Positions 1 through 64,000 of a stretch of 64,000 nt of DNA are shown here, piece after piece (the first letter of the stretch is position 1; each line of letters opens with the position of its first letter). The stretch spans positions 1-64,000 of the forward strand of contig NZ_MWPH01000002.1 of NCBI RefSeq assembly GCF_002177135.1, in the 5' to 3' direction. Made by a program: the position numbers and the translations under genes. Source of the DNA: Natronolimnobius baerhuensis. GTDB taxonomy: Archaea; Halobacteriota; Halobacteria; Halobacteriales; Natrialbaceae. Below the pieces are notes generated by a model, which worked only from the letters and a program-made list of their open reading frames with translations, ran no database searches and was not told the origin of the DNA.

Positions 1-313
1 TCAAGCCGAGCGATCCACCAGCTGGCACAGTAGCCACGTTCATCGGATCGGCACTACACTAAAAGTGTAATGTTGAGTGACCCGGGAACGGGTCCAGTGG
101 ACGCCTGGACTACACGTACACACGGTCTCATTTGCACGCCAGTAGACGGCTGGCCTGCATTGACCCTTCCCAGTCACACTTGCGCGGACTGGTGCATTGG
201 TTCTTTGTTAGGATAAGATCCTTTCTCCCTCTTGCATTTAAGCCCACGGATTCAGTCCCGCTAAGTGATCGTCTAACAAGTGTGAGAGTGTCTGTCTCGC
301 CTTCCCTTGCAAA
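1..313. other. Window edge without a recognisable gene
   Basis: No convincing gene was recognised here. On the minus strand an ATG at 43 opens a frame that runs off the left edge and could be the first 14 codons of a gene transcribed out of the window, but too little is present to name it. Upstream of that ATG is a perfect inverted repeat, TACACT-AAA-AGTGTA, at 55-69, a possible operator. The rest, up to the end of the ArsR-type gene at 314, shows only short out-of-frame openings. Confidence 0.4.
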
Positions 314-796
314 TCAGTTTTGATGAGATCCAGATACTCTCGAGTTGACAAAACCAACGCTGAAAACGGCGACGGCGACCAGAATCGCGAGTTCGAAGTG
401 GTAGACGCGGCGAGATCCGTCACGGACAGTCAAAAGGGCACTCGCTCGAGTCGTTGCTCGATACTTCCGCCAGCGTCCGTCTTTGCGTTTCGTGACGAGG
501 TTTGCCTCAGCGAGCGTCGAGAGCGCGTGGCTGAGGGCACTATTGCTCACATCGACGAGTAGCGTGATTTTACAGACGCACAGCGACTCACCGGCTTCAA
601 CGAGAAGTCGGACCAACTGGTAGCGCGTCTCGTTACCGAGCGCAGAGGGCGTCTGAACATCACTCGAAACGACAGCCGGATCGAGGACGGATTTCAGGTC
701 ATCGAGTTCATCCAGACGCTTCTGGCGGTCCTCGTTTCGGCACTCACCGAGTTCGTCCTCGAGATATCGTTGGAGGCGATCATCTGTGTCTGACAT
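314..796 (-). CDS. ArsR-family winged-helix transcriptional regulator
   Basis: A predicted 160-residue DNA-binding regulator of the ArsR family. The winged-helix core covers about residues 50-120: ALGNETRYQLVRLL is the usual first helix, LCVCKI is the cysteine-containing segment often found where ArsR proteins bind soft metals, and NSALSHALSTL is the recognition helix, followed by the wing KRKDGRWRKYRAT. The start at 796 was preferred over an upstream frame extension because the family pattern begins there with an acidic helix. The last 25 residues contain a hydrophobic stretch unusual for the family, so the normal C-terminus may have been lost and replaced by read-through. It stands apart from the flavoprotein gene at 1058, which is transcribed away from it. 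The metal or other ligand is unknown. Confidence 0.75.
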   Translation of the reverse strand: MSDTDDRLQRYLEDELGECRNEDRQKRLDELDDLKSVLDPAVVSSDVQTPSALGNETRYQLVRLLVEAGESLCVCKITLLVDVSNSALSHALSTLAEANLVTKRKDGRWRKYRATTRASALLTVRDGSRRVYHFELAILVAVAVFSVGFVNSRVSGSHQN

Positions 797-1057
797 ACGA
801 AGACACTTGCGGAGACACTCAAATACGGATCTGTCGAGGGATGTATCCCGGATACCCTCGTTCAAAGGTCGTCTGTACACGACAGCGACAGAGTTGAGAA
901 GAAAAGGTGCCACGCGCGGGTAACTCAGAGGAGACGGTCTCGAAATCAGCACAAATCAGAAACCGTAGTTGTACCAACAATTTGGCTGTCTCACCGTCCG
1001 AACCGCCGCAAAAGCAAAAGTTACGTGGCTCATTTCCGAACGCACAGAATAGACCTA

Positions 1058-2548
1058 ATGGCGCACGACCAGTACGACGTAGTCGTTGTCGGCGGCGGAA
1101 TTGCGGGTTGTTTTGCGGCAGCAACAGCAGCAGCCGAAGGAATGGCCGTCGCGCAACTCGAGCGCAAGCCTCGAGAGCAGGGTGGCTATATCGCCTGTGG
1201 CGATGCGATAAAACGCCCTCGAGAGCCGGCGAACTATCCGGGTCCAATCGATATGGACGCGATTGCGGACGACGAGGCAGTCCTGATCGATTCCAACATC
1301 GATCAGATCGAGTTCTGGGACGAAGACCTCGACGTCCGGAAGGTGTTGCCCTACGACGAGCAGGGCAGCAACGTTGTCGACCGCTACGAGTTTGGCCAGC
1401 GCCTCCTCGAGCAAGCGGCCGACAACGGGGTCGAACAACACTACGATACGGTGGTCAACGAAGTCACCCAAGATGGTCGTGTGACTGGCGTCAAGGCAGT
1501 CCGAGACGGTGAGCCGGTAACCTACAAGTGTGACGTCCTGATCGACACCGCAGGCGCACAGTCAATCCTGCAAGATATGGTCGACTTCGATGCACTCGAC
1601 ACGGCCGGCGACCCGACGTTCGAGGTCCCCCACTACACGCACTTCGGGTCGGCGTATCGCGAAATCATCGAGACCGAAAAACCGGTGAGCTACCACAACG
1701 CCATCGTCGGCAAACCGCTCGAGGAGTTGGGCTACATCTGGTACTTCCCACGGACGCCAACTCAGATCAACGTCGGCCTCGGGTTCCAGATGAACAAGGA
1801 CCCGATTCCGTTCGCCGACCGCATTCGTCGCGATCTCGAGAATCGACCCGAATTTCAGGGGGCGACTGTCGCCGAAAAGTTCGGCACGAAGAACAAACTC
1901 GGCTCGGCGATTGCACTCCGGCGGCCGTTGGATTCGATGGTTGCACCCGGCTATCTGGCCGCAGGCGGTGCGGCGGGGACGACCCATCCGATCACGGGGA
2001 AGGGCATTCGTGGCGCAGCCTACTCGGGCTACTCCGCTGGTCGTGCCGCAGTCCAGGCCGTCGAAGACGGCGATGTCTCCGAGGCTGGCCTCTGGGAACA
2101 CAACCGCTGGCTCTACCGAGAGCACGGTGAGGCCGCAAAACTCGCCTCGTGGGACGCCTACAACGTCGCCGCGAGTTCCATGGACGTGAACGTCCTCCGA
2201 GCCGTCGCCGCGTTACTTCCCGAAGCAGAGTTGCGCGAAATCGTCGGTACCTCGACGGAGATAGACAGTCTCAAAAGCAAACTACACGTCGGCAGCGGCG
2301 TACTCAAAAACTTCGTTTCGGAGTCTCGCAAGGGCACCTTCGAAACGCTTGGCGTGAGCAAGCGAGACCTCCTCGAGGCAATCCGTGGCGTCAGAACCAC
2401 TCGAGACCACGTCGCGACCTACGAACGGCAGTACGAGGCCTATCCAGCGGATCGCGATGGGTTCGAACGCTGGGTGGCACAACGTAATCGCATCGATCAG
2501 GCGTTCTACGACGACCTCGGACTGGCACCATCCGAGCACAAGTATTGA
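1058..2548 (+). CDS. Geranylgeranyl reductase family FAD-dependent oxidoreductase
   Basis: A 496-residue flavoprotein of the geranylgeranyl reductase family, whose archaeal members saturate isoprenoid chains of membrane ether lipids, quinones or polyprenols using FAD. The N-terminal Rossmann motif VVVGGGIAGC (about residues 8-17) binds FAD, and a second conserved block, GYLAAGGAAGTTHPITGKGI, sits near residues 305-325 with the typical active-site glycines. Length is slightly above the family norm of 400-460. The start ATG at 1058 places the dinucleotide-binding motif within the first ten residues; the frame is open 11 codons further upstream without family support. It is monocistronic and not close to other lipid genes, so the substrate cannot be named from context. 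Confidence 0.85.
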   Translation: MAHDQYDVVVVGGGIAGCFAAATAAAEGMAVAQLERKPREQGGYIACGDAIKRPREPANYPGPIDMDAIADDEAVLIDSNIDQIEFWDEDLDVRKVLPYDEQGSNVVDRYEFGQRLLEQAADNGVEQHYDTVVNEVTQDGRVTGVKAVRDGEPVTYKCDVLIDTAGAQSILQDMVDFDALDTAGDPTFEVPHYTHFGSAYREIIETEKPVSYHNAIVGKPLEELGYIWYFPRTPTQINVGLGFQMNKDPIPFADRIRRDLENRPEFQGATVAEKFGTKNKLGSAIALRRPLDSMVAPGYLAAGGAAGTTHPITGKGIRGAAYSGYSAGRAAVQAVEDGDVSEAGLWEHNRWLYREHGEAAKLASWDAYNVAASSMDVNVLRAVAALLPEAELREIVGTSTEIDSLKSKLHVGSGVLKNFVSESRKGTFETLGVSKRDLLEAIRGVRTTRDHVATYERQYEAYPADRDGFERWVAQRNRIDQAFYDDLGLAPSEHKY

Positions 2549-3284
2549 CGGGTGAAACGAATCCGACCAAAATGTACAGAACAAGGCGCTCTGTAGAGGG
2601 CGTATAATACAAACTGTTGCTGAACTCCGAAACGAGATTCGTCAATCGGTCGGAAGATACGAACGAATCGAATCGACTGCGTTCACCAAAGAGGCACTCG
2701 AGCGCACCTTCCGAAAAGCGGAACTGCAATCGATCACCACAGCGCTACAAGACGAGTAGGCGAGTTCTTGCGAGTGTGACACTGCAAGAGGCAGCCGAAC
2801 GGTGGGGAAACAGCGAGGCAGCCTCCTCGTTCTCGCCATCCTCGAGACCGCAGTGAGAGATGGTCTTGACTAACTCAACGAGGTCTGGTACCGGGGCACC
2901 TGAAGCAATTATCTCGCTGGATCACCGAAGACGACTATGCAGTGGTGCGATCAAGATCGAGGTCGGCCAGAAGAACGACGCGAGTGATGGAACAGAATGG
3001 GGTACCAACAGCGCAGAATGACAAGCAAAGACTCACAGAAATGCAAGGAGGAAGCCCACGACTTCAGTCGTGGGTTACTGACAGATCTGGCTATGAACGA
3101 TGTCGTTTTGCACTCGAACAGAGCACAAGTCGTTCCAGTGATAGGTGGCAGTCGGATCATGCTGGTCTGCAAGACCGGTTATCGCGGTTGTGGTTTCAAT
3201 TGTTCGGCAAGAATCCAACTGTGCTTTTGAATGCAAAGCAAAATACGAGCAAGAGGTAATACTATCGGTGTCGTATTTAGATAT
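2549..3284. other. Gene-poor interval with decayed fragments
   Basis: No intact gene is visible in these 736 bases. A 67-codon open frame without a start codon ends at 2759 (coding-like, rich in charged residues, for example RYERIESTAFTKEAL) and may be the tail of a dead gene. An IS200/IS605-type end hairpin lies at 3055-3074. The remaining frames are short. The last 60 bases form the promoter region of the Lrp/TRASH regulator, with an A/T-rich TCGTATTTAGATAT stretch directly before its start. Confidence 0.55.
3051..3076 (+). repeat. IS200/IS605-type terminal hairpin (orphan element end)
   Basis: The sequence CCCACGACT-TC-AGTCGTGGG forms a perfect 9-bp stem with a two-base loop, preceded by GGAGGAAG. 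Haloarchaeal IS200/IS605 and IS1341-type elements end just after such a hairpin downstream of tnpB, and the guide-like RNA of TnpB covers this end. No tnpA or tnpB reading frame remains nearby, so this appears to be the right-end scar of a lost element. Confidence 0.6.
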
Positions 3285-3878
3285 ATGAGACAGCCAGATG
3301 AAACTGACCTCGAGATACTTCGATTGCTAATCGAGGACGGTCGCCGACCATACAGCGAGATAGCCGAACACGTCGGTCTGACACCGCCAGCAGTGTCCGA
3401 CCGCGTCGCTCGACTGCAAGAACTCGACATCATCCAGACCTTCACGCTCGACGTCGACCGGACGAAACTCCAGGACCGCGTTCCAGCACTGCTTCATCTG
3501 GAAGTCAAACCCGAGGCTGTTGAACGCGTCTTCGAGCACGTCTCTACTCTCAGCGAAACCGAGCACACCTTCCAGCAACTGGATGGGAGTATCGTCGCTC
3601 ACGTGAACGCACCGAACCAAGACGTGCATTCGTGGTTTCGAGCGGTTCTCGAGGTTTCCGATCTGGTTTCGTACGATATCAAGCCGCTTGCACACTACGA
3701 GTGGAACACTGGAATCGATCCGGCCGATTTCAGTCTCTCGTGTGCTGTCTGTGACAACGCCGTCACGAGCGATGGAGAGACCGCTCAGGTTGGAGACGAG
3801 ATTAAGGTGTTCTGTTGCAGTTCCTGTCAGGATCTGTACGAACAGCGCTACGAGTCGCTGCAGCAAGGCATAGACTGA
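3285..3878 (+). CDS. Lrp/AsnC-type HTH regulator with C-terminal TRASH metal-binding domain
   Basis: A 197-residue transcription factor. Residues 5-50 are an Lrp/AsnC-type winged helix (DLEILRLLIEDGRRPYSEIA, then TPPAVSDRV as the recognition helix), the middle is an RAM/AsnC-like ligand domain, and residues 150-190 are a TRASH domain with Cys153, Cys156, Cys177, Cys178 and Cys181. TRASH domains are proposed metal sensors, and a Halobacterium protein of the same architecture is needed for copper-induced expression of a P-type ATPase gene. The copper ATPase gene starts 110 bp downstream on the same strand, which supports control of copper export here. The start at 3285 gives the HTH its usual N-terminal position. 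Confidence 0.88.
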   Translation: MRQPDETDLEILRLLIEDGRRPYSEIAEHVGLTPPAVSDRVARLQELDIIQTFTLDVDRTKLQDRVPALLHLEVKPEAVERVFEHVSTLSETEHTFQQLDGSIVAHVNAPNQDVHSWFRAVLEVSDLVSYDIKPLAHYEWNTGIDPADFSLSCAVCDNAVTSDGETAQVGDEIKVFCCSSCQDLYEQRYESLQQGID

Positions 3879-3988
3879 CTTCGGCCTACACTTTTGATTT
3901 GTAAGTCTCCCCCGCTCTGGATTCGAATAATTGTAACGAGAATTCGCTTCAAAGTGGCTCTCGTAGGGTATGATGAGGTGACGACACC

Positions 3989-6319
3989 ATGCCACAGAAC
4001 CAAACTGATCTAGAGCGTACCGACTTGTCCCTCTCGGGAATGTCGTGCACGACGTGTGCATCAGCGATAGCGGACAGTCTCGAGGATGTCGACGGCGTCG
4101 ACGAAGCGTCGGTCAACTTTGCGACGGAACGTGCGGACGTCCAGCATGATCCGGACGTAAGCACCGACGACCTCGTCGCAGCCGTCGAAGACGCCGGCTA
4201 CGGCGTGCGAGAAGAACTCCTCGATGGGGACCAGGAGATGGAAGACGACGACGAACTGCAAACGCTTCGCCAGTTGGGGATCCGTGCCTGGATCGTCACG
4301 TCGCCCATCGTTCTCCTGATGGTCTTCATGTGGACGCCGTTGGACACGCTGAGCGGGGGTCAGATCGACGTGTTGATGCTCGTCTTCGCGACTCCCGTTG
4401 TCTTCTACTACGGGCTTCGAACGCACGCGGCGGCGTACCGAGGGCTCAAAAACGGCGTGTTCAACATGCACGCGCTGATCTCGGTCGGGACACTCGTCGC
4501 GTGGGCAACCGGCGTAATGGTCTTCGTCATGCCGATGGAGAACTACGCCGGCGTCGGGGCGATGATCATGGCCTCGCACAACGTCGGTACCTACCTCGAG
4601 CACCGCGCAAAGGGCCGTGCGAGTTCGGCAATCGAGGGGCTGATGTCGATGCGAGCGGAGACGGGGCGGGTCCTTCAGAACGGCGAAGAGGTGGAGGTAC
4701 CCCTCGATGAGGTCGATGTCGGTGACAGACTGGTCGTCCGGCCGGGCGAGAAGATTCCCGTCGACGGCGTCGTCATCGACGGCCGGAGCAGCGTCGACGA
4801 GTCGATGGTCACCGGCGAGTCAGACCCCGTGACCAAGGAAGAAGGCAACGAAGTAATCGGGTCGACGGTCAACAACGCCGGTCGACTCACACTCGAGGCG
4901 ACGAAGGTCGGCGACGACACCTTCCTCTCGGAAGTTGTCGAACTCGTCGAGGAGGCCCAGGGAACCACGGTGCCGATTCAGGCGCTGACCGACCGCATCA
5001 CGAACTACTTCGTCCCAACGGTGTTCGCTATCGCGGCACTGTCGTTCCTGCTGTGGTGGCTCACACCGGGTGCGATGGAGGCCGTCGCCAGCGTCGGTGC
5101 GCCGTCTCTCCCGTGGGTGGACCTCACGCTCGAGCCGCTGACGCTTGGGATCTTCGCCGCCGTCGCCGTCCTGGTGATCTCCTGTCCCTGCGCGCTCGGG
5201 TTGGCAACGCCGACAGCGCTCATGGCGGGAACTGGCAAAGCGGCGGAGAACGGGATTCTCTTCCGCGACGGCGAGGCCATCCAAACGATGAAAGACCTCG
5301 ATATCGTCGTCCTCGACAAGACGGGAACGATCACTGAGGGGAACCACTCCGTCACGGACGTGGTTGTTCAACCCGGCCGTTCGAGCGCCACCGATGGCGG
5401 AATAACGACCGGTAATCCTGGCGACGACACCGCGAGCGCTTCCGGGCGGGAACTCGACGCGGACGAACTCATCAGACTCGCTGCCTCCGCCGAACGCGGG
5501 AGCGAGCACCCAATCGGGAATGCGATGGTCGAATACGCCGAGGAATCGGGGATCGAACTCTCGGACCCCGACGCGTTCGAGAGCGTCCCTGGCAAGGGAA
5601 TCACGGCGACCGTCGACGGCCGAACGGTCTCCGTGGGCAATCCCAAATTCTTCGACGACGAACTCGAGGGCAACCTCCCAACGCACATCGCCAACCGACT
5701 GCGCGAACTCGAGCAAGAGGGCAAAACGACGGTGATCGTTGGTCTCGAGGACGAACCGGTCGGACTCGTCAGCACCGCCGACACGATCAAAGATGAGTCC
5801 GTCGAGGCTATCGCGGAACTCCACGACCGAGGGATCGAGACGTGGCTGCTCACGGGCGACAACGAGCGGACCGCCCGCGCAATCGCCGAACAAGTCGATA
5901 TCGACCCCGAGCGGGTACTGGCCAGTGTCCTCCCGCAGGAGAAGATCGACAAGGTCAGCCAACTGCAAGACCAGGGGTACAACGTCGGGATGGTCGGCGA
6001 CGGCATCAACGATGCGCCGGCGCTCAAGCAAGCCAACGTCGGGATCGCCATCGGAACGGGAACGGACATCGCGATTCAATCCAGCGACGTCAGCCTGGTC
6101 CGCGGACAGCTCGACGCGCTCGTCGACGCCTTCACGCTCTCCGAGAAAATCTTCTCGAAGATCAAGCAGAATCTCTTCTGGGCGTTCATCTACAATGCGG
6201 TTGCGATCCCAATCGCGTTCTTCGGACTGCTCCACCCGGTGATCGCAGTCGCCGCGATGATCACCTCGAGCGTCTCGGTGATCTCCAACTCCGCGCGATT
6301 GGGGTCGCTCGAGCTCTAA
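3989..6319 (+). CDS. copA: Copper-exporting P1B-type ATPase
   Basis: A 776-residue membrane ATPase that pumps Cu(I) out of the cytoplasm. One N-terminal heavy-metal-associated domain carries the Cys-Thr-Thr-Cys site at residues 20-23. Transmembrane helices follow from about residue 95. The actuator loop has TGES at 275-278, the membrane CPC copper site is at 399-401, and the phosphorylated Asp is 443 in DKTGT. The nucleotide-binding domain follows, with LTGDNERTA and the [10 protein letters not shown] hinge near the C-terminus. CPC plus a CxxC domain points to monovalent copper (or silver) rather than zinc. An insert rich in Gly, Ser and Asp (about residues 455-480) follows the DKTGT motif. 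The TRASH regulator directly upstream is the likely controller. Confidence 0.95.
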
Positions 6320-6430
6320 ACGGCGGTTTTCTGTCTCCGATTCTCACACTCCGACCACAGACCCATCAAATAGAGGGTGTTCGATCATCCTCGTGGGGCC
6401 CCTCTGTACAAATACAAGAGCTGACCCACG

Positions 6431-6997
6431 ATGTCCACAACAACGCAAAACAAACTCGAAAGCCGATATGCAGGAATTACACTCGAAGGACACCCTCACG
6501 CGCTGACTGCATGGTTCGTCGTCGCCCTCCGATTCGTGATGGGCGGCATGATTCTGTTCGCAGGCCTTGGCAAGCTCGCGGTCGTCAGCGGCGAAGCGTT
6601 CGACGCCAGCGGCTTCTTGATCCACGGCGTCGACCCAGCCAGCCCCGTTAGTGGCCTCTTCGCCGCAATGGCCGGTAATGCCGCCCTCCTCGAGGTCATC
6701 AACGTCGTCGTGCCGGCCACCCAGGTGCTGATCGGCGTTGCGCTAATCGCCGGCGCGTTCGTCCGTCTGGCTGCCCTCGGCGGCGCGATGCAGATGGCGA
6801 TGTTCTACCTCGGCGGCTGGGAAGGACAGTGGCTCGCACTGTTCGACTCGACGCTGATCTACGCCATCCTGTTCCTGGCGCTGGGCGCGTTCGCCGCCGG
6901 TCGGATCGTCGGCCTCGACCGCTACATCGAACAGCTCACCGTCGGCGGACAACCGCTCCTCGAGCGGTTCCCTAAGCTCCGGTACATCCTGGGCTAA
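6431..6997 (+). CDS. DoxX family membrane protein
   Basis: A 188-residue protein with four predicted membrane helices (about residues 26-46, 83-105, 108-128 and 136-158), matching the DoxX/DoxD fold named after the small subunits of the thiosulfate:quinone oxidoreductase of Acidianus. The motif RFVMGGMILFAGLGK in helix 1 and the conserved QMAMFYLGGW between helices are typical of haloarchaeal homologues. No other sulfur-oxidation gene is near, and most haloarchaeal DoxX proteins have no tested function, so only family membership is claimed. It follows copA by 111 bp on the same strand; an A/T-rich ACAAATACAAG lies about 20 bp before its start, so it may have its own promoter. Confidence 0.85.
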   Translation: MSTTTQNKLESRYAGITLEGHPHALTAWFVVALRFVMGGMILFAGLGKLAVVSGEAFDASGFLIHGVDPASPVSGLFAAMAGNAALLEVINVVVPATQVLIGVALIAGAFVRLAALGGAMQMAMFYLGGWEGQWLALFDSTLIYAILFLALGAFAAGRIVGLDRYIEQLTVGGQPLLERFPKLRYILG

Positions 6998-7080
6998 GAG
7001 GGGCATCTCGAGCCACGTTCAGAAGTGGCTTTCTGATATCTTCTCCGCCAAACGGTCCACTGGACCAAAACACCCAAGTC

Positions 7081-7094
7081 ATTATCGCGATAAT
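7081..7094. promoter_or_regulatory. Perfect 14-bp palindrome before the ATPase gene
   Basis: ATTATCGCGATAAT is a perfect palindrome lying 14-27 bp before the ATG at 7108, where the TATA box and transcription start of a leaderless haloarchaeal gene would be. A bound dimeric regulator here would compete with TBP/TFB. Its flanking sequence CATTATCC adds a third half-site-like ATTATC. Confidence 0.45.
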
Positions 7095-7107
7095 CATTAT
7101 CCAACGT

Positions 7108-8508
7108 ATGACCTTCTATGATCGGGAGGACGAACTCGCGTCGCTCGAGACGGCATATTCATCCTCCGGTCATGCTTTTTACGTGGTGTACGGACGCCGA
7201 CGCGTCGGAAAGACTGCGCTTCTGAAAGCGTTCTGTGCTGATCGACCCCATCTGTATTATCTTGCTGCGCAGGAGGCAGAAGGTCGTCAACGTGAAAAGT
7301 TCGTAGAACAGGTCGCCGACGCGTTCGATGAGCGTATTCCCAGAATTGACGGCTGGGACGACGCATTCGAGTATCTCGGTGAGAAACTCGAGACAGAGAA
7401 TCGAGTCGTTGTCATTGACGAATTCCCGTACTTAGTCGACGAAAACGACTCACTCCCGTCCTACGTCCAAGCATTCGTCGACGAGCAACTTCAGAACACT
7501 GCGTCAATGCTCGTCTTGTGTGGCTCGAGTGTGAGTACGATGGAATCTGAAGTACTCGGCCACGAAAGCCCGCTGTACGGTCGTCGAACTGGCCAGATCG
7601 ATCTCCAGCCGTTTTCGTTTCAACAAGCGTACGACGTGATCGCCGGCGATATCGGGGATGCGATCCGGTCGTACTCCATCACCGGGGGGACACCGATGTA
7701 CCTCACGCTCTTCGACTACGACGACTCACTAGCCGAGAATATCCAGACACACATCCTTTCGCCGACAGCAGTGCTGTACAACGAGCCGGAATTTCTACTT
7801 CGAACCGAGCTTCGGAATCCTGCCCGCTACCTGAGTATCCTCGAGGCGGTGGCACTCGGGCAGACAACACCAAACGAAATATCAGGAGCAACTGGCATCG
7901 ATTCCGGGCCGCTTTCGAAGTATCTCCAGACGCTTCGTCGCCTTCGGCTCCTCGAGCGTGAGGTTCCGGTCACAGCAACCAGAAAAAAGTCCAAGCGCTC
8001 CCGGTACCGAGTTGCCGATGAATTTCTCCGATTCTGGTACCGCTACGTCGAGCCAAATCGCTCGAGTATCGAAGAAGCGCCGTCTATCGTTTTTGAGGGG
8101 ACAATTGAGCCAGATTTACCAACACACGTTGCGACAACGTTCGAGGATATTTGCAACGAGGCTGTCTGGGAACTCATCAGACGAGGTGAACTGGAGCCGT
8201 ACTCCGAGGTCGGTCGATGGTGGTACGGAGAAGACGAGATCGATATCGTCGGACTCGCACCCAACGACGACCGGGTACTCCTCGCCGAATGCAAATGGAC
8301 CACTGATCCGGTTGGCTACGGGCTCGTTGATGACCTTCGAAAAAAGGCTACAAACGTTCGCTGGGGGCCGAAAGATCGATCCGAGCAGTTTGTCCTGTTT
8401 TCGAAAAGCGGCTTCGTCGATGGCCTCGCTTCGGAACTCGACGAGCGCTGGTTGCTGGTCGACTTGGACGACCTCGAGCAGGTGTTTTCAGGCCCTTTCA
8501 ACGCTTGA
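7108..8508 (+). CDS. Archaeal STAND-like ATPase (ATPase_2) with DUF234 nuclease-like C-terminus
   Basis: A 466-residue protein of the archaeal ATPase family. It has a Walker A GRRRVGKT at residues 29-36, a Walker B VVVIDEF near 108-114, a sensor LCGSS, then a winged-helix region (about residues 235-290). The C-terminal DUF234 region contains D-E-I-D near 376 followed by LLAECKW around 391-397, the spacing of a PD-(D/E)XK nuclease-like core. These proteins are widespread in archaea, often near mobile DNA, and their cellular role is not established; defence or DNA-maintenance roles have been suggested. The start is fixed by the N-terminal YDREDEL box typical of the family. The palindrome in front suggests tight repression. 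Confidence 0.85.
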   Translation: MTFYDREDELASLETAYSSSGHAFYVVYGRRRVGKTALLKAFCADRPHLYYLAAQEAEGRQREKFVEQVADAFDERIPRIDGWDDAFEYLGEKLETENRVVVIDEFPYLVDENDSLPSYVQAFVDEQLQNTASMLVLCGSSVSTMESEVLGHESPLYGRRTGQIDLQPFSFQQAYDVIAGDIGDAIRSYSITGGTPMYLTLFDYDDSLAENIQTHILSPTAVLYNEPEFLLRTELRNPARYLSILEAVALGQTTPNEISGATGIDSGPLSKYLQTLRRLRLLEREVPVTATRKKSKRSRYRVADEFLRFWYRYVEPNRSSIEEAPSIVFEGTIEPDLPTHVATTFEDICNEAVWELIRRGELEPYSEVGRWWYGEDEIDIVGLAPNDDRVLLAECKWTTDPVGYGLVDDLRKKATNVRWGPKDRSEQFVLFSKSGFVDGLASELDERWLLVDLDDLEQVFSGPFNA

Positions 8509-8637
8509 AAGTCACTGTATTGACTTACTCTCGTGAATCTACTGTACACTACAAGTCGAGTATCAAACGGTATCCCTGGAAACAGCACTCATTGGGTTTG
8601 TCTCTCTTTCCAGTTACACGGTTTGAGCGAAGCGAAG

Positions 8638-8841
8638 TCAGAAAACGACCGAAAGCATCGCGAACAAATCGATCTTCACGCCTACCCATTCGATTCCCTT
8701 ATATCCCAGAAAGATTCCGATGATTCCGAGGACACCGGGGAGACTTGGTGGGGCCGGGATGGGTATTTGTATCACACTGAACAGGGCCCCGACGAAGATC
8801 CCTGCCAGCAAGGCCAAAACGAGTGTTGAACCCATACGCAT
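8638..8841 (-). CDS. XapX domain small membrane protein
   Basis: A 67-residue protein with two hydrophobic helices around the motif PIPAPPSLPGVLGIIGIFLGY, the signature of the XapX/DUF1427 family. Such proteins are tiny inner-membrane proteins of unknown function, first noted near xanthosine permease in bacteria. Starts at 8841 or 8835 are both possible; the difference is two residues. It is convergent with the upstream ATPase gene and has no partner nearby. Confidence 0.8.
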   Translation of the reverse strand: MRMGSTLVLALLAGIFVGALFSVIQIPIPAPPSLPGVLGIIGIFLGYKGIEWVGVKIDLFAMLSVVF

Positions 8842-8921
8842 ACCTGTTGTTCGCGTGCAATAGAGTATTCGATGTGCCTCGCTCGTGACGAGTCACTATT
8901 ACTGCCTTCATCAAGTACAAC

Positions 8922-9392
8922 CTACGGCTTCGTTGCTTCCTTCTCCCCGTGACTCCCATATTCAACGGCCGTAACGGTGTCGGGCAACCCGTCGTCGAAG
9001 CTAACGCGTACCTGATATGGGGTGGAGGACTCGGGTACCGCACAGCCTTCGCCTGGTACCTGGTCACGGATGTAGCCTACCCACACGGAGAGCGAGCCAT
9101 CTTCCGGGTCGTACTCCGTTCGATCTGGGGAAATTACGAGTTCGTCACAATTTCCAGAGGGATAACTAACGTATCCTTCGACCACGACTGTCGAGTCACC
9201 ATCGACTGTGATGCGCGGGGATTCATCTGAGGCTGGCACTGCATCCTGAGCGAGATCTCGAGTCGCTTCCCAGTTCGAGATCTCGGTAGGAACGCTGTCG
9301 CTCATGCCGATTTCGTCCTGGTCAGAGAGACAGCCTGCAACAGCGGCTACGACGAACGAGCACGTTGTTCCAAGGACGTCCCTGCGCTCCAT
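8922..9392 (-). CDS. Predicted haloarchaeal lipoprotein
   Basis: A 156-residue secreted protein. It begins MERRDVLGTT and reaches a lipobox VAGC at Cys21, so it is probably exported by Tat and anchored by lipidation at the outer membrane face. The mature part is acidic and beta-rich, with two further Cys pairs possible (about residues 82 and 116). No known domain was recognised. The gene stands alone, upstream of the polysaccharide region. Confidence 0.7.
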   Translation of the reverse strand: MERRDVLGTTCSFVVAAVAGCLSDQDEIGMSDSVPTEISNWEATRDLAQDAVPASDESPRITVDGDSTVVVEGYVSYPSGNCDELVISPDRTEYDPEDGSLSVWVGYIRDQVPGEGCAVPESSTPYQVRVSFDDGLPDTVTAVEYGSHGEKEATKP

Positions 9393-9568
9393 ATCGACGT
9401 ATATTGAAGGATTGGTAAGTATTTTCTCTAGAGTGATCGAGCACCGTCTTCGTGAACCGCCTCGAGGTCAAGCCCCATGGCATTCGCCTCAACAGCCCAC
9501 TGCATACCCATCCGGGACGGCAGTCGTTGACAGCGTGGACGCCGACCCTAATGAGTAGGCGACGGCCG

Positions 9569-10567
9569 CTACACAGTTGCTCGGAGGCGACTCGAGAGTG
9601 CCCCGACACCCACAACAGTCGCAACGACGAGAACGACGAACGGCAGTAGCATCGCTGCCGGTCGCCGCCGGATGCCAGCGCCAGCGCTCCAGCAGAGTCC
9701 GGGGACGTGGCGTGCAGACACCGATGCCGCTCGCAAGTGCCATGCGGCTTTGAGTGGGTGTCCCTCAGCGAGGAACCGCTTTGCAAGAATGAGGTGGTGA
9801 GTGGCCCGGATGTCGTAGCCCTCCGCCTCGAACCGGTCGACGGCAGCCGCATACGCCGAGAGGTACTGCTCGCTCGCCTGTTCGATGACGGCTGCCGGTG
9901 GGTGGCCGGTCGGTTCGCGCTGGACCAGTTCCGAGTCGACGTAGGCGAGGTTGCCGTGCTCGAGGACGCGCAGACAGAACTCCGGGTCCTGGAACCGCTC
10001 GAGCGCTTCGTCGAACCCGCCGACTTCCCGTGCGACGGCCGTCTCGACGAGCAGCGTCGACCCGGCACCGGGCTGGACGTTGTCCGCGAGGATTTCGCCG
10101 ATGAGTTCCTCGCCGCCCTCTCTGGTCGGTTCGGTATCCGCGTTCGAAAGGGCGGACGCAGCGACACGCTGGACGCGCCCGCTCGCACCAGAGAGTTCGA
10201 AGCCCGCATCGCAGTAGACGCCGATCCACTCGTCCGAGCGGTCCTCGAGGGCGGCGAGTTGACGCTCGAGTTTCTCGGGCTGCCACTCGTCGTCCGAATC
10301 GAGAAAAGCGAGATACTCGCCGCGGGCGTGTTCGATGCCCGTGTTTCGGGCGACGTTTGCTCCCTGATTGGTTGCGTGGACGACCGGCCGAACCCGCGAG
10401 TCGATATCCTGGTAGGTCGCAAGCACCGAGGCAGTGTCGTCGGTCGAGCCGTCGTCGACGACCAGAATCTCGAGGTCGTCGATGGTCTGTGCAAGTGCGC
10501 TTTCAATCGCCCGTGGAAGCGTTGGCGCTCTGTTGTACGTCGGAATCACGACGCTAACGCGAGTCAT
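9569..10567 (-). CDS. Family 2 glycosyltransferase with C-terminal membrane anchor
   Basis: A 332-residue inverting glycosyltransferase of the GT2, GT-A fold. The N-terminus VSVVIPTYNRAPTLPRAIES is the nucleotide-sugar site, VVDDGSTDD follows near residue 37, and the metal-binding motif LDSDDEW lies near residues 92-98. A predicted membrane segment (about residues 300-325) anchors it to the cytoplasmic face. The sugar donor cannot be read from the sequence. The gene opens a group of polysaccharide genes and is divergent from the deacetylase-like lipoprotein at 10757. Confidence 0.9.
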   Translation of the reverse strand: MTRVSVVIPTYNRAPTLPRAIESALAQTIDDLEILVVDDGSTDDTASVLATYQDIDSRVRPVVHATNQGANVARNTGIEHARGEYLAFLDSDDEWQPEKLERQLAALEDRSDEWIGVYCDAGFELSGASGRVQRVAASALSNADTEPTREGGEELIGEILADNVQPGAGSTLLVETAVAREVGGFDEALERFQDPEFCLRVLEHGNLAYVDSELVQREPTGHPPAAVIEQASEQYLSAYAAAVDRFEAEGYDIRATHHLILAKRFLAEGHPLKAAWHLRAASVSARHVPGLCWSAGAGIRRRPAAMLLPFVVLVVATVVGVGALSSRLRATV

Positions 10568-10756
10568 TTCCCGGAGGTTGCTGCTCGAGGGGGATTATTA
10601 TCGCGTGGATAAACCACGTTTCGAGCCGGTATCGGAGCCGCCTCGACAGGTCTTGCTTTCACTGGTGCACTCGAGAGCCACGCATGGGAGTCGTCGGTCG
10701 CGAGAGCGCCGCTAATGGCTCTATAAGAAAGAGGAACTGAGTCGTCGCCTCGAGTA

Positions 10757-12058
10757 ATGACGCATCGAAGCCGACGAACAGTCGTGACGTCAATTGCAAC
10801 GGCCGGAACGCTCGGCCTTGCGGGCTGTCTCTCGAGCGTTCCCGAGTGGGGCGACACAGACGATGACGAGGAGTCACCGCCTGACGGTCCGACACCGGAG
10901 TCGGAAACAGACGACACCGACGAGGAGCCGACCGGCACCGACGCAACGGTCGGCCTGCCCGGCGAGGCGATAGACTCGTTCGAGGATCTCGACGGCTGGG
11001 TGTCGATGATCGACGCGGGTACACTCGAGGCCGCGACGGACGAGCCGTACGCTGGAACGCAATCGGCCCAACTCACAGCTGGTGACGACACCGAATACGC
11101 AACGATCTATCGGACGTTCTCGGCGGGGATCGATCTCTCCGAGTCGAATCTCTCGCTAGCGGTATCGTTCAGCGGGCGCGAGCAACTCCATCTCACGCTC
11201 GAGTTGTTCGCCCCGAATTCACGAGCCGTCCACACCATGGAACGGACGCTCGTCGGCCCGACCGACCGCTGGGTGCGCGTCGACTTCGGGACCACGCAGG
11301 TCGAGGGCGAGCCCGATCTCAGTGACGTCCGTGAACTCCGCCTGAGTGCTCGCCGTCGTGGCGACACTACGGGAGCCATCGAGTGTCGCCTCGACGACCT
11401 TCGAGCAGCCGACCGACCGGAGACGGGCGCTGTCATGCTGCTGTTCGACGGCACCCTCGAGAGCCACCACGAGGTCGCGCTCTCACACATGGCGGCCTAC
11501 GAGTTCGCGGGCGTCGAGGCGGTCATCCCTGAGGCCGTCGGGACCGAGGGACGACTCACGATCACCCAGCTCGATGCGCTCGTCGACGCTGGCTGGGACG
11601 TGGCCGCCCGGCCCCGAACCGGCGCGCAGTCGCTTCCCGACTTTACCCCCGAACAGCAGGAAGGCGCACTCGAGCGGACGAACGCCTACCTCGAGAATCG
11701 TGGGTTCTCGGACGGAACGAACCACTTTGTCACGCCCCGAAACGTGCTCGGGCCAACCACGATTGATCTCGTCAGAGACACCCACGAGCAGGCGTTTCGC
11801 TACGGCGGCGCGCCGAACGCATTGCCGCTGACGGATCCACACAACGTGGGCGTGTTTGCTGCCGATGCCGGCGAGACGACGCGAACGTATCTCGAGCACG
11901 CTGCGGACTACGGCCAACTCGCCGTCTTGCATTTCGAGGAAGTCGGCGAGGACGGCATGAGCGAGGACGCCTTCGTCGACTTACTCGAGTACATCGACGG
12001 CCTCGATCTCGAGGTCATCACGGCGTCGGAACTGCAGTCGACTCGAGGTGAACGCTGA
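10757..12058 (+). CDS. Lipoprotein with carbohydrate-binding-like domain and degenerate polysaccharide deacetylase domain
   Basis: A 433-residue exported lipoprotein: an N-terminal RSRR Tat motif, lipobox LAGC at Cys24, then a long Asp/Glu/Thr-rich linker. Residues about 75-215 form a beta-rich, galactose-binding-like domain (DSFEDLDGWVS at the start). The C-terminal part resembles a NodB deacetylase barrel, but the catalytic Asp-Asp of motif 1 is reduced to LLFDGT and the His-xxx-His metal motif is replaced by AARPRTGA, so it is probably inactive and may bind glycan. Its stop codon overlaps the start of the following glycosyltransferase (TGATG), indicating translational coupling. Confidence 0.75.
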   Translation: MTHRSRRTVVTSIATAGTLGLAGCLSSVPEWGDTDDDEESPPDGPTPESETDDTDEEPTGTDATVGLPGEAIDSFEDLDGWVSMIDAGTLEAATDEPYAGTQSAQLTAGDDTEYATIYRTFSAGIDLSESNLSLAVSFSGREQLHLTLELFAPNSRAVHTMERTLVGPTDRWVRVDFGTTQVEGEPDLSDVRELRLSARRRGDTTGAIECRLDDLRAADRPETGAVMLLFDGTLESHHEVALSHMAAYEFAGVEAVIPEAVGTEGRLTITQLDALVDAGWDVAARPRTGAQSLPDFTPEQQEGALERTNAYLENRGFSDGTNHFVTPRNVLGPTTIDLVRDTHEQAFRYGGAPNALPLTDPHNVGVFAADAGETTRTYLEHAADYGQLAVLHFEEVGEDGMSEDAFVDLLEYIDGLDLEVITASELQSTRGER

Positions 12059-13125
12059 TGTATCGCGGTCTCTCCGTGGGCGTCGTAATTCCCGCGTACA
12101 ACGAGGAGGGGTTCGTCGGCGACGTGATCTGCGAGATGCCCGCCTTCGTCGACCGCCTCTACGTGATCGACGACCGCTCGAGCGACGGCACCTGGGAGGA
12201 GATTCTCGAGGCCGCTCGCGAGGACACACACAGCGATGCGAGCGGCGATTCCAGCACGAGTCGCGAGGATACCGACCGACTCGTCGCTGATGGCGGGACC
12301 TCCGCGCTCGCAAGACGAGCATCGGTCGGCGAGCCAATTGGGCGCGTTGTTCCGATTCAACACCGCGAGAATCTCGGCGCTGGCGGGGCGATCAAAACCG
12401 GGTATCTGGCAGCGCTCGAGGAGGATATCGACGCAACGGTTACCGTCGATGCAGACGGGCAGATGGATCTCTCCCATATGCCTCGACTGCTCGATCCGCT
12501 CGCTGAGGGAGAAGCCGACTACGCGAAAGGGAATCGACTGCTCTCGGCGGAGTATCGGGCAGCCATGCCTCGCTTTCGGTTCGTCGGCAACACGATCTTG
12601 ACGTTCCTGACGAAGACCGCCTCGGGCTACTGGAAAACGATGGACCCCCAGAACGGGTACACCGCCATCTCGGGCGACGCACTCGAGGCGATCAACGTCG
12701 AGGAACTCTACGAGTACTACGGCTACTGTAACGACCTGCTCGTGACGTTGAACGTCCACGAGATGCGCGTCGCAGACGTGGCGATGCCGGCCGTCTACGG
12801 CGACGAAGAATCGAGCATCCAGTACTCGGAGTACATCCCGAAAGTATCGACCATGCTGCTTCGGAACTTCCTCTGGCGACTCAAAACGAAACACCTCGTG
12901 CTCGATTTCCATCCGCTCGCCCTGTTCTACCTCATCGGCGCGGGACTGGGCGCGGCCGGAGCCGTCGCGACAGGACTGACGATGATTACGGCGCTTTTGA
13001 GCGTTGGTATCGGCGTTTCGGGCTCGAGCATCCTGCTGCTGTTCGTCGCCAGCGCCGCCTTCCTCCTGTTCGCGATGGTGTTCGATATGGGCGAACACGA
13101 ACACCTCGAGATGCAAGTGCGATAG
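12058..13125 (+). CDS. Family 2 glycosyltransferase, dolichol-phosphate-sugar synthase type
   Basis: A 355-residue GT2 enzyme. The N-terminus VVIPAYNEEGFVGDVI and VIDDRSSDGT form the nucleotide-sugar site; TVDADGQMD near residues 141-149 is the metal site; ENLGAGGAIKTGY is typical of enzymes that transfer a sugar to a polyprenyl phosphate. Two C-terminal membrane helices (about residues 290-345) anchor it. A charged insert (about residues 55-90) rich in Ser, Thr and Asp is unusual. It is coupled by a one-base overlap to the degenerate deacetylase lipoprotein, which suggests the two act on the same surface glycan. Donor and acceptor are unknown. Confidence 0.88.
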   Translation: MYRGLSVGVVIPAYNEEGFVGDVICEMPAFVDRLYVIDDRSSDGTWEEILEAAREDTHSDASGDSSTSREDTDRLVADGGTSALARRASVGEPIGRVVPIQHRENLGAGGAIKTGYLAALEEDIDATVTVDADGQMDLSHMPRLLDPLAEGEADYAKGNRLLSAEYRAAMPRFRFVGNTILTFLTKTASGYWKTMDPQNGYTAISGDALEAINVEELYEYYGYCNDLLVTLNVHEMRVADVAMPAVYGDEESSIQYSEYIPKVSTMLLRNFLWRLKTKHLVLDFHPLALFYLIGAGLGAAGAVATGLTMITALLSVGIGVSGSSILLLFVASAAFLLFAMVFDMGEHEHLEMQVR

Positions 13126-13709
13126 TCGTGTCCTGTGGCTGATTCCGAAACCGGAAACACGCACTGATCGCCGATCCGTCTGGCGATCAGGTGCGCACTG
13201 ACGTTCAGTGGCTACAATAGTATTGATTGTCACTAACCCTCGAGGAAACACGCCTACCGCGCTATTGAACCCGGAAACAGGACGTGACCTCCACTCGCGA
13301 TCAAGGATCGAAATCCTTGGTCAGTATTAATTGGCCCTGGTTGATCGCCTGATTAGTTAGATTTTCGGTGGTAAATGTAACTATGGAGGGGTCGAGCATG
13401 GCAGTAGTTACGAACGGAACGCCAGATTTTACCGACCGATTCGCCGGGTTGACTCGTCTCAGATGACCAGCCGCCGTGTTACAAACCAGACCCGCTGCCA
13501 CGATGCACTCGAGCACAACGACGTCCTCGAGGAGACTACGGGGAACGAGCGCAATCGCGAGTTTCGTGCGAGCGAGATTTTCGAGATTCTCGAGCGGCCG
13601 CCACAAACGTACTGAGAGCGTAAGGTGCACGCGGGTGCGACGGCAAGCCTATGCTCGCTGGCACCAGTGACTACTCGAGAGTTCTCCAATAAGACTGCGG
13701 ATGCCTGGC
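13126..13709. other. Interval between glycan genes with a Fic-like remnant
   Basis: No intact gene is seen apart from the possible Fic C-terminal fragment at 13463-13615. The rest has an A/T-rich stretch near 13320-13385 and only short open frames. Confidence 0.5.
13463..13615 (+). pseudogene. Possible C-terminal fragment of a Fic-family protein
   Basis: A 50-codon frame that ends in a segment (EETTGNERNREFRASEIFE, then ILERP) resembling the C-terminal winged-helix tail of haloarchaeal Fic-domain (AMP-transferase) proteins, in which a D(I/V)L-x-x-(T/V)TGxxRNRxF pattern is common. No Fic catalytic motif (HxFx(D/E)GNGR) is present upstream, so this is at best a relic. The assignment rests on recall of family patterns only. 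Confidence 0.4.
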
Positions 13710-15344
13710 TCAGGGCAACACGACCGGAGCGTCGATCCCCAGAACCCCCACGGCGAGCCCCGACGCGAACAAAGACAGCCCAGCGCCGACAAGCAGGAGT
13801 TGGAACCAGTTTCGCGGGGGGCCACTCTCGAGGCCCGCAAGTCGAGTCTGCAGTGTACTGGCACTCGAGCCGACTGGATCCGGAAACGCCGAGAGGATCT
13901 CGAGCGGTTCGGTCAGGTCGAGTGCGCCGACCAGCAAGGCAAACCCGAGGTAGAGGACGAAGCCGACCGGTGGGACGACGAGGAGGGCGAGCCACGGGTT
14001 CGAAATCGTGGCAGTAAGCGCGAAGATCGGCACGGCGGTGAGGATCGTCGCCAGCGTCGCTCGAGCCAGGCGTGCGTCTGCGAGCGGGTCGAAGCCGACT
14101 TGACGAGCGCTCCAGCAGTGGAGGACGAACATCGAACCGTAGCCGATACTGGTCGCGATGGCCGCGCCGTGCATGCCGTAGGACGGGATCAGCAGGACGT
14201 TGAGGACGACGTTGACGCCGGCCGCGACGCCGGTGGCGGCGACGGGATAGCGAAGGGTTCCGTTCCCCTGTGAGACAGCCAGAACCGGCCTGGCGAGGGC
14301 GAACCCAAGCGCGCCGGGGAGGAGTAACAACAGCGGGTCGATAGCCGGCTCAGCCTCGGCACCGAAGTAAAGCGGAATCGCAACGTCAGCGAGCGCTGCG
14401 AGGCCAACTGCCATTACGCCGGTCAGCAGAAACGTATACCGCGTCGTTCGGGAGGCGAGGTCCGTGATCTCCCGGGTGCGATTTCGGGACCACAGTTCGG
14501 ACGTGGAGTGGACAAACACCGTCTGTAGCGCCAGCGGGACGAACCAGAGGAACTCGGCGATCTGGAGGGCGGCCCGGTAGTTCCCAACGTCCGAACTCTC
14601 GCGGAACTGCTGGAGCATCAGAATGTCGACGTGGTACAGCGACATCAGCAAGAACACGAGGACGATACTCATCGAGTTGAACGTAAGCATCTGCGTTCGT
14701 GGGAACCGCTCGGTCGGCGTCGAAAACACCGACAGCAGCGAGATTCGACTGTGGACGAGCGCCAATCCGACGACCGCGACGAGCGCACTGGCGACGATGT
14801 GGCCGAGCAGCGCGCCGACGACACCGAAGCCGACGTAGGTAAGCGGAATCGCGACGACGACGAAGCCGACCTTATCGAGGATTTTCAGCGGTTCGGAGTA
14901 GCGCTCGAGGCCGAATCCCATGAGCGTCTTTCGCGCATAGTCGCGAAACTGGGCCGTCACGACGAGGATCGCGAGGATGTAGAAGTACACTGCTCGCTCC
15001 TCACCGAACGCGACCGAAACGTAGCCGAACTCGGTCGCAGCAACCATGACGAGAATGCCGATTGCGGCGAGCCAGATCGCCAGCCGCAGGTAGAAGCCGA
15101 CGACGTGTTCCTGCCAGTTGGCGACGGAGCGGTCCTCGGCGAGATACTTCCGGACGCCGTCGGTGATGCCAGAGCTCACGAAGATCATGTAGATGGCGAA
15201 CACCGAGAGCAAGACCGCGTAGTCACCATAGGCCGACGCGCCGAGGAATCGGTACAGAAGCGGCGTCGAGACGGCAGTGACGATCAAGACGACGATCTTC
15301 GCGCTGACGACCGAGAAGATGCCACTCGCGAGGCTCCTGTTCAT
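13710..15344 (-). CDS. Polysaccharide flippase (MOP/Wzx-type)
   Basis: A 544-residue multi-pass membrane protein with about 14 predicted helices, of the oligosaccharide flippase / polysaccharide biosynthesis protein family that moves lipid-linked sugars across the cytoplasmic membrane. The N-terminal VSTPLLYRFLGASAYGDYAV and central GNYRAALQIAEFLWFVPLAL segments are typical. The ATG at 15344 was chosen over a GTG two codons upstream. A C-terminal extension after about residue 500 adds one more membrane segment. Context with GT2 enzymes and deacetylases supports a role in exporting a surface glycan. Confidence 0.88.
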   Translation of the reverse strand: MNRSLASGIFSVVSAKIVVLIVTAVSTPLLYRFLGASAYGDYAVLLSVFAIYMIFVSSGITDGVRKYLAEDRSVANWQEHVVGFYLRLAIWLAAIGILVMVAATEFGYVSVAFGEERAVYFYILAILVVTAQFRDYARKTLMGFGLERYSEPLKILDKVGFVVVAIPLTYVGFGVVGALLGHIVASALVAVVGLALVHSRISLLSVFSTPTERFPRTQMLTFNSMSIVLVFLLMSLYHVDILMLQQFRESSDVGNYRAALQIAEFLWFVPLALQTVFVHSTSELWSRNRTREITDLASRTTRYTFLLTGVMAVGLAALADVAIPLYFGAEAEPAIDPLLLLLPGALGFALARPVLAVSQGNGTLRYPVAATGVAAGVNVVLNVLLIPSYGMHGAAIATSIGYGSMFVLHCWSARQVGFDPLADARLARATLATILTAVPIFALTATISNPWLALLVVPPVGFVLYLGFALLVGALDLTEPLEILSAFPDPVGSSASTLQTRLAGLESGPPRNWFQLLLVGAGLSLFASGLAVGVLGIDAPVVLP

Positions 15345-15650
15345 CGCCACGGCCGCGGGTCACCCCCGTTCGAAACGTGGCAAGTCACGGTGCCGGGCGG
15401 ACAGCGATGAGCGCAGAGAGAGACCACAATAGCAGTGGCGTGTCGCTCTCGAGACCTTATTATAGCCGTGTTAAACGCCACAGCGACTGCCTTCGACGGT
15501 GGAGATCAACCAGGCCACTCAGTCTCGAGGCAGCATCATCGCTTCGAGCGTATCCAGCACCCACGAACGTACCCACAGCAGGACAGGCTGGTTTCGTTCG
15601 CAAAACCGCAAGACGGTACGGAGAATCGCTCTCCCAGTCATTAACGGAAA

Positions 15651-15660
15651 TATAAGTATA
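15651..15660 (+). promoter_or_regulatory. TATA box of the deacetylase gene
   Basis: TATAAGTATA lies 29-38 bp before the ATG at 15689, preceded by GGAAA as a BRE-like purine run. The spacing fits a near-leaderless transcript. Confidence 0.55.
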
Positions 15661-15688
15661 GAGTCGACGGGCCGACAGTAGTGCGAAG

Positions 15689-16810
15689 ATGGATCAGCAA
15701 TCGACGCGTCGGCGACTCATTGAGGCGACCGGCGTGGGTATGCTCGGACTGACGGCCGGCTGTGTCAGTCGCTGGACCGAACGCGACGGGAACGGCGACT
15801 CGAGCGAGGAGTCGGAGTCTCGAGATAGTGACGCAGACGGCGGCGCCGAGACTGAGACGGGCCAAGACGACACTGCGAACGGAGCTGAAAGCGGCGAGGA
15901 CGAGAGTGAGAATACGGACGACGTCCCGAGCATTGACGGCGGGGCTGTCGTGTTCGTCTACGACGATGGGCCAATCGAGGACTACGAGCAGGCGTTTCCG
16001 GTCCATCAGGAGTTCGACGCCCCTGCGACTGCCGGAATCGTCTCGGAGTGGGTCGGCCGTGAAGACTATAACGGCACCGACTGGATGGCCCTCAACCACC
16101 TGGAGGAACTCGCCGATGCGGGCTGGGAAATCGCGTCGCACACGACCGCCCACACCGCACTCGGTGCGTTCGACCTCGTCGAAGACGTCGAGCCGGACGA
16201 GACGCGGATCTATCCCGAGCAGCGCAATCACGGCTTTCACCACGGCTACGAGATCGAAATCACGGACGGCAACGAGAGCGTGCGCCGGACTGTTGTCGAC
16301 TCGGACACCGACGATATCGGTGGCTTCCTCGAGTTCGACGAGCCAGTCGGCGTGTCCTTCGATGCCGATGAGACAGTCGAACGCTATCCAGACGACCTCA
16401 TGCACGAGTTCCTCGAGGAGTCAAAACAGGACCTCGAGGGGCTTGGGTTCGACATCGACACCCTGCTGGCACCGTACGACATCGTCGACGAGCGGACGGT
16501 CGATATCGCTCGAGAGTACTACGACGGGATTTCGAACGTTCACCCGGGATCGATGCACAACGATCCCGAAGCGTTCGATCCGTTCGGAACCAACCGTGAC
16601 TACTTCATCGAGTTTACGACCCGCGAGGAGGTGCAAGCAGAACTCGATCAGGTCGCCGAGCAAGAGGCCCTCGGCATACTTGGCGCCCACACGTTCAAAG
16701 ACGACGTGACCGCAGAGCGAATCCGTGAAACCCTCGAGTGGGTCGACGAACGCGACCTCGAGGTCGTGACCTTCCGCGAAGCGATTGGGGCGACCGAGAC
16801 GCTCGAGTGA
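15689..16810 (+). CDS. Lipoprotein polysaccharide deacetylase (NodB family)
   Basis: A 373-residue exported lipoprotein: Tat-like STRRRLIEATG, lipobox TAGC at Cys26, then an acidic Ser/Glu/Asp linker to about residue 85. The catalytic NodB barrel follows, with motif 1 FVYDDGP (both Asp present) and motif 2 SHTTAH with the two zinc-binding His. Motif 3 is LAPYDIVDE. It is therefore likely to be an active zinc-dependent de-N-acetylase acting on extracellular polysaccharide. An insert of about 75 residues between motifs 2 and 3 is rich in acidic residues. It contrasts with the degenerate relative at 10757. Confidence 0.85.
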   Translation: MDQQSTRRRLIEATGVGMLGLTAGCVSRWTERDGNGDSSEESESRDSDADGGAETETGQDDTANGAESGEDESENTDDVPSIDGGAVVFVYDDGPIEDYEQAFPVHQEFDAPATAGIVSEWVGREDYNGTDWMALNHLEELADAGWEIASHTTAHTALGAFDLVEDVEPDETRIYPEQRNHGFHHGYEIEITDGNESVRRTVVDSDTDDIGGFLEFDEPVGVSFDADETVERYPDDLMHEFLEESKQDLEGLGFDIDTLLAPYDIVDERTVDIAREYYDGISNVHPGSMHNDPEAFDPFGTNRDYFIEFTTREEVQAELDQVAEQEALGILGAHTFKDDVTAERIRETLEWVDERDLEVVTFREAIGATETLE

Positions 16811-16829
16811 CGGGAATGCTGGGTTTCGC

Positions 16830-18458
16830 CTAGGCGAGTGTGTTTCGCCACGTTACAACATCGGTCGCGCCGAGGTCGTCGATACCGTTGACGATGTGAT
16901 TCACCCGGAGTTCGGGGCCGTCGATACCGGGGTAGAGTCGGATGCCCTCGAGTCCAGCAGTGTGTGATTCAGCCGCCGAGTTTCGAATGTGGTTGCCGTT
17001 GCCCTGATCGACGTACGGGTACTGACTCGCGTGGAACTCGCCTCTGTAGATTGTGGCGTCATCGCCGGTGATAACGAGGCCATTGCGGTCGACACCGTTT
17101 CGACCTGGCTGGTCGACGCGGACGTGACTGAACCGGCAGTTATCCCGGCCACAGCGGATACCGTCACGCAATCCAGCGCTGGTCACACCCGCCTCGCCGG
17201 AGATATTGGTGAGTTCGACGAGCACGCGATCCTGTTTGCTCGTCTCTCGAATCCACAGCGGGTAGCCACCCGCCGTTTCGTGGACGATATCACAGTCGAC
17301 GATATGGGAGAATCCGGCGCGAGGCGAGACGACGATTCCGTGATTGACATCGTCACCACGGAGTTCGAGTGAGGTCCCCTCGACTCGCGACCGACTACAG
17401 GTGTTCATCACCGCAATCGCGTGGCTGGTCGGCTGTGGCGCCGAGATCGAGATATCAACGTCGGAAATCTCGAGGTTGTCACCGTTCTCGAGGCGGATGC
17501 CCCGCTGGCTGTTGTCGTACGACCGCGTTCGGTCAACAGCGACAGTGGCATCTCGGATGACGCTGCCCTGCCCACCGAGGCGGACGTTCGCGCCGTTGCT
17601 GTTTGCAAATCGGCCGCCGTCGACGATGACCGTACCCTCCTCGTTGACCGCGTACAGACCGTTATCCGGAAAGCCGCCGAGTTCGCAGTCTCTGAACTCG
17701 AGGTGGCCGACGTTCGTGTTTGCCTCGATACCGATTGGGCCGCGCCACAGATTCCCCGCGTTCGGCGTGTCGTCGGCATGGCGACCGCCATCAGGCGCAC
17801 GGAAACGTTCGACGACGCCCTGACCGTTCGGATCGCTGATCGCGAACATGCCCGGACCCCACGTTCCGCTGTCGTGTTCGCCGTCGATTGTAATATCGCG
17901 TACCTGCAACTCCTGTGAAATCGTCGTCTCGATTACGCGGATACCAGTCTCGGCCGCCGTCTGATCGACGTCGAACCCCTCGAACTGGAGGCGCTGACCA
18001 GGGTTGTACGAGACGCCGAGTCGGAACAGGCGGAACCGTGGCCCATCGAACTCGTGGTACGGCGCGGGGACAATCGTCGCGTCGCGTCCGAAGAAACCGA
18101 TGTTCTCGAATCCGGTAAATCGGAACTGTGAGTCCATATAGTACCGCCCCTCAGGAAAGACGAACGCCGTATTATCCGCCCGCAGGTCCTCGAGTACCGG
18201 CGTAATCGATTTCCCACCGGTGTTGTCCGCTCCGGCTTCGACGACATCGACGACAGTGTCGTAGTTCTCGTGAAACGCTGCTGCTGGTGAACTTGCACTC
18301 GAGAGCACGCCGAGTGTCGTTGCCCCCGTTACGGCGACCCCTCGCAAAAACGTCCGCCGAGATCGGTTCGACATCGTGGTAGCGTGAGAATCGGTCGTCG
18401 GTCGCCCCCGCGCCTCATCCCCCGGCTCCGCATCTCGCATCCCGCTTCGTTCCGTCAT
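16830..18458 (-). CDS. Tat-exported right-handed parallel beta-helix protein
   Basis: A 542-residue protein with a Tat signal (SRRTFLRGVAVTG, about residues 32-44) and an Ala-rich cleavage region. The mature protein has the repeated coils of a right-handed parallel beta-helix from about residue 65 (FPEGRYYMDS is the usual start of pectate-lyase-like folds), with many G-I-x-x and D-N-x-x turns. Such proteins bind or cleave polysaccharides. No lyase catalytic set could be assigned. The ATG at 18458 gives a long n-region; an internal ATG at 18374 would start directly before the twin arginines and is equally possible. It is convergent with the deacetylase gene, 19 bp apart. Confidence 0.8.
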   Translation of the reverse strand: MTERSGMRDAEPGDEARGRPTTDSHATTMSNRSRRTFLRGVAVTGATTLGVLSSASSPAAAFHENYDTVVDVVEAGADNTGGKSITPVLEDLRADNTAFVFPEGRYYMDSQFRFTGFENIGFFGRDATIVPAPYHEFDGPRFRLFRLGVSYNPGQRLQFEGFDVDQTAAETGIRVIETTISQELQVRDITIDGEHDSGTWGPGMFAISDPNGQGVVERFRAPDGGRHADDTPNAGNLWRGPIGIEANTNVGHLEFRDCELGGFPDNGLYAVNEEGTVIVDGGRFANSNGANVRLGGQGSVIRDATVAVDRTRSYDNSQRGIRLENGDNLEISDVDISISAPQPTSHAIAVMNTCSRSRVEGTSLELRGDDVNHGIVVSPRAGFSHIVDCDIVHETAGGYPLWIRETSKQDRVLVELTNISGEAGVTSAGLRDGIRCGRDNCRFSHVRVDQPGRNGVDRNGLVITGDDATIYRGEFHASQYPYVDQGNGNHIRNSAAESHTAGLEGIRLYPGIDGPELRVNHIVNGIDDLGATDVVTWRNTLA

Positions 18459-18721
18459 TGATAGTCACTTCTAGTGAAGCAACGAGGTGGCCGAGTAACT
18501 AGGGGTTCGGATAGCAAGTTTTTAAGTACTAATCGTTCCCCCGAGCTGAGAAGTATGATTTCCCCACCGACTAAAACGGTTTCACTGTGACCAACAGTAG
18601 CGAGCAAGGAAATTTCGAAGTTCGACTCTTAGGCTCTTTGAAGCCGTTTATCGACAGTATAAGTCACCAGGGTAGTAACAAGCGGACACCTCGAGAGGAT
18701 AGTGGCAATTATCATCACAGA

Positions 18722-19423
18722 TTAGATAGTTGTGCCGGCAGTTCGGTCGTTCTCGAGTGTGGCTGCGATCAGCATCGAGATCGCTCGCCGAAGTTGCTGG
18801 GAGACGGCTGAATCGGTCACGTCGAGTCGCTCAGCCAGGTCATCCTGAGTGATATCCCGCGGCACATCGAAGTAGCCAGCTTCGTATGCCAGCAGGAGAA
18901 TCTCACGCTGGTTATCGGTCAAGAAGTACGTGCCCTCGTCGGTGGCACCAGACTCACACAGCTTTGTCACCCGGAACGAGACGCCATGGTCGCGGTACCA
19001 GTGTCGAATCGCCGCCAACGACTCTCTGTCAGGAAGGTACAGTCGAACACTCCACGCAGCGTTGGTACTCGTCGCAGTAAAGACGAATATCCCACACTCG
19101 CTACACTGGCCCGGGACAATCTCGAGATGGGTGTCAATGGTCAGCCGGTAGATCGACCGCTGTCCAAACGTGGCGACCTTCGTTGCCGCAGAAATGGTCG
19201 CATCGTCTGCCAGAACCTCCTCGAGGGCGTCTGTCTCGTCACCGAACACGGAAACGAACTGCATCTGGGTGCCGTTGGAGGTCGTCTCGTACTCACGTCT
19301 CAGCGTGAGATCGGGCTGGCGCTTCATGGTCGGGACCAGCGGAAGCTCATCGTGAGTCAGACGGACGTCTGCAATGAATCCCATCGAGCGATCGGTGTTG
19401 CAAGACTCACCAGGACAACCCAT
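18722..19423 (-). CDS. Bacterio-opsin activator (bat)-type HTH regulator
   Basis: A 233-residue regulator of the haloarchaeal HTH_10 family. The N-terminal two thirds is the family's sensor-like beta domain, and the C-terminal helix-turn-helix covers about residues 170-225: LTDNQREILLLAYEAGYFDVPRD is the hallmark, followed by LAERLDVTDSAVSQQLRRA. The first ATG at 19423 gives a Cys-containing N-terminus (GCPGESC); an ATG at 19381 begins at the segment MGFIADVRL that normally opens the family, so the shorter form is likely. Targets are unknown. The phosphodiesterase gene lies 61 bp upstream in the same direction, so they may be cotranscribed. Confidence 0.85.
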   Translation of the reverse strand: MGCPGESCNTDRSMGFIADVRLTHDELPLVPTMKRQPDLTLRREYETTSNGTQMQFVSVFGDETDALEEVLADDATISAATKVATFGQRSIYRLTIDTHLEIVPGQCSECGIFVFTATSTNAAWSVRLYLPDRESLAAIRHWYRDHGVSFRVTKLCESGATDEGTYFLTDNQREILLLAYEAGYFDVPRDITQDDLAERLDVTDSAVSQQLRRAISMLIAATLENDRTAGTTI

Positions 19424-19484
19424 ACTTATCCCCCGTGTAAGACGGTTTCAGCCGCTCAAACAGAGCAAGAGCAGTGTGAAGTTG

Positions 19485-21182
19485 TCACTCCATGTAGCCA
19501 AGATCGGCCAGCCGTTCAGTGACGTCAGCATCAGGCTCAGCTCGGCTGGTTTCGTCGTCCTCGTAGGACGGGTAGCGACTCGATTCGACTGCGTCAGTCG
19601 AGTCCAGCACTGGGACGACGCTGCCATCCATCCGGTCACTGTAGGGTAGGCCCATCGCGGCCATGATCGTCGGTGCAACGTCGAAGATGTGTGCGCTGTC
19701 AATCGCTGCATCCGAATCGATGCCCGCCCCTGTGGCTGCGAAGACGCCCTCGAGTTTGTGATTCCAGGGTTCAGCGGGGTCGAAGTAGCCGTCCTCCCCG
19801 CTACCGAGTTGCTCGGTAATCATATGATCGAAGCCGGACGGAATCGTGACGATATCGACCGCCTCCTCGTGGTTCGGGCCGTGGAAGTACCGCTCGCTCG
19901 GTGCGACGGTCTCGAAGAACGGCTCCCCATCGGGCGTCTCGACAGTCTGAAGTTCTCGAATGAGTTCCTCACGAACCTGTTCGTACGAATCGGGCGACAC
20001 GACACCGTCAGGATCTCGCCCCTCGAGATTGATCCGAACGCCGAGTTCAGTTCGGGCGCGGACGTACGCCACAGAGTTGGCGAAATCGACCTGTTCGTTC
20101 GCCGTTCGAGAGACACCGCCCGGTGCATGGTCGATGGCGAACTCGGCGAGACCAACCCGCTCGAGACCCGCCCGGATACGACTAGCCGTGAGCCCGAACC
20201 GAGCAGCGACCGACAACGTCCGCGCTGTGAGTCCGGGCTCCCACGTGTCACAGTCTTCTCCCTCACGAAGCTGCCTGCGCATCGGCGTCCACGAGGGCAT
20301 TCCCTTCCCGCCAGTTGTCGTCTCGAGATACCCAGCATCACGGAGGAACTCGTTGATTCGAAACTCTGAGCCCTCGTAGGGACCCATTCCGTGATCGCTG
20401 ACGAGAAACACCCGCTCCGGATCGCAGTGCTCGAGGATCTCTGCGATCTGCTCGTCCGTTGCCTCGTAGACGCGGTCGACGTGCGCTTCGTCGCCATCGA
20501 ACTCGTGGAAGACGGTGTCTGTCTTCTGGAACTGGACGAACCCGAAGTCCGGCTCGTACTCGTTGACAAGGTAGCGAAATGCCGAACCGCGCATACCGAC
20601 CAGCGTACAGTACTCCTCGATTTTTTCTGCCTCCGAGAGCGAGTCGTCATCGCGCGTGTAGCTCGGGTACACGCGGTACTCGCCGATCCCGTCGCGAACG
20701 TCCTCTAAGAGTCCCGCCGGATGACAGGGTGGGTCTTCGGGGCCGAGAAACCCGGGAATCACCGCGCCATCGAACTCGTCGGGCGGGTGTGTGACTGGCG
20801 CATTAACGACGACACTCGAGCGGTCGTGATGATCGAGCAGCGTCCACAGCGGGTGTTCGTGGACGTCGTCGTTGCTCGTTACGTGCCAATCGTAGCCATC
20901 GTACCCGACGAAGCCAATCGAGCCGTGTTTACCGGGATTGACGCCAGTATAGATCGACGGCCAGGCACTTGGTGTCCACGGTGGAATCTGGGACTCGAGA
21001 GGCGCAGCGACCCCGTCCGTACAGAGCCGTTCAATCGTCGGAATGCGGTCCTCCTCAAACAACCGTTCGAAAATCGGCAAACAGCCCGCATCAATGCCAA
21101 TGAGCAACGTCTCCAGGTTGCTCGAGTCGGTCGTAGTACTCGTCATCGGGACACCGGTATCGTTGCTGTGTGGGTGAGTCAT
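19485..21182 (-). CDS. Alkaline-phosphatase-fold phosphodiesterase / nucleotide pyrophosphatase family protein
   Basis: A 565-residue metal-dependent hydrolase of the type I phosphodiesterase family. LLIGIDAGCLPIFERL near the N-terminus carries the first metal Asp, WPSIYTGVNPGKHG the nucleophile region (Thr), and FLVSDHGMGPYEG the second Asp-His pair around residue 265. Haloarchaeal relatives are often linked to glycan or sulfated-glycan loci and may transfer or remove phosphate or related groups. The ATG at 21182 was chosen over the upstream TTG at 21224; a further ATG at 21146 lies just before the conserved region. No signal peptide is seen, so it is cytoplasmic. Confidence 0.85.
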   Translation of the reverse strand: MTHPHSNDTGVPMTSTTTDSSNLETLLIGIDAGCLPIFERLFEEDRIPTIERLCTDGVAAPLESQIPPWTPSAWPSIYTGVNPGKHGSIGFVGYDGYDWHVTSNDDVHEHPLWTLLDHHDRSSVVVNAPVTHPPDEFDGAVIPGFLGPEDPPCHPAGLLEDVRDGIGEYRVYPSYTRDDDSLSEAEKIEEYCTLVGMRGSAFRYLVNEYEPDFGFVQFQKTDTVFHEFDGDEAHVDRVYEATDEQIAEILEHCDPERVFLVSDHGMGPYEGSEFRINEFLRDAGYLETTTGGKGMPSWTPMRRQLREGEDCDTWEPGLTARTLSVAARFGLTASRIRAGLERVGLAEFAIDHAPGGVSRTANEQVDFANSVAYVRARTELGVRINLEGRDPDGVVSPDSYEQVREELIRELQTVETPDGEPFFETVAPSERYFHGPNHEEAVDIVTIPSGFDHMITEQLGSGEDGYFDPAEPWNHKLEGVFAATGAGIDSDAAIDSAHIFDVAPTIMAAMGLPYSDRMDGSVVPVLDSTDAVESSRYPSYEDDETSRAEPDADVTERLADLGYME

Positions 21183-21720
21183 CGGTCGTAGTATTGATCG
21201 CAACACTGGGGTAGTCAGTCGCAACCGAAACTGATCGGCAGCGACAGCAGTCGAAACACGACTGGTACGTTATCGCCTGCGTTGACTCCACCATACTTCA
21301 TTATCAAGCAGTTAAACCAGTCAGCGACGCTGTAGCGGGGAATTTGTCTGACTCGAGGAGCGCCACAGTGCAACTGGAACAGCTACCCAGCACAAGCAGA
21401 GTGCCGTGTGTCGTTCAGACGGCGATGACGATGCCTGCTGTGGCTGATAAGAGAGACTCAAGGACAGCCTCAGTGGAAAACGGAATCTGGTCTGCTTCGG
21501 CATTTATACGGGTGCTAAAGGACCAAATCGACAGTTGAGAACTTTGCCGGCGTGGTAGCAAGCCTATAGAACGAAAGTAGCAAAACGAAAAATACATGTC
21601 GGAAATGCAACGACACAATTGCTCTCACTGCAAACATTGCAATTCGAGTTAATCGAGATAATTCACTGCAACGAACTCTCAGCCTTATTTAGCAATTCGT
21701 CATCGGCCTAAACGCACGCT
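21183..21720. other. Intergenic region before the poly-Asp lipoprotein
   Basis: No gene is visible in 538 bases. The right end holds a TATA-like TTATTTAG at 21685-21692, 29-36 bp before the ATG at 21721. The left part is the promoter region of the phosphodiesterase gene. Confidence 0.5.
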
Positions 21721-22080
21721 ATGAAAGCACCAACCCTCAACAGACGGCGATTCACGAAGGTACTCGGCGTCGGTGCGGTTGCCGCGCTCGCAGGCTGTAT
21801 GGATGACGATGACGAAGAGTCGGTCGACGAAGGTAACGGAATCGGTGACGATGACGGGATGGACGACGACGACCTGAACGGCGACGGAGACGACGACGAA
21901 CTAGACGATGCCGACGATGATGGGCTAGACGATGATGACGAAGGCGAAGATGACGATATCGACGCGGGCGACGATGAAGATGATGACATCGACGACGATA
22001 ACGATGATGAGGATGATGACGATGGGCTGGACGATGATGACGACGAAGACGACGACGGCTTAGACGACGAAGACGAGTAA
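21721..22080 (+). CDS. Extremely Asp-rich small lipoprotein
   Basis: A 119-residue protein with a complete Tat lipoprotein signal: NRRRFTKVLGVGAVAALAGC, lipobox Cys26. The remaining 93 residues are almost only Asp, Glu, Gly and a few Leu, Ile, Met and Asn, with repeated D-D-D-G-L-D units encoded by GAC/GAT runs. No fold is expected; it would be an intensely negatively charged tail tethered outside the cell membrane. It could bind cations such as Ca or Mg or act as a charged spacer; nothing in the sequence decides. The repetitive DNA is prone to length change. Confidence 0.75.
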   Translation: MKAPTLNRRRFTKVLGVGAVAALAGCMDDDDEESVDEGNGIGDDDGMDDDDLNGDGDDDELDDADDDGLDDDDEGEDDDIDAGDDEDDDIDDDNDDEDDDDGLDDDDDEDDDGLDDEDE

Positions 22081-22169
22081 TCGGTGAGAGTGGCGGATTC
22101 ACCTCGTTGATACCACCACGAAAAGAGGCGGTTGGGAGGCCGCCATCGGAAGATGCCCTGCAATCTTGC

Positions 22170-22185
22170 CGTTCTTTTTTGAACG
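22170..22185 (+). terminator. Possible terminator of the poly-Asp lipoprotein gene
   Basis: CGTTC-TTTTTT-GAACG, about 90 bp after the stop, combines a short inverted repeat with a T-run. Haloarchaeal termination usually depends on T-runs, so the six T residues may be the working part. Confidence 0.3.
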
Positions 22186-22243
22186 AAAATCCGCAGGCAT
22201 AATCGCTATTTGATTGTCACTCGAGTCGATAGCCATCACTCAC

Positions 22244-22348
22244 CGGTAGTGATACTACCGAACAGAAGTCAATCCGAAGCTGGTCACGAATTCACGACCG
22301 TTCCAGCGTGGAACGGCCGCACGCATACGACCGGATTTACATGTCCGG
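22244..22348. repeat. Cluster of three inverted repeats beside the IS6 relic
   Basis: Three hairpins lie within 105 bp: CGGTAGTgatACTACCG at 22244-22260 (7-bp arms), CCGTTCC-AGCGT-GGAACGG at 22298-22316 (7-bp arms) and CCGGA-tttacatg-TCCGG at 22331-22348 (5-bp arms). They are just outside the C-terminal end of the decayed transposase, and may belong to an element end or to an unrelated regulatory region. Confidence 0.45.
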
Positions 22349-22385
22349 CAGTATGAGTCAGTGGCTGCGTTCAGAAGGGGAGTGT

Positions 22386-23026
22386 TCAGACAAGCTGATT
22401 CCATGCGAAGCTGAACGATCTGAACCGGTCGTCGGCAGTTTCTGCTTCCGCATTGCTGAAAAGTTTGATAAACTGAGTGTTTGTCGTTTTATCTCTCGAA
22501 AGATACGTTCAACAGCGTTCCGATTTCCATATTTCTCGTCTCTAAAATCGAAGCCGTGACGCTGACATGTATCTTGCAACGAGTGCGATCCATTGACGAG
22601 AAACACGGCATCGGAGACGTCGTGTTTCTCGGAGAGTTCTATAAGAAACGAATGAGCGATAACCTTCGTTGTTGTCGGTTCAAGCGTTGTATGGACCAAT
22701 TCGTTTGTCTCAGGGCTAACTGCAGCGTACAGTCAATACTGCTCATTATTCAGTTGGATCACAGTCTCGTCAATCGCAACGTAATCTGGACATCGACCGG
22801 ATTCAGGCTGTAAATCGGCCTTGTGAACCCAATTATAAACAGTAGAACGAGCCCGTTCGACACCAAATGTCTCGAGAATAAAAACAGTATTCGAAAGCGA
22901 TAATCCAGCAAAGTGCAATTGAATACTAAGCTTCATCAGCAATCGTGGTGTCGCTTCGCGTTCAATACATCCTAAGTCGATCTGGTCGATATTACCGCTG
23001 AGGCTAGCGCTTTCTGGCATAAACAC
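22386..23026 (-). pseudogene. Decayed IS6-family transposase (copy 1)
   Basis: A nearly full-length DDE transposase of the haloarchaeal IS6 type, reading on the minus strand. The N-terminal part has LHFAGLSLSNTVFILE and YNWVHKADLQPESGRCPD, then the first catalytic Asp in AIDETVI. A TGA then replaces the Trp that normally precedes LYAA (stop at 22733-22735). The frame continues with VFLVNGSHS, where the second catalytic Asp is Asn, and AVERIFREIK with the Glu. Near the C-terminus the frame shifts, and the usual ending (EAETADD...SFAWNQLV) is read one frame over to a stop at 22386. It is inactive. A sister copy in the opposite orientation lies at 29085. Confidence 0.85.
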
Positions 23027-23122
23027 TCAAAAAACGCTACGGCTCACTTTTCAATCCGTATCTGAACACCGTCGTCTTGAATTAGATTGGTAGTCAAATT
23101 GCTGTGACTTCCAACGTGTCGC

Positions 23123-24094
23123 TCACTGAAATTCGAAGCGAGCACCACCCTCTTGCGATTCCATAAGTGTGGCTTCAAATTCATGGTCGGTGGCAATCCG
23201 GTTTACAATCGTCAACCCAACTCCGTTCCCACTATATCCTGTTGTAAATCCATGTTCAAATACTTGTTCTCGTTTCGCTTGTGGAATTCCTTTTCCAGTA
23301 TCTTCAACGTAGAATCCACTACCAATGGGTCCGACTCGAACAGTTACATCCGCTCCACCATGGCCGACTGCGTTTCGAAACAGATTTTCAAAAAGTGCCT
23401 GGAGTTGACTCCTATCACCTTGGATCGTGCAATCTTCTGTTTCAAGGGATGCTGACCGTATATCGATGTATTCCCATGCCTCTCGTGCAACCGCAGGTAG
23501 TGAGACTGACTTGCGTGTCTCTGACGAGGAATTGGTTTGTGCGAGTGCGGTGAGATCTACAATGAGATCCTCGACTCGGACCAACGCGTCCTCGATTCCA
23601 TCCAAATGGATGTCTTCGCCCGTCTCGCGATACTGCTCGAGTTCACCGACTGCAATTGCTAAGGGGTTCTGAAGATCGTGAGAAACCATACTCGCAAACT
23701 GATCAAGACGCTCATTTTTGGTGACGAGTGCCGCTGCTGTCTGACGAACTTCAGTAACATCTTGCGTAACTAAAATCCCATATGGCTCATTGCCAACACG
23801 TACCGATCTCGTCTCAATATGATGGATTCGATCCTGATACTCAATATCAAACGACCGAGTCCCCCCTGCAATTGTCGCACGGAGATTCGGTTCAAGTACG
23901 GCAACCGTTTCATCTGGGAAAATATCGTCAACGTGTTTGCCGACCATCTCTGCTGCTTTCTGTTGTGAGAACGGCAGTGTTTCGGGACCAACAATACGAT
24001 AGTGAAGATCAGAATCGAACAGTACTAACACCCCATTTGGAAAGTGCTCAATTAGCGTTCGATCACCATGAGATGGTGCATCTTCGTTTTGCAT
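23123..24094 (-). CDS. PAS-domain sensor histidine kinase
   Basis: A 323-residue soluble kinase. Residues about 10-118 form a PAS-type sensor, ending in the linker ILVTQDVTEVRQ. The dimerisation domain has the phospho-acceptor His in MVSHDLQNPLA (about residue 139), and the ATPase domain has LFENLFRNAVGHG (N box), VEDTGKGIP (G1) and GNGVGLTIV (G2). No membrane segment is present, so it senses a cytoplasmic signal. No response regulator is adjacent, which is common in haloarchaea. A/T-rich upstream sequence (ATATGAAAAATAG) offers a promoter. It is divergent from the second kinase at 24248. Confidence 0.9.
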   Translation of the reverse strand: MQNEDAPSHGDRTLIEHFPNGVLVLFDSDLHYRIVGPETLPFSQQKAAEMVGKHVDDIFPDETVAVLEPNLRATIAGGTRSFDIEYQDRIHHIETRSVRVGNEPYGILVTQDVTEVRQTAAALVTKNERLDQFASMVSHDLQNPLAIAVGELEQYRETGEDIHLDGIEDALVRVEDLIVDLTALAQTNSSSETRKSVSLPAVAREAWEYIDIRSASLETEDCTIQGDRSQLQALFENLFRNAVGHGGADVTVRVGPIGSGFYVEDTGKGIPQAKREQVFEHGFTTGYSGNGVGLTIVNRIATDHEFEATLMESQEGGARFEFQ

Positions 24095-24217
24095 GAGTTT
24101 TTCTGGTACGCGATGTATCTATTTTTCATATCTTAAGGGTGTTGTCTTGGGCCTAAAAGTGAATGTGTGTATATGTGTGTCGAGAACCAATAGGCAACCG
24201 TTTCCCCAGAAGATCTG

Positions 24218-24227
24218 TTTATATAAG
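24218..24227 (+). promoter_or_regulatory. TATA box of the second sensor kinase
   Basis: TTTATATAAG lies 21-30 bp before the ATG at 24248, a strong match to the haloarchaeal TATA box and a spacing that implies a leaderless mRNA. Confidence 0.65.
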
Positions 24228-24247
24228 TTTACTTACTTTAGTTTGGT

Positions 24248-25285
24248 ATGGCTGATTTGGAAAATATCTCACTGCCAAAATCTTTCGATGACACACATAT
24301 TGCAATAACCTTACATGACCCTGAAGATGGTAAAATCCTTGATGTGAATAAACAGTTAGAACAATTATATGGCTACACTCGAGCAGAACTCCGAGAAATG
24401 AGGGTTGGAGACTATACGGCTTCCACAAAGCGGTTCACTCAAGAAAAAGCGGTCCGTCGGATTCAGGCAGCTGCAGACGGAGACGAGCAGGTATTTGAGT
24501 GGCAAATCGAGCGCTCTACTGGTGAGTTAGTCTGGGTCCGTGTTTGTCTGAATCAGACAACAATCGATGAACTGCCATGCGTTATTGCAGAAGTGCAAGA
24601 TATTACAGAATACAAGGCTCGAGAGCGCCGATTACGCCTTCTTAATCGAGTTATCCGTCACAACCTACGAAATGAGACGAACATACTCATTGGGTACGCC
24701 GACCGCCTCAAAAGTGCAATCGAAGCGGAGACACTTGAGGAGGAAGTTGAAACAATCCTGGACATCGCTATGGAGATTGGAACGTTGAGTGACTCGATTC
24801 AACAGGTCGAAGAGATTGCAGAACCCGGCGCAACAGAACGTTCGCCCACAAAAGTCAGAAAACTGGTCAAGGATGTTGTTGCAGAGATTCGATCAGAGTA
24901 TCCAAACGCTAACCTGACAGTCGATATCCAGTCAGACGTTTTCGTGAACGCTGATAAGGGCCTCCACTACGCAACTAAGCACGCTCTCGAAAATGCAATC
25001 GTCCATAGCGATGATAAAACTTCCACGGTTAAAATTTTGGTTGCTAAAGAGACCGATACTGGTCGGGGGGTAATCCAAATCACCGATACTAATCCAAGTA
25101 TCCCTGCTGTTGAAACTGACGTGCTCAAAGAGGATGTGTCGGCAAATACCACTTTTCACGGGTCCGGTGTTGGCCTTTGGGTGATGCAATGGTGTGTCGA
25201 TTCTCTCGGTGGTGAACTCGTCTTCGAGGAGGAATCACCGGAAGGGAATATTGTTCGCTTTTTATTGCCCCAGACCTCTACGTGA
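24248..25285 (+). CDS. PAS-domain sensor histidine kinase (HisKA variant)
   Basis: A 345-residue soluble kinase: a PAS domain at about residues 15-122 (LEQLYGYTRAELREMRVGDY), then the acceptor His in NRVIRHNLRNETNILIGYAD (about residue 139), an H box variant common in haloarchaeal kinases. The ATPase domain has KHALENAIVHSD (N box), a weak G1 box (ITDTNPSIP, in which the usual DxGxG is degraded) and GSGVGLWVMQW (G2). The damaged G1 box makes ATP binding uncertain. Its end overlaps by 24 bp the convergent HTH gene at 25262. Confidence 0.88.
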   Translation: MADLENISLPKSFDDTHIAITLHDPEDGKILDVNKQLEQLYGYTRAELREMRVGDYTASTKRFTQEKAVRRIQAAADGDEQVFEWQIERSTGELVWVRVCLNQTTIDELPCVIAEVQDITEYKARERRLRLLNRVIRHNLRNETNILIGYADRLKSAIEAETLEEEVETILDIAMEIGTLSDSIQQVEEIAEPGATERSPTKVRKLVKDVVAEIRSEYPNANLTVDIQSDVFVNADKGLHYATKHALENAIVHSDDKTSTVKILVAKETDTGRGVIQITDTNPSIPAVETDVLKEDVSANTTFHGSGVGLWVMQWCVDSLGGELVFEEESPEGNIVRFLLPQTST

Positions 25286-25783
25286 GGTAGCAGGTTCTAA
25301 TTTACTTTCGGGTGACGAAAGGCCAACGACGTCATCGTACAACTGGAGAGCATGCTTCACGAGTCTGAGTTCAGTGTTTATCGCCTCCCAGGTTTCGACG
25401 ACATTACGACGCTTACGAAGCTCCGCAACTGGCAAATCTTCACCGGCGAGTTGCTCCCGCAACTCAGTAAGCGAACTGACGTTGTATTCTGCGGCCAGTT
25501 CCTCTTGTTTCGTCTTTAACTCCGTAAGCTGGCTTTCCAATCTGTCGCGCGAATACTCGTCGATCAGATCAGTCACCTCATCGAAGAACATTCGAACAGG
25601 ATTCAACTCGTATGCTTTCGTCCCATCAATCGTCGTTTCTCTGACCCAGTCATCATTCTGCAGTCGCTGGAGTTTATCATCCGCTGTCGTCCGCGAGACA
25701 TCTGCTCGGTCCGCAATCTCTTGTACAGGTGCTGTTTTATCAAGCAACTCTACGACATGGCGGACGTGTTCACGCCCGCTCAT
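25262..25783 (-). CDS. Haloarchaeal HTH transcriptional regulator (DUF7342-like)
   Basis: A 173-residue protein with an N-terminal winged helix (about residues 8-60: HVVELLDKTAPVQEIADRA, then VSRTTADDKLQRL as the recognition helix) and a long C-terminal coiled-coil segment (RDRLESQLTELKTKQEELAA), features of the haloarchaeal DUF7342 regulators found near mobile DNA and toxin-antitoxin loci. Targets are unknown. The 24-bp 3' overlap with the convergent kinase gene means transcripts from both strands overlap. Confidence 0.8.
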   Translation of the reverse strand: MSGREHVRHVVELLDKTAPVQEIADRADVSRTTADDKLQRLQNDDWVRETTIDGTKAYELNPVRMFFDEVTDLIDEYSRDRLESQLTELKTKQEELAAEYNVSSLTELREQLAGEDLPVAELRKRRNVVETWEAINTELRLVKHALQLYDDVVGLSSPESKLEPATSRRGLGQ

Positions 25784-25867
25784 ACTGTCCGTTCACGATT
25801 GTTGATCTGAGCCGTCCATGGTACTGGCATTTGGATCCGCCATCTCGAATAATTTTGCTCGAATCAA

Positions 25868-26611
25868 TTATTCAAACCACAATGGTGGAATCTGAATCCC
25901 GATCGCTTCTTGTTTCTGGTCGAGTCCACGCAACCCTTTCTGGACACGTTCGTACAACGCTCCCTTGTTCGCAGTGCTGGTTACTGGAGGCGTGTAATCA
26001 TCAGTAATCGCAGGTCCCCCACTGAGAATCGATCGCCCGTCTGCATACACCTCATCTGTGAGTGATCGTCGAATGCTGATATCATTGAGTCGCCGACGAA
26101 GCGCCTGGGGTGACAGTTCATCACCCGTAATGACCTTCGGTGTCGACGGGAGTTCGTGGAATCCACGTGCTTCCCACTCTTTGCGTGTGATATTTGGCAG
26201 GGCAACAAACTGATTTGATGGGACGACGACCTCCCCGTATTCGTTGACCAACGATGTATCTCCACGGTTGAAATATGATCGGAGATGCATCGCCTGCTGG
26301 CGAGCCTGGCCAAGTGGTGTCGATTGGTTTTGGCCCATTCCCTGAAGATACCACGTGTACCCATCGATACGATCGATATGCCCGATCTGGTACCCTTTGC
26401 ATTCGATGACCAGTAGTCCAAGGTCCTGGTGAAACAAAACGAAGTCCGGTTCCTGATCGAATTGCCCGCTTGTCTTGTCGATTATCGGGTACTTGTAGTA
26501 CGCTATGCCAGTGTCGTCTGGCCCAAGCGCCTCCTTGAGTCCGTCCCAGACTTCCTGTTCAGCGTCTTCCCCTGCTTCATCAGAAGGATCCAAAGACGCG
26601 ATAAATTCCAT
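25868..26611 (-). CDS. NERD-domain protein, probably truncated before a helicase domain
   Basis: A 247-residue protein. Residues 15-130 are a nuclease-related (NERD) domain with the PD-(D/E)XK-like core: EPDFVLFHQDLGLLVIECKG contains the Asp and the Glu-x-Lys pair. In haloarchaeal relatives this domain is followed by a linker ending RGLDQKQEAIG and then a UvrD/Rep-like helicase with its Walker A. Here the frame stops nine residues after that linker, in IPPLWFE, so the helicase is missing. It is either a pseudogene or a stand-alone nuclease. It lies in an A/T-rich island with mobile-element scars. Confidence 0.75.
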   Translation of the reverse strand: MEFIASLDPSDEAGEDAEQEVWDGLKEALGPDDTGIAYYKYPIIDKTSGQFDQEPDFVLFHQDLGLLVIECKGYQIGHIDRIDGYTWYLQGMGQNQSTPLGQARQQAMHLRSYFNRGDTSLVNEYGEVVVPSNQFVALPNITRKEWEARGFHELPSTPKVITGDELSPQALRRRLNDISIRRSLTDEVYADGRSILSGGPAITDDYTPPVTSTANKGALYERVQKGLRGLDQKQEAIGIQIPPLWFE

Positions 26612-26756
26612 CTGGCTGGATACTCGCGTGAGTCGTCATTTATACTCTTCTATAGATATTTAATCCTGATATTGCATTGAGTATAACCGTGAGTAGGGAA
26701 CTTCTGGAGGTGAAGTGTGTGCAAGGTATTAGCTACTAACAACTGTATACCAACCC

Positions 26757-27035
26757 ATGACGAAGCGTATTCAGTTCAGCAACTGGGAAACAGTAGTCGA
26801 TGAACTGCGCCAGTTTGGAGAGACCGGAGACGTGACTCTCAAAGACGATCGGATCCGGATCAACTTCGGGTCTGCACACATTGAGGTGTCGCAGGATGGT
26901 CTCGTCAGTACGGGGATGCCACTTCATGAGTTCGAGCAGAAAGGAGACGTCGATCTCATCGTAAATCACGACGACGGCTCTCTCACGATTGAATCCGACG
27001 ACGTGACCTATACGTTCAGACGACCTGGTGGGTGA
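26757..27035 (+). CDS. Small conserved-looking protein of unknown function
   Basis: A 92-residue acidic protein that reads as alternating beta strands and turns (DVTLKDDRIRINFGSAHIEV, then LIVNHDDGSLTIES), with no signal peptide, membrane segment or cysteines. No family was recognised. The start follows an A/T-rich stretch about 20 bp upstream. It sits 97 bp before the TRAM gene on the same strand, and the two may be linked. Confidence 0.6.
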   Translation: MTKRIQFSNWETVVDELRQFGETGDVTLKDDRIRINFGSAHIEVSQDGLVSTGMPLHEFEQKGDVDLIVNHDDGSLTIESDDVTYTFRRPGG

Positions 27036-27132
27036 GCATTCGTACCGATTGAGCACCGTATTGCTCGAGTCGTTCTGTCACCGATGGTCTCAAGAGGGTA
27101 TCTACACAGTGCTTTGAGAAGGAACGATACTG

Positions 27133-27537
27133 ATGCAGATTCCCGACACCCTACTATGTTTGTTTAGTGCTAGCGTGACAGAACAACGCGATTCGTACGT
27201 CATCGAAATTCCCAAGTCTGAAATTGCAACCGAAAATCTTCGAGAAGACGAAGTCTATCGCGTTGGATTGTTTGAAACGACAACCACCCCTGACGAGGAC
27301 AGTACACAGAGACGAGAGGAAGACACTCTAGAGCCACCTGTTGCGGAAGGCGAAACTCGCACTGTCGACATTGAAGACATCGGAGAGCAAGGTGATGGCG
27401 TTGCTCGTGTCGAGCGAGGGTATGTGATCATTATCCCCGATACGGAGAAGGGCGAACGAGTGACCATCGAACTCACGGATGTCACAGAAACCGTTGCCTT
27501 CGCCGAGGTTATCGAACGCGAGGACTACTACCTGTGA
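27133..27537 (+). CDS. TRAM-domain protein
   Basis: A 134-residue protein. The C-terminal half (about residues 68-130) is a TRAM domain, an OB-like RNA-binding fold: EGETRTVDIEDIGEQGDGVA and FV-like segments GYVIIIPDTEKGERVTIELT. Stand-alone TRAM proteins of archaea bind RNA and have been described as cold-responsive RNA chaperones in methanogens; in haloarchaea their role is less clear. The N-terminal part has no Zn or other motif. It is convergent with the TFB gene, 21 bp apart. Confidence 0.82.
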   Translation: MQIPDTLLCLFSASVTEQRDSYVIEIPKSEIATENLREDEVYRVGLFETTTTPDEDSTQRREEDTLEPPVAEGETRTVDIEDIGEQGDGVARVERGYVIIIPDTEKGERVTIELTDVTETVAFAEVIEREDYYL

Positions 27538-27558
27538 ACTGATTCCCACTCAGCAGCG

Positions 27559-28524
27559 TTAGCTGTGAATCCCCATTGCAGCGATTTGCTCTTGATACCG
27601 ATTTCGGATCGTGACCTCAGTTACTTGCGCAACATCCGCGACCTCACGCTGGGTCTTTTTGCTATTGCACAGGAGCGAAGCGGCATAGATGGCCGCTGCG
27701 GCATATCCAGTCGGTGATTTGCCTGACAGCAACCCTTTCTCGGCTGTCGTATCGATGATTTCGTTAGCTTTCGCTTGTACCTCTTCGGGAAGTTCGAGTT
27801 CAGAACAGAATCGAGGGACGTATTTCTTCGGATCGACAGGCTCCATCTCGAGGCTTAGTTCCTGTGAGATGTACCGATATGTGCGGCCAATTTCCATCCG
27901 GTCTACTCGTGAGACGGCCGCAATCTCATCCAGGGATCGTGGGATCCCTTCCATCCGACAGGCTGCGTATAGCGTACTGGTAGCGACACCTTCGATTGAG
28001 CGACCCCGGATGAGATCCTCGTCAAGTGCACGTCGATAGAGGACGCTTGCAACCTCTCGAACAGAGCGGGGAACACCCAGCGCAGAAGCCATCCGGTCTG
28101 TCTCAGAGAGCGCAAACTGGAGGTTTCGTTCGCCGGCATCCTTTGTTCGGATCCGCTCTTGCCATTTCCGCAGTCGATTCATTTGCGTGCGCTTCTCCGA
28201 GGAAAGTGATCGACCGTAGGCGTCTTGGTCTTTCCAGTCGATTGTCGTCGTCAGCCCCTTATCGTGCATTGTCTGGGTCGTCGGCGCACCAACGCGTGAT
28301 TTACTGTCACGCTCGGCTGCGTTGAACGCCCGCCACTCTGGGCCTCGATCAATCGTCTCCTCTTCCAAAATCAGTCCACAGTCCTCACAGCTAATTTCGC
28401 TTTCATCCGAACTTCTGGTGAGCGACGTTGAATCACATTCAGGACAGGTTCGAACGCCTTCCTGTCCAGTGGTTTCGTCTTCAGTTTCGTCCTCACGCTC
28501 TTTCTGGCGGGTCAGGCGTTCCAT
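27559..28524 (-). CDS. tfb: Transcription initiation factor IIB (TFB)
   Basis: A 321-residue general transcription factor that bridges TBP on the TATA box to RNA polymerase. The N-terminal zinc ribbon has Cys27, Cys30, Cys46 and Cys49. The B-reader/linker follows ([25 protein letters not shown]-like [15 protein letters not shown]), then two cyclin-fold repeats of about 90 residues each; the second ends in [20 protein letters not shown], the BRE-contacting helix-turn-helix. Haloarchaea carry several TFBs with different promoter preferences, so this copy may serve a gene subset. Its upstream region is cut by an IS6-type relic at 28601, so its promoter lies within about 75 bp. Confidence 0.95.
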
Positions 28525-28600
28525 TACCTATAATGAATTGTTCGATACGGTTAAACACTGGGTGCATAGGCACCGTCTAGTTAGCGTGGTTTGAGCTAAC

Positions 28601-29072
28601 AGCGTTCCCGACCCGCCGAGGGCGAAGCCCTCGCTGGTCGCGGTTGACGAGACCGCTGTCAAAATAAACGGCGAATGGTCTTGATTGTACGCTGCAATAG
28701 ACCTCGACACAAAACTGATTCTCGACGCGCAATTGTTCGGCCGCCATGGCACCGATCCAGCGGTTGCATTCCTGCATAGACTCCGCGAAAAACATAATCT
28801 CTCCGAGGCGGTGTTTCTCGTCGATCAATTTGGCTATCGGACTGCCCTTGCTCGGTTAGGATTGAACTGTCAGGTTGACTATACCGACCGAAACCTCATC
28901 GAAAAGTGGTCTCACACCTTCAAAATGCGCGTTGACCGTTTCCATAACTCGTGGGTGGGCAGTCGGCGGAGCACCCCGCAAATGGATTGAACAATTTGTA
29001 CATTACTACAACCGACAGAGACCGCATCAATTGCTCGATGGCCGAACGCCAGCTGAGGAGATGCTAAACTAG
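28601..29072 (+). pseudogene. Decayed IS6-type transposase fragment (second subfamily)
   Basis: A 5'-truncated transposase relic. It begins near the first catalytic Asp (AVDETAVKINGEWS), where a TGA at 28682-28684 replaces the Trp before LYAA, continues through EAVFLVDQFGYRTAL (second Asp) and NLIEKW (Glu), then shifts frame after RVDRFHNSWVGSRRST to the usual ending WIEQFVHYYNRQRPHQLLDG, with a stop at 29070-29072. It is inactive. The Trp-to-stop change is at the same alignment position as in the other subfamily at 22733. The relic ends about 12 bp before the next transposase relic. Confidence 0.82.
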
Positions 29073-29084
29073 ACAGTGCCAGCT

Positions 29085-29654
29085 CAGTATTCAGCTACAT
29101 CTCGTTGGACTTTCGCTTTCGAATACTATCTTTAATCTTGATATGCTCGGTGTCAAACGCGTTCAATCTCCCGTTCACAATTGGGTTCACAAGGCTGATC
29201 TACAGCCCGAATCTGGTCGGTGTCCGGATCACGTTGCGGTTGACGAAACTGTGATCCGATTGATGATGAGCAGTATTGGCTGTACGCCGCAGTTGATCCT
29301 GAAACAAACGAATCACTCCATACCAAGCTTGAGGCGACGAAAACGAAGGTTCTCGCTCTTTCGTTTCTTACGGAACTCTCCGAGAAACACGGCGTCAGAG
29401 ACGTCGTGTTTCTCGTCGATAGATCGTACTCGTTACAAGATGCATGTCAGCGTCACGGCTTCGATTTCAGAGACGAGAAACATGGAAATCGGAACGCTGT
29501 TGAACGTGTGTTTGGTGTGATAAAGCGACGGATCCTCTGTTTCTCAAACTACTTTAACAATGCCGAAGCAGAAACTGCCGACGACTGGATTAGATCATTC
29601 AGCTTCGCATGGAATCAGCTTATTTGGACACTACCTGTTTCCGTGGGCAACTGA
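29085..29654 (+). pseudogene. Decayed IS6-family transposase (copy 2)
   Basis: A sister of the relic at 22386, in the opposite orientation. Homology begins at LSIQLHLVGLSLSNTIFNLD (about 29085) and runs through HNWVHKADLQPESGRCPDHV and the first Asp in VDETVI. A frameshift follows near 29263; in the new frame DEQYWLYAAVDPETNE retains the Trp that is a stop in copy 1. VFLVDRSYS carries the second Asp and AVERVFGVIKRR the Glu, ending EAETADDWIRSFSFAWNQLIW. The N-terminal 40 or so residues are missing. Confidence 0.85.
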
Positions 29655-30037
29655 AGGCGTGCTGAGTGGTCGAAATCGTATACGTTCAATTTCAAATTAC
29701 GCAGTGGAATTATTGATGTCTAGTGGTTCGGGGATTTCGGTGGCCTCTAGAACCATCGGTTACATCGAATGCAGATGTCTTTTGCGTGTCCGGAAAATAG
29801 TACGGGAGTCTCCGTATCGCTCTGACGCAGCTTCAGCACTCGAGGCGACAGCAGTTGCGTCGATACCGAGTTCCGAACTCGACTCGGCAGCGAACGTCTC
29901 CCGACTCGATTCCGTCGGCGAGTGGACCTTGACCGACTCGAGGCCGACGTCGATCAGGACGAGGCCACGTTCCGTCTCGGCGAGTGTGGGCGTGATGAGC
30001 AACTCGAGGTCGCCGTACTCGACGGTGACAGCAGGGA
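29655..30037. other. Interval with a possible metallo-beta-lactamase fragment
   Basis: On the minus strand a frame ending at 29760 begins around 30026 with VTVEYGDLELLITPTLAE then TERGLVLIDVG, which resembles the first strands of haloarchaeal metallo-beta-lactamase-fold hydrolases (TxxGLVLIDxG). The HxHxDH zinc motif does not follow; the frame becomes low-complexity Ser/Ala. It is probably a 5' remnant of a lost gene. Confidence 0.4.
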
Positions 30038-30428
30038 ATGAACGTATCCAGATTCACCCATGTCAGGTGTCTCTTGGGCGCGATCACCGAAGACGGTGAT
30101 CGGTTTTTCGCTCGGTTCGAAGAGTACGTAGCCGCCGAACACGCCATCCATCTCATTCGTGCGTTATGCAAAGAGTTCGAAGATGATCTGCTCATTGTGC
30201 TGGATGGAGTGCCGTATTTTCAGGCGTCGGACGTCACAGACCTGGTGGCCCGTGATGGCCTCGCCTTCGTCACGTTACCAGCGTACTCGCCAGAGCTAAA
30301 CCTGTCAATGGAGACAACTCCGAGTCGCTCTCAGCAACCGCTTCTTTGAGTCACTTGATGATCTTACAACGGCGATTGATACAGCCCTTGATCAACGCTC
30401 TATTCCTACAGTGAGTAATTACTTCTAA
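30038..30428 (+). pseudogene. Decayed IS630-type transposase fragment
   Basis: The C-terminal half of a DDE transposase of the IS630 type: LLGAITEDGDRFFARFEEY, LLIVLDGVPYFQA (second catalytic Asp) and FVTLPAYSPELN. A small deletion then removes the NPVEECW segment with the catalytic Glu and shifts the frame; the ending WRQLRVALSNRFFESLDDL and VSNYF is read in a second frame to a TAA at 30426-30428. The N-terminal HTH part is absent. It is inactive. Confidence 0.82.
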
Positions 30429-30498
30429 CGTCTACTATAGCCGGAGCGCAAGCACAAATCCGAGTAGCCATCTCGGTTCCAGACAGACGACAGATCTC

Positions 30499-33400
30499 TC
30501 AGTGAGTTCCCGAATCCGGGTTCTGGATCGCAACGGCCAGCAACTCGATTGGGGTCGGCGGCTCATCCCGATCAAGAGGACTACCGGCGAGCATACTCTC
30601 CGCGGGAACCGGATTGAGCTGTCTCTCACCCAGTTGGGTTCGACACGATGTCCCAGGTGCAGTAACAACCGAAGCGTCACTGTCTGCGATCTGTTCGACC
30701 AGAAGATCAGCGATTGACTGACTCATCGAGTAGTGTTCGGCCTCGTAACCAAACGTTCCGGCCATGCCACAACAGGTCGAGTCAAGTGGATCGACGGTAT
30801 AGCCGGCCCGTCGTAACACGCCAACTGCGTGGTGGTCCTTTGCGTGTGCCTTCTGGTGGCAGTGGCCGTGATAGGCAAGTGACTCGTTGGGGGCGTTCCA
30901 GTTGATGGGGTCGCCAAGTCGGAACGTATCGAGATACTCACAGATTCCGTAGCTATTCTTGGCAACCGCTTCAACGCGGTCGCCCGACAACAGATCCAGC
31001 GCATCGGACTGGAACATGACTGCATCCGATGGTTCAGCGAGGACGACGTCCCACCCGTCGCGGACTCGAGGAGCGAGTTCTGCGACGTTTGTTCGCATCG
31101 TCTCGCGAGCCTTCTCGACGAACCCCTTCGAGAGCGCTGGCCGGCCGCTATCGGTTCGCTCTGTGACGTCAACGTGAACACCGGCAGCCTCGAGTACCTG
31201 AATTGTCGCTTTTCCGACTTCTGGATGACAGTAGTTCGTGTACGTGTCAGCAACGAATACTACGTTTCTCTCGGCATCAGCTTCAGATACGCGTGACCCA
31301 CCACGCGCGTCAAACCAGTTCTGGACGGTCTCTCGGTGGAAGGTTGGAAGCGAACGGTCGCGGGCAATACCGACGGTCTCCTCGGCAATTGTTCGTACAC
31401 CTGGGAGCGAATTGACAACGTTCGAGACGGGGGCAAGCATGCTGCCAATTCCTGCAAGCGTGTCGAAGTTCGCGAAGAGCCGATCACGGACGCTCGAGCC
31501 GTGTTCCTGATGGCGGGTATGCATGACCTCGGTCTTGAGCTTGGCAAGGTCGACCTCGCTGGGACAGTCGTGTTTGCAGCCCTTGCAGCCGATACAGAGG
31601 TCAAGCACTTCTTCGGCGAACTCGTCGTCGGTGGGATCGTCGGGCAGGTCACCGCTCATGGCCTGACGAAGCATGTTGGCTCGTCCACGAGTGCTGGTAA
31701 TCTCCTCGTCGGCTGCTCTGTAGGTCGGGCACATGACACTTCCGGTCGTCTCCTGAGAGCCTCGACAGCTCCCACACCCGTGACAGAGTTCGACCATACC
31801 CTGCATCCCATTCTCATTGGTCCAATTCAGTGACGGGGAAAATGAAGGCTCATAGCTGTATTCGTCGCCGTATCGCAGGTTCGCCGTCATGTCGTGGTCG
31901 CCACAGACGTTCCCCGGATTGAGCAACCAGTTGGGGTCGAACGCCGACTTCAGACTCCGGAACGTCTCCCAGAGAGCATCGCCGTAGAGCTTCTGGTTCC
32001 ACTGTGTTCGAGCGCGACCGTCGCCGTGTTCACCGGAGACGCTGCCACCAAAGGAGACGATCATATCGGTTACCTCGTCGGCGATGGCCACCATCGCCTC
32101 GCGATCAGCGGCGGCTTTCGTATTCACGAGTGGCCGCACGTGGAGCACACCGGGACCCGCATGCGCGTAGAACGCCGCGTCGACGTCACGGCCCTGGTCG
32201 GCCAACAGCGACTGGAACCGCTCGACGAACTCCGGGAGGTGTTCGGGCGGGACCGCACAGTCCTCGATAAAGCTGATGTGTTTCTCGTCACTCGTCCGCG
32301 AGAGCAAGATTGGCAGCCCGGCTTTGCGCAACGTCCAGAACTGCTCCCGGTCGGGTTCGTCGTGTGCCTCGAGGCCGGCAACGGCGTACTGATCGTCGGC
32401 CCATGGTCGGTCGTCTGGCGGCACTACCTTGGTGTCGCGGTCAGGGTCGGAACCACGGTCAGCGAGGAGTTTGGCCGTCTGCTCGCGTCCGTGGTCGTCA
32501 TCCGTGGCGTAGAACTCGACCAGCAACGCCGCAGAGACCCCGTCGGGGACCAATGTGGCAACATCCTCGAATCCGGCTGTGTTCCGTGCCAATCCCAAAA
32601 GAACGTCGTCGATCAACTCGACCGCTGCAGGCTCGTGTTCGAGGACGTGTTGGACGTCGGTCACGGCCTCGAGGACGCTCTCGTAGAACAGTAGCGACAC
32701 TGCCTTCGTCTCGGGCACCGGTTCGAGGGAAATCTCGGCTTCGGTGATACTGGCGAGGGTTCCCTCGCTGCCAGCCAGCACACGGGCAAGGTTGACGAAA
32801 CCGCGTTCGGCTTCCTCGACGAGCACGTCGAGGTTGTACCCAGAGACGTTGCGCTTCAGGTCGGGGAACCGTTCGCGGACCTCGTCGGCGTCCTCGTCGA
32901 TGATACGAACGACTTCGGCGAAGACGCACTCGAGGATGGTTCCTTCAGGATCTGCGCGGTCTCGGAGTTCCTCGAGGTCGATTTCGCCGAGCGTCGCAAC
33001 GGTACCGTCGGCGAGGACAACCTCACACTCCTCGACGTAGGCGTCGGTTTTCCCGTAGACGAGCGAATGGGCACCCGTCGAATTGTTGCCGATTGCACCA
33101 CCGATGACGCTCCGGTTGCCAGCGGCCGGATCAGGTGCAAACTTCAGTTCGTGGGGCGAGAGTGTGTCGTTGAGTTCGTCAAGGATAACGCCTGGCTGAA
33201 CCCTCGCCCGCCGTTCGTCTGGATCAACGGAGACGATGCCATCCATGTACCGAGTGAAATCGAGGACAACCGCCTCGTTAACTGCCTGTCCTGCAAGGCT
33301 GGTGCCACCACCGCGAGGCAGCACTGGAATCTCTCGATCTGCACAGTACTCGACGACGGCAGCGACATCGTCGGTCGACGTCGGAAAGACGACACCGATG

Positions 33401-33603
33401 GGCGTCATCTCGTACGCGCTCGCGTCGGTCGCGTACAATTGGCGGGTGTAGCTGTCGAAACGGACGTCTCCCGCGATCAGTTCCTCGAGAGCCTCAACCA
33501 GACCGGGTTGGGCAACCTCGCCCGAAGCGTAGTCGTAGTTCGCTCGAGTGTCGACGGCGGGGCTCGAGTCTCGTCGGTTGAACGCGTTCGAGTTCGCCGT
33601 CAT
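30499..33603 (-). CDS. FAD-binding and Fe-S-binding fused oxidoreductase (D-lactate/2-hydroxy-acid dehydrogenase type)
   Basis: A 1034-residue fusion. The N-terminal half is a GlcD-type FAD oxidoreductase: PRGGGTSLAGQAV and GGAIGNNSTGAHSLVYGKT bind FAD, and SGEHGDGRARTQWN closes the domain. The C-terminal half has two 4Fe-4S motifs, CHGCGSCRG and CIGCKGCKHDCP, then the CCG-type domain with HGHCHQKAHAK and STCCGMAGTFG. Such proteins oxidise D-2-hydroxy acids (D-lactate, glycolate or 2-hydroxyglutarate) and pass electrons to the quinone pool. The ATG at 33603 was preferred to a GTG at 33651. It is divergent from the thioesterase gene and flanks the aromatic-acid island; the substrate is unproven. 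Confidence 0.88.
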   Translation of the reverse strand: MTANSNAFNRRDSSPAVDTRANYDYASGEVAQPGLVEALEELIAGDVRFDSYTRQLYATDASAYEMTPIGVVFPTSTDDVAAVVEYCADREIPVLPRGGGTSLAGQAVNEAVVLDFTRYMDGIVSVDPDERRARVQPGVILDELNDTLSPHELKFAPDPAAGNRSVIGGAIGNNSTGAHSLVYGKTDAYVEECEVVLADGTVATLGEIDLEELRDRADPEGTILECVFAEVVRIIDEDADEVRERFPDLKRNVSGYNLDVLVEEAERGFVNLARVLAGSEGTLASITEAEISLEPVPETKAVSLLFYESVLEAVTDVQHVLEHEPAAVELIDDVLLGLARNTAGFEDVATLVPDGVSAALLVEFYATDDDHGREQTAKLLADRGSDPDRDTKVVPPDDRPWADDQYAVAGLEAHDEPDREQFWTLRKAGLPILLSRTSDEKHISFIEDCAVPPEHLPEFVERFQSLLADQGRDVDAAFYAHAGPGVLHVRPLVNTKAAADREAMVAIADEVTDMIVSFGGSVSGEHGDGRARTQWNQKLYGDALWETFRSLKSAFDPNWLLNPGNVCGDHDMTANLRYGDEYSYEPSFSPSLNWTNENGMQGMVELCHGCGSCRGSQETTGSVMCPTYRAADEEITSTRGRANMLRQAMSGDLPDDPTDDEFAEEVLDLCIGCKGCKHDCPSEVDLAKLKTEVMHTRHQEHGSSVRDRLFANFDTLAGIGSMLAPVSNVVNSLPGVRTIAEETVGIARDRSLPTFHRETVQNWFDARGGSRVSEADAERNVVFVADTYTNYCHPEVGKATIQVLEAAGVHVDVTERTDSGRPALSKGFVEKARETMRTNVAELAPRVRDGWDVVLAEPSDAVMFQSDALDLLSGDRVEAVAKNSYGICEYLDTFRLGDPINWNAPNESLAYHGHCHQKAHAKDHHAVGVLRRAGYTVDPLDSTCCGMAGTFGYEAEHYSMSQSIADLLVEQIADSDASVVTAPGTSCRTQLGERQLNPVPAESMLAGSPLDRDEPPTPIELLAVAIQNPDSGTH

Positions 33604-33850
33604 ACCGTCCCCGTTCCAATTGGTCGCCCGTGTTCGATTCGTGTTCGACACCGTACGACTCCAGAATCGACTCGCACAAGCACCGCTGCTGGCGTGGTCC
33701 GCATTGGCATGGGTACCCTATATTTCCGGACAGTCGAGTTAGTGGTTTCGGTCCCCCCTATTTGTTCGTGGAGACCGAACCGTGTTGGCACTCTCTGTCA
33801 CACGACTACCGGCGAGACGTATAAGTACAGGTACGTGTTCGGGGGTAGCC

Positions 33851-33858
33851 TTATTTTA
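33851..33858 (+). promoter_or_regulatory. TATA box of the thioesterase gene
   Basis: TTATTTTA lies 24-31 bp before the ATG at 33882, the spacing of a leaderless haloarchaeal transcript. Confidence 0.5.
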
Positions 33859-33881
33859 GTTCGGCGGAGACGGTCCTACAG

Positions 33882-34283
33882 ATGAGTTACACACGAACAT
33901 GGACAGTTCGGTTCTCGGATACGGATCCGTTCGGTATCGCCCACTATCCGCGGATGATAGACGCAATTCACGAGACCTCCGATATGTTCATGGAGGATAT
34001 TGGCTGGTCCTTCTGGGAGTTGACCGAGGAACACGAGATTGGGTTACCACTCGTCTCGATGGACTTCGATTTCGAACGGCAGGTACGCGGTGGCGATCAG
34101 GTCCAGATCGAACTGACGACCGATATTGGCACCTCGAGTGTTCAGTTCGTCTATACTGGCACCCACAATGGGTCTGTCGTGTTTACCGGCACGGAGCACC
34201 GGGTCTGCGTTCCTGTTGGCGGCGATCACAGTGTCCCAGTTCCGGACGAGTTACGCGCTGCGCTGAAATCGGCCGCGGAATAA
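33882..34283 (+). CDS. Hotdog-fold acyl-CoA thioesterase (4-hydroxybenzoyl-CoA thioesterase family)
   Basis: A 133-residue single-domain hotdog protein. The N-terminal FSDTDPFGIAHYPRMIDAI matches the active-site segment of 4-hydroxybenzoyl-CoA thioesterases, with Asp15 as the candidate catalytic residue. These enzymes release aromatic acids from CoA. In a cluster with gentisate dioxygenase and an FAD monooxygenase, a natural role would be to release gentisate from gentisyl-CoA, as in the CoA-dependent route to gentisate known in some bacteria; this is inference. It has its own TATA box and precedes the IclR gene on the same strand. Confidence 0.88.
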   Translation: MSYTRTWTVRFSDTDPFGIAHYPRMIDAIHETSDMFMEDIGWSFWELTEEHEIGLPLVSMDFDFERQVRGGDQVQIELTTDIGTSSVQFVYTGTHNGSVVFTGTEHRVCVPVGGDHSVPVPDELRAALKSAAE

Positions 34284-34646
34284 GACCCGTTCTTCCGCCT
34301 CAACCCGTCCGATTGTCTTTGTAACCGCTCCTGGCTAGTTCTGACTCGTGAGAGAAGAGACCTGTACAAAGTGCTGAGTTAGTTACTGCGTTCGCCAATA
34401 GAGAACGTATTGTGAGACAATAACACGGGTAGTCGTCCAGATTTTACTACAGTACTTGTGTAAACGGCCTCGCATCGGATTTCCCGCCTATCAGCTGAAA
34501 ATCACCATCTCAGACCTGTGTAGCAGAGGTTTCTGATAGCCAATCCAGTTGTGTTTCATGAGAGCGAACGTCACTCTGTACATCCCCGTATCATATCAGT
34601 ATTTTTTCGGAAGTGATTATGTAATCGGAGATAAACCATATTTATC
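34284..34646. other. Intergenic region before the first IclR gene
   Basis: No gene is visible in 363 bases. The right end is A/T-rich (CATATCAGTATTTTTTCGG, then ACCATATTTATC directly before the start at 34647) and should contain the IclR promoter. Confidence 0.5.
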
Positions 34647-35414
34647 ATGAAGGAGCGCGCGGCCGATGGACGGGCCATCAAATCGAACGAAACGCTGTTC
34701 GCTATCGTCGAAACACTCACAGAAACCGGCGGTGCGGGCGTCACCGAACTCGCGGAACGGCTCGACCTCGCCAAGAGTACAGTCCACAAGCATCTGGTCA
34801 GTCTCGAGCGACGACGATACGTCGTCAACGACGGGCACCAGTACCGCCTCGGCTTGCAATTTTTCAACACGGGCGTCGCCGTTCGCAACCAGTACGATGT
34901 CTACCACGCGGCGAAAGACCGTATCGAACGCCTGGCAGCCGAGACAGACGAGGCCGTCTGGCTGATCGTCCACGAAAACGGTCGTGGGATCTTCCTCTAC
35001 GGCGTCTCGCACAATGACTCGTTCTCGTTCGATTCGACGATCGGGACGTGGGTACCGCTCCACGCCAACTCGGCCGGAAAAGCCATCCTGGCCCACCTCC
35101 CCGAACAGGAGGTCGTCGAGATCATCGAGCGCCACGGCTTGCCAGCACAAACCGAAAACACGATCACCGACGACGAGACGCTGTTAGACGAACTCGAGGC
35201 CACTCGCGAGCGAGGGTACGCGATGAACTTCCAGGAGGACATGCGTGGCCTCCATGCGATTGCGACGCCCGTAATCGAGGACGGGAGACCGGTTGCAGCG
35301 GTCACGATTGCTGGCGCGGCCAACCGACTCACTGAGGAACGGATCGACGCAGAACTGTGTGAGCCACTCTTCGAAGCAGTCGACGACATCGAACTGCGAC
35401 TCGTCTACGGCTGA
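34647..35414 (+). CDS. IclR-family transcriptional regulator (1)
   Basis: A 255-residue regulator. The N-terminal winged helix (residues 10-70) has FAIVETLTETGGAGVTELAE and LAKSTVHKHLVSLERRRYV as the recognition helix. The C-terminal effector domain (about residues 80-250) has VPLHANSAGKAILAHLP and FQEDMRGLHAIATPV, typical of IclR ligand pockets for small organic acids, often aromatic ones. It is followed by the ADP-forming synthetase subunits at 35511 and likely controls them and the gentisate genes; the effector may be an aromatic acid. No ligand can be named from sequence. Confidence 0.9.
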   Translation: MKERAADGRAIKSNETLFAIVETLTETGGAGVTELAERLDLAKSTVHKHLVSLERRRYVVNDGHQYRLGLQFFNTGVAVRNQYDVYHAAKDRIERLAAETDEAVWLIVHENGRGIFLYGVSHNDSFSFDSTIGTWVPLHANSAGKAILAHLPEQEVVEIIERHGLPAQTENTITDDETLLDELEATRERGYAMNFQEDMRGLHAIATPVIEDGRPVAAVTIAGAANRLTEERIDAELCEPLFEAVDDIELRLVYG

Positions 35415-35510
35415 TCGGACTCGAGGAGGGAACGAGACAATCACGAGACGGAATGAGACGGCGCGTTTACGGGGAAAATGCTTTCACCCAGTTACGACAA
35501 CACCACTGGT

Positions 35511-36899
35511 ATGACTGCGACAAGTCTGTTCGACCCCAGCGGTATCGCCGTCGTCGGGGCGTCGAAGACAGAAGGAAAGATCGGCTACGAGGCAATGCAA
35601 AATACAGCTGCGTTCGACGGACCGGTGTATCCAGTCAACCCGTCGACGTCAGGGACCGTCTGTGGCCGGCAGTTCGTCTCATCAGTGACCGAAATCGACG
35701 GTGACTGTGACCTGGCGCTGCTGTGTGTCCCGGCCCAGGTCGTCCCTGACGTGATCGAAGAGTGTGGCGACGCCGATATCGGTGCGGCCGTCGTCTTCGC
35801 CGGCGGCTTCGCAGAGGCCGGTCCCGATGGAGAACAGTTACAGGACCGACTCGAGGCGGCCGCAGCCGAGGGCGACGTGTCGGTACTCGGACCCAACACG
35901 AGCGGCTTTCTGGTCCCCTCGGCGGAGTTGTATGCGACCTTCGCGACCGATGTCGAGTACGTCCCGCCGGGAAACGTTGCAATCGTTGCCCAGAGCGGTG
36001 GACTCGCCTACTCGCTGGCGTTCCACGCGGAGAACGAGGGCCGGGGTGTCTCCGCGATGGTCGGTCTCGGCAACCGTGCGACCGTCAGCTTCGAGGAGGC
36101 ACTCGAGTACTTCGATTCCGATTCGGAGACTGACGCCATCATGATACACGTCGAGGGGACCGACGACGCCCGCGGGCTGCTCGAGACCTGCCGGGCCATC
36201 GAGACACCGGTCGTCGCCTACAACGTCGGCGAACAGGACGTCGGCGACTTCGCCGAATCGCACACGGGCGCGTTGACCGGCTCCTACGAGCTATACGAGG
36301 CCGGCTTCGCCCAGTACGGCGTCCCAACAGTCCGATCCGTGTCCGAACTGCTCGACGCTGGAACGGCGCTTGCCACCTGTCCGGAACCCGACGGCCCGAA
36401 CGTTGGCGTCGTTACCGCCCAGGCCGGTCCGGGAATCGCCATCACAGATCGCCTGAAGCGAACCGGAGCGACGCTTCCCTCGCTCTCTGCAGCGACCCAA
36501 GACGTCGTCGAGGAGATCCTCCCAGGGATTACCTTCTCCGCAAACCCAGTCGACACCGGCCGGCCGATGCCCGAGTTCGGCGACGTCGTCTCGGCTGTCG
36601 CACGTGACGACAACATCGACATCGTCCTCGTCTACGAGCTGTACGAAGCCGCGCTCGGCTATCCCACCGACGCACTCGAGGAACTCGTTACGACGGTCGA
36701 CAAACCCATCGTCTTCGGGACGGCCGGCCCGAAGTCGGTGATCGACGACGAGGTCGCCGAACTCGAGGCCCTCGGCGTGCCCACGTATCGAACACCCGAG
36801 CGGGCTGCCGACGCCATCGGAGCACTCGTCCAGTATGCAAAGCGAAACTGCCAGCCAGACGCGATGGGCGCAGACGAGGAGGTGACAGCCGATGACTGA
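35511..36899 (+). CDS. ADP-forming acyl-CoA synthetase, alpha (CoA-binding/ligase) subunit
   Basis: A 462-residue subunit of an NDP-forming acyl-CoA synthetase. The CoA-binding Rossmann domain opens with SLFDPSGIAVVGASKTEGKIG and continues through YPVNPS. The phospho-transfer His is His251 in FAESHTGALTGSYELYEAGF. This enzyme class interconverts acyl-CoA + ADP + Pi and acid + ATP + CoA; archaeal isoforms accept acetate, branched or aryl acids. The ATG at 35511 places the glycine-rich motif near the N-terminus. It overlaps the beta-subunit gene by eight bases (ATGACTGA). Context suggests it makes ATP from, or activates, an acid of the aromatic pathway. Confidence 0.9.
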   Translation: MTATSLFDPSGIAVVGASKTEGKIGYEAMQNTAAFDGPVYPVNPSTSGTVCGRQFVSSVTEIDGDCDLALLCVPAQVVPDVIEECGDADIGAAVVFAGGFAEAGPDGEQLQDRLEAAAAEGDVSVLGPNTSGFLVPSAELYATFATDVEYVPPGNVAIVAQSGGLAYSLAFHAENEGRGVSAMVGLGNRATVSFEEALEYFDSDSETDAIMIHVEGTDDARGLLETCRAIETPVVAYNVGEQDVGDFAESHTGALTGSYELYEAGFAQYGVPTVRSVSELLDAGTALATCPEPDGPNVGVVTAQAGPGIAITDRLKRTGATLPSLSAATQDVVEEILPGITFSANPVDTGRPMPEFGDVVSAVARDDNIDIVLVYELYEAALGYPTDALEELVTTVDKPIVFGTAGPKSVIDDEVAELEALGVPTYRTPERAADAIGALVQYAKRNCQPDAMGADEEVTADD

Positions 36900-37593
36900 C
36901 GCAGACCCAATCGAAGCGACGCTTGCGGACGGGCAAACGACGCTAACAGAGGGCGACGCCAAACGGCTGCTCGCCGATTGCGGCCTCTCCTCGCCCGATG
37001 GCGAACTCGTCCAGTCGGCAGAGGCTGCCGTCGACGCAGCCAACCGGTTAGGGTATCCCGTCGTCGCGAAGGTCTCCGCACCGACGGTCCAGCACAAAAG
37101 CGAGTGGGCCGATGGGGCCGGCGTCGCCGTCGGACTCGAGGACGCCGATGCAGTCCGTGAGGCCGCCGACCGCATCCTCGCGGCTGCCGACGACCGCGAC
37201 GTTGCGGCCGGCGTCTACGTCGAAGCGGGTGTCGACCTCGAGGCCGGCCTCGAGGTGATCGTCGGCGGAACCCGCGATCCGTCGTTCGGTCCAACCGTCC
37301 TCGTCGGGCTGGGTGGCGTCGCCGTCGAACTGGTACAGGACACGAGCCACCGCATCGCACCGATTTCGACCGCCGAGGCGCTCGAAATGACGCACGACCT
37401 CGAGGCATCGCCCCTGTTCGACGGCTACCGCGGATCGCCGGCGGTTGACCGGGAGGCAGTCGCCGAGGCCATCGTCGCGGTCGGCGACCTGCTCGTTGAC
37501 CGGGAGTCGATCACCGAGGTGGAGGTCAATCCGCTACTCGTGCGTGCTGACGATGCGGTTGCGCTCGACGCGCTCGTGACACTCGAGGACTGA
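36892..37593 (+). CDS. ADP-forming acyl-CoA synthetase, beta (ATP-grasp) subunit
   Basis: A 233-residue ATP-grasp subunit. LTEGDAKRLLADCGL and GYPVVAKVSAPTVQHKSEWA are the typical N-terminal ATP-grasp elements; GGTRDPSFGPTVLVGLGGVAVE and the C-terminal ITEVEVNPLLV bind metal and nucleotide. It receives the phosphoryl group from His251 of the alpha subunit. The start lies eight bases inside the alpha gene, a tight coupling that supports a two-protein complex. The pair is in the same direction as the IclR gene 97 bp before the alpha subunit. Confidence 0.92.
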   Translation: MTDADPIEATLADGQTTLTEGDAKRLLADCGLSSPDGELVQSAEAAVDAANRLGYPVVAKVSAPTVQHKSEWADGAGVAVGLEDADAVREAADRILAAADDRDVAAGVYVEAGVDLEAGLEVIVGGTRDPSFGPTVLVGLGGVAVELVQDTSHRIAPISTAEALEMTHDLEASPLFDGYRGSPAVDREAVAEAIVAVGDLLVDRESITEVEVNPLLVRADDAVALDALVTLED

Positions 37594-37733
37594 CTGTCGT
37601 TGGTTTTGTCGCTGCTGAAAACGAAGTTCGATGCCGTAGCGGCCGTCTTTCATACGGTTTGCTGTAGTCACTTACCGCCGGTCACCGACTCTGCCCCTGG
37701 TGATCGGCGGGACAGGGGAGACAGCAATCCGTA

Positions 37734-38609
37734 TCACTCGTCCTGTTGGCTCTTCTGGACGTTGACGTCTTCGAAGGCAACGTCGCGTTCGGAGACATCG
37801 ACGGTCATCGCGCCAACGCTCTCGATTTCGGCGTCGATGGTGTCGCCGCCGGAGAGTGCGCTGACGCCTTCCGGCGTTCCGGTGGTGATGACGTCGCCGG
37901 CTTCGATGGTCGCGCCGATTGAGGCGTACTCGACGACGTCGGCACAGCTGTAGATCATCCCGCCTGTGTTTTGTTGCTGTTTGGTCTCGCCGTTGAGTTG
38001 CAGTTCCATCTCGAGGTCGTGTGGGTCACCGACCTCGTCGGGGGTGGCGACACAGGGGCCGATGATGGTGAACGTGTCGTAGGATTTGCGGTTCGAGCGG
38101 TCCTGATCACCACGAACGGAGACGTCGAGGAGGATCGTGTAGCCAAGGACGGCGTCCCAGACGTCGTCGGCGTCGATGTCCTTGACGTCCTCGGCCATCA
38201 CGAACGCGAGTTCGATCTCGTGGTCGACGCGGCGGTCGGTAAAGGGGAGTTCGATGCCATCTGCGGGGCCGGCGACGCTCGAGGGTGCTTTGAGGAAGTA
38301 GCCCTTGTCCTCGATGGTGAACCACTCGTCGGTGACGATGTCTGTGTCCGCGAGGGCTTCCTCGACGTGGTTCTCGTAGTTCAGCGGCGCGGCGATCACC
38401 TTGCCCGGTCGGCGAACGGGCGACTCGATGCGAACCTCGTCGCGGTCGTAATCGGGGTCGGCGTCTGCATACTCGCTCGCATCCAGTCCCTTCCGAGCGT
38501 ACTCCTTCAGCGGATCTGCTGTCTCGAGGCCAAGTCGATCAGTGACGTCTACGATGCCATCGTCGGTCAGCAGACCTAGTCGGTCGTCGTCGAATCTGAC
38601 GAATCGCAT
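37734..38609 (-). CDS. Fumarylacetoacetate hydrolase family protein (probable fumaryl-/maleylpyruvate hydrolase)
   Basis: A 291-residue protein of the FAH family. PLNYENHVEEA holds the usual active-site His (His81), and DHEIELAFVMAEDV provides metal-binding Glu131 and Glu133, with Asp162 in ILLDVSVRGDQDRSNRKSYD. The C-terminal GDVITTGTPEGV is the family's strongest motif. Divergent from gentisate 1,2-dioxygenase with a shared 171-bp promoter region, it most likely hydrolyses the ring-cleavage product (fumarylpyruvate or maleylpyruvate) to pyruvate and a C4 acid. No maleylpyruvate isomerase is seen in this window, so direct hydrolysis of maleylpyruvate is possible. Confidence 0.88.
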   Translation of the reverse strand: MRFVRFDDDRLGLLTDDGIVDVTDRLGLETADPLKEYARKGLDASEYADADPDYDRDEVRIESPVRRPGKVIAAPLNYENHVEEALADTDIVTDEWFTIEDKGYFLKAPSSVAGPADGIELPFTDRRVDHEIELAFVMAEDVKDIDADDVWDAVLGYTILLDVSVRGDQDRSNRKSYDTFTIIGPCVATPDEVGDPHDLEMELQLNGETKQQQNTGGMIYSCADVVEYASIGATIEAGDVITTGTPEGVSALSGGDTIDAEIESVGAMTVDVSERDVAFEDVNVQKSQQDE

Positions 38610-38780
38610 ACTACATGCACTGCGAGCCGGCTACATAAATCATCCTCTCTCGGCGATGATCGTGCCGACTGATGGGTGCAGTCTCACTGCATCAGCCATC
38701 GTTCGTGGGCCGAGAGCGCCTGTTCCGGGGGTGTGGGTCCCTCCAACACACTTATAGTATCGTTTGCCGAACACCCATGC
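38610..38780. promoter_or_regulatory. Divergent promoter region between hydrolase and gentisate dioxygenase genes
   Basis: The minus-strand gene has a TATA-like ATTTATGTAG (as read on its strand) at 38631-38640, 22-31 bp before its ATG. The plus-strand dioxygenase gene has CTTATAGTAT at 38751-38760, 21-30 bp before its ATG at 38781. The 110 bp between them is available for a regulator that could switch both genes together. Confidence 0.55.
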
Positions 38781-39860
38781 ATGGTACAGGAAGAGCCCGA
38801 GGACCTGCTAGAGCTAAGCGACGACACCCAATCCCTGCTCGAGCAGAACGACCTCCGTCCGCTCTGGGAAGTAGAAGACGACATGGGAACACTCATCGGC
38901 GATCTCGAGCCGGATATCTGGAAGTGGGAAGATATCCAGGCCGCCATCGATGGTATCGAAAGCGACGTTCCAATCGCCGATCTGCCGCCGGGATTTCAGC
39001 GACGTGTTGCGGTTCCGATCAACGCCAAACACGCGATCTCAAACACGATCTATATCGGCGTCCAGACGGTCTCACCTGGGGAGACCGCACCGTCGCACCG
39101 ACATGCCGCCAGCGCCCTTCGCTTTACAATCGATGGCCACGAGGACATGAAAACGGTCGTCGCCGGCGAAGAGTTCCCGATGAGGGACAACGACCTCGTG
39201 ACGACGCCCCAATGGGAGTGGCACGACCATATCAACGACGGCGACGAGACTGCGGCATGGCTCGATGTCCTCGACCTGCCGCTGTTTCTCGACACCCTGA
39301 ACAACTCCCACGTCTTCGAGAACCACGAACTCGAGCGCCAGCCGGTCACGAAAACTCAGGGCTACTGGGACTCCCAGTACGGGCGCGGTCGTCCGGCCGG
39401 CGAGGAGTCGGACGGCTCGATTCCTGGCCCGTTCGAAGGGAACAGAGAGCCGACGCCGCCCTACCGCTTCGGTTGGAACGAGATGGAAGAGACGCTGCGC
39501 CAGCGTGCAGATAACGACGAGCCGGATCCACACGACGGGTACAGCCTCGCGTACGTCAACCCCGCTACCGGCGAGGCACCCCTGTTCCCGACGATGTCGT
39601 TCCGCGCCCAACTGCTGAACGACGGGCCGACCGACCCGCACTTCCACAACGCCACCGAGGTCTACTTCGTCATCGAGGGTGAGGGCGTAACACACGTTGA
39701 TGGCGAGGCCCTCGAGTGGGGTCAGTGGGACATCTTTGTCGTGCCGCCGGACGCACCACACCACCACGAGCCGGACGACGAGGCGATCTTGCTTGGTATG
39801 ACCGACGAGCCGATCCTCCGGTCGATGAACTTCTACGCCGAGGCCGCCATCGACAAGTAG
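38781..39860 (+). CDS. Gentisate 1,2-dioxygenase
   Basis: A 359-residue bicupin dioxygenase that opens the gentisate ring to maleylpyruvate using Fe(II). The N-terminal cupin holds the iron ligands His106, His108 (APSHRHAASALRF) and His148 (TPQWEWHDH), the exact pattern of known gentisate dioxygenases. The C-terminal cupin keeps DPHFHNATEVYFVIEGEG and APHHHEPDD. The ATG at 38781 was chosen because a TATA box lies just upstream; a longer frame from 38676 lacks family support. Haloarchaea such as Haloferax sp. D1227 and Haloarcula sp. D1 are known to degrade aromatics through gentisate. Confidence 0.93.
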   Translation: MVQEEPEDLLELSDDTQSLLEQNDLRPLWEVEDDMGTLIGDLEPDIWKWEDIQAAIDGIESDVPIADLPPGFQRRVAVPINAKHAISNTIYIGVQTVSPGETAPSHRHAASALRFTIDGHEDMKTVVAGEEFPMRDNDLVTTPQWEWHDHINDGDETAAWLDVLDLPLFLDTLNNSHVFENHELERQPVTKTQGYWDSQYGRGRPAGEESDGSIPGPFEGNREPTPPYRFGWNEMEETLRQRADNDEPDPHDGYSLAYVNPATGEAPLFPTMSFRAQLLNDGPTDPHFHNATEVYFVIEGEGVTHVDGEALEWGQWDIFVVPPDAPHHHEPDDEAILLGMTDEPILRSMNFYAEAAIDK

Positions 39861-39941
39861 GCAGCTCATTTCGCACCCACATCGGCTGTTGTGTCGAATT
39901 GCGACGAATCGACGCTTTCGGCGTGCCTTGTGGGTAATACT

Positions 39942-39947
39942 CTTATA
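39942..39947 (+). promoter_or_regulatory. TATA box of the zinc-ribbon protein gene
   Basis: CTTATAG, centred about 26 bp before the ATG at 39970, fits a haloarchaeal TATA element with a leaderless start. Confidence 0.45.
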
Positions 39948-39969
39948 GACAGTTCCCAAACGTGTACGT

Positions 39970-40155
39970 ATGGCTGAGTTCGACAATCCATACGTCGACG
40001 AGGACCCGTTTGTCAGAGCCCACTTTGACTGTCTGGACTGCGGTGGCAAGCTCTGGGAGTACGCGATTCAGGGACAGATGGTCTGTGAAGACTGCCGAAG
40101 CGTCTTCCCGTCGGAGCACGTGTTTGACGCCCAGATCAGCCACCCCGCAGACTGA
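39970..40155 (+). CDS. Small zinc-ribbon protein
   Basis: A 61-residue protein with two CxxC knuckles: FDCLDCGG (Cys20, Cys23) and MVCEDCRSVF (Cys38, Cys41), enough for one zinc. Haloarchaea encode very many such zinc-finger microproteins, most uncharacterised; some affect biofilm or motility. It has its own TATA box and follows the dioxygenase gene by 109 bp. A link to aromatic catabolism is positional only. Confidence 0.75.
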   Translation: MAEFDNPYVDEDPFVRAHFDCLDCGGKLWEYAIQGQMVCEDCRSVFPSEHVFDAQISHPAD

Positions 40156-40219
40156 CGGGCCGCCGCGATCAGTTCATGAAATGGCATGGATTTACGTACT
40201 CTCACCCACGATTGATCGT

Positions 40220-40543
40220 ATGGTACTCGAAACGGATCTTGAGGAGACAGCAGCGAAGCAAGACGACCTTCCAAACGCCGAGGACGTATATGATCGGAAC
40301 GAGGAGATTCCCCTTACAGATGTCTTCGATGACGACTTCGTCGCCAAACGGACCGAGTTCAAGAGCTTCGACGAACTGGTCGCGGCCAGTCCTGACGATG
40401 TTGGTTCAGCGGCTGAACTCGAGACAGTCACAGACGGAGAGTGGGACGAGTTCGTCGCCGAGCGAACCGAGTTCGCAGACGAGGAGGAGTTGGTGATGGC
40501 CGCTCGTGACCACTGGGTGGCGAAGAAATTGGAACTCGCCTGA
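40220..40543 (+). CDS. Haloarchaeal acidic protein of unknown function
   Basis: A 107-residue, highly acidic helical protein. Two similar segments, FVAKRTEFKSFDELV (about residues 39-53) and FVAERTEFADEEELV (about residues 80-94), look like an internal duplication of a roughly 40-residue unit. No signal peptide, membrane segment or cysteine is present. The ATG at 40220 was chosen; an in-frame ATG at 40181 would add 13 residues. No family was recognised. Confidence 0.65.
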   Translation: MVLETDLEETAAKQDDLPNAEDVYDRNEEIPLTDVFDDDFVAKRTEFKSFDELVAASPDDVGSAAELETVTDGEWDEFVAERTEFADEEELVMAARDHWVAKKLELA

Positions 40544-40711
40544 TGTGGTCAGTCACACACAGTCGTACTGGAACGTTTTGACTGGCACTCCCGACGTGAC
40601 AGGAGCTTTCGCCGACCCGTGTCGATGTGGAGGGCGTACACCCAGCGGTTCCAGCCGTTCTCGGGAGCGCTGCCGTTAGATACTTAGTACCCGTCTGGAA
40701 ACAGGGTGTAC

Positions 40712-42037
40712 ATGGCTACCACTCCCCTCATTGATACTGAGGAGTTCGTCGATGACGCCGAATTCGACGAGGTCGAACGCCTCGAGTACGAACGGGATCT
40801 CTGGCGCGGGCTCTTCGACCAACTGGTTGATGAGTTTCCGGAACCGGCATTTGTCGTCGATGACGGCGGCAGCATTACACACTGGAACGACAAGCACGAA
40901 CCACTGACTGGCATCACTGCTGACGAGACGCTCGGAGAGAACGCGATTGATGTCCTTGGGACCGAGGGCGTCGAAGAAACCCTTGCAGAGAAGATCGTCC
41001 GGACAGAGACGGAGATTCGTGAGGACCACATCCGTTCGGGCGGTCCTGACGACGATAGATGGCACCTCCGTGCCGCTGGGTCGCCGCTACGAACGCCTAC
41101 CGGCGAGGTCGTTGGCGCGTTCGAGTACGTAAGCGTCGTCACGGAACTCGTCGAGCAGCGCAAGGAAGTCAAGCGCGTTCAGGAGGGGATCAGCGAGACG
41201 ATCAACGAGGCCGTCGAGGACCTTCTCGTGGCAACCGAAACGAACGCCGAGACGAACGACGAACTCGAGGCGCTCGTCGATCAGCAGGTCGGGAGCCTCG
41301 AGTCGGTTCAGATGCAGATGGAATCGCTGTCGGCAACTGTTGAGGAGGTCGCCGCCAGTGCTGAGGAAGTCAGTGGCCAAAGCGCCACAGCTGCGGAACT
41401 GGCGGACGAATCGAAGCAAGCGACCGACGAGATCGTCACCTCGGTTGATGACGTTCGGGACGCGGCGGATACGCTCGCCACGACCAGTCGCACACTCGAG
41501 GAGCGAATCGAGGAGATCGACACCATCGTCGACGTGATCGACGGGATCGCCGACGAGACAAATCTACTGGCGCTCAACGCCAACATCCAGGCTGCACAGG
41601 TTGGCAGTGGAGCGGAAGGGTTCAGAGTCGTCGCCAACGAGGTGAAAGCACTCGCAGACCAGTCAAAGGAGGAGGTCGAGACTATCGAACAGATCGTCGA
41701 CGAAGTGCGCTCGCACACGACGGAAACAATCGAGAACGTTGAGACAACACTCGAGCACGTCGATAGAGCGATTGAGCACGCCGAGACCGTTAACAACAAA
41801 CAGTCCGAGATCAAGACCGCCATCGACGAGGCCACGACAGGAAGCGAGGAGATTGCCGATGCGACCGACGAACAGGCCGCGACAGCCGAGGAAGTCGCAA
41901 CGATGCTCAGCAATAGCGTCGAGGGGAGCCAGAACATCGCAGGCGAGATCCAGACGCTCGCCGAAACCAACAGCGAACAGGCCGAGAAGGTACGAAACGT
42001 TCGCCGCGAAGTGCAGGAACTCGAGTCAGAACTGTAA
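40712..42037 (+). CDS. Soluble PAS-type chemotaxis transducer (Htr-like methyl-accepting protein)
   Basis: A 441-residue transducer without membrane helices. A PAS-type sensor (about residues 30-145: FPEPAFVVDDGGSITHWND) is followed by a long coiled-coil signalling domain. The hairpin tip reads ADETNLLALNANIQAAQVG then SGAEGFRVVANEVKAL; the conserved E-A-A-R of standard transducers is Q-A-A-Q, so coupling to CheA/CheW may be altered. Glu/Gln-rich stretches on both sides look like methylation helices. Being cytoplasmic, it senses an internal signal. Its place between the dioxygenase and beta-oxidation genes suggests metabolite sensing for taxis toward the aromatic substrate. Confidence 0.88.
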   Translation: MATTPLIDTEEFVDDAEFDEVERLEYERDLWRGLFDQLVDEFPEPAFVVDDGGSITHWNDKHEPLTGITADETLGENAIDVLGTEGVEETLAEKIVRTETEIREDHIRSGGPDDDRWHLRAAGSPLRTPTGEVVGAFEYVSVVTELVEQRKEVKRVQEGISETINEAVEDLLVATETNAETNDELEALVDQQVGSLESVQMQMESLSATVEEVAASAEEVSGQSATAAELADESKQATDEIVTSVDDVRDAADTLATTSRTLEERIEEIDTIVDVIDGIADETNLLALNANIQAAQVGSGAEGFRVVANEVKALADQSKEEVETIEQIVDEVRSHTTETIENVETTLEHVDRAIEHAETVNNKQSEIKTAIDEATTGSEEIADATDEQAATAEEVATMLSNSVEGSQNIAGEIQTLAETNSEQAEKVRNVRREVQELESEL

Positions 42038-42231
42038 TTGCTTGGACGACGGGATGCTTTCCCTTGGTCGACGATGCTTTTGCGTTCGGTGTGTGGCACG
42101 CAACTCGGAGCGATGCACTGACTGTCCGTTTCTCTCGTCGTCAAATCTTCCATCCTCTATCTCTGTCGAACGGTTCGTAACCCGCTTTCAAGTCGGAAGC
42201 AAATCATGAAATCATGGATGTTGGAACCCGC

Positions 42232-42245
42232 ACGCACGCGTGCGT
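42232..42245. promoter_or_regulatory. Perfect palindrome before the beta-oxidation operon
   Basis: ACGCACGCGTGCGT is a perfect 14-bp palindrome directly upstream of the TATA-like GATATATGTG (42255-42264), which itself lies 24-33 bp before the ATG at 42288. A dimer bound here would touch the BRE/TFB site, so it is a good candidate operator for the fatty-acid or aryl-acid operon. Confidence 0.55.
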
Positions 42246-42287
42246 TCTTCCAAAGATATATGTGACACAATAACGGATAATTTCGTG

Positions 42288-44237
42288 ATGAAGGTTGACA
42301 CAGTGCAACGAGTAGCAGTCCTTGGAGCCGGCAGTATGGGCCACGGTATCGCGGAGGTTGCCGCGATTGGTGGCTACGATGTGACAATGCGGGACATCGA
42401 AGAAGAGTTCGTCCAAGACGGCTACGACGACATCAAATGGAGCCTCGAGAAGCTCGAAGAGAAGGGCCGGATCGACGAGTCCGCTGCGACAGTCCTCGAG
42501 CGCATCGACACGACGACGGACCTCGCTGACGCCGTCGCAGACGCTGACCTCGTGATCGAAGCCGTTCCCGAACAACTCGAGATCAAAGAAGACACCTTCT
42601 CGACGGTCGACGAGCACGCGCCCGAGGACGCGATTCTGGCGTCGAACACCTCGAGTCTCTCGATTTCGGACATTGCAGCGGCGACCGACCGTCCGAAACA
42701 GGTCGTCGGGATGCACTTCTTCAATCCACCGGTGAAGATGGATCTCGTCGAAGTGACCTATGGTGAAGCGACGACAGACGAGACGGCCGAACTCGCCTAC
42801 GAGTGGGCCGAGTCGGTCGACAAGCGCCCGATCTATGTCCGCAAGGACGTCCACGGTTTCGTCGTCAACACGGTTCTCGTCCCATTCATGGAGGAGGCGG
42901 CCTGGATGCTCTCAAACGACGAGACAACAGTCCAGGAAGCCGATGCAGCGATGGTTTACGAGCGAGGCTATCCGATGGGGCCGTTCGAGCTCAACGACTT
43001 CGGCGGGATCGATATCGCCTACCACTTCCGCGATGAGTCCGGCCAACCCGTCCCCCCAGCTATCGAGGAGAAAGTCGAGACCGACGACCTCGGCCGAAAG
43101 AGTGGCAGCGGGTTCTATGACTATGCGGACGACGGCGACGGAACCGACTACCAGCCTGAGGACGCGGGCAACTACGATACCCTTCGCACGGAAGCGGTGA
43201 TGATCAACAAGGCCGCCTGGCTCGTCGGCAACGACGTCGCCACGCCCGAGGAGATCGATATCGGGCTCCGGCTCGGCGGCAGCTTCCCCGAGGGGATGTG
43301 CCGACGCGGCGACCGCATCGGCCTGGACGTCGTCCTCGAGAAACTCGAGTCGCTGTACGAAGAGTACGGGACCGAGCGCTACGAACCAGCCGACTATCTC
43401 GTCGAACTCGTCGAGGAGGGCTGGACCGGTGAGAGCGCCGGGAAGGGCTTCTTCGACTACCGGGTCGATCCGCCCACTCATTACATCAACTGGGAACTCG
43501 ACGACGATGGGGTCCTCACGATTGAACTCGACCGCCAAGAGCGGATGAACTCGATGTCGGACGACATGTTCATGGAAGTCGACCGACTCCTGAAGAACGT
43601 TGACGACGAGGAGGTCTCCTGTGTCGTCTTCGAAGGGGCCGGCCGGGCGTTTAGCTCCGGGGCAGATATCACTGGTTTCACCGCTGACGATCCAGCCGAG
43701 ATCATGGATGTCGATGAGATGTTCCAGACCGTCTACGAGTTCGACCGGCCGACGGTCGCGAAGATTCACGGCTTTTGTCTCGGTGCAGGCATCGAACTCG
43801 CACTTGCCTGTGACATTCGCGTCGCGACAGAGGATGCGACGATTGGAACGCCCGAGACGAACCTCGGTGTGATCCCCGGCGGTGGTGCGACCCAGCGACT
43901 CGTTCGCCTCATCGGCGAAGCCCGGACGAAAGAGATGGTCTACCGCGCCATGCAGTTCGACGGCGAGCAGGCCGAGGAGTGGGGCATCGTTAACCACGCC
44001 GTCCCGGCCACGGATCTCGAGGACACCGTCGACGACATCGTTGACGATCTGGTCTCGGGACCACCGGTTGCGCTCAAAGCCGCCAAACAGGTTATTCAAA
44101 ACGGCCCGGAAGCCAGCCTCGAGACGGCACTGGCGATGGAGAAACAGGCGTTCGCGGTGCTGGCAACGACTGATGACATGCTCGAGGGCGTGACGGCGTT
44201 CCGAGAGGACCGCCGGCCGGAGTTCGAGGGTGAGTGA
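42288..44237 (+). CDS. 3-hydroxyacyl-CoA dehydrogenase / enoyl-CoA hydratase fusion
   Basis: A 649-residue bifunctional beta-oxidation enzyme. The N-terminal NAD-binding domain has VLGAGSMGHGIAEVA (residues 11-25), then LASNTSSLSISDIA and GMHFFNPPVKMDLVEV with the catalytic His. The dehydrogenase C-domain contains GYPMGPFELNDFGGIDI and a second repeat. From about residue 405 the crotonase domain follows: LDRQERMNSM, FSSGADITGF (oxyanion hole) and GTPETNLGVIPGGG (catalytic Glu region). This order (dehydrogenase first) is typical of archaeal enzymes. The stop overlaps the start region of the thiolase gene, and the next three genes are all coupled. Confidence 0.94.
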   Translation: MKVDTVQRVAVLGAGSMGHGIAEVAAIGGYDVTMRDIEEEFVQDGYDDIKWSLEKLEEKGRIDESAATVLERIDTTTDLADAVADADLVIEAVPEQLEIKEDTFSTVDEHAPEDAILASNTSSLSISDIAAATDRPKQVVGMHFFNPPVKMDLVEVTYGEATTDETAELAYEWAESVDKRPIYVRKDVHGFVVNTVLVPFMEEAAWMLSNDETTVQEADAAMVYERGYPMGPFELNDFGGIDIAYHFRDESGQPVPPAIEEKVETDDLGRKSGSGFYDYADDGDGTDYQPEDAGNYDTLRTEAVMINKAAWLVGNDVATPEEIDIGLRLGGSFPEGMCRRGDRIGLDVVLEKLESLYEEYGTERYEPADYLVELVEEGWTGESAGKGFFDYRVDPPTHYINWELDDDGVLTIELDRQERMNSMSDDMFMEVDRLLKNVDDEEVSCVVFEGAGRAFSSGADITGFTADDPAEIMDVDEMFQTVYEFDRPTVAKIHGFCLGAGIELALACDIRVATEDATIGTPETNLGVIPGGGATQRLVRLIGEARTKEMVYRAMQFDGEQAEEWGIVNHAVPATDLEDTVDDIVDDLVSGPPVALKAAKQVIQNGPEASLETALAMEKQAFAVLATTDDMLEGVTAFREDRRPEFEGE

Positions 44238-44238
44238 G

Positions 44239-45435
44239 ATGGCGACAAATCGAAACGTTGCGATAGTTGGCGGCGGTCATGCGAATTGGGGTGAACGAGA
44301 CGCGACCTGGAAGGATCTCGCACAGGAGGGCGGGAAGGCGACGTTCGACGCCGTCCCAGGTGTTGGCCCCGAGGACATCGAGGGGCTGTTCGTCGGCGCG
44401 GTGCAGCCCGAGCGGTTTGCCTACCAGTCACACGTCGCGCCGATGGTCGCCGAACTGCTCGGCATCGAGGTCACCGAAATGATCGCACGGACTGAACTGG
44501 CGTGTGCGAGCGGGCAGGCCGCACTACGATACGCCTGGCTGGCTATCGCCGCCGGACAACTGGATGTCGCGCTCGTTCTCGGCGTCGAGAAGATGAACCT
44601 CGGCCGTGACTACATGCCGGAGATGCAGGGATCGATGGCGAACGTGCTGGACCGCGAGTTCGACGGCGTCAACGGCCTGTCTGCACCGCCGTTTTTCGCC
44701 TGGTACGCCCAGCGACATATGCACGAGCACGGGACCACCCGGGAGCAGCTTTCCCAGGTCGCGGCGAAGAACAAGAGCAACGCCGCCAAGACCGACTTTG
44801 CGCACTTCCAGACGGAGATCGAGCCCGAGGACGTCCTCGAATCACCTGAAATCGCACCGCCGTTGCACCTCTATGACTGCAGCGGTATCACGGACGGCGC
44901 GGCGGGCGTAATCCTGATGAGCGAGGAGAAAGCCCGCGAGGTCACCGACACCCCAGCCTGGATCACAGGCAGCGGACAGTCGTCGATGGCGGGCAACTCG
45001 ATCAACAACCTTCCCTCCTTTTCGGGCTGGCCGCAGGCTCGAAAAGCGTCACAGAACGCCTACGAGCAGGCCGGTATCGAGGACCCCCTCGAGGAGATCG
45101 ATATCGCCGAGATACACGATTGCTTCTCGATCAGCGAGATCATCGAGTACGAGGAACTGGGTTTCGCCGAGCGCGGCGGGGGCGGACAGTTCATCGAGGA
45201 CGGGCGCAGTCACCTCGACGGCGACGTCGCTGTCAACCCCCGCGGTGGGCTGCTTGGCTGTGGCCACCCACTGGGTGCAACAGGCATCTCGCAGGCCCTC
45301 GAGGTCACCCAGCAGTTCCAAGGAGAAGTATCGCAAGGCAGACACGTGGCAGATGCATCGACCGGCCTCATCCACAACTTAAGCGGGAGTGGCTCGGTCC
45401 ATAGCGTCATGGTCTTAGACCGTGATCCACAATGA
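44239..45435 (+). CDS. Thiolase-family protein (SCP-x / acetyl-CoA acetyltransferase type)
   Basis: A 398-residue thiolase-like protein. The nucleophile is Cys89 in ELACASGQAALR; IAEIHDCFSISEI and GGLLGCGHPLGATG carry the His and second Cys of the active site. It belongs to the archaeal group that works with a separate DUF35 OB-fold protein, encoded immediately downstream and overlapping by four bases. The ATG at 44239 starts one base after the upstream stop; a GTG at 44230 is possible. It should cleave 3-oxoacyl-CoA to acetyl-CoA and a shortened acyl-CoA in the pathway. Confidence 0.92.
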   Translation: MATNRNVAIVGGGHANWGERDATWKDLAQEGGKATFDAVPGVGPEDIEGLFVGAVQPERFAYQSHVAPMVAELLGIEVTEMIARTELACASGQAALRYAWLAIAAGQLDVALVLGVEKMNLGRDYMPEMQGSMANVLDREFDGVNGLSAPPFFAWYAQRHMHEHGTTREQLSQVAAKNKSNAAKTDFAHFQTEIEPEDVLESPEIAPPLHLYDCSGITDGAAGVILMSEEKAREVTDTPAWITGSGQSSMAGNSINNLPSFSGWPQARKASQNAYEQAGIEDPLEEIDIAEIHDCFSISEIIEYEELGFAERGGGGQFIEDGRSHLDGDVAVNPRGGLLGCGHPLGATGISQALEVTQQFQGEVSQGRHVADASTGLIHNLSGSGSVHSVMVLDRDPQ

Positions 45436-45956
45436 CAAACATGACCGATTCAGACGGCGACAGGGGAACGCGTGATCGCGTCTCGATCCCCGAGGAGATC
45501 GAACTCCCACGACTCCTCGATTTCTACGAGCTACAGACCGCAGACCAGACGAAGATTCACGAGTTTTACGACAATCTCCGTGATGGACGGTTGACGACGA
45601 CGGAATGTCGCGACTGCGAGGCGATTCACTACCCACCACGGATCGTCTGCCCGGAGTGTACGGGAGACAACCTCGAGTACGTCGACCTGCCTCATGAGGG
45701 AGAGCTATTTACCTTCTCTGAGGTCCGAGGTGGCCTCCCGATGGGGCTGAGCGAACACGATGTCCCGTTCGTCGTCGGCGTCGTCGACCTTGGCCCGGTG
45801 AAACTGTCGGCTCGGATCGACGACGCCTCCTACGCCGACCTCGAGATCGGCGATTCGGTCGAACTGAAGATCGTCGAGATTGACGGACCGACCGATCAGG
45901 AACGAGTATTCTACCGATTCACACCCCAAGACACGAACAACGGTGAACACGAATGA
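45432..45956 (+). CDS. DUF35 OB-fold / zinc-ribbon thiolase partner
   Basis: A 174-residue protein with a rubredoxin-like zinc ribbon, CRDC (Cys59, Cys62) and CPEC (Cys73, Cys76), followed by an OB fold (EGELFTFSEVRGG onward). In archaea such proteins form complexes with thiolase and HMG-CoA synthase and help channel CoA intermediates. It overlaps the thiolase stop by ATGA and the ligase start by ATGA, so the three are one translational unit. Confidence 0.9.
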   Translation: MTNMTDSDGDRGTRDRVSIPEEIELPRLLDFYELQTADQTKIHEFYDNLRDGRLTTTECRDCEAIHYPPRIVCPECTGDNLEYVDLPHEGELFTFSEVRGGLPMGLSEHDVPFVVGVVDLGPVKLSARIDDASYADLEIGDSVELKIVEIDGPTDQERVFYRFTPQDTNNGEHE

Positions 45957-47575
45957 AAGCGTACGAACTCACGCTACAGATCATGCTCGAACGGGCCACG
46001 AACCTGTTCGGCCACAAGGAAATCGTCTCGGAAGAGCCCGACGGAACGACCCACCGGTATACGTACGACGACGCATACAACCGGATCAGCCAACTTGCCA
46101 ACGCGCTAGACGACCTCGGCGTTGATCCAGGTTCACGTCTGTCGGTGATGGCGATCAACCACCACCGCCACTTCGAACTGTACTTCGGGCTCGCCTGTAG
46201 CGGACGGAGCATCCACATGACCAACCACATGCTCCCCGACGAACACCTCGTCGAGATCGTCAACGAGGCCGAGGACGAGATCGTCTTCGTCGACCCCGCG
46301 TTCGTCGACACCATCGAGAACGTCGCCGACCAGTTCGAAACCGTCGAGCAGTACGTGATCCTCGACGACGATGTCCCAGCAACCAGTCTCGAGCCGGTTA
46401 TCGCCTACGAGGACCTACTCGAGGGCCAGGACACCGAGTACGATTGGCCAACGCTCGACGAGGACCGGGAGGCCGGCATCTGCTATACGTCCGGCACGAC
46501 CGGGCTTCCGAAGGGGGCGTCGTACTCCCACCGGGATCTCTACCTCCACACCGTCACCCACAGTCACGTCGATGTCTTTGGGATCAGCGAGAACGATACC
46601 GTGATGCCCGTTGTCCCGATGTACCACGTCAACGCCTGGGGGTTGCCCTACACCGCGACGATGTGCGGTTCGAAACTCGTCTTGCCGGGGCCAAAGACCG
46701 GTGCCGAAGAAATCGCCGAACTCATCGACCGGGAGAACGTGACCGTTACTGCTGCGGTGACGACGGTCTGGCTCGAGATGGCCGAGTTCTACGACGAGCG
46801 CGACGATGTCGAACTCGAGAGCTTAGAGCGAGTCCTCATCGGCGGCACGTCGCCGCCGGAGTGGCTCATGGAGAAATTTGACAAGGAAATCGGCGCGCCG
46901 ATCCAGCAGGGGTACGGCATGACCGAGGCCGCGCCCCACCTCGTCAACACGATGACCACCTCTGAAGTGCAGGAACTGTCCGAAAGCGAGCGCTACCAAC
47001 AGCAGATGAAACCCGGTCTCCCCGCACCCGGCGTCCAGATCCGGCTCCGGGACCCGGACGGCAAGGCAGTCCCGCACGATGGTGAGTCGACCGGCGAGAT
47101 CCAAGCGCGGTCGCCGTGGCTCATCGACGAATACTACGCCCGGCCCGATGCGACCAAACAGGCGTTTACCGACGACGGGTGGTTCAAGACTGGCGATGTC
47201 GGCGTGATCGACGGCTACGGCTACCTCGAGGTCGTCGACCGGCTCGACGACGTCATCAAGAGCGGCGGCGAGTGGATTTCCTCGCTGGAACTCGAGAACG
47301 AATTGATGGCTCACGACGCCGTTGAAGAGGCGACAGTGATCAACATCGAACACGAAAAGTGGGACGAGCGGCCAGTCGCCTACGTCGTCCAGCGTGAGGA
47401 CGTCACCGAGGACGAACTGAAAGAACACCTCTTAGAGCGGTTCCCGAAGTGGTGGCTGCCGGACCAAATTGTCTTCATCGAGTCGATTCCGAAGACGACG
47501 ACCGGCAAGTTCGACAAGAAGGTGCTGCGCGACGAGTTCGAGTCGGAGCACGGAAGGTTGCCAGTCGACCAGTAG
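45953..47575 (+). CDS. Acyl-CoA synthetase (AMP-forming, fatty/aryl acid type)
   Basis: A 540-residue adenylate-forming ligase. The phosphate loop is GICYTSGTTGLPKGASYSH (about residues 178-196), the adenine motif QGYGMTEAAP (about 320) and the hinge GWFKTGDVGVID then DRLDDVIKSGGEWIS (about 405-450); the catalytic Lys lies in TTGKFDKKVL near the C-terminus. It forms an acyl-AMP and then acyl-CoA. Gene coupling with beta-oxidation enzymes suggests that it activates the imported acid, which may be a phenylpropanoid or a medium-chain acid. The exact substrate is not readable from sequence. Confidence 0.93.
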   Translation: MKAYELTLQIMLERATNLFGHKEIVSEEPDGTTHRYTYDDAYNRISQLANALDDLGVDPGSRLSVMAINHHRHFELYFGLACSGRSIHMTNHMLPDEHLVEIVNEAEDEIVFVDPAFVDTIENVADQFETVEQYVILDDDVPATSLEPVIAYEDLLEGQDTEYDWPTLDEDREAGICYTSGTTGLPKGASYSHRDLYLHTVTHSHVDVFGISENDTVMPVVPMYHVNAWGLPYTATMCGSKLVLPGPKTGAEEIAELIDRENVTVTAAVTTVWLEMAEFYDERDDVELESLERVLIGGTSPPEWLMEKFDKEIGAPIQQGYGMTEAAPHLVNTMTTSEVQELSESERYQQQMKPGLPAPGVQIRLRDPDGKAVPHDGESTGEIQARSPWLIDEYYARPDATKQAFTDDGWFKTGDVGVIDGYGYLEVVDRLDDVIKSGGEWISSLELENELMAHDAVEEATVINIEHEKWDERPVAYVVQREDVTEDELKEHLLERFPKWWLPDQIVFIESIPKTTTGKFDKKVLRDEFESEHGRLPVDQ

Positions 47576-47693
47576 TGTGAATAGGTGGCTGATCGACCCC
47601 TTTCACTCTCCATCTCAATTCGGTTCCGGTTCCTCGTGCACCCAGCGTCGTCGACGACTGCGTCACCGCTGACTCGTGGAACGCGCCCTCGTT

Positions 47694-48758
47694 CTATCGC
47701 AGGTTTCGCCGGAAGAATCGCTCCATATCGGAGAGGGACGCGAGCGGTCCCGTTTTCGTTCGTTCGCGTGGGCCACCAGTGGAGCAGCCGCCGTGAACAG
47801 TCCTGACGGTCGCCGTTGCGGGTGGCTTGCTGGTGAGTTCCGAGTAGAATTCGTCAGACGAGTGGCCGAGTGACTCGAGTGCGTAGTACGTCGTCTCGTG
47901 ACAGCGCTCGCGAGCCGCCTCGAACATGCGTTCGCTCTGTCCGTCTCCAACAAGCTCGTCCCCAGTGCCGTGGTAGAGCAAGAGCGGTGGGTCGTCCGAA
48001 TCGAGGTACTCAATGGGACTGGCGTATTTCCCGGCGTCCGGATTGTCTGCAATCGTTTCGCCGACGAGTTGCGACTCGGGCGAGTCCGCTTCTTCGTAGG
48101 GCATGTCACTTTCCGGCGGCGCAGTTTCGACCATCTTGTGGAGGGCCATGATCCCATACCACGACGCCGCGGCTTGGACATCGCTCGAGTACTCGGCGTA
48201 CGGTCCGTCGCCTGCAAATTCTTCGACGTCGTTCGTGACGCCGGCCAGTGCAGCGAGGTGACCTCCAGCAGACGCGCCCCAGGTTCCGATGGCAGTCGGA
48301 TCGAGGCCGTATTCGTCAGCGTGGGCTCGCAGCCACTGAATTGCGGCGTTGACGTCGTGAATCTGTGCTGGGAAGATCGCTTCCGAGATGAAACGGTACT
48401 CGATGCTGGCAACGGCAAACCCTGCTTTCGCAAACTGTTCGAACAGCTGTTGTTCTCCGTCCTTCGTTCCGAACATCCACATCCCGCCGTGCATGTACAC
48501 GATTACGGGAACTGGATGGGGAGTTCGTTGTTCTGGGAGGTACAGATCAAGTCGAAGTTCGCCCTCGCTGTGGCTCTGGTGATCGACCGCCGGCCGTTCG
48601 ACGTACGTGAGGTTCTGATAACGTTCAACCTCTCTCGCAGGAGTAGCCGGTTGGCTCGCTGCACTACCCGTTGACAGGACAATACTTGCTCCGGCGATAC
48701 CGAGCCCTCGAAGAACTGCTCTCCGAGAGGTTCCGTTCCTCTCATCGATATTGGTCAT
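47694..48758 (-). CDS. Tat-exported alpha/beta hydrolase (esterase, acetyl-esterase type)
   Basis: A 354-residue hydrolase with a Tat signal (SRRAVLRGLGIAGASIV, ending before ASQPA), so it acts outside the membrane. The core has MHGGMW (oxyanion hole), WGASAGGHLAALA (nucleophile Ser), the acid in YHGTGDELV and the His in SLGHSSDEF. A C-terminal tail of about 45 residues, basic and Ser/Thr/Arg-rich, has no match in the fold and may be an extension after a lost stop. The start ATG at 48758 was preferred to a GTG at 48767. In this neighbourhood it could free an aromatic acid from an ester outside the cell. Confidence 0.88.
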   Translation of the reverse strand: MTNIDERNGTSRRAVLRGLGIAGASIVLSTGSAASQPATPAREVERYQNLTYVERPAVDHQSHSEGELRLDLYLPEQRTPHPVPVIVYMHGGMWMFGTKDGEQQLFEQFAKAGFAVASIEYRFISEAIFPAQIHDVNAAIQWLRAHADEYGLDPTAIGTWGASAGGHLAALAGVTNDVEEFAGDGPYAEYSSDVQAAASWYGIMALHKMVETAPPESDMPYEEADSPESQLVGETIADNPDAGKYASPIEYLDSDDPPLLLYHGTGDELVGDGQSERMFEAARERCHETTYYALESLGHSSDEFYSELTSKPPATATVRTVHGGCSTGGPRERTKTGPLASLSDMERFFRRNLR

Positions 48759-48941
48759 CGTCTTCACATATGTTCGATGTTCCTCTTACACATATTCCTT
48801 GAGGACAGTCTCAGAATCAGCGACAGAGAATCGGGGAGGAGTATTCGGCGAAATGGTCGATGCCCCGTCATCGTCCGCGAAACACTGCTGACGACTGGTT
48901 CTCGTCTGTCACCTAAATCAAAGCAAAAACGGTGACCGCTC

Positions 48942-49799
48942 TCAACCGGGTAGCTCGCGACCGTAGAGTCCCGTTGGTTTGACCAGCAACACAATGATGA
49001 TCACCAGTAGCGCCGTCATCCCGCTGAGTCGCGGCGAAACGGCGGAGATGGTAAACACCTCGAGGAAGCCGATGATGTACGCGGCGATGACGCTCCCGCG
49101 GATCGAGCCGATACCACCGAGGATGACGATAGCGAACGCCAGAACGAGCGGCGTCATCCCCATATCCCACGACGCGGCCCGGAACGATCCGTAGAGCACA
49201 CCGGCGGAGCCGGCGAGGACGCCGGCCAGCGCCCACGTCAGGAGTGTGATGTTGTCGGTCTTGATCCCGACTAGCGCGGCACCCCGCTCGTTCATGCTGG
49301 TGGCGATAATCGCTTGGCCGGTCTTCGTGTAGTTGACGAAGCCGAAGAGGGCGCCGATGAACACCCACGAGAGGACGAATATCAACAGGTTGTTGTACAG
49401 GAACGAGACGCCGGCGATTGACGTCGTACCGCCCAGTAACGATGGAACCGATCTCGGTTCGGAGCCGATAATCGCGAGGAAGCTGTATTCGACGACGAAC
49501 CACGCCAACAGCGTGAGGATCAACACGTTCACCGGATTATCGATGTGTCGGACGAACACCCGGTACAAGACGACGTGGAAGAGCGCTCCCGTGACGGTCG
49601 CCGCCGCTAGTCCAACCCAGACACCGCCGCCGAGACCGGCGACGTACCAGGCGGTAAACGCTCCAATCGTGATCGTCCCGCCGTGTGCCAGGTTTGCCTG
49701 ACCGGCGACGCCGAAGATGAGCGTGAACCCCATCGCGATAAGGGCGTACAACGATCCGAGGACGATCGTATTCGCACCGATGCTAACGATGTCAACCAT
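48942..49799 (-). CDS. livH: Branched-chain-type ABC transporter permease, LivH family
   Basis: A 285-residue inner-membrane permease with about eight helices. It begins DIVSIGANTIVLGSLYALIAMG, followed by GQANLAHGGTI, and has the LGGIGSIRGSVIAAYIIG segment, both typical of LivH. It pairs with the LivM at 51349. In bacteria this family transports branched-chain amino acids and, in many catabolic clusters, aromatic acids and related compounds. It is three bases from the solute-binding protein gene in the same direction. Confidence 0.92.
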   Translation of the reverse strand: MVDIVSIGANTIVLGSLYALIAMGFTLIFGVAGQANLAHGGTITIGAFTAWYVAGLGGGVWVGLAAATVTGALFHVVLYRVFVRHIDNPVNVLILTLLAWFVVEYSFLAIIGSEPRSVPSLLGGTTSIAGVSFLYNNLLIFVLSWVFIGALFGFVNYTKTGQAIIATSMNERGAALVGIKTDNITLLTWALAGVLAGSAGVLYGSFRAASWDMGMTPLVLAFAIVILGGIGSIRGSVIAAYIIGFLEVFTISAVSPRLSGMTALLVIIIVLLVKPTGLYGRELPG

Positions 49800-49802
49800 A
49801 TA

Positions 49803-51092
49803 TTAGAACCACGGCGGCTCTTGGTAGTCCGCAGTGGCCAACCCGTCGGGATGGATGACTTCCTGGATGCCCTCTCCATCCTGTTCTTGCCACTGGAAGT
49901 TGATTCGCTGGAGGTAGCCCTCGCCAAACCGTGCGTCGTGTGGGAACTCGTGGTCTTGGTCGTTGAACTCGATTACACCGCGTGTGCCCTCATAGGACGC
50001 CTCAGCCAGTGCCGGAACGATGTCCTCAGCATCCGTCGTGTCCTCCTGTTCGACGACTTCGGCCCACATCATGAGGCCGTCGTACGTCGCGTACGAGAAG
50101 GCGTCGTTCGGGTAGACATCGAACTCGTCGTTGTATCGTTCCGCGAAGTCAGCTGTCTGATCGGTGAGGTCAGCAGTGTGAACCGCGGGCGCATTACTAA
50201 TCGCAAACTCGTTATCCCCATCGAACGACTCGTAGGACCCCGGGTCGATGATCTGTGAAATCTGGCCGCACATCGCGAACTCACGTTCCTCTTCTCGCCA
50301 CTGGATCATCGCCGGCCCGGCAGTGTGAGCCTGTGCCATGACGACGGCGTCTGCGTCCTCGCTCTCGATGTTGTCGAACAGCGGCGTGAAGTTCTCCGTA
50401 TCGGATGGATATCGTTGGTTGTACACGACCTCGAGGCCAGCGTCCTCGATCATATCAGGAAGGTCGTTCGAGAATGACTGCGTCCACTCGTATTCCTCGG
50501 CGAGGATGGCGATTCGTTCCCAGTCCTCTTCGTCTTGCATGTGTCCAGCGAGGTCTGTGATCGATTCGATCCAGTGGGTGGCGTTCCCGTACGGGCGGAA
50601 CTGATACTTGTACTGCTCGTAGTCGTCTGCGAGCATTTCAGCAATTGTCGGTGAGGTGTGACCGCCGCTCATGTGAATCGTTTGGTGGTCGGCGATATCG
50701 GACATGAGACCGGTCATCACCTCCGTCTGGAACACGCCAGCAGTGATGTCGACGTTGTCGTCGGTGACGAACTCCAGATAGCGATCACTGGCAGTCGAGG
50801 CCGACCCTTGTGTGTTCGAGACGAGCAATTCGACATCCTCGCCGAGGATGCCGCCATCGTCGTTGAGGTCGGAAACAGCCAGTTCAGCAGCCTGCTCCTG
50901 CGCGGTCCCCTGTGGTGCGCTGCCCGGCTCGAATGCCAAGAGGCCGATTGTGATACTGTCACTGCCGCCGTTGTCTGATCCCCCAATACACCCCGCGAGC
51001 GAGACGGTCGCACCCGCCCCCGCGAGTCCGACAAACTGCCGTCTACTCATTCGTCTTACACTATCGGTGCTGTGCACGCGATTACCACGCAT
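49803..51092 (-). CDS. livK: ABC transporter solute-binding lipoprotein, LivK family
   Basis: A 429-residue lipoprotein: Tat motif in MSRRQFVGLAG, lipobox LAGC (about Cys36), then a type I periplasmic-binding fold (ITIGLLAFEPGSA through AAELAVSDLNDDGGILG). The substrate pocket cannot be read directly. It lies three bases before livH in the operon and divergent from livMGF, a complete five-gene importer. Two starts are possible, 51092 and 51050, both leaving the signal intact. Confidence 0.92.
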   Translation of the reverse strand: MRGNRVHSTDSVRRMSRRQFVGLAGAGATVSLAGCIGGSDNGGSDSITIGLLAFEPGSAPQGTAQEQAAELAVSDLNDDGGILGEDVELLVSNTQGSASTASDRYLEFVTDDNVDITAGVFQTEVMTGLMSDIADHQTIHMSGGHTSPTIAEMLADDYEQYKYQFRPYGNATHWIESITDLAGHMQDEEDWERIAILAEEYEWTQSFSNDLPDMIEDAGLEVVYNQRYPSDTENFTPLFDNIESEDADAVVMAQAHTAGPAMIQWREEEREFAMCGQISQIIDPGSYESFDGDNEFAISNAPAVHTADLTDQTADFAERYNDEFDVYPNDAFSYATYDGLMMWAEVVEQEDTTDAEDIVPALAEASYEGTRGVIEFNDQDHEFPHDARFGEGYLQRINFQWQEQDGEGIQEVIHPDGLATADYQEPPWF

Positions 51093-51348
51093 ATGAAGTG
51101 AGTATTTCTAATAGCAGATAAAATTATTGATGATCAATTGCCAGTAATCCGCTGACAGTGATTGCGATATCTCAGTTCAAATGGTATACAGCCGCTTTAG
51201 ATGGTCTCTCACAGTAGATTTTAGGAGGGGCACTGGTATGGAACCCGACGCTTCGGCTGTTACTAATACAGATGCACCGTGTGCGTAGACCGGGAGAAAA
51301 ATATATGGAGGTGGGTTTGGACGTATACGGTAGAAGGCAAGTGATTAC
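51093..51348. promoter_or_regulatory. Divergent promoter region of the Liv-type importer
   Basis: The 256 bases between livK and livM hold the two promoters. For livK an A/T-rich TAAAATTATT (51119-51128) lies about 27-36 bp before its ATG as read on the minus strand. For livM an AAAATATATGG element (51298-51308) lies about 45 bp upstream of its ATG. A shared regulator could act on both halves. Confidence 0.5.
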
Positions 51349-52404
51349 ATGACACGGGTAGACCTCGAACCACGATATCTCGTCGGCATCGCATGCGTCA
51401 TTGGGTTGCTTTCAGCGCCCCTGCTCATGCCGATACTCACACTCAGACAGCTCACCGCAGCGTTGTTTCTTGGCATGTTCGCGATGAGTTGGGACTACGT
51501 CTCCGGGTACACGGGACAGCTGAGTTTCGGTCACAGCATGTTCTTTGGGATCGGCGGCTATACTGCGGCAGTCCTCAACCTCGAACTCGGCATCAGTCCG
51601 CTACTGGGGATTTTGATCGGAACAATCGCAGCTGGGATCGCGGGGATCATCGTCGGCTACCCGGCGCTTCGCCTCAAGGGGCCGTATCTGGGGCTTATTA
51701 CGTTGATCGCGCCAATCGTGCTCGTTCAAATCGTTAATATCTTCCCTGGTACCCTCGGTGGTGATGCCGGGCTCCCGAGTCCGGCGGGACTGATTCCAGT
51801 CGACGATACCATCGCTGTCCTCTCGACGATTGGGTTCGAGACGTCGTTTGAACACCAGACGGTCGTCTACTACTATGTCGCGCTCTTCCTGTTTCTGGCC
51901 ATCTACGCGCTCTTCTACGTGTTCACACGCTCGTATATCGGCTCGATCTTCACAGCGATCCGCGAGGATGAGGACGCGGTCCGATCCTCCGGGATCAACG
52001 TTGCGAAGTTCAAGGTGTTCGCGTTTACGATGAGTGGCACCATCGGTGGACTCGCTGGAGCCGCGTTCGTCCACACACCCGTCGGCGAGCCTAGCGTCGG
52101 TGAACTGCTCTATATCGTCGTCAGTATCGAAGTCGTTATCGTCAGCATCCTCGGTGGAATGGGGACGATCACCGGCCCCGCAGTGGCGGGCATCGCCTAC
52201 TACTTCGTCCGAGACGCACTCCAGACCAGCAGTCTGACGATTCCGCTGCTTGACGTCACGGTCGGACATATCTCGATGGTCCTGTTTTTCAGCCTCGCAC
52301 TGCTGATTCTGTTCTTCCTGCCGAAGGGGATCCTTCCATGGCTCGAGGACCTGAGCCACGAACTCGCCGAACGACGAACCGACCAAACTGAGCCAACCTC
52401 TTGA
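51349..52404 (+). CDS. livM: Branched-chain-type ABC transporter permease, LivM family
   Basis: A 351-residue permease with about ten helices. MSWDYVSGYTGQLSFGHSMF is the LivM hallmark and RLKGPYLGLITL follows; the cytoplasmic loop SIFTAIREDEDAVRSSGINV contacts the ATPase. It is followed by the ATPase genes livG and livF, which start 11 bp after its stop and directly adjacent, respectively. Confidence 0.93.
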   Translation: MTRVDLEPRYLVGIACVIGLLSAPLLMPILTLRQLTAALFLGMFAMSWDYVSGYTGQLSFGHSMFFGIGGYTAAVLNLELGISPLLGILIGTIAAGIAGIIVGYPALRLKGPYLGLITLIAPIVLVQIVNIFPGTLGGDAGLPSPAGLIPVDDTIAVLSTIGFETSFEHQTVVYYYVALFLFLAIYALFYVFTRSYIGSIFTAIREDEDAVRSSGINVAKFKVFAFTMSGTIGGLAGAAFVHTPVGEPSVGELLYIVVSIEVVIVSILGGMGTITGPAVAGIAYYFVRDALQTSSLTIPLLDVTVGHISMVLFFSLALLILFFLPKGILPWLEDLSHELAERRTDQTEPTS

Positions 52405-52415
52405 CACACGTACTA

Positions 52416-53192
52416 ATGAGTACTCATTCAACACAGTCGACCGGCGACGAGGGACAGACGGACGACGTTCTCCGACTCGAGGACGTCACGAAACAGTTCG
52501 GGAACGTCACTGCGGTAGATAACCTCTCGTTTGCCGTTCGTGAGGGGGAAATCCTCGGATTCATCGGTCCGAACGGCGCTGGCAAATCGACCACGTTCGA
52601 CTGCGTCTCAGGGACGATGGCACCAACAGACGGAACAATCTACTATCGCGGCGAGGACGTAACCGGACGGCCACAACACGAACTCGTCAAAGCGGGGATC
52701 GCACGGACGTACCAGACGTTCCGACCGCTGAACGATAGAACCGTCCTCGAGAACGTCGCGCTCTCACAGGTTCCCGACTCGCTGTTCTCGCGTTCGGACT
52801 TTCGCGCCGATACTGAAGAACAGACACGGGAAATCTGCGAACGGGTCGGCCTTGGTGACGTCACGTCCCAGATGCCCGATGAACTCCCTCACGCGGGACT
52901 GCTCCGACTCGAGATCGGGCGCGCGCTTGGGACGGAACCGGACCTACTGCTGGTCGATGAGCCGTTTGCCGGGCTCACGACGGAGGAGATCGAACGCACC
53001 GCCGACCTGTTCACCTCGCTTCGTGACGATGGCATGACGCTGGTCGTAATCGATCACAACATGCACGGCCTGCTCGAACTCGTCGACCGCGTCATCGTCA
53101 TCTCGTTCGGCGAGAAGATTGCTGCGGGGACACCGGCAGAGATCCGAAACGATCCGACCGTTCAGGAGGCGTACCTCGGAGGTGAGTTGTAG
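52416..53192 (+). CDS. livG: Branched-chain-type ABC transporter ATPase, LivG family
   Basis: A 258-residue ATPase. Walker A is GPNGAGKST, Walker B LLLVDEPFAGL and the switch His lies in VVIDHNM. The signature loop reads LPHAGLLRLEIGRAL in place of the usual SGGQ/YGQQ-type motif, so ATP contact from this side may be atypical. The ATG at 52416 was chosen over TTG 52401. The stop is immediately followed by the livF start. Confidence 0.92.
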   Translation: MSTHSTQSTGDEGQTDDVLRLEDVTKQFGNVTAVDNLSFAVREGEILGFIGPNGAGKSTTFDCVSGTMAPTDGTIYYRGEDVTGRPQHELVKAGIARTYQTFRPLNDRTVLENVALSQVPDSLFSRSDFRADTEEQTREICERVGLGDVTSQMPDELPHAGLLRLEIGRALGTEPDLLLVDEPFAGLTTEEIERTADLFTSLRDDGMTLVVIDHNMHGLLELVDRVIVISFGEKIAAGTPAEIRNDPTVQEAYLGGEL

Positions 53193-53897
53193 ATGACTGA
53201 CTCACTGCTTTCGGTGTCGGACCTCACGGTTTCGTACGGCAAGGTGACGGCACTCAAGGGTATCGACATCGACGTCAAATCGGGCGAGACCATCGGTGTG
53301 ATCGGTCCAAACGGTGCCGGCAAGTCGACGCTCGTCGATGCGATCAGCGGCTTTCTCGACTACGAGGGCTCGATCACCTATCGCGGCCAGGAGATTGCCG
53401 GGTCGTCGACGCAAACGCTCGTCGAAAACGGCCTGTTCTACTGCACCGAGCGCCGAGACCTGTTTGGCCAGATGAGCGTCGAACAGAACCTCCGACTCGG
53501 CTCGTACCTGAACAATGGCGGCGAGGATGAGCGTCTCGCAGAAGTCTTCGAGCTCTTTCCGCGCTTAGAGGAACGCCGATCTCAGGAAGCCGAAAGCCTG
53601 AGTGGCGGCGAACAGCAGATGCTCTCACTTGGGAGAGGGCTGATGAGCGATCCTGATTTCTTGATTTTGGACGAACCGTCTATCGGGCTCGCTCCAGTCG
53701 TCCTCGAGGACATCAGCGAAGCGCTGACTGCCATCACCGAACTTGACGTGACGGTGTTGCTCTGCGAGCAGAACATCACGTTCGCGCTCGAACACGCCGA
53801 CCGGCTTTACCTCCTCGAGAACGGTGCGGTCCGTCGCTCTGGAGCGACCGAGTCGCTCCAATCCGACGAGTTCGTCGAATCCTATATCGGGGGCTAA
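53193..53897 (+). CDS. livF: Branched-chain-type ABC transporter ATPase, LivF family
   Basis: A 234-residue ATPase with standard motifs: Walker A GPNGAGKST, signature LSGGEQQMLSLGRGL, Walker B FLILDEPSIGLAP and the switch region CEQNITFALEHADR. The family-typical YCTERRDLFGQMSVEQNL is present. It starts directly after the livG stop, so the two ATPases are made together and form the heterodimer of the importer. Confidence 0.94.
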   Translation: MTDSLLSVSDLTVSYGKVTALKGIDIDVKSGETIGVIGPNGAGKSTLVDAISGFLDYEGSITYRGQEIAGSSTQTLVENGLFYCTERRDLFGQMSVEQNLRLGSYLNNGGEDERLAEVFELFPRLEERRSQEAESLSGGEQQMLSLGRGLMSDPDFLILDEPSIGLAPVVLEDISEALTAITELDVTVLLCEQNITFALEHADRLYLLENGAVRRSGATESLQSDEFVESYIGG

Positions 53898-54471
53898 GCG
53901 AGCCGGAACTGGCATCAATTTTGCAGATTACTGTTTTGAGTGGCAGAACCGATGATGTTCGTATTCGTCTATTACTAGTAGACACGTTGATTTTCGAACT
54001 ATTCGTTTGGTGGCGCACTCTCTCTGTGCTGACCGGTGAGGATGGGGCCCTCGCGTGTTGCAAGTACGCAATTATAGTGACAACTGCAACTGGTTACACC
54101 TGATCGCACAGTAGCTGTTTGACAGGTGTACAGTGACTTACAGTGGCTACTATAGGCGTGTGTATCAGCTTGGTTCATTTACGGTGATCCCTGGGGCAGC
54201 AGTCTATAATTGTCTATCGTGAAGTCCGTCTACTATTCTTGGCCACACGATCCCCGTTGATTTGGAGGCGCACTAGTTAGGTTCGTATTGGTCGCCGAGA
54301 GAATTACACCAGTACGTTCGTAATAATTTTCCGGAGACACGCGTATCTGGCAGGCAATAGGCGTCTAACTATCATAGACAGAGCAAATACCGACTGGTTC
54401 TGTGTGCAGAATTAGAAATTGCGTCTAACAGTATCGGACGGTTTATCACTGTCGACAATGATGGTTCGTCC
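53898..54471. other. Intergenic region upstream of the second IclR gene
   Basis: No gene is visible in 574 bases; only short non-coding-like frames occur. The last 115 bases hold the two repeated GCGTCTAAC boxes and the promoter of the IclR gene. Confidence 0.5.
54361..54439. promoter_or_regulatory. Two direct repeats in the IclR promoter, candidate operators
   Basis: GCGTCTAACTATCATAGAC starts at 54361 and GCGTCTAACAGTATCGGAC at 54421, exactly 60 bp apart and 33 bp before the ATG at 54472 for the second copy. The first also contains a dyad, GTCTA-actatca-TAGAC (54363-54379). The arrangement fits autoregulation by the IclR protein downstream. Confidence 0.5.
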
Positions 54472-55230
54472 ATGACCGACGGCACACCCCCGATGAATTC
54501 GGTGTTGCGTGCGTTCGACGTACTGAACGTACTCTGGGAGGTCAACGGGGCGGGCCCCTCAGAGGTTGCGGCACAGATGGACGTTCCGAAGAGCACGGCC
54601 CACGTCTATTTGCGGACGCTGCGAGAGACCGGCTACGTCGTTAACGACGGTGGCGAGTACCAGCTCAGTCACCGTTTTCTGACCACAGGCTCGCGGATTA
54701 AACACCGAAATAGCCTCTTTCAGGCCGCAGAAGCGAATCTCCAAGAGCTTGCGATGGAAACAGGCGAACTCGTGACGCTCGTGATCGAGGAGAACGGCCG
54801 CTCAGTTATCCTCCACATCGAGTCAGGAAATCGCTCACTCGAGCTTGGCATCTACTCGGGAATGATCACCCCGCTACACTCGAACGCGACAGGGAAGGTC
54901 ATCCTCGCACACCTCTCATCTGATCGGACCGACGAAATCATCGACGAGGGACTCGAGCGACGGACCGAGGAGACAATCACCGACGAGGAGACGCTCCGTG
55001 CGGAACTGGAAACAGTCCGAGAGCAAGGATACGCAGTTGACTGGGACCAGCAGGTCAAAGGAATGGGACTGATCGGCGCGCCGATCAGTATCAACGGTCA
55101 GCTCAAGGGCTCGGCCGGCGTGGTCTGTCCGACCGGACGCATCAAAGACGAAACGTACCAGCACGAACTCCTGCAAAAACTTGAAGGAATGGTTGACTCG
55201 ATCACGATAAAGTACCGATACGGAACGTGA
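54472..55230 (+). CDS. IclR-family transcriptional regulator (2)
   Basis: A 252-residue regulator. The winged helix covers residues 8-65 (AFDVLNVLWEVNGAGPSEVAA, then VPKSTAHVYLRTLRETGYV) and the ligand domain includes TPLHSNATGKVILAHLS and DQQVKGMGLIGAPI. It is about the same length as the first IclR at 34647 but clearly different in sequence, so the island has two regulators, perhaps for the upper (uptake, activation) and lower (gentisate) parts. Likely targets are the adjacent Liv importer and the monooxygenase. Confidence 0.9.
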   Translation: MTDGTPPMNSVLRAFDVLNVLWEVNGAGPSEVAAQMDVPKSTAHVYLRTLRETGYVVNDGGEYQLSHRFLTTGSRIKHRNSLFQAAEANLQELAMETGELVTLVIEENGRSVILHIESGNRSLELGIYSGMITPLHSNATGKVILAHLSSDRTDEIIDEGLERRTEETITDEETLRAELETVREQGYAVDWDQQVKGMGLIGAPISINGQLKGSAGVVCPTGRIKDETYQHELLQKLEGMVDSITIKYRYGT

Positions 55231-55270
55231 GGGACACACGAGCGTGAGTTGACCGCCAAAGGCGCACTCG

Positions 55271-55678
55271 CTACTCGTCCGGCGCGTCCCCTTCATTCGC
55301 GACGAGGACGGGGCGCTCCGTATTGAGGATCACATCTTGCGTGACGCTCCCGAACAGTGCCTTCCCAGCAGGAGATCGTTTCCGGCCGGCCAAACAGATG
55401 AGATCGACGTCGTGTGTCACCGCGTAGTCACGGATCTCCGTGGCTGGGTCGCCGCTTCGCTCCTCGAGTTGGTAGTCGATTCCGTGGTCGGAAAGGGCGC
55501 GTTTGACGGTCTTCGCTGATCCCAGCTTCTGGATCGTCGCGCCGGACGGATTATCGGTGAAGACGTGGACCACGTGTATTCGCACCGAACTGGAGTCAAC
55601 CGGAATGTCAACGATTGCCTCGACTTGGGAACGGGCGCGCGATTTGGAGTCATCTATCGCGAGCAGTATCTCGTACAT
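55271..55678 (-). CDS. Universal stress protein (UspA family)
   Basis: A 135-residue single UspA domain. YEILLAIDDSKSRARS opens the fold, and GRKRSPAGKALFGSVTQDVI is the ATP-binding glycine loop near the C-terminus, followed by RPVLVANE. The start at 55678 places the first strand at the N-terminus, while the frame is open 16 codons further. It sits between the IclR and monooxygenase genes; a role in the pathway is not implied. Confidence 0.9.
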   Translation of the reverse strand: MYEILLAIDDSKSRARSQVEAIVDIPVDSSSVRIHVVHVFTDNPSGATIQKLGSAKTVKRALSDHGIDYQLEERSGDPATEIRDYAVTHDVDLICLAGRKRSPAGKALFGSVTQDVILNTERPVLVANEGDAPDE

Positions 55679-55842
55679 ATACCACGGTACGTGAACACCT
55701 ATCATAAAACTGCAGGGTCTTCCCATCGCCCGGTAAGAGAGGACACAGTCTCAGACAGATTTTCGAGTTCCCATCGTGCTCCGAAAAACTGCAGTTCGAC
55801 CGCGTTCGAACACGACCGACAAGACCGCGTCAAGCCCAGTCG

Positions 55843-57078
55843 CTAGTAGTTTCCAGTCGAGACGATTGGCGGTGACCCATGGGGCCCGTACGGAGCGTCG
55901 TCAAGCCACTCACCCGCAGTCTCGAACTGGTCTGCCAATGAGGCGGCGACTTCCTTCCGGAGAACGGTTACCGGATCCTCACCTTGGAGATACTCGAGGG
56001 CCTGTCCGGCGGCGTCGAGATTATACTCGGCGGCCGTCTCGCGTCGGGCAGCGTACAACTCAATCTCGTCGCGGGCAACAGCGTCCCGTCGAGCGTCGAG
56101 CGCCACCGAAATCGCTGACGCGGCCTCGTCGGCGTCTGCAACACCGGAGTTCATCCCACGAGCACCAAACGGTGCCAGCAAGTGCGCTGCTTCACCGGCC
56201 AGCAGCACACGTCGGTGGTCGTCGATGAACGAATCCGCCATTACCTGTAAGAAGTAGTACGAGGAGACCCACTGCAACTGATCCTCGTACTCCTCACCCA
56301 TGATATCGCAGACGAATTCACGCATCCGCTCGTCGCTGCTGAGTTCTTCGGGGTCGTCGTCCTCGAGACACTGAATGTCCAATCGCCAGCCGCCAGTGAA
56401 GGGAACGAGCAACACGTTGCGGCCGTCGGCCTCGGGCGCATCGTAGTGAAACACTCGCTCGAGGTCCGGGTGGTCGTCGTCAATCGCTTCGTCCACAACG
56501 TCGGCGATGAGGAAGGCGTTCTCGGACTGATCGCCCTCGAAGTTCGCACCGATTTCCTTCCGAACTGTCGAGCCGCCGCCGTCGGCACCGACGACATACT
56601 CGGTTTCCCACTCCTGCCCGTCGGCGGTTTCGACGCGGACACCGTTGGACGAAGAGTCAACGGTGACGACCTCGGACTCCCAGTGGATGTCGATTCCAAC
56701 GTCCGCAAGCGCATCGAGCATATATTGTTCGGTGGTGACCTGCGGGACACTGGTAAAGTGCGGAATGTCGCCTGACCCACCCGGCGAGTCATACGTTCGG
56801 TTGAACACTTCCGTCCCCTTGTACAACGTTCGTCGGGTTGGCCAGACGAGTCCTTCGTCGACGAGGTCGGTTCCGAGTCCTGGATGGATCCGCTCGAGCG
56901 TCCGGAGCGTCGTCCCGTGGACGTAAATCGCGCGGCTCCCAGAGCGGTCTCGGTCTTCCGGCTCCGCCTCGAGAATCGTCGTTTCGATGCCGCGTGCGTG
57001 CAATGCGAGTGCCGTCGTCATTCCGACAGGTCCAGCACCCGCTACAAGTACCGGCACATTGGCTGTATCACTGCCCAT
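55843..57078 (-). CDS. FAD-dependent aromatic-ring monooxygenase (group A type)
   Basis: A 411-residue flavoprotein hydroxylase. The FAD Rossmann motif is VAGAGPVGM (residues 12-20), the NADPH/FAD motif ADGGGSTVR (165-173) and the second FAD motif GEAAHLLAPFGARGMNSG (295-312). The usual Asp of the GD motif is Glu here. Enzymes of this kind hydroxylate phenolic acids or their CoA esters; with gentisate dioxygenase and a thioesterase in the island it may convert a hydroxybenzoate or hydroxybenzoyl-CoA to gentisate or gentisyl-CoA. A TATA-like AAATATTATAG lies 26-36 bp upstream. Confidence 0.9.
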   Translation of the reverse strand: MGSDTANVPVLVAGAGPVGMTTALALHARGIETTILEAEPEDRDRSGSRAIYVHGTTLRTLERIHPGLGTDLVDEGLVWPTRRTLYKGTEVFNRTYDSPGGSGDIPHFTSVPQVTTEQYMLDALADVGIDIHWESEVVTVDSSSNGVRVETADGQEWETEYVVGADGGGSTVRKEIGANFEGDQSENAFLIADVVDEAIDDDHPDLERVFHYDAPEADGRNVLLVPFTGGWRLDIQCLEDDDPEELSSDERMREFVCDIMGEEYEDQLQWVSSYYFLQVMADSFIDDHRRVLLAGEAAHLLAPFGARGMNSGVADADEAASAISVALDARRDAVARDEIELYAARRETAAEYNLDAAGQALEYLQGEDPVTVLRKEVAASLADQFETAGEWLDDAPYGPHGSPPIVSTGNY

Positions 57079-57591
57079 GAGACGGGGTAACAGGGCACTA
57101 CGCTATAATATTTGTGGTTGTGGTGTACAAACAGCTGTGTTGCTAATCGGAGACGGTATCATAGAAACTAGATTGGAAAAAGCGTGGCCCACTCCAAGTT
57201 TGGTGAGTAGTAGCCCACGGTACCACCGAGACGTTCACAACAGACCCGGCTGGGTGAGTTGCGAACGACACGAAACGTGCACGAGACAGATACACGATCA
57301 GTAGAGCTGTATGATATTTTTCGTAGTATATCAGCAATCACTACTGAAATAGTGCACCGAGTTGGAGGGGATCCAGTGCCGAACCAGTTCCGCTCTGTCA
57401 CTGTGTGGTCGGTACCTGTAACGCGCTGTCTTCGAACCGCGATCTATCCAACTCCGCATAATCGAGGACGGCCACATCGCGTGTGGTTTTCTCACACTCA
57501 AAATCGCTATAGCTGAGTAATCATCACTTTGGATATACTACTACGTAACTATCATTCCACATTTTGTGTCGTGAAAGGTATATGTGTCCGA
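57079..57591. other. Intergenic region between aromatic and glycan loci
   Basis: No gene is visible in 513 bases; the only features are the monooxygenase promoter at its left end and A/T-rich stretches near 57310-57350. Confidence 0.5.
57103..57113 (-). promoter_or_regulatory. TATA box of the FAD monooxygenase gene
   Basis: As read on the minus strand, AAATATTATAG lies about 25-35 bp before the ATG at 57078, the spacing of a leaderless transcript. Confidence 0.55.
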
Positions 57592-59631
57592 TTACGCTCC
57601 GTCTCCAGTCTGACTATAGATGCCGACTGTCGAACCAGAGTCGTATACTTTGTCGTTTCGCTCAATGATTGCGTCCGTCTGGTCACCGTCGCGGAAGTTA
57701 CCGAGCGAGTCTCGGTAGGTCGGTTCCAGTACAAACTCGTTCGACGGTGGATAGTATATTTTCAATCCGCGCTCATTCAACTCTTCGACCCTGAACAGGT
57801 AGACGTCGCCTGTCCCGGTCACGTTCTCGGTTGTCTCATCCCGAGGTATCAGCGTTCCCGTGTCATCAGCCTCGAGGATATGCGCTGACGAATTCTCGAC
57901 GGTGGTCGAGAGGTATCGATGGGAGACGTAATCAACGAACACGTAGTTGGGGCTGAACTCGTCGACGTTCTCAAGGGTCGTTGTCTCCTCGGTTGTCAGA
58001 TAGGGCGTATGGGTTTCGGACATCGCAATGGGGTTGTCACCAACAACATAGATATTGCCAACAGAAAAAAACGGGATCGTGAACAGGAGGACGAGGAGTA
58101 CCAGTAGCGTTCCTTTCGAGCCCAACCGACCGATGATGGCGTAACAGCCAACAGCGCTGGAACATGCGAGGAAAATATATGTGTACTGACTCCAGCGGTC
58201 GAAATTCAACGTCGTGGTCAGATCTGGTACGAGCAACGAAAGGCCTGGAACCGACAGCGGAATCAACACGAGCGCGGTTATCAACACCGGATAGTACCGA
58301 ATTTGTTCGGACCGGAATCCCTCGAGCGCGCCGAACACCGTAAGAAAGAGCAACACTGCGTACGCGCCGTTGTTGAACAGGTCGGCAGCAGCGGTGGACA
58401 GACTGAACTCCTCGCTGACCGTCGCCGAGGACGCAACGTCGCCATCGGGGCTGATGCTGTCCTCGAGAATGCCGACAAATGTTTCGACCACTCCCGGCGT
58501 CATGTAGATCCAATAAAATGCTGTGATGAGGACGAGAATCGCGATGAAACTCCAGTTAAAGTCGAACTCGTACTGGTGAAAGAGGGAGATGAATACGCCG
58601 TAGAGACACAGCACCGCCAGAACAAACGGTGGGGAGGCGGGGTGAAACAGAACGAGTGCTGTGGTCAAAACCGCCAAGAGCCCGAACCACCGCCACTTGA
58701 GACGGACGTGGCAGGTGAATAGGAAGGCCGCAAAGAGAACGGAGACGATGCTCCGTGGCGTCGCATACATGCCATAGTAGACAATGATCGGGTTGAGACT
58801 GACGAAGACGCCACTGAGGAGCGAGATCGAATCGTCGCGGATGATCCGTTTAACAATGCAGTACACGGCCGTCGGGAGGAGACAAAAGAGCAGGCCACTC
58901 ACCAGTACCATTACTCGGTGCGTAGAGAGCACGCCATCGAACACCATGTGTACGAACGCAATGACGAAATGCCAGAGCGGGTACGGCTCGTACACATCCA
59001 TCACCTCACTCGAGTGGCCTGTCTCGACAATGTGGTGCGCCCATTCAGCGTGGAGAATGAGATCAGTCCCACCGACGAAGTAGTGGTACTTCATCGTCAT
59101 TGTGAGAATCACATTGCCAAGGAAGAGCCCTGCCTCGAGGAGGACGAGCCACCGGTGCGTGCGCGTTGTAGCGGCCAACGATTGGATGAGGATCACCGTC
59201 CCCATCGCGGAGGCAACGATGACATAGACGAGTGGCCGCGTCTCGGCGACGACCGCAACGACGACGCTGATCGAATACAGGATCACGTAGCACTTCCCAA
59301 GCCGGATCACGTCGAACGCGTCCGCGCCCGGTAACCTGAACGGGACCAGTCGGTCCTCGACACCCGATGCCGAGAGCCGGTCGCCGGCCTGTCGGTCGAA
59401 CTCGAGCGGCCGTACGGTCCGACCCCATTGCTTCTCGAGTAGCCAGTACGCGAGTGGGGCGGCGATCAACGGAATGGTAATAAACGAACTGACGACGAGA
59501 AACTGGAGATCGTCTGTGACGAGCGTATAGAGGATGATGCCGATGCCGATGAACGGTGTGATATACTGGAGAAGGAGGTAGCTGACCACCGTGATTGACG
59601 TCTCGTAGCTCGACGCTGTCGGCCCCGACAT
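57592..59631 (-). CDS. Large multi-pass membrane protein, possible GT-C glycosyltransferase
   Basis: A 679-residue protein with about 13 predicted membrane helices between residues 15 and 520 and an extracytoplasmic C-terminal domain of about 150 residues. The first outer loop after helix six contains GGTDLILHAEWAHHI and YEPYPLWHFVIAF, an Asp/Glu/His-rich loop in the position where GT-C enzymes bind metal and lipid-linked donors. No DXD-type signature can be fixed, so this is a structural suggestion. It is the last gene of a minus-strand glycan group. Related haloarchaeal proteins are usually annotated as hypothetical. Confidence 0.7.
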   Translation of the reverse strand: MSGPTASSYETSITVVSYLLLQYITPFIGIGIILYTLVTDDLQFLVVSSFITIPLIAAPLAYWLLEKQWGRTVRPLEFDRQAGDRLSASGVEDRLVPFRLPGADAFDVIRLGKCYVILYSISVVVAVVAETRPLVYVIVASAMGTVILIQSLAATTRTHRWLVLLEAGLFLGNVILTMTMKYHYFVGGTDLILHAEWAHHIVETGHSSEVMDVYEPYPLWHFVIAFVHMVFDGVLSTHRVMVLVSGLLFCLLPTAVYCIVKRIIRDDSISLLSGVFVSLNPIIVYYGMYATPRSIVSVLFAAFLFTCHVRLKWRWFGLLAVLTTALVLFHPASPPFVLAVLCLYGVFISLFHQYEFDFNWSFIAILVLITAFYWIYMTPGVVETFVGILEDSISPDGDVASSATVSEEFSLSTAAADLFNNGAYAVLLFLTVFGALEGFRSEQIRYYPVLITALVLIPLSVPGLSLLVPDLTTTLNFDRWSQYTYIFLACSSAVGCYAIIGRLGSKGTLLVLLVLLFTIPFFSVGNIYVVGDNPIAMSETHTPYLTTEETTTLENVDEFSPNYVFVDYVSHRYLSTTVENSSAHILEADDTGTLIPRDETTENVTGTGDVYLFRVEELNERGLKIYYPPSNEFVLEPTYRDSLGNFRDGDQTDAIIERNDKVYDSGSTVGIYSQTGDGA

Positions 59632-59708
59632 CTGGTCTTGGTATCTCGACTCTCAATGGTGAAAAACTCGACACCCCGAAATGCTCAATTATGATCTGAA
59701 ATAAGATG

Positions 59709-61130
59709 TTACAGCAATGTATTCGCAAATCGAACGACCTGCGTTCGTAGCGACTCAGAGAGCGAGATGAGCCCAACGTAGATGACGATACCCAGGACGA
59801 CGAGAAGCAGGACGCCCATTCCTCCTGTCTCGGTTGTGTGCTTACCGACAAAAACGACCAGTCCCATGACCAGCGTTGCGACCGCGGTCCACCCAACGTC
59901 GGTCCAGACGAACTCGACGGTGATCGTCCTCGAGAGGTAATAGTAGTATCCAATCGTCGAAAGTGCAGTTGCCGTGGCCGTCGCCGCGGCAGCGCCGCTG
60001 ATCCCGACGCGCGGAATCAGGATGACGTTTAACACGATATTGAAGACGACGAGGACGCTGATGATTCGTGAGACGTACTGGGGACGGTCCTGACCCATGA
60101 GCGTTCGGCGAAAGATCACGGAGTAGGATTCGAATAGTTTGTCCACCATGAGTATCACGAGCGCGACTTGTGCGGCGACGAACGGTGCACCGAACAGCAA
60201 CCGCAGGAGATCGTCAGCGAGGACGACAATCCCCATCACTGCCGGCAGGACGAAAATCGTCGATATCGAAATAGAGTCAGCGACTAACGCACGAACACGG
60301 TCGGTATCGCCCGCAGACGTGAGTGCGCTGACTTCGGGGAAGATCGCGGTCTCGATTGATTGTGCGAGCGTCCCGACGATTGAGGCCAGCCGCCAGGCCA
60401 CCTCATACAACCCGACCGCTTCGGCACCAAGAAAGAGTCCGATGATAGCGGTGTCCATCCAGTTGTACACCTGCCCGCCAACGGAGGCGATGACATTGTG
60501 TCTCGCGTATCCGAGCAGCGACGTCGCCGCGGCTGGATCAGGTCTCGACGGGACGGTCGACGCTCGGACGACGGCACAGACGAAGACGACGACGTAGCTG
60601 GCCACATACGCATAGATTAGCCCGCTGGCAGCATAGCCGGCCGTGATAAACAGGAGTCCACCGCCTGCCCAGACGAGTTTCTGGAGGAACTCAATCAAGG
60701 CCGTCTCGCCGATCCGAAACTCCGCACGCAGAAGGCGCAAAAACGTATCCCCGAACTCGTACGCACAGATTCCAAGCCAGAGCAACACGGCGACATCAGC
60801 GCCGACGTAGCCGGCGATCGGCTCGCGGACGACGAGCACAACGGGCAACAGCGCGAGTAGTGGTATGCACTTGATCGCGAGTCCGGTCGCAAGCATCGTT
60901 TCCGGACTCGTGCCCTCGCTGATCCGTTTCTCTATCGCGCCACGAATGCCGAAATCGACGACGATCGAGGTAAGGTTCACTAGCGTCTGGTAGAGAAAGA
61001 AGACGCCGATTTCGGTAGCACCAAGCTCCCGTGCGAAGATTGCAATCGCGACGAAGGAGACGAACGAACTCAGCGACCGACTCGCGAACAACTGCCCAAT
61101 TGATCGCCCGGCAGTACTACTGGTACTCAT
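59709..61130 (-). CDS. Polysaccharide flippase (MOP/Wzx-type)
   Basis: A 473-residue membrane protein with about 12-14 helices, of the oligosaccharide flippase family. SRSLSSFVSFVAIAIFAREL and FFLYQTLVNLTSIVVDFGI near the N-terminus and GLYEVAWRLASIVGTLAQSI in the middle are typical. The ATG at 61130 lies 14 bases inside the upstream glycosyltransferase gene; a longer frame to 61169 has less support. It is the second flippase in the window and clearly distinct from the one at 13710. Confidence 0.88.
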   Translation of the reverse strand: MSTSSTAGRSIGQLFASRSLSSFVSFVAIAIFARELGATEIGVFFLYQTLVNLTSIVVDFGIRGAIEKRISEGTSPETMLATGLAIKCIPLLALLPVVLVVREPIAGYVGADVAVLLWLGICAYEFGDTFLRLLRAEFRIGETALIEFLQKLVWAGGGLLFITAGYAASGLIYAYVASYVVVFVCAVVRASTVPSRPDPAAATSLLGYARHNVIASVGGQVYNWMDTAIIGLFLGAEAVGLYEVAWRLASIVGTLAQSIETAIFPEVSALTSAGDTDRVRALVADSISISTIFVLPAVMGIVVLADDLLRLLFGAPFVAAQVALVILMVDKLFESYSVIFRRTLMGQDRPQYVSRIISVLVVFNIVLNVILIPRVGISGAAAATATATALSTIGYYYYLSRTITVEFVWTDVGWTAVATLVMGLVVFVGKHTTETGGMGVLLLVVLGIVIYVGLISLSESLRTQVVRFANTLL

Positions 61131-62382
61131 CGACACCCGTGGCGGCAGCCGTCTCGAGGACGGTTGCAAGCGTTCTGGTCAACCGCTTCCGGGAGAACGT
61201 CGCTCGAGTCCGGTCATCGCCAAGTGTCGGTGGCTGCTGATCGAGAATCTGTCGTATCGTCTCCTGAATCGCATCGGCTCGATTCGCACAGATGTACCCG
61301 TTCTCGAACGCAGAGACGACATCGACCAGCGCGCCCGTCTGCTGTCCGACAGCCAGAATCGGCAGATTACACCCAATGTAGTCGAAGACCTTCGTCGTCA
61401 GTTCGGTCTCGTCCCCACCGCTGACGACCAGTCCGAGGTCCGTTTGCGACAGTTCCGCTACCAACTCGTCTCGGTCGACGTAGCCGGCGAACCGGACAAT
61501 CGACTCGAGGTCCAACTCGGTGACGAGGTTGACGAGGCGGTTTTCCGGCCGTCCGAAATGCACAAAGCGGACGTCTTGTCCGTCATCGAGGAGGGCACGA
61601 AGCGCCGTTACGAACGGTTCCGGATCGCGGTACGACGAGAATTTTCCGGCGTACGCGATGGTCACTGGCCCGTCAATTCGTTCGCGCGATTCCCTCGTTT
61701 CGTCCTCGTCGGTATCAAACTCGTCAGGATCGAATCCGTTCGTGATCGTCTCGAACGTGTCCTCGAGTTCCGGATAGGCAGCCACGTATCGCCGTGTCAT
61801 CGGTTCGGTGACGCAGCAAACTCGAGCAGCATTTCGGAGGACAGTCGGTTCGAAAATGTCCGCAAGTGCGGTTCGAAACACATCGGTTACGCCGCCGCTC
61901 GTATAGGGGTGGATCGACCAGGGATCACGGAGATCGACGATATAGGGGAGTCCGGTCATCCGCTTGAGCAGCGGCGCTGCAAGGAGTTGTGGAAAGGGAG
62001 GTGCAGTGTAGTAGACGATGTCGATATCGTGCGTATCAATCACTCGGATACCGGCCTGCACGACGGGCAAGATCCAGCGAAGCGCAAGGAGGTTGAACGA
62101 CGGCGACGAGTCGCTGAGGAGGCGACGTTGCACGCGCGTGGTAAGTGTCCCGCCGAGGGGTTGTACGGGTCGAATCTCGGTGACGCCTCGTACATCGTCT
62201 CGAAACTCGTGGGCCACCGGTTCGAACTGGGCGTCCCTACTGGCGGTCAGCACCGACGGCGTCCAGCCATATTCGGGGAGATATTTGAGAAATTTCACGG
62301 TTCGGAAGACGCTCACGCCTCCGTGAGGCGGGAACGTATACGAGACGACCAGCACGTTATTCACGGCTATCGACCTCCGCAT
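61117..62382 (-). CDS. Family 4 glycosyltransferase (1)
   Basis: A 421-residue retaining glycosyltransferase of the GT-B, GT4 type. The N-terminal SYTFPPHGGVSVFRTVKFL binds the acceptor side; VTIAYAGKFSSYRDPEPFV and FAGYVDRDELVAELSQTDLGLV belong to the donor domain. The usual C-terminal E-x7-E is blurred: TKVFDYIGCNLPILA replaces it with a partial match. The ATG at 62382 gives a 26-bp overlap with the following gene; a GTG at 62364 would give an overlap of eight bases. Sugar specificity is unknown. Confidence 0.88.
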   Translation of the reverse strand: MRRSIAVNNVLVVSYTFPPHGGVSVFRTVKFLKYLPEYGWTPSVLTASRDAQFEPVAHEFRDDVRGVTEIRPVQPLGGTLTTRVQRRLLSDSSPSFNLLALRWILPVVQAGIRVIDTHDIDIVYYTAPPFPQLLAAPLLKRMTGLPYIVDLRDPWSIHPYTSGGVTDVFRTALADIFEPTVLRNAARVCCVTEPMTRRYVAAYPELEDTFETITNGFDPDEFDTDEDETRESRERIDGPVTIAYAGKFSSYRDPEPFVTALRALLDDGQDVRFVHFGRPENRLVNLVTELDLESIVRFAGYVDRDELVAELSQTDLGLVVSGGDETELTTKVFDYIGCNLPILAVGQQTGALVDVVSAFENGYICANRADAIQETIRQILDQQPPTLGDDRTRATFSRKRLTRTLATVLETAAATGVDEYQ

Positions 62383-63580
62383 AGATTCGTTCGTACTGCG
62401 TGAGACACGTCTCCCAGGAAAACTCGTTCGCGAACGCGCGAATCCGACTCGAATCCCATTCGGCCGAGAGGGCTTCTCGAATCCCCTCGGTGAGTGCATC
62501 TACATCATCAGGGTCGACGCGGACACTGCAAATCCCATCGCCGGGGACGACCATTTCGGGCACGGCCGTTGTTCCAACGACGGGAACGCCACAGGCCATC
62601 GCCTCGAGGTAGACGATGCCGAACGATTCGGACCGACTCGGCAGGACGAACAGGTCGGCTGCCTCGTAGTACGGCCTGACGTCATCGACGATTCCTTCGA
62701 ACGAAACGCGGTCAGCGATCCCCTGCTCTCGAGCGTACGACTGCACACAATCGCGTTCGGGACCGTCTCCAACGACAGTGAGGTGAACGTCATGCGTCTC
62801 GACAACGGCGGCAATCGCCTCGAGGAGCGCGTAGATCCCCTTTCGCTTCACTAAATTGCCGACAAACAGCAACTGGTGAGCAGCCGTCCCTGACGTACCG
62901 GTAGACGAGGACAGTGGCTGTGGCAGATCGGCCGTCACGTTCGAAAAGCGCGAGATATCGATCGGGTTGGGAACGACCCACTCATGTGGACAGGGCGAGA
63001 AGTGCTCGTGAAAGTCCTCGCGGACGTCCTGACTCACGTAAATCATGTTGTCGATGTACTGAACGTTCTTTGCTACGAGTGGATGGAACCGAGCGACCAC
63101 CGCTGGCTCGGATTGCGTGATGGTATGCGTGCTGTGGACGGTGACGACGAGCGGTGGCGAGGACGCGGCCTCTCGAGCGGCGATGAGCGCCGGCGGGAAC
63201 CGGACCTCGGCATGGTGGACATGGATCACGTCCGGTTCGAACCGCTGGATTACGTCGAGGCAGACGAACGAGTAGGCGACGTACCGCGCTCGAGCGCTCG
63301 CTGGAAAGTCGTCGAACCACGAGAAGAGTGTTCGCACGATTGGTATCGACCGGAGGTTTCGGCCGAGCGCCCGGAGGCCGTCTTGGGGCGAGACGCCGTA
63401 TACGTCAACGCCGTCGATTCGAACAGGGTGTGATGACTGTGAGACGTTGTTTGCGAGCAGCGCGACCTCATGACCGTTTGCTGCCAGTTGCGCCGAGAGC
63501 TCCCAGGAGTGGGTAACGACGCCGCCTGCGCTCCGTCCGCCGATGTCCGGCGGCACGCCACCGAGTTGGAGGAGTCTCAC
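62357..63580 (-). CDS. Family 4 glycosyltransferase (2)
   Basis: A 407-residue GT4 enzyme with standard motifs: GGRSAGGVVTHSWELSAQLA near the N-terminus, LLFVGNLVKRKGIYALLEAI for the donor domain and PSRSESFGIVYLEAMACGVP as the E-x7-E nucleotide-sugar site. The GTG start at 63580 overlaps the upstream stop by GTGA, which settles it against the longer frame to 63652. It is followed by the first GT4 with overlapping ends, showing an operon of at least four genes. Confidence 0.92.
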   Translation of the reverse strand: MRLLQLGGVPPDIGGRSAGGVVTHSWELSAQLAANGHEVALLANNVSQSSHPVRIDGVDVYGVSPQDGLRALGRNLRSIPIVRTLFSWFDDFPASARARYVAYSFVCLDVIQRFEPDVIHVHHAEVRFPPALIAAREAASSPPLVVTVHSTHTITQSEPAVVARFHPLVAKNVQYIDNMIYVSQDVREDFHEHFSPCPHEWVVPNPIDISRFSNVTADLPQPLSSSTGTSGTAAHQLLFVGNLVKRKGIYALLEAIAAVVETHDVHLTVVGDGPERDCVQSYAREQGIADRVSFEGIVDDVRPYYEAADLFVLPSRSESFGIVYLEAMACGVPVVGTTAVPEMVVPGDGICSVRVDPDDVDALTEGIREALSAEWDSSRIRAFANEFSWETCLTQYERIYAEVDSRE

Positions 63581-64000
63581 GCTGACACCACACCGTCGGA
63601 CGGAGTCGTAACAAGTTCGGTGAGACTGTACGCCATCCACGCCTGACACCATCGCATCAGGGTGAACCGCTTCGTGTAGTGCTTTCGCTGCTGGTAGTAG
63701 AACCGTCCGCCGCCAGCGTAGAGCGTATTGATGGCCCAGTCGGCGATCCGTCGGGCGAACGCTGGCTTGCCAGCGTACGCAAAGACGAGAATTCCCTGCG
63801 CGGCAGCGTGGATGTCGCGGGGGTAGGTAGATCGCTCATCCCAGTTCGGGGCGCCCGACGACTCGTACAGGCTGGTTCGGTAGAACTCGAGTGCACGGTC
63901 GACAGTGGCCGTAAATGCATCCGGGTCGATGACCGCTCGGTACCGGACGAACGACTCGATGATGAAGCCATTGTGGTAGTTATCCATCGAGACGTGCGAG
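63577..64000 (-). CDS. Partial gene: alpha/alpha-toroid-like protein (C-terminal part)
   Basis: The last 140 residues of a gene cut by the right edge. SMDNYHNGFIIESFVRY, STYPRDIHAAAQGI and FYYQQRKHYTKRFTLMRWCQ show the helical-hairpin pattern of six-hairpin glycosidase-like or epimerase-like proteins found in haloarchaeal glycan clusters. The substrate is unknown and the catalytic part is outside the window. Its stop overlaps the GT4 start by GTGA. Confidence 0.7.
   Translation of the reverse strand, partial: SHVSMDNYHNGFIIESFVRYRAVIDPDAFTATVDRALEFYRTSLYESSGAPNWDERSTYPRDIHAAAQGILVFAYAGKPAFARRIADWAINTLYAGGGRFYYQQRKHYTKRFTLMRWCQAWMAYSLTELVTTPSDGVVSA

Follow-up and report, generated by a model that had tools for sequence, protein, structure and literature searches.

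A candidate CoA-thioester-level route from aromatic acids to gentisate in a conserved haloarchaeal gene unit

In Brevibacillus laterosporus PHB-7a, the PhgABC enzymes are reportedly a 4-hydroxybenzoyl-CoA ligase, a 1-hydroxylase acting with an NIH shift, and a gentisyl-CoA thioesterase. The salicylyl-CoA 5-hydroxylase route of Streptomyces also leads to gentisate. In archaea, the physiology of a carboxyl-group NIH shift has been known since 2002, when the conversion of 4-hydroxybenzoate to gentisate was described in Haloarcula sp. D1 (Fairley 2002, cited in PMC4005966 and PMC10815724), and Haloferax sp. D1227 uses 3-hydroxybenzoate, benzoate, cinnamate, and 3-phenylpropionate for growth via gentisate (PMC4005966). 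Within the ADP-forming ligase superfamily, NDP-forming feruloyl-CoA synthetases (FCS1 type) act on aromatic acids (PMC6388921). No report of the haloarchaeal hydroxylase, thioesterase, and ligase genes of the gentisate route was found in the literature searched.

We analyzed a window of 64,000 nucleotides, the whole stretch of Natronolimnobius baerhuensis DNA studied here, in which an earlier note had placed an aromatic-acid island at 33851-57113; each gene class that it listed was found there or close by (Table 1). The Liv-type importer was complete as claimed, with its five components (SBP, LivH, LivM, LivG, and LivF) at 48942-53897, and the AMP- and ADP-forming CoA ligases, the beta-oxidation set without an acyl-CoA dehydrogenase (HCDH/ECH fusion, thiolase, and OB-fold partner), both IclR regulators, the soluble PAS-MCP transducer, and the ring monooxygenase, hotdog thioesterase, gentisate 1,2-dioxygenase (GDO), and FAH-family hydrolase were all located. 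The thioesterase, described as lying beside the flavin monooxygenase (FMO) and GDO, is indeed close to GDO (4.4 kb) but about 22 kb from the FMO. A UspA protein and a BD-FAE-family esterase gene, both absent from that description, also lie inside the island. An ORF at 33067-33885 (+), which has no Pfam match and overlaps the YdiJ-like dehydrogenase gene, was discarded as spurious.

Table 1. Genes of the island and its flank, with positions in the window
Feature	Position	Strand	Domain or model match
FAD-linked oxidase/Fe-S dehydrogenase (YdiJ-like D-2-hydroxyacid dehydrogenase)	30499..33651	-	Pfam, NCBIfam; island membership uncertain
Hotdog (4HBT_2) acyl-CoA thioesterase	33882..34283	+	Pfam 4HBT_2 E 1.5e-11
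IclR-family regulator 1	34647..35414	+	HTH_IclR + IclR_C
ADP-forming acyl-CoA ligase alpha (ACD alpha)	35478..36899	+	CoA_binding_2 + Succ_CoA_lig
ADP-forming acyl-CoA ligase beta (ATP-grasp)	36892..37593	+	ATP-grasp_5 E 5.6e-61
FAH-family hydrolase	37734..38609	-	FAA_hydrolase E 1.8e-50
Gentisate 1,2-dioxygenase (GDO, bicupin)	38676..39860	+	TIGR02272 E 1.7e-59, below cut-off
PAS + methyl-accepting chemotaxis soluble transducer	40706..42037	+	PAS, MCPsignal
3-hydroxyacyl-CoA dehydrogenase / enoyl-CoA hydratase fusion	42240..44237	+	3HCDH_N, 3HCDH, ECH_1
SCP-type thiolase	44230..45435	+	Thiolase_N, Thiolase_C_1
Zn-ribbon/OB-fold (ChsH2/BbsA-like) thiolase partner	45432..45956	+	zf-ChsH2 + OB_ChsH2_C
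AMP-forming acyl-CoA ligase (AMPL1)	45953..47575	+	AMP-binding
BD-FAE-family alpha/beta hydrolase	47694..48767	-	BD-FAE E 1.8e-62
LivH-type permease	48942..49799	-	BPD_transp_2
Liv-type substrate-binding lipoprotein-like protein	49803..51092	-	Peripla_BP_6 E 1.7e-44
LivM-type permease	51349..52404	+	BPD_transp_2
LivG-type ATPase	52401..53192	+	ABC_tran + BCA_ABC_TP_C
LivF-type ATPase	53193..53897	+	ABC_tran
IclR-family regulator 2	54472..55230	+	HTH_IclR + IclR_C
Class A flavin monooxygenase (FMO)	55843..57078	-	FAD_binding_3 E 9.2e-46

The best PDB matches of GDO are the gentisate dioxygenases 2d40 (E 7.5e-46) and 3bu7, and the protein retains the HRH and HDH metal-ligand motifs. NCBIfam matches of the FMO, thioesterase, and GDO were all below cut-off, and the island sequences gave no match to a model specific for hydroxybenzoyl-CoA hydroxylase or gentisyl-CoA thioesterase; both results count against the route proposed below. 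GDO scored 201 bits against TIGR02272 (curated cut-off 442); this model looks narrow, since a Brevibacillus GDO from a similar operon also misses the cut-off (349 bits). The thioesterase carries Asp15 in an invariant FSDTDPFGIAHYPR motif, which by match offset falls opposite Asp17, the catalytic acid of the Pseudomonas 4HBA-CoA thioesterase 1bvq; it is 31% identical to the thioesterase of a Brevibacillus panacihumi operon, and we propose that it acts as a gentisyl-CoA thioesterase. For the FAH-family hydrolase, the best solved relative is the maleylpyruvate hydrolase 6jvv (165 bits; next 124), suggesting a maleylpyruvate hydrolase that would bypass an isomerase; no isomerase-like family was recognized among the annotated conserved neighbors of the core. 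The FMO contains the GxGxxG, DG, and GE (GD-like) motifs, and the nearest fold to its AlphaFold model (pLDDT 90) is p-nitrophenol 4-monooxygenase PnpA, an ipso-hydroxylating enzyme, although the TM-scores, at only 0.73-0.80, count against the route proposed below.

Bacterial loci place the same enzymes together. Geobacillus jurassicus combines Liv, IclR, PaaK-like ligase, FMO, thioesterase, FAH, and GDO genes in one locus (L140), with the operon order CoA ligase-FMO-thioesterase-FAH-GDO, and a Brevibacillus panacihumi locus (L141) holds a PcaK-type transporter, dehydrogenase, hydratase, FMO, thioesterase, GDO, FAH, thiolase, and ligase. By analogy, this layout is that of the CoA-dependent route from 4-hydroxybenzoate to gentisate with an NIH shift. 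FMOs of Bacilli that share loci with a CoA ligase, thioesterase, and GDO are 48-51% identical to the island FMO, which we propose, from locus context, to be a PhgB-like 4-hydroxybenzoyl-CoA 1-hydroxylase.

Conservation was surveyed in 394 haloarchaeal genomes, with the thioesterase counted at an identity of at least 50%. GDO was present in 63 genomes (27 of 95 genera) and the FMO in 65, with 61 genomes sharing both compared to 10 expected; all 55 genomes with the thioesterase were GDO-positive, leaving 8 GDO genomes without one at this threshold, a point against the proposed route. The linkage of the 3 genes is far beyond chance (p < 1e-50, a statistic that ignores kinship of the genomes). Spacing of at most 20 kb was found between GDO and the FMO in 48 genomes and between GDO and the thioesterase in 50. 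The operonic order acdA-acdB-thioesterase-GDO is frequent in several haloarchaeal families, while gene order around the core differs between genomes, and Haloarcula marina carries a complete version of the island on a plasmid. The gene set thus recurs in other haloarchaea as a conserved unit of FMO, thioesterase, and GDO. The description of the island as self-contained, in contrast, was too strong: it holds no gene for the fate of maleate, and AMPL2, a dedicated AMP-forming aryl ligase present in 52 of the 63 GDO genomes, has no orthologue in the N. baerhuensis genome (best match 33%). The YdiJ-like dehydrogenase is linked in 23 of 31 regions and is not diagnostic for the island because homologues occur in 380 of the 394 genomes; a pathway-specific role as D-malate dehydrogenase after maleate hydration is at most a speculative idea given this near-ubiquity and the distance of aconitase-family genes from the island. 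A further ORF cluster (c11; 16 regions), which has no Pfam match and is probably a small unknown or chance ORF, was set aside.

The recurrence of FMO, thioesterase, and GDO as one unit in both archaea and Bacilli agrees with the route to gentisate proposed earlier, and the ring is very probably hydroxylated at the CoA level. Having both a ligase and a thioesterase would serve no purpose if the ring were not modified while still attached as the thioester. Alternatively, free 3-hydroxybenzoate could be released from 3-hydroxybenzoyl-CoA, either by the thioesterase or by the ADP-forming pair working in reverse with ATP formation, and the FMO would be an ordinary 3-hydroxybenzoate 6-hydroxylase of the free acid. 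This would suit the growth substrates of Haloferax sp. D1227 (PMC4005966), the acid-forming direction possible for ADP-forming ligases (PMC6388921), and the FMO fold, shared with class A enzymes that hydroxylate free acids and phenols. We consider it unlikely, since 15 genomes have AMPL2, FMO, thioesterase, and GDO without the beta-oxidation ligase, and activation followed by hydrolysis before hydroxylation would waste ATP; moreover, the 60 best PDB relatives of the FMO listed include no 3-hydroxybenzoate 6-hydroxylase, and PHBH and a 3-hydroxybenzoate hydroxylase are weak matches among them.

For the hydroxylation itself, 4-hydroxybenzoyl-CoA with a 1,2-shift is the probable substrate and chemistry. 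Salicyloyl-CoA or 3-hydroxybenzoyl-CoA could instead be hydroxylated para to the hydroxyl group, giving gentisyl-CoA with no shift by the salicylyl-CoA logic; gene data are blind to hydroxyl position, and this chemistry would call for the identical ligase, hydroxylase, thioesterase, and GDO. That version is quite improbable, because the beta-oxidation blocks fit coumarates, of which p-coumarate is by far the commonest isomer, the top 25 NCBIfam matches of the FMO do not include the salicylyl-CoA 5-hydroxylase model, and the archaeal growth substrate known to involve a shift is 4-hydroxybenzoate (PMC4005966 and PMC10815724).

The stops and starts of the beta-oxidation genes (fusion, thiolase, and OB-fold partner) overlap; no acyl-CoA dehydrogenase lies in the island, and six are encoded elsewhere in the genome. 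Relatives of the thiolase include acetoacetyl-CoA thiolase 6esq and the benzoylsuccinyl-CoA thiolase BbsB 7pxp, and the matches of the thiolase to the BbsB model (168 bits) and of its partner to the BbsA model (E 7.8e-10) are both below cut-off; we propose that the pair forms an aroylacetyl-CoA thiolase. AMPL1 is proposed to be a hydroxycinnamate-CoA ligase, although its nearest solved relatives, long-chain fatty acid and methylthiopropionate-type ligases with no aryl ligase, speak against this; an assignment of its substrate from these relatives was dropped as uninformative. An alternative in which the beta-oxidation block, the Liv importer, and the ligases handle fatty or branched acids and just happen to sit beside a gentisate cluster on a gene-rich replicon is very hard to credit. 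In its favor, AMPL1 and thiolase sequences are not aromatic-specific, no relative of the Liv binding protein is informative, and gene order varies across genomes. Against it, AMPL1 homologues (at least 60%) occur in 25 of 41 GDO-positive compared to 1 of 234 GDO-negative genomes (Fisher p = 1.2e-23), and one Brevibacillus operon contains a comparable block interspersed with the genes for FMO, thioesterase, and GDO.

The genes of the ADP-forming ligase (ACD) overlap by 8 bp, and together they encode all the hallmarks of this class: CoA-binding and Succ_CoA_lig domains, a phosphohistidine motif (SHTG, residues 260-263 of the alpha subunit), and an ATP-grasp beta subunit. In many haloarchaea they share an operon with thioesterase and GDO, and ACD adjoins the FMO in bacterial loci L139, L144, and L152. 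Archaeal ADP-forming ligases often run in the acid-forming direction, which speaks against the proposed route; we regard the pair as a candidate aryl-CoA ligase, probably working toward the CoA ester.

Class A flavin monooxygenases depend on a phenolic ring in their substrate. Benzoyl-CoA epoxidase (Box) chemistry was rejected, as the N. baerhuensis genome has no TIGR03225 (BoxB) match, and plain benzoyl-CoA sources such as cinnamate and phenylpropionate are therefore less likely. The phenylpropanoid substrate suggested earlier consequently stands in part: beta-oxidation is tied to the gentisate genes through AMPL1, but hydroxylated acids, namely p-coumarate or 3-(4-hydroxyphenyl)propionate, are better candidates than cinnamate or phenylpropionate. 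Because the island lacks a dedicated acyl-CoA dehydrogenase, the unsaturated acid is favored. We give a hydroxycinnamate an even chance of being the natural substrate.

The Liv substrate-binding protein has weak PDB relatives only, and an attempt to derive its ligand from them was abandoned as uninformative. The BD-FAE-family hydrolase begins with RRAVLRGLGIAGASIVL, a Tat-like signal, and has acetyl xylan esterase 6xyc and carbohydrate esterase 6tkx among its relatives; possibly it is an exported esterase that frees hydroxycinnamates. An orthologue of IclR regulator 1 adjoins the core in many loci. The PAS-MCP transducer has no hydrophobic 19-mer above threshold, and hence no TM-like segment, and its cluster was found in 12 of 31 regions, this window counted.

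Together, these results make it reasonably probable that the island as a whole is a catabolic unit for aromatic acids at the CoA-thioester level. On the best reading, which runs from hydroxycinnamate through hydroxybenzoyl-CoA, gentisyl-CoA, gentisate, and maleylpyruvate to maleate plus pyruvate, a hydroxycinnamate-type acid, with p-coumarate the leading candidate, would enter through the Liv importer, perhaps after its release outside the cell by the esterase, and be converted to its CoA ester by AMPL1; removal of acetyl-CoA by the fusion protein and by the thiolase with its OB-fold partner would then give 4-hydroxybenzoyl-CoA. The FMO would attack C1, with migration of the acyl-CoA group to C2, the thioesterase would release gentisate, GDO would open the ring, and the FAH-family enzyme would cleave maleylpyruvate. 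The ADP-forming pair would most likely activate free hydroxybenzoate, an entry that bypasses beta-oxidation, while the two IclR proteins may regulate the island and the transducer may couple it to chemotaxis. This genome and four others lack AMPL2 and have the beta-oxidation block, which would supply aroyl-CoA directly. More tentatively, haloarchaea may possess a widespread, modular NIH-shift pathway at the CoA level with three interchangeable sources of 4-hydroxybenzoyl-CoA, namely an AMP-forming aryl ligase, hydroxycinnamate beta-oxidation, and the two-subunit ADP-forming ligase; if so, the last of these would be, to our knowledge, the first such aryl-CoA ligase dedicated to a ring-hydroxylating CoA pathway.

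The island supplies concrete candidate genes for the archaeal carboxyl-group NIH shift, in a conserved unit found in about one-sixth of haloarchaeal genomes and linked to operons of Bacilli, which makes the reaction testable by deletion and isotope labeling. On the Haloarcula plasmid, the key enzymes are annotated as "cupin domain-containing protein," "FAD-dependent monooxygenase," and "thioesterase family protein," generic names that leave the pathway largely invisible in current genome records. Our findings suggest that haloarchaea participate in plant phenolic turnover in brines.

Compared to the known systems, the island shares with Haloarcula sp. D1 and Haloferax sp. D1227 a haloarchaeal setting for growth on aromatic acids via gentisate and GDO; the studies of those strains established the physiology, the GDO, and its expression. 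Like the FCS1-type synthetases, its ACD belongs to the ADP-forming superfamily and has the phosphohistidine motif, but it is encoded by separate alpha and beta genes that share an operon with thioesterase and GDO, and its aryl substrate is putative. The salicylyl-CoA 5-hydroxylase route likewise proceeds from a CoA ligase to a class A flavin hydroxylase that acts on the CoA ester, and then to a thioesterase and GDO, whereas its substrate is ortho-hydroxylated and nothing migrates. Relative to PhgABC, the archaeon has no dedicated AMP-forming aryl ligase, so that aroyl-CoA would arise by beta-oxidation, the two-subunit ADP-forming ligase, or both; its genes are spread over several transcription units instead of being gathered in a single operon, and a Liv importer and a chemotaxis transducer are added. 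Both systems nevertheless have a CoA ligase, a flavin monooxygenase, a thioesterase, and gentisate ring cleavage, and FMOs from other such Brevibacillus and Geobacillus operons share 48-51% identity with the archaeal enzyme.

Every gene class listed in the earlier note was found in the window, which is the opening 64 kb of a 1.26 Mb contig of this 3.9 Mb genome (8 contigs). The island also encodes two proteins that the note did not list, a UspA protein and a member of the BD-FAE (feruloyl/acetyl xylan) esterase family. The latter has a Tat-like N-terminus and looks exported, which hints that the source may be esterified hydroxycinnamates. The esterase gene was missing from the corresponding region of the sister species (G175). 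Overlaps of a few bases join acdA and acdB, encoding the two subunits of an ADP-forming acyl-CoA ligase, and likewise the genes for a dehydrogenase-hydratase fusion, thiolase, OB-fold protein and AMP-forming ligase (AMPL1), and therefore point to two co-translated blocks. The genes for the FAH-family hydrolase (FAH) and gentisate 1,2-dioxygenase (GDO) are divergently oriented, with 66 bp between them. No membrane-like segment was found in the protein sequence of the PAS-MCP transducer.

Coordinates of features in and around the island
Feature	Position	Strand	Location
Low-GC stretch	22001-30000
YdiJ-like FAD/Fe-S dehydrogenase	30499-33651	-
Aromatic-acid island	33851-57113
BD-FAE-family esterase	47694-48767		between AMP ligase and Liv importer
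Putative surface-glycan locus	57592-62499		next to island

Outside the island, the low-GC stretch (GC 0.47-0.52 against about 0.58-0.60) contains genes for a TFB and for two histidine kinases with PAS domains, and is possibly a separately acquired segment. What looks like a surface-glycan locus contains a polysaccharide flippase, a glycosyltransferase and a 679-aa membrane protein with no match in a Pfam search.

To assess co-occurrence, we searched 394 haloarchaeal genomes with GDO, the class A flavin monooxygenase (FMO) and the 4HBT_2 hotdog thioesterase, FMO being encoded at 55843-57078 of the window and the thioesterase at 33882-34283. Of these genomes, 63 had GDO, 65 FMO and 55 a thioesterase of at least 50% identity. 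GDO and FMO coincided in 61 genomes where 10 were expected, and GDO was present in every one of the 55 genomes with the thioesterase, against an expectation of 9 (hypergeometric p < 1e-50, a statistic that ignores shared ancestry), the pattern being spread over 27 of 95 genera. On one contig and within 20 kb of GDO lay FMO in 48 genomes and the thioesterase in 50; the latter was within 2 kb in 34. This joint inheritance argues for ring hydroxylation on the CoA thioester. So do fifteen genomes in which FMO and the thioesterase are accompanied by an AMP ligase but not by the beta-oxidation ligase, since forming a thioester and then hydrolysing it would be pointless unless the ring were altered in between. 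The ligase and the beta-oxidation block would be alternative suppliers of the same aroyl-CoA, which also favours the CoA level.

Across 30 compared GDO regions, none longer than 40 kb, the order acdA, acdB, thioesterase, GDO recurred in several families. FMO, FAH, IclR, the transducer, Liv transporters, the beta-oxidation block with AMPL1 and a second, aryl-type AMP ligase (AMPL2) vary in position around it. AMPL2 occurs in 52 of the 63 GDO genomes (30 with AMPL1, 22 alone); five, including N. baerhuensis, have AMPL1 only, and six have neither. In the N. baerhuensis genome, AMPL2 was not found (best match 33%). AMPL1 at 60% or more was detected in 25/41 GDO-positive compared to 1/234 GDO-negative genomes of a 275-genome sample (Fisher p = 1.2e-23, shared ancestry ignored; the 41 assumes that the sample is G000-G274). 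This concentration of AMPL1 in GDO genomes assigns the beta-oxidation block to aromatic degradation rather than to general fatty-acid breakdown.

The YdiJ-like dehydrogenase is a recurrent neighbour of the gentisate core, yet general (380/394 genomes); it is possibly a D-malate oxidase, if maleate gets hydrated. Regions such as G108, G153, G249, G278, G314 and G370 contain ACD-alpha paralogues close to FMO or the ydiJ-like gene. In most cases the SHTG phosphohistidine motif is missing from this second CoA-binding protein of 444-480 aa, which often lies close to the YdiJ-like dehydrogenase; it may bind CoA without ligase activity.

We infer the substrates, the regiochemistry and the ligase direction, and FMO would act on 4-hydroxybenzoyl-CoA with a 1,2-shift. 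Class A flavoprotein hydroxylases need a phenolic ring, which favours this reading, and so, weakly, does the predicted FMO structure (mean pLDDT 90), which was closest in fold to p-nitrophenol 4-monooxygenase, an ipso-attacking enzyme. Both the 4-hydroxybenzoyl-CoA assignment and the shift also draw on the physiology of Haloarcula sp. D1, as cited in PMC4005966. The thioesterase keeps its catalytic-type aspartate and GDO its histidine motifs; FAH is nearest to maleylpyruvate hydrolase, and in that role an isomerase would be unneeded. Among the phenylpropanoids proposed earlier, cinnamate and 3-phenylpropionate appear less likely than coumarate: since BoxB was not found in the genome and no acyl-CoA dehydrogenase in the island (six lie elsewhere), p-coumarate would be the better guess, although saturated acids might be handled by dehydrogenases of housekeeping type. 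The island observation stands, and its interpretation is partly supported and sharpened.

Scanning named genomes with the FMO alignment gave 80 loci. Haloarcula marina carries a complete version of the island, annotated only generically (cupin domain-containing protein, thioesterase family protein, FAD-dependent monooxygenase), on the 364 kb plasmid NZ_CP100405.1 (250260-287285), and several other relatives are also plasmid-borne. FMO relatives of 55-56% in Halobacteriales archaeon YIM A00013 and Actinarchaeum halophilum had no other core island genes within 10 kb and may have a different substrate. The nearest bacterial FMO relatives sharing island-type neighbours are in Bacilli. Geobacillus jurassicus clusters a Liv importer, IclR genes, PaaK-like ligase, FMO, thioesterase, FAH and GDO, and Brevibacillus panacihumi has, on a single strand, a PcaK-type aromatic acid transporter, hydroxyacyl-CoA dehydrogenase, enoyl-CoA hydratase, FMO, thioesterase, GDO, FAH, thiolase and AMP ligase. 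Conversion of 4-hydroxybenzoate to gentisate is known from some Bacillus species, as cited in PMC10815724. FMO also has ADP-forming ligase genes as direct neighbours in Kibdelosporangium (L144), in Nonomuraea (L152) and in L139, a gammaproteobacterial MAG whose locus includes GDO and FAH. No prior report of these haloarchaeal genes was found in the open-access text that the literature search covered. PhgABC of Brevibacillus laterosporus reportedly converts 4-hydroxybenzoate to gentisate via CoA esters, the acyl-CoA group migrating; the tie to the haloarchaeal island is a lead drawn from locus context. We regard the island as the archaeal form of an already known type of pathway.
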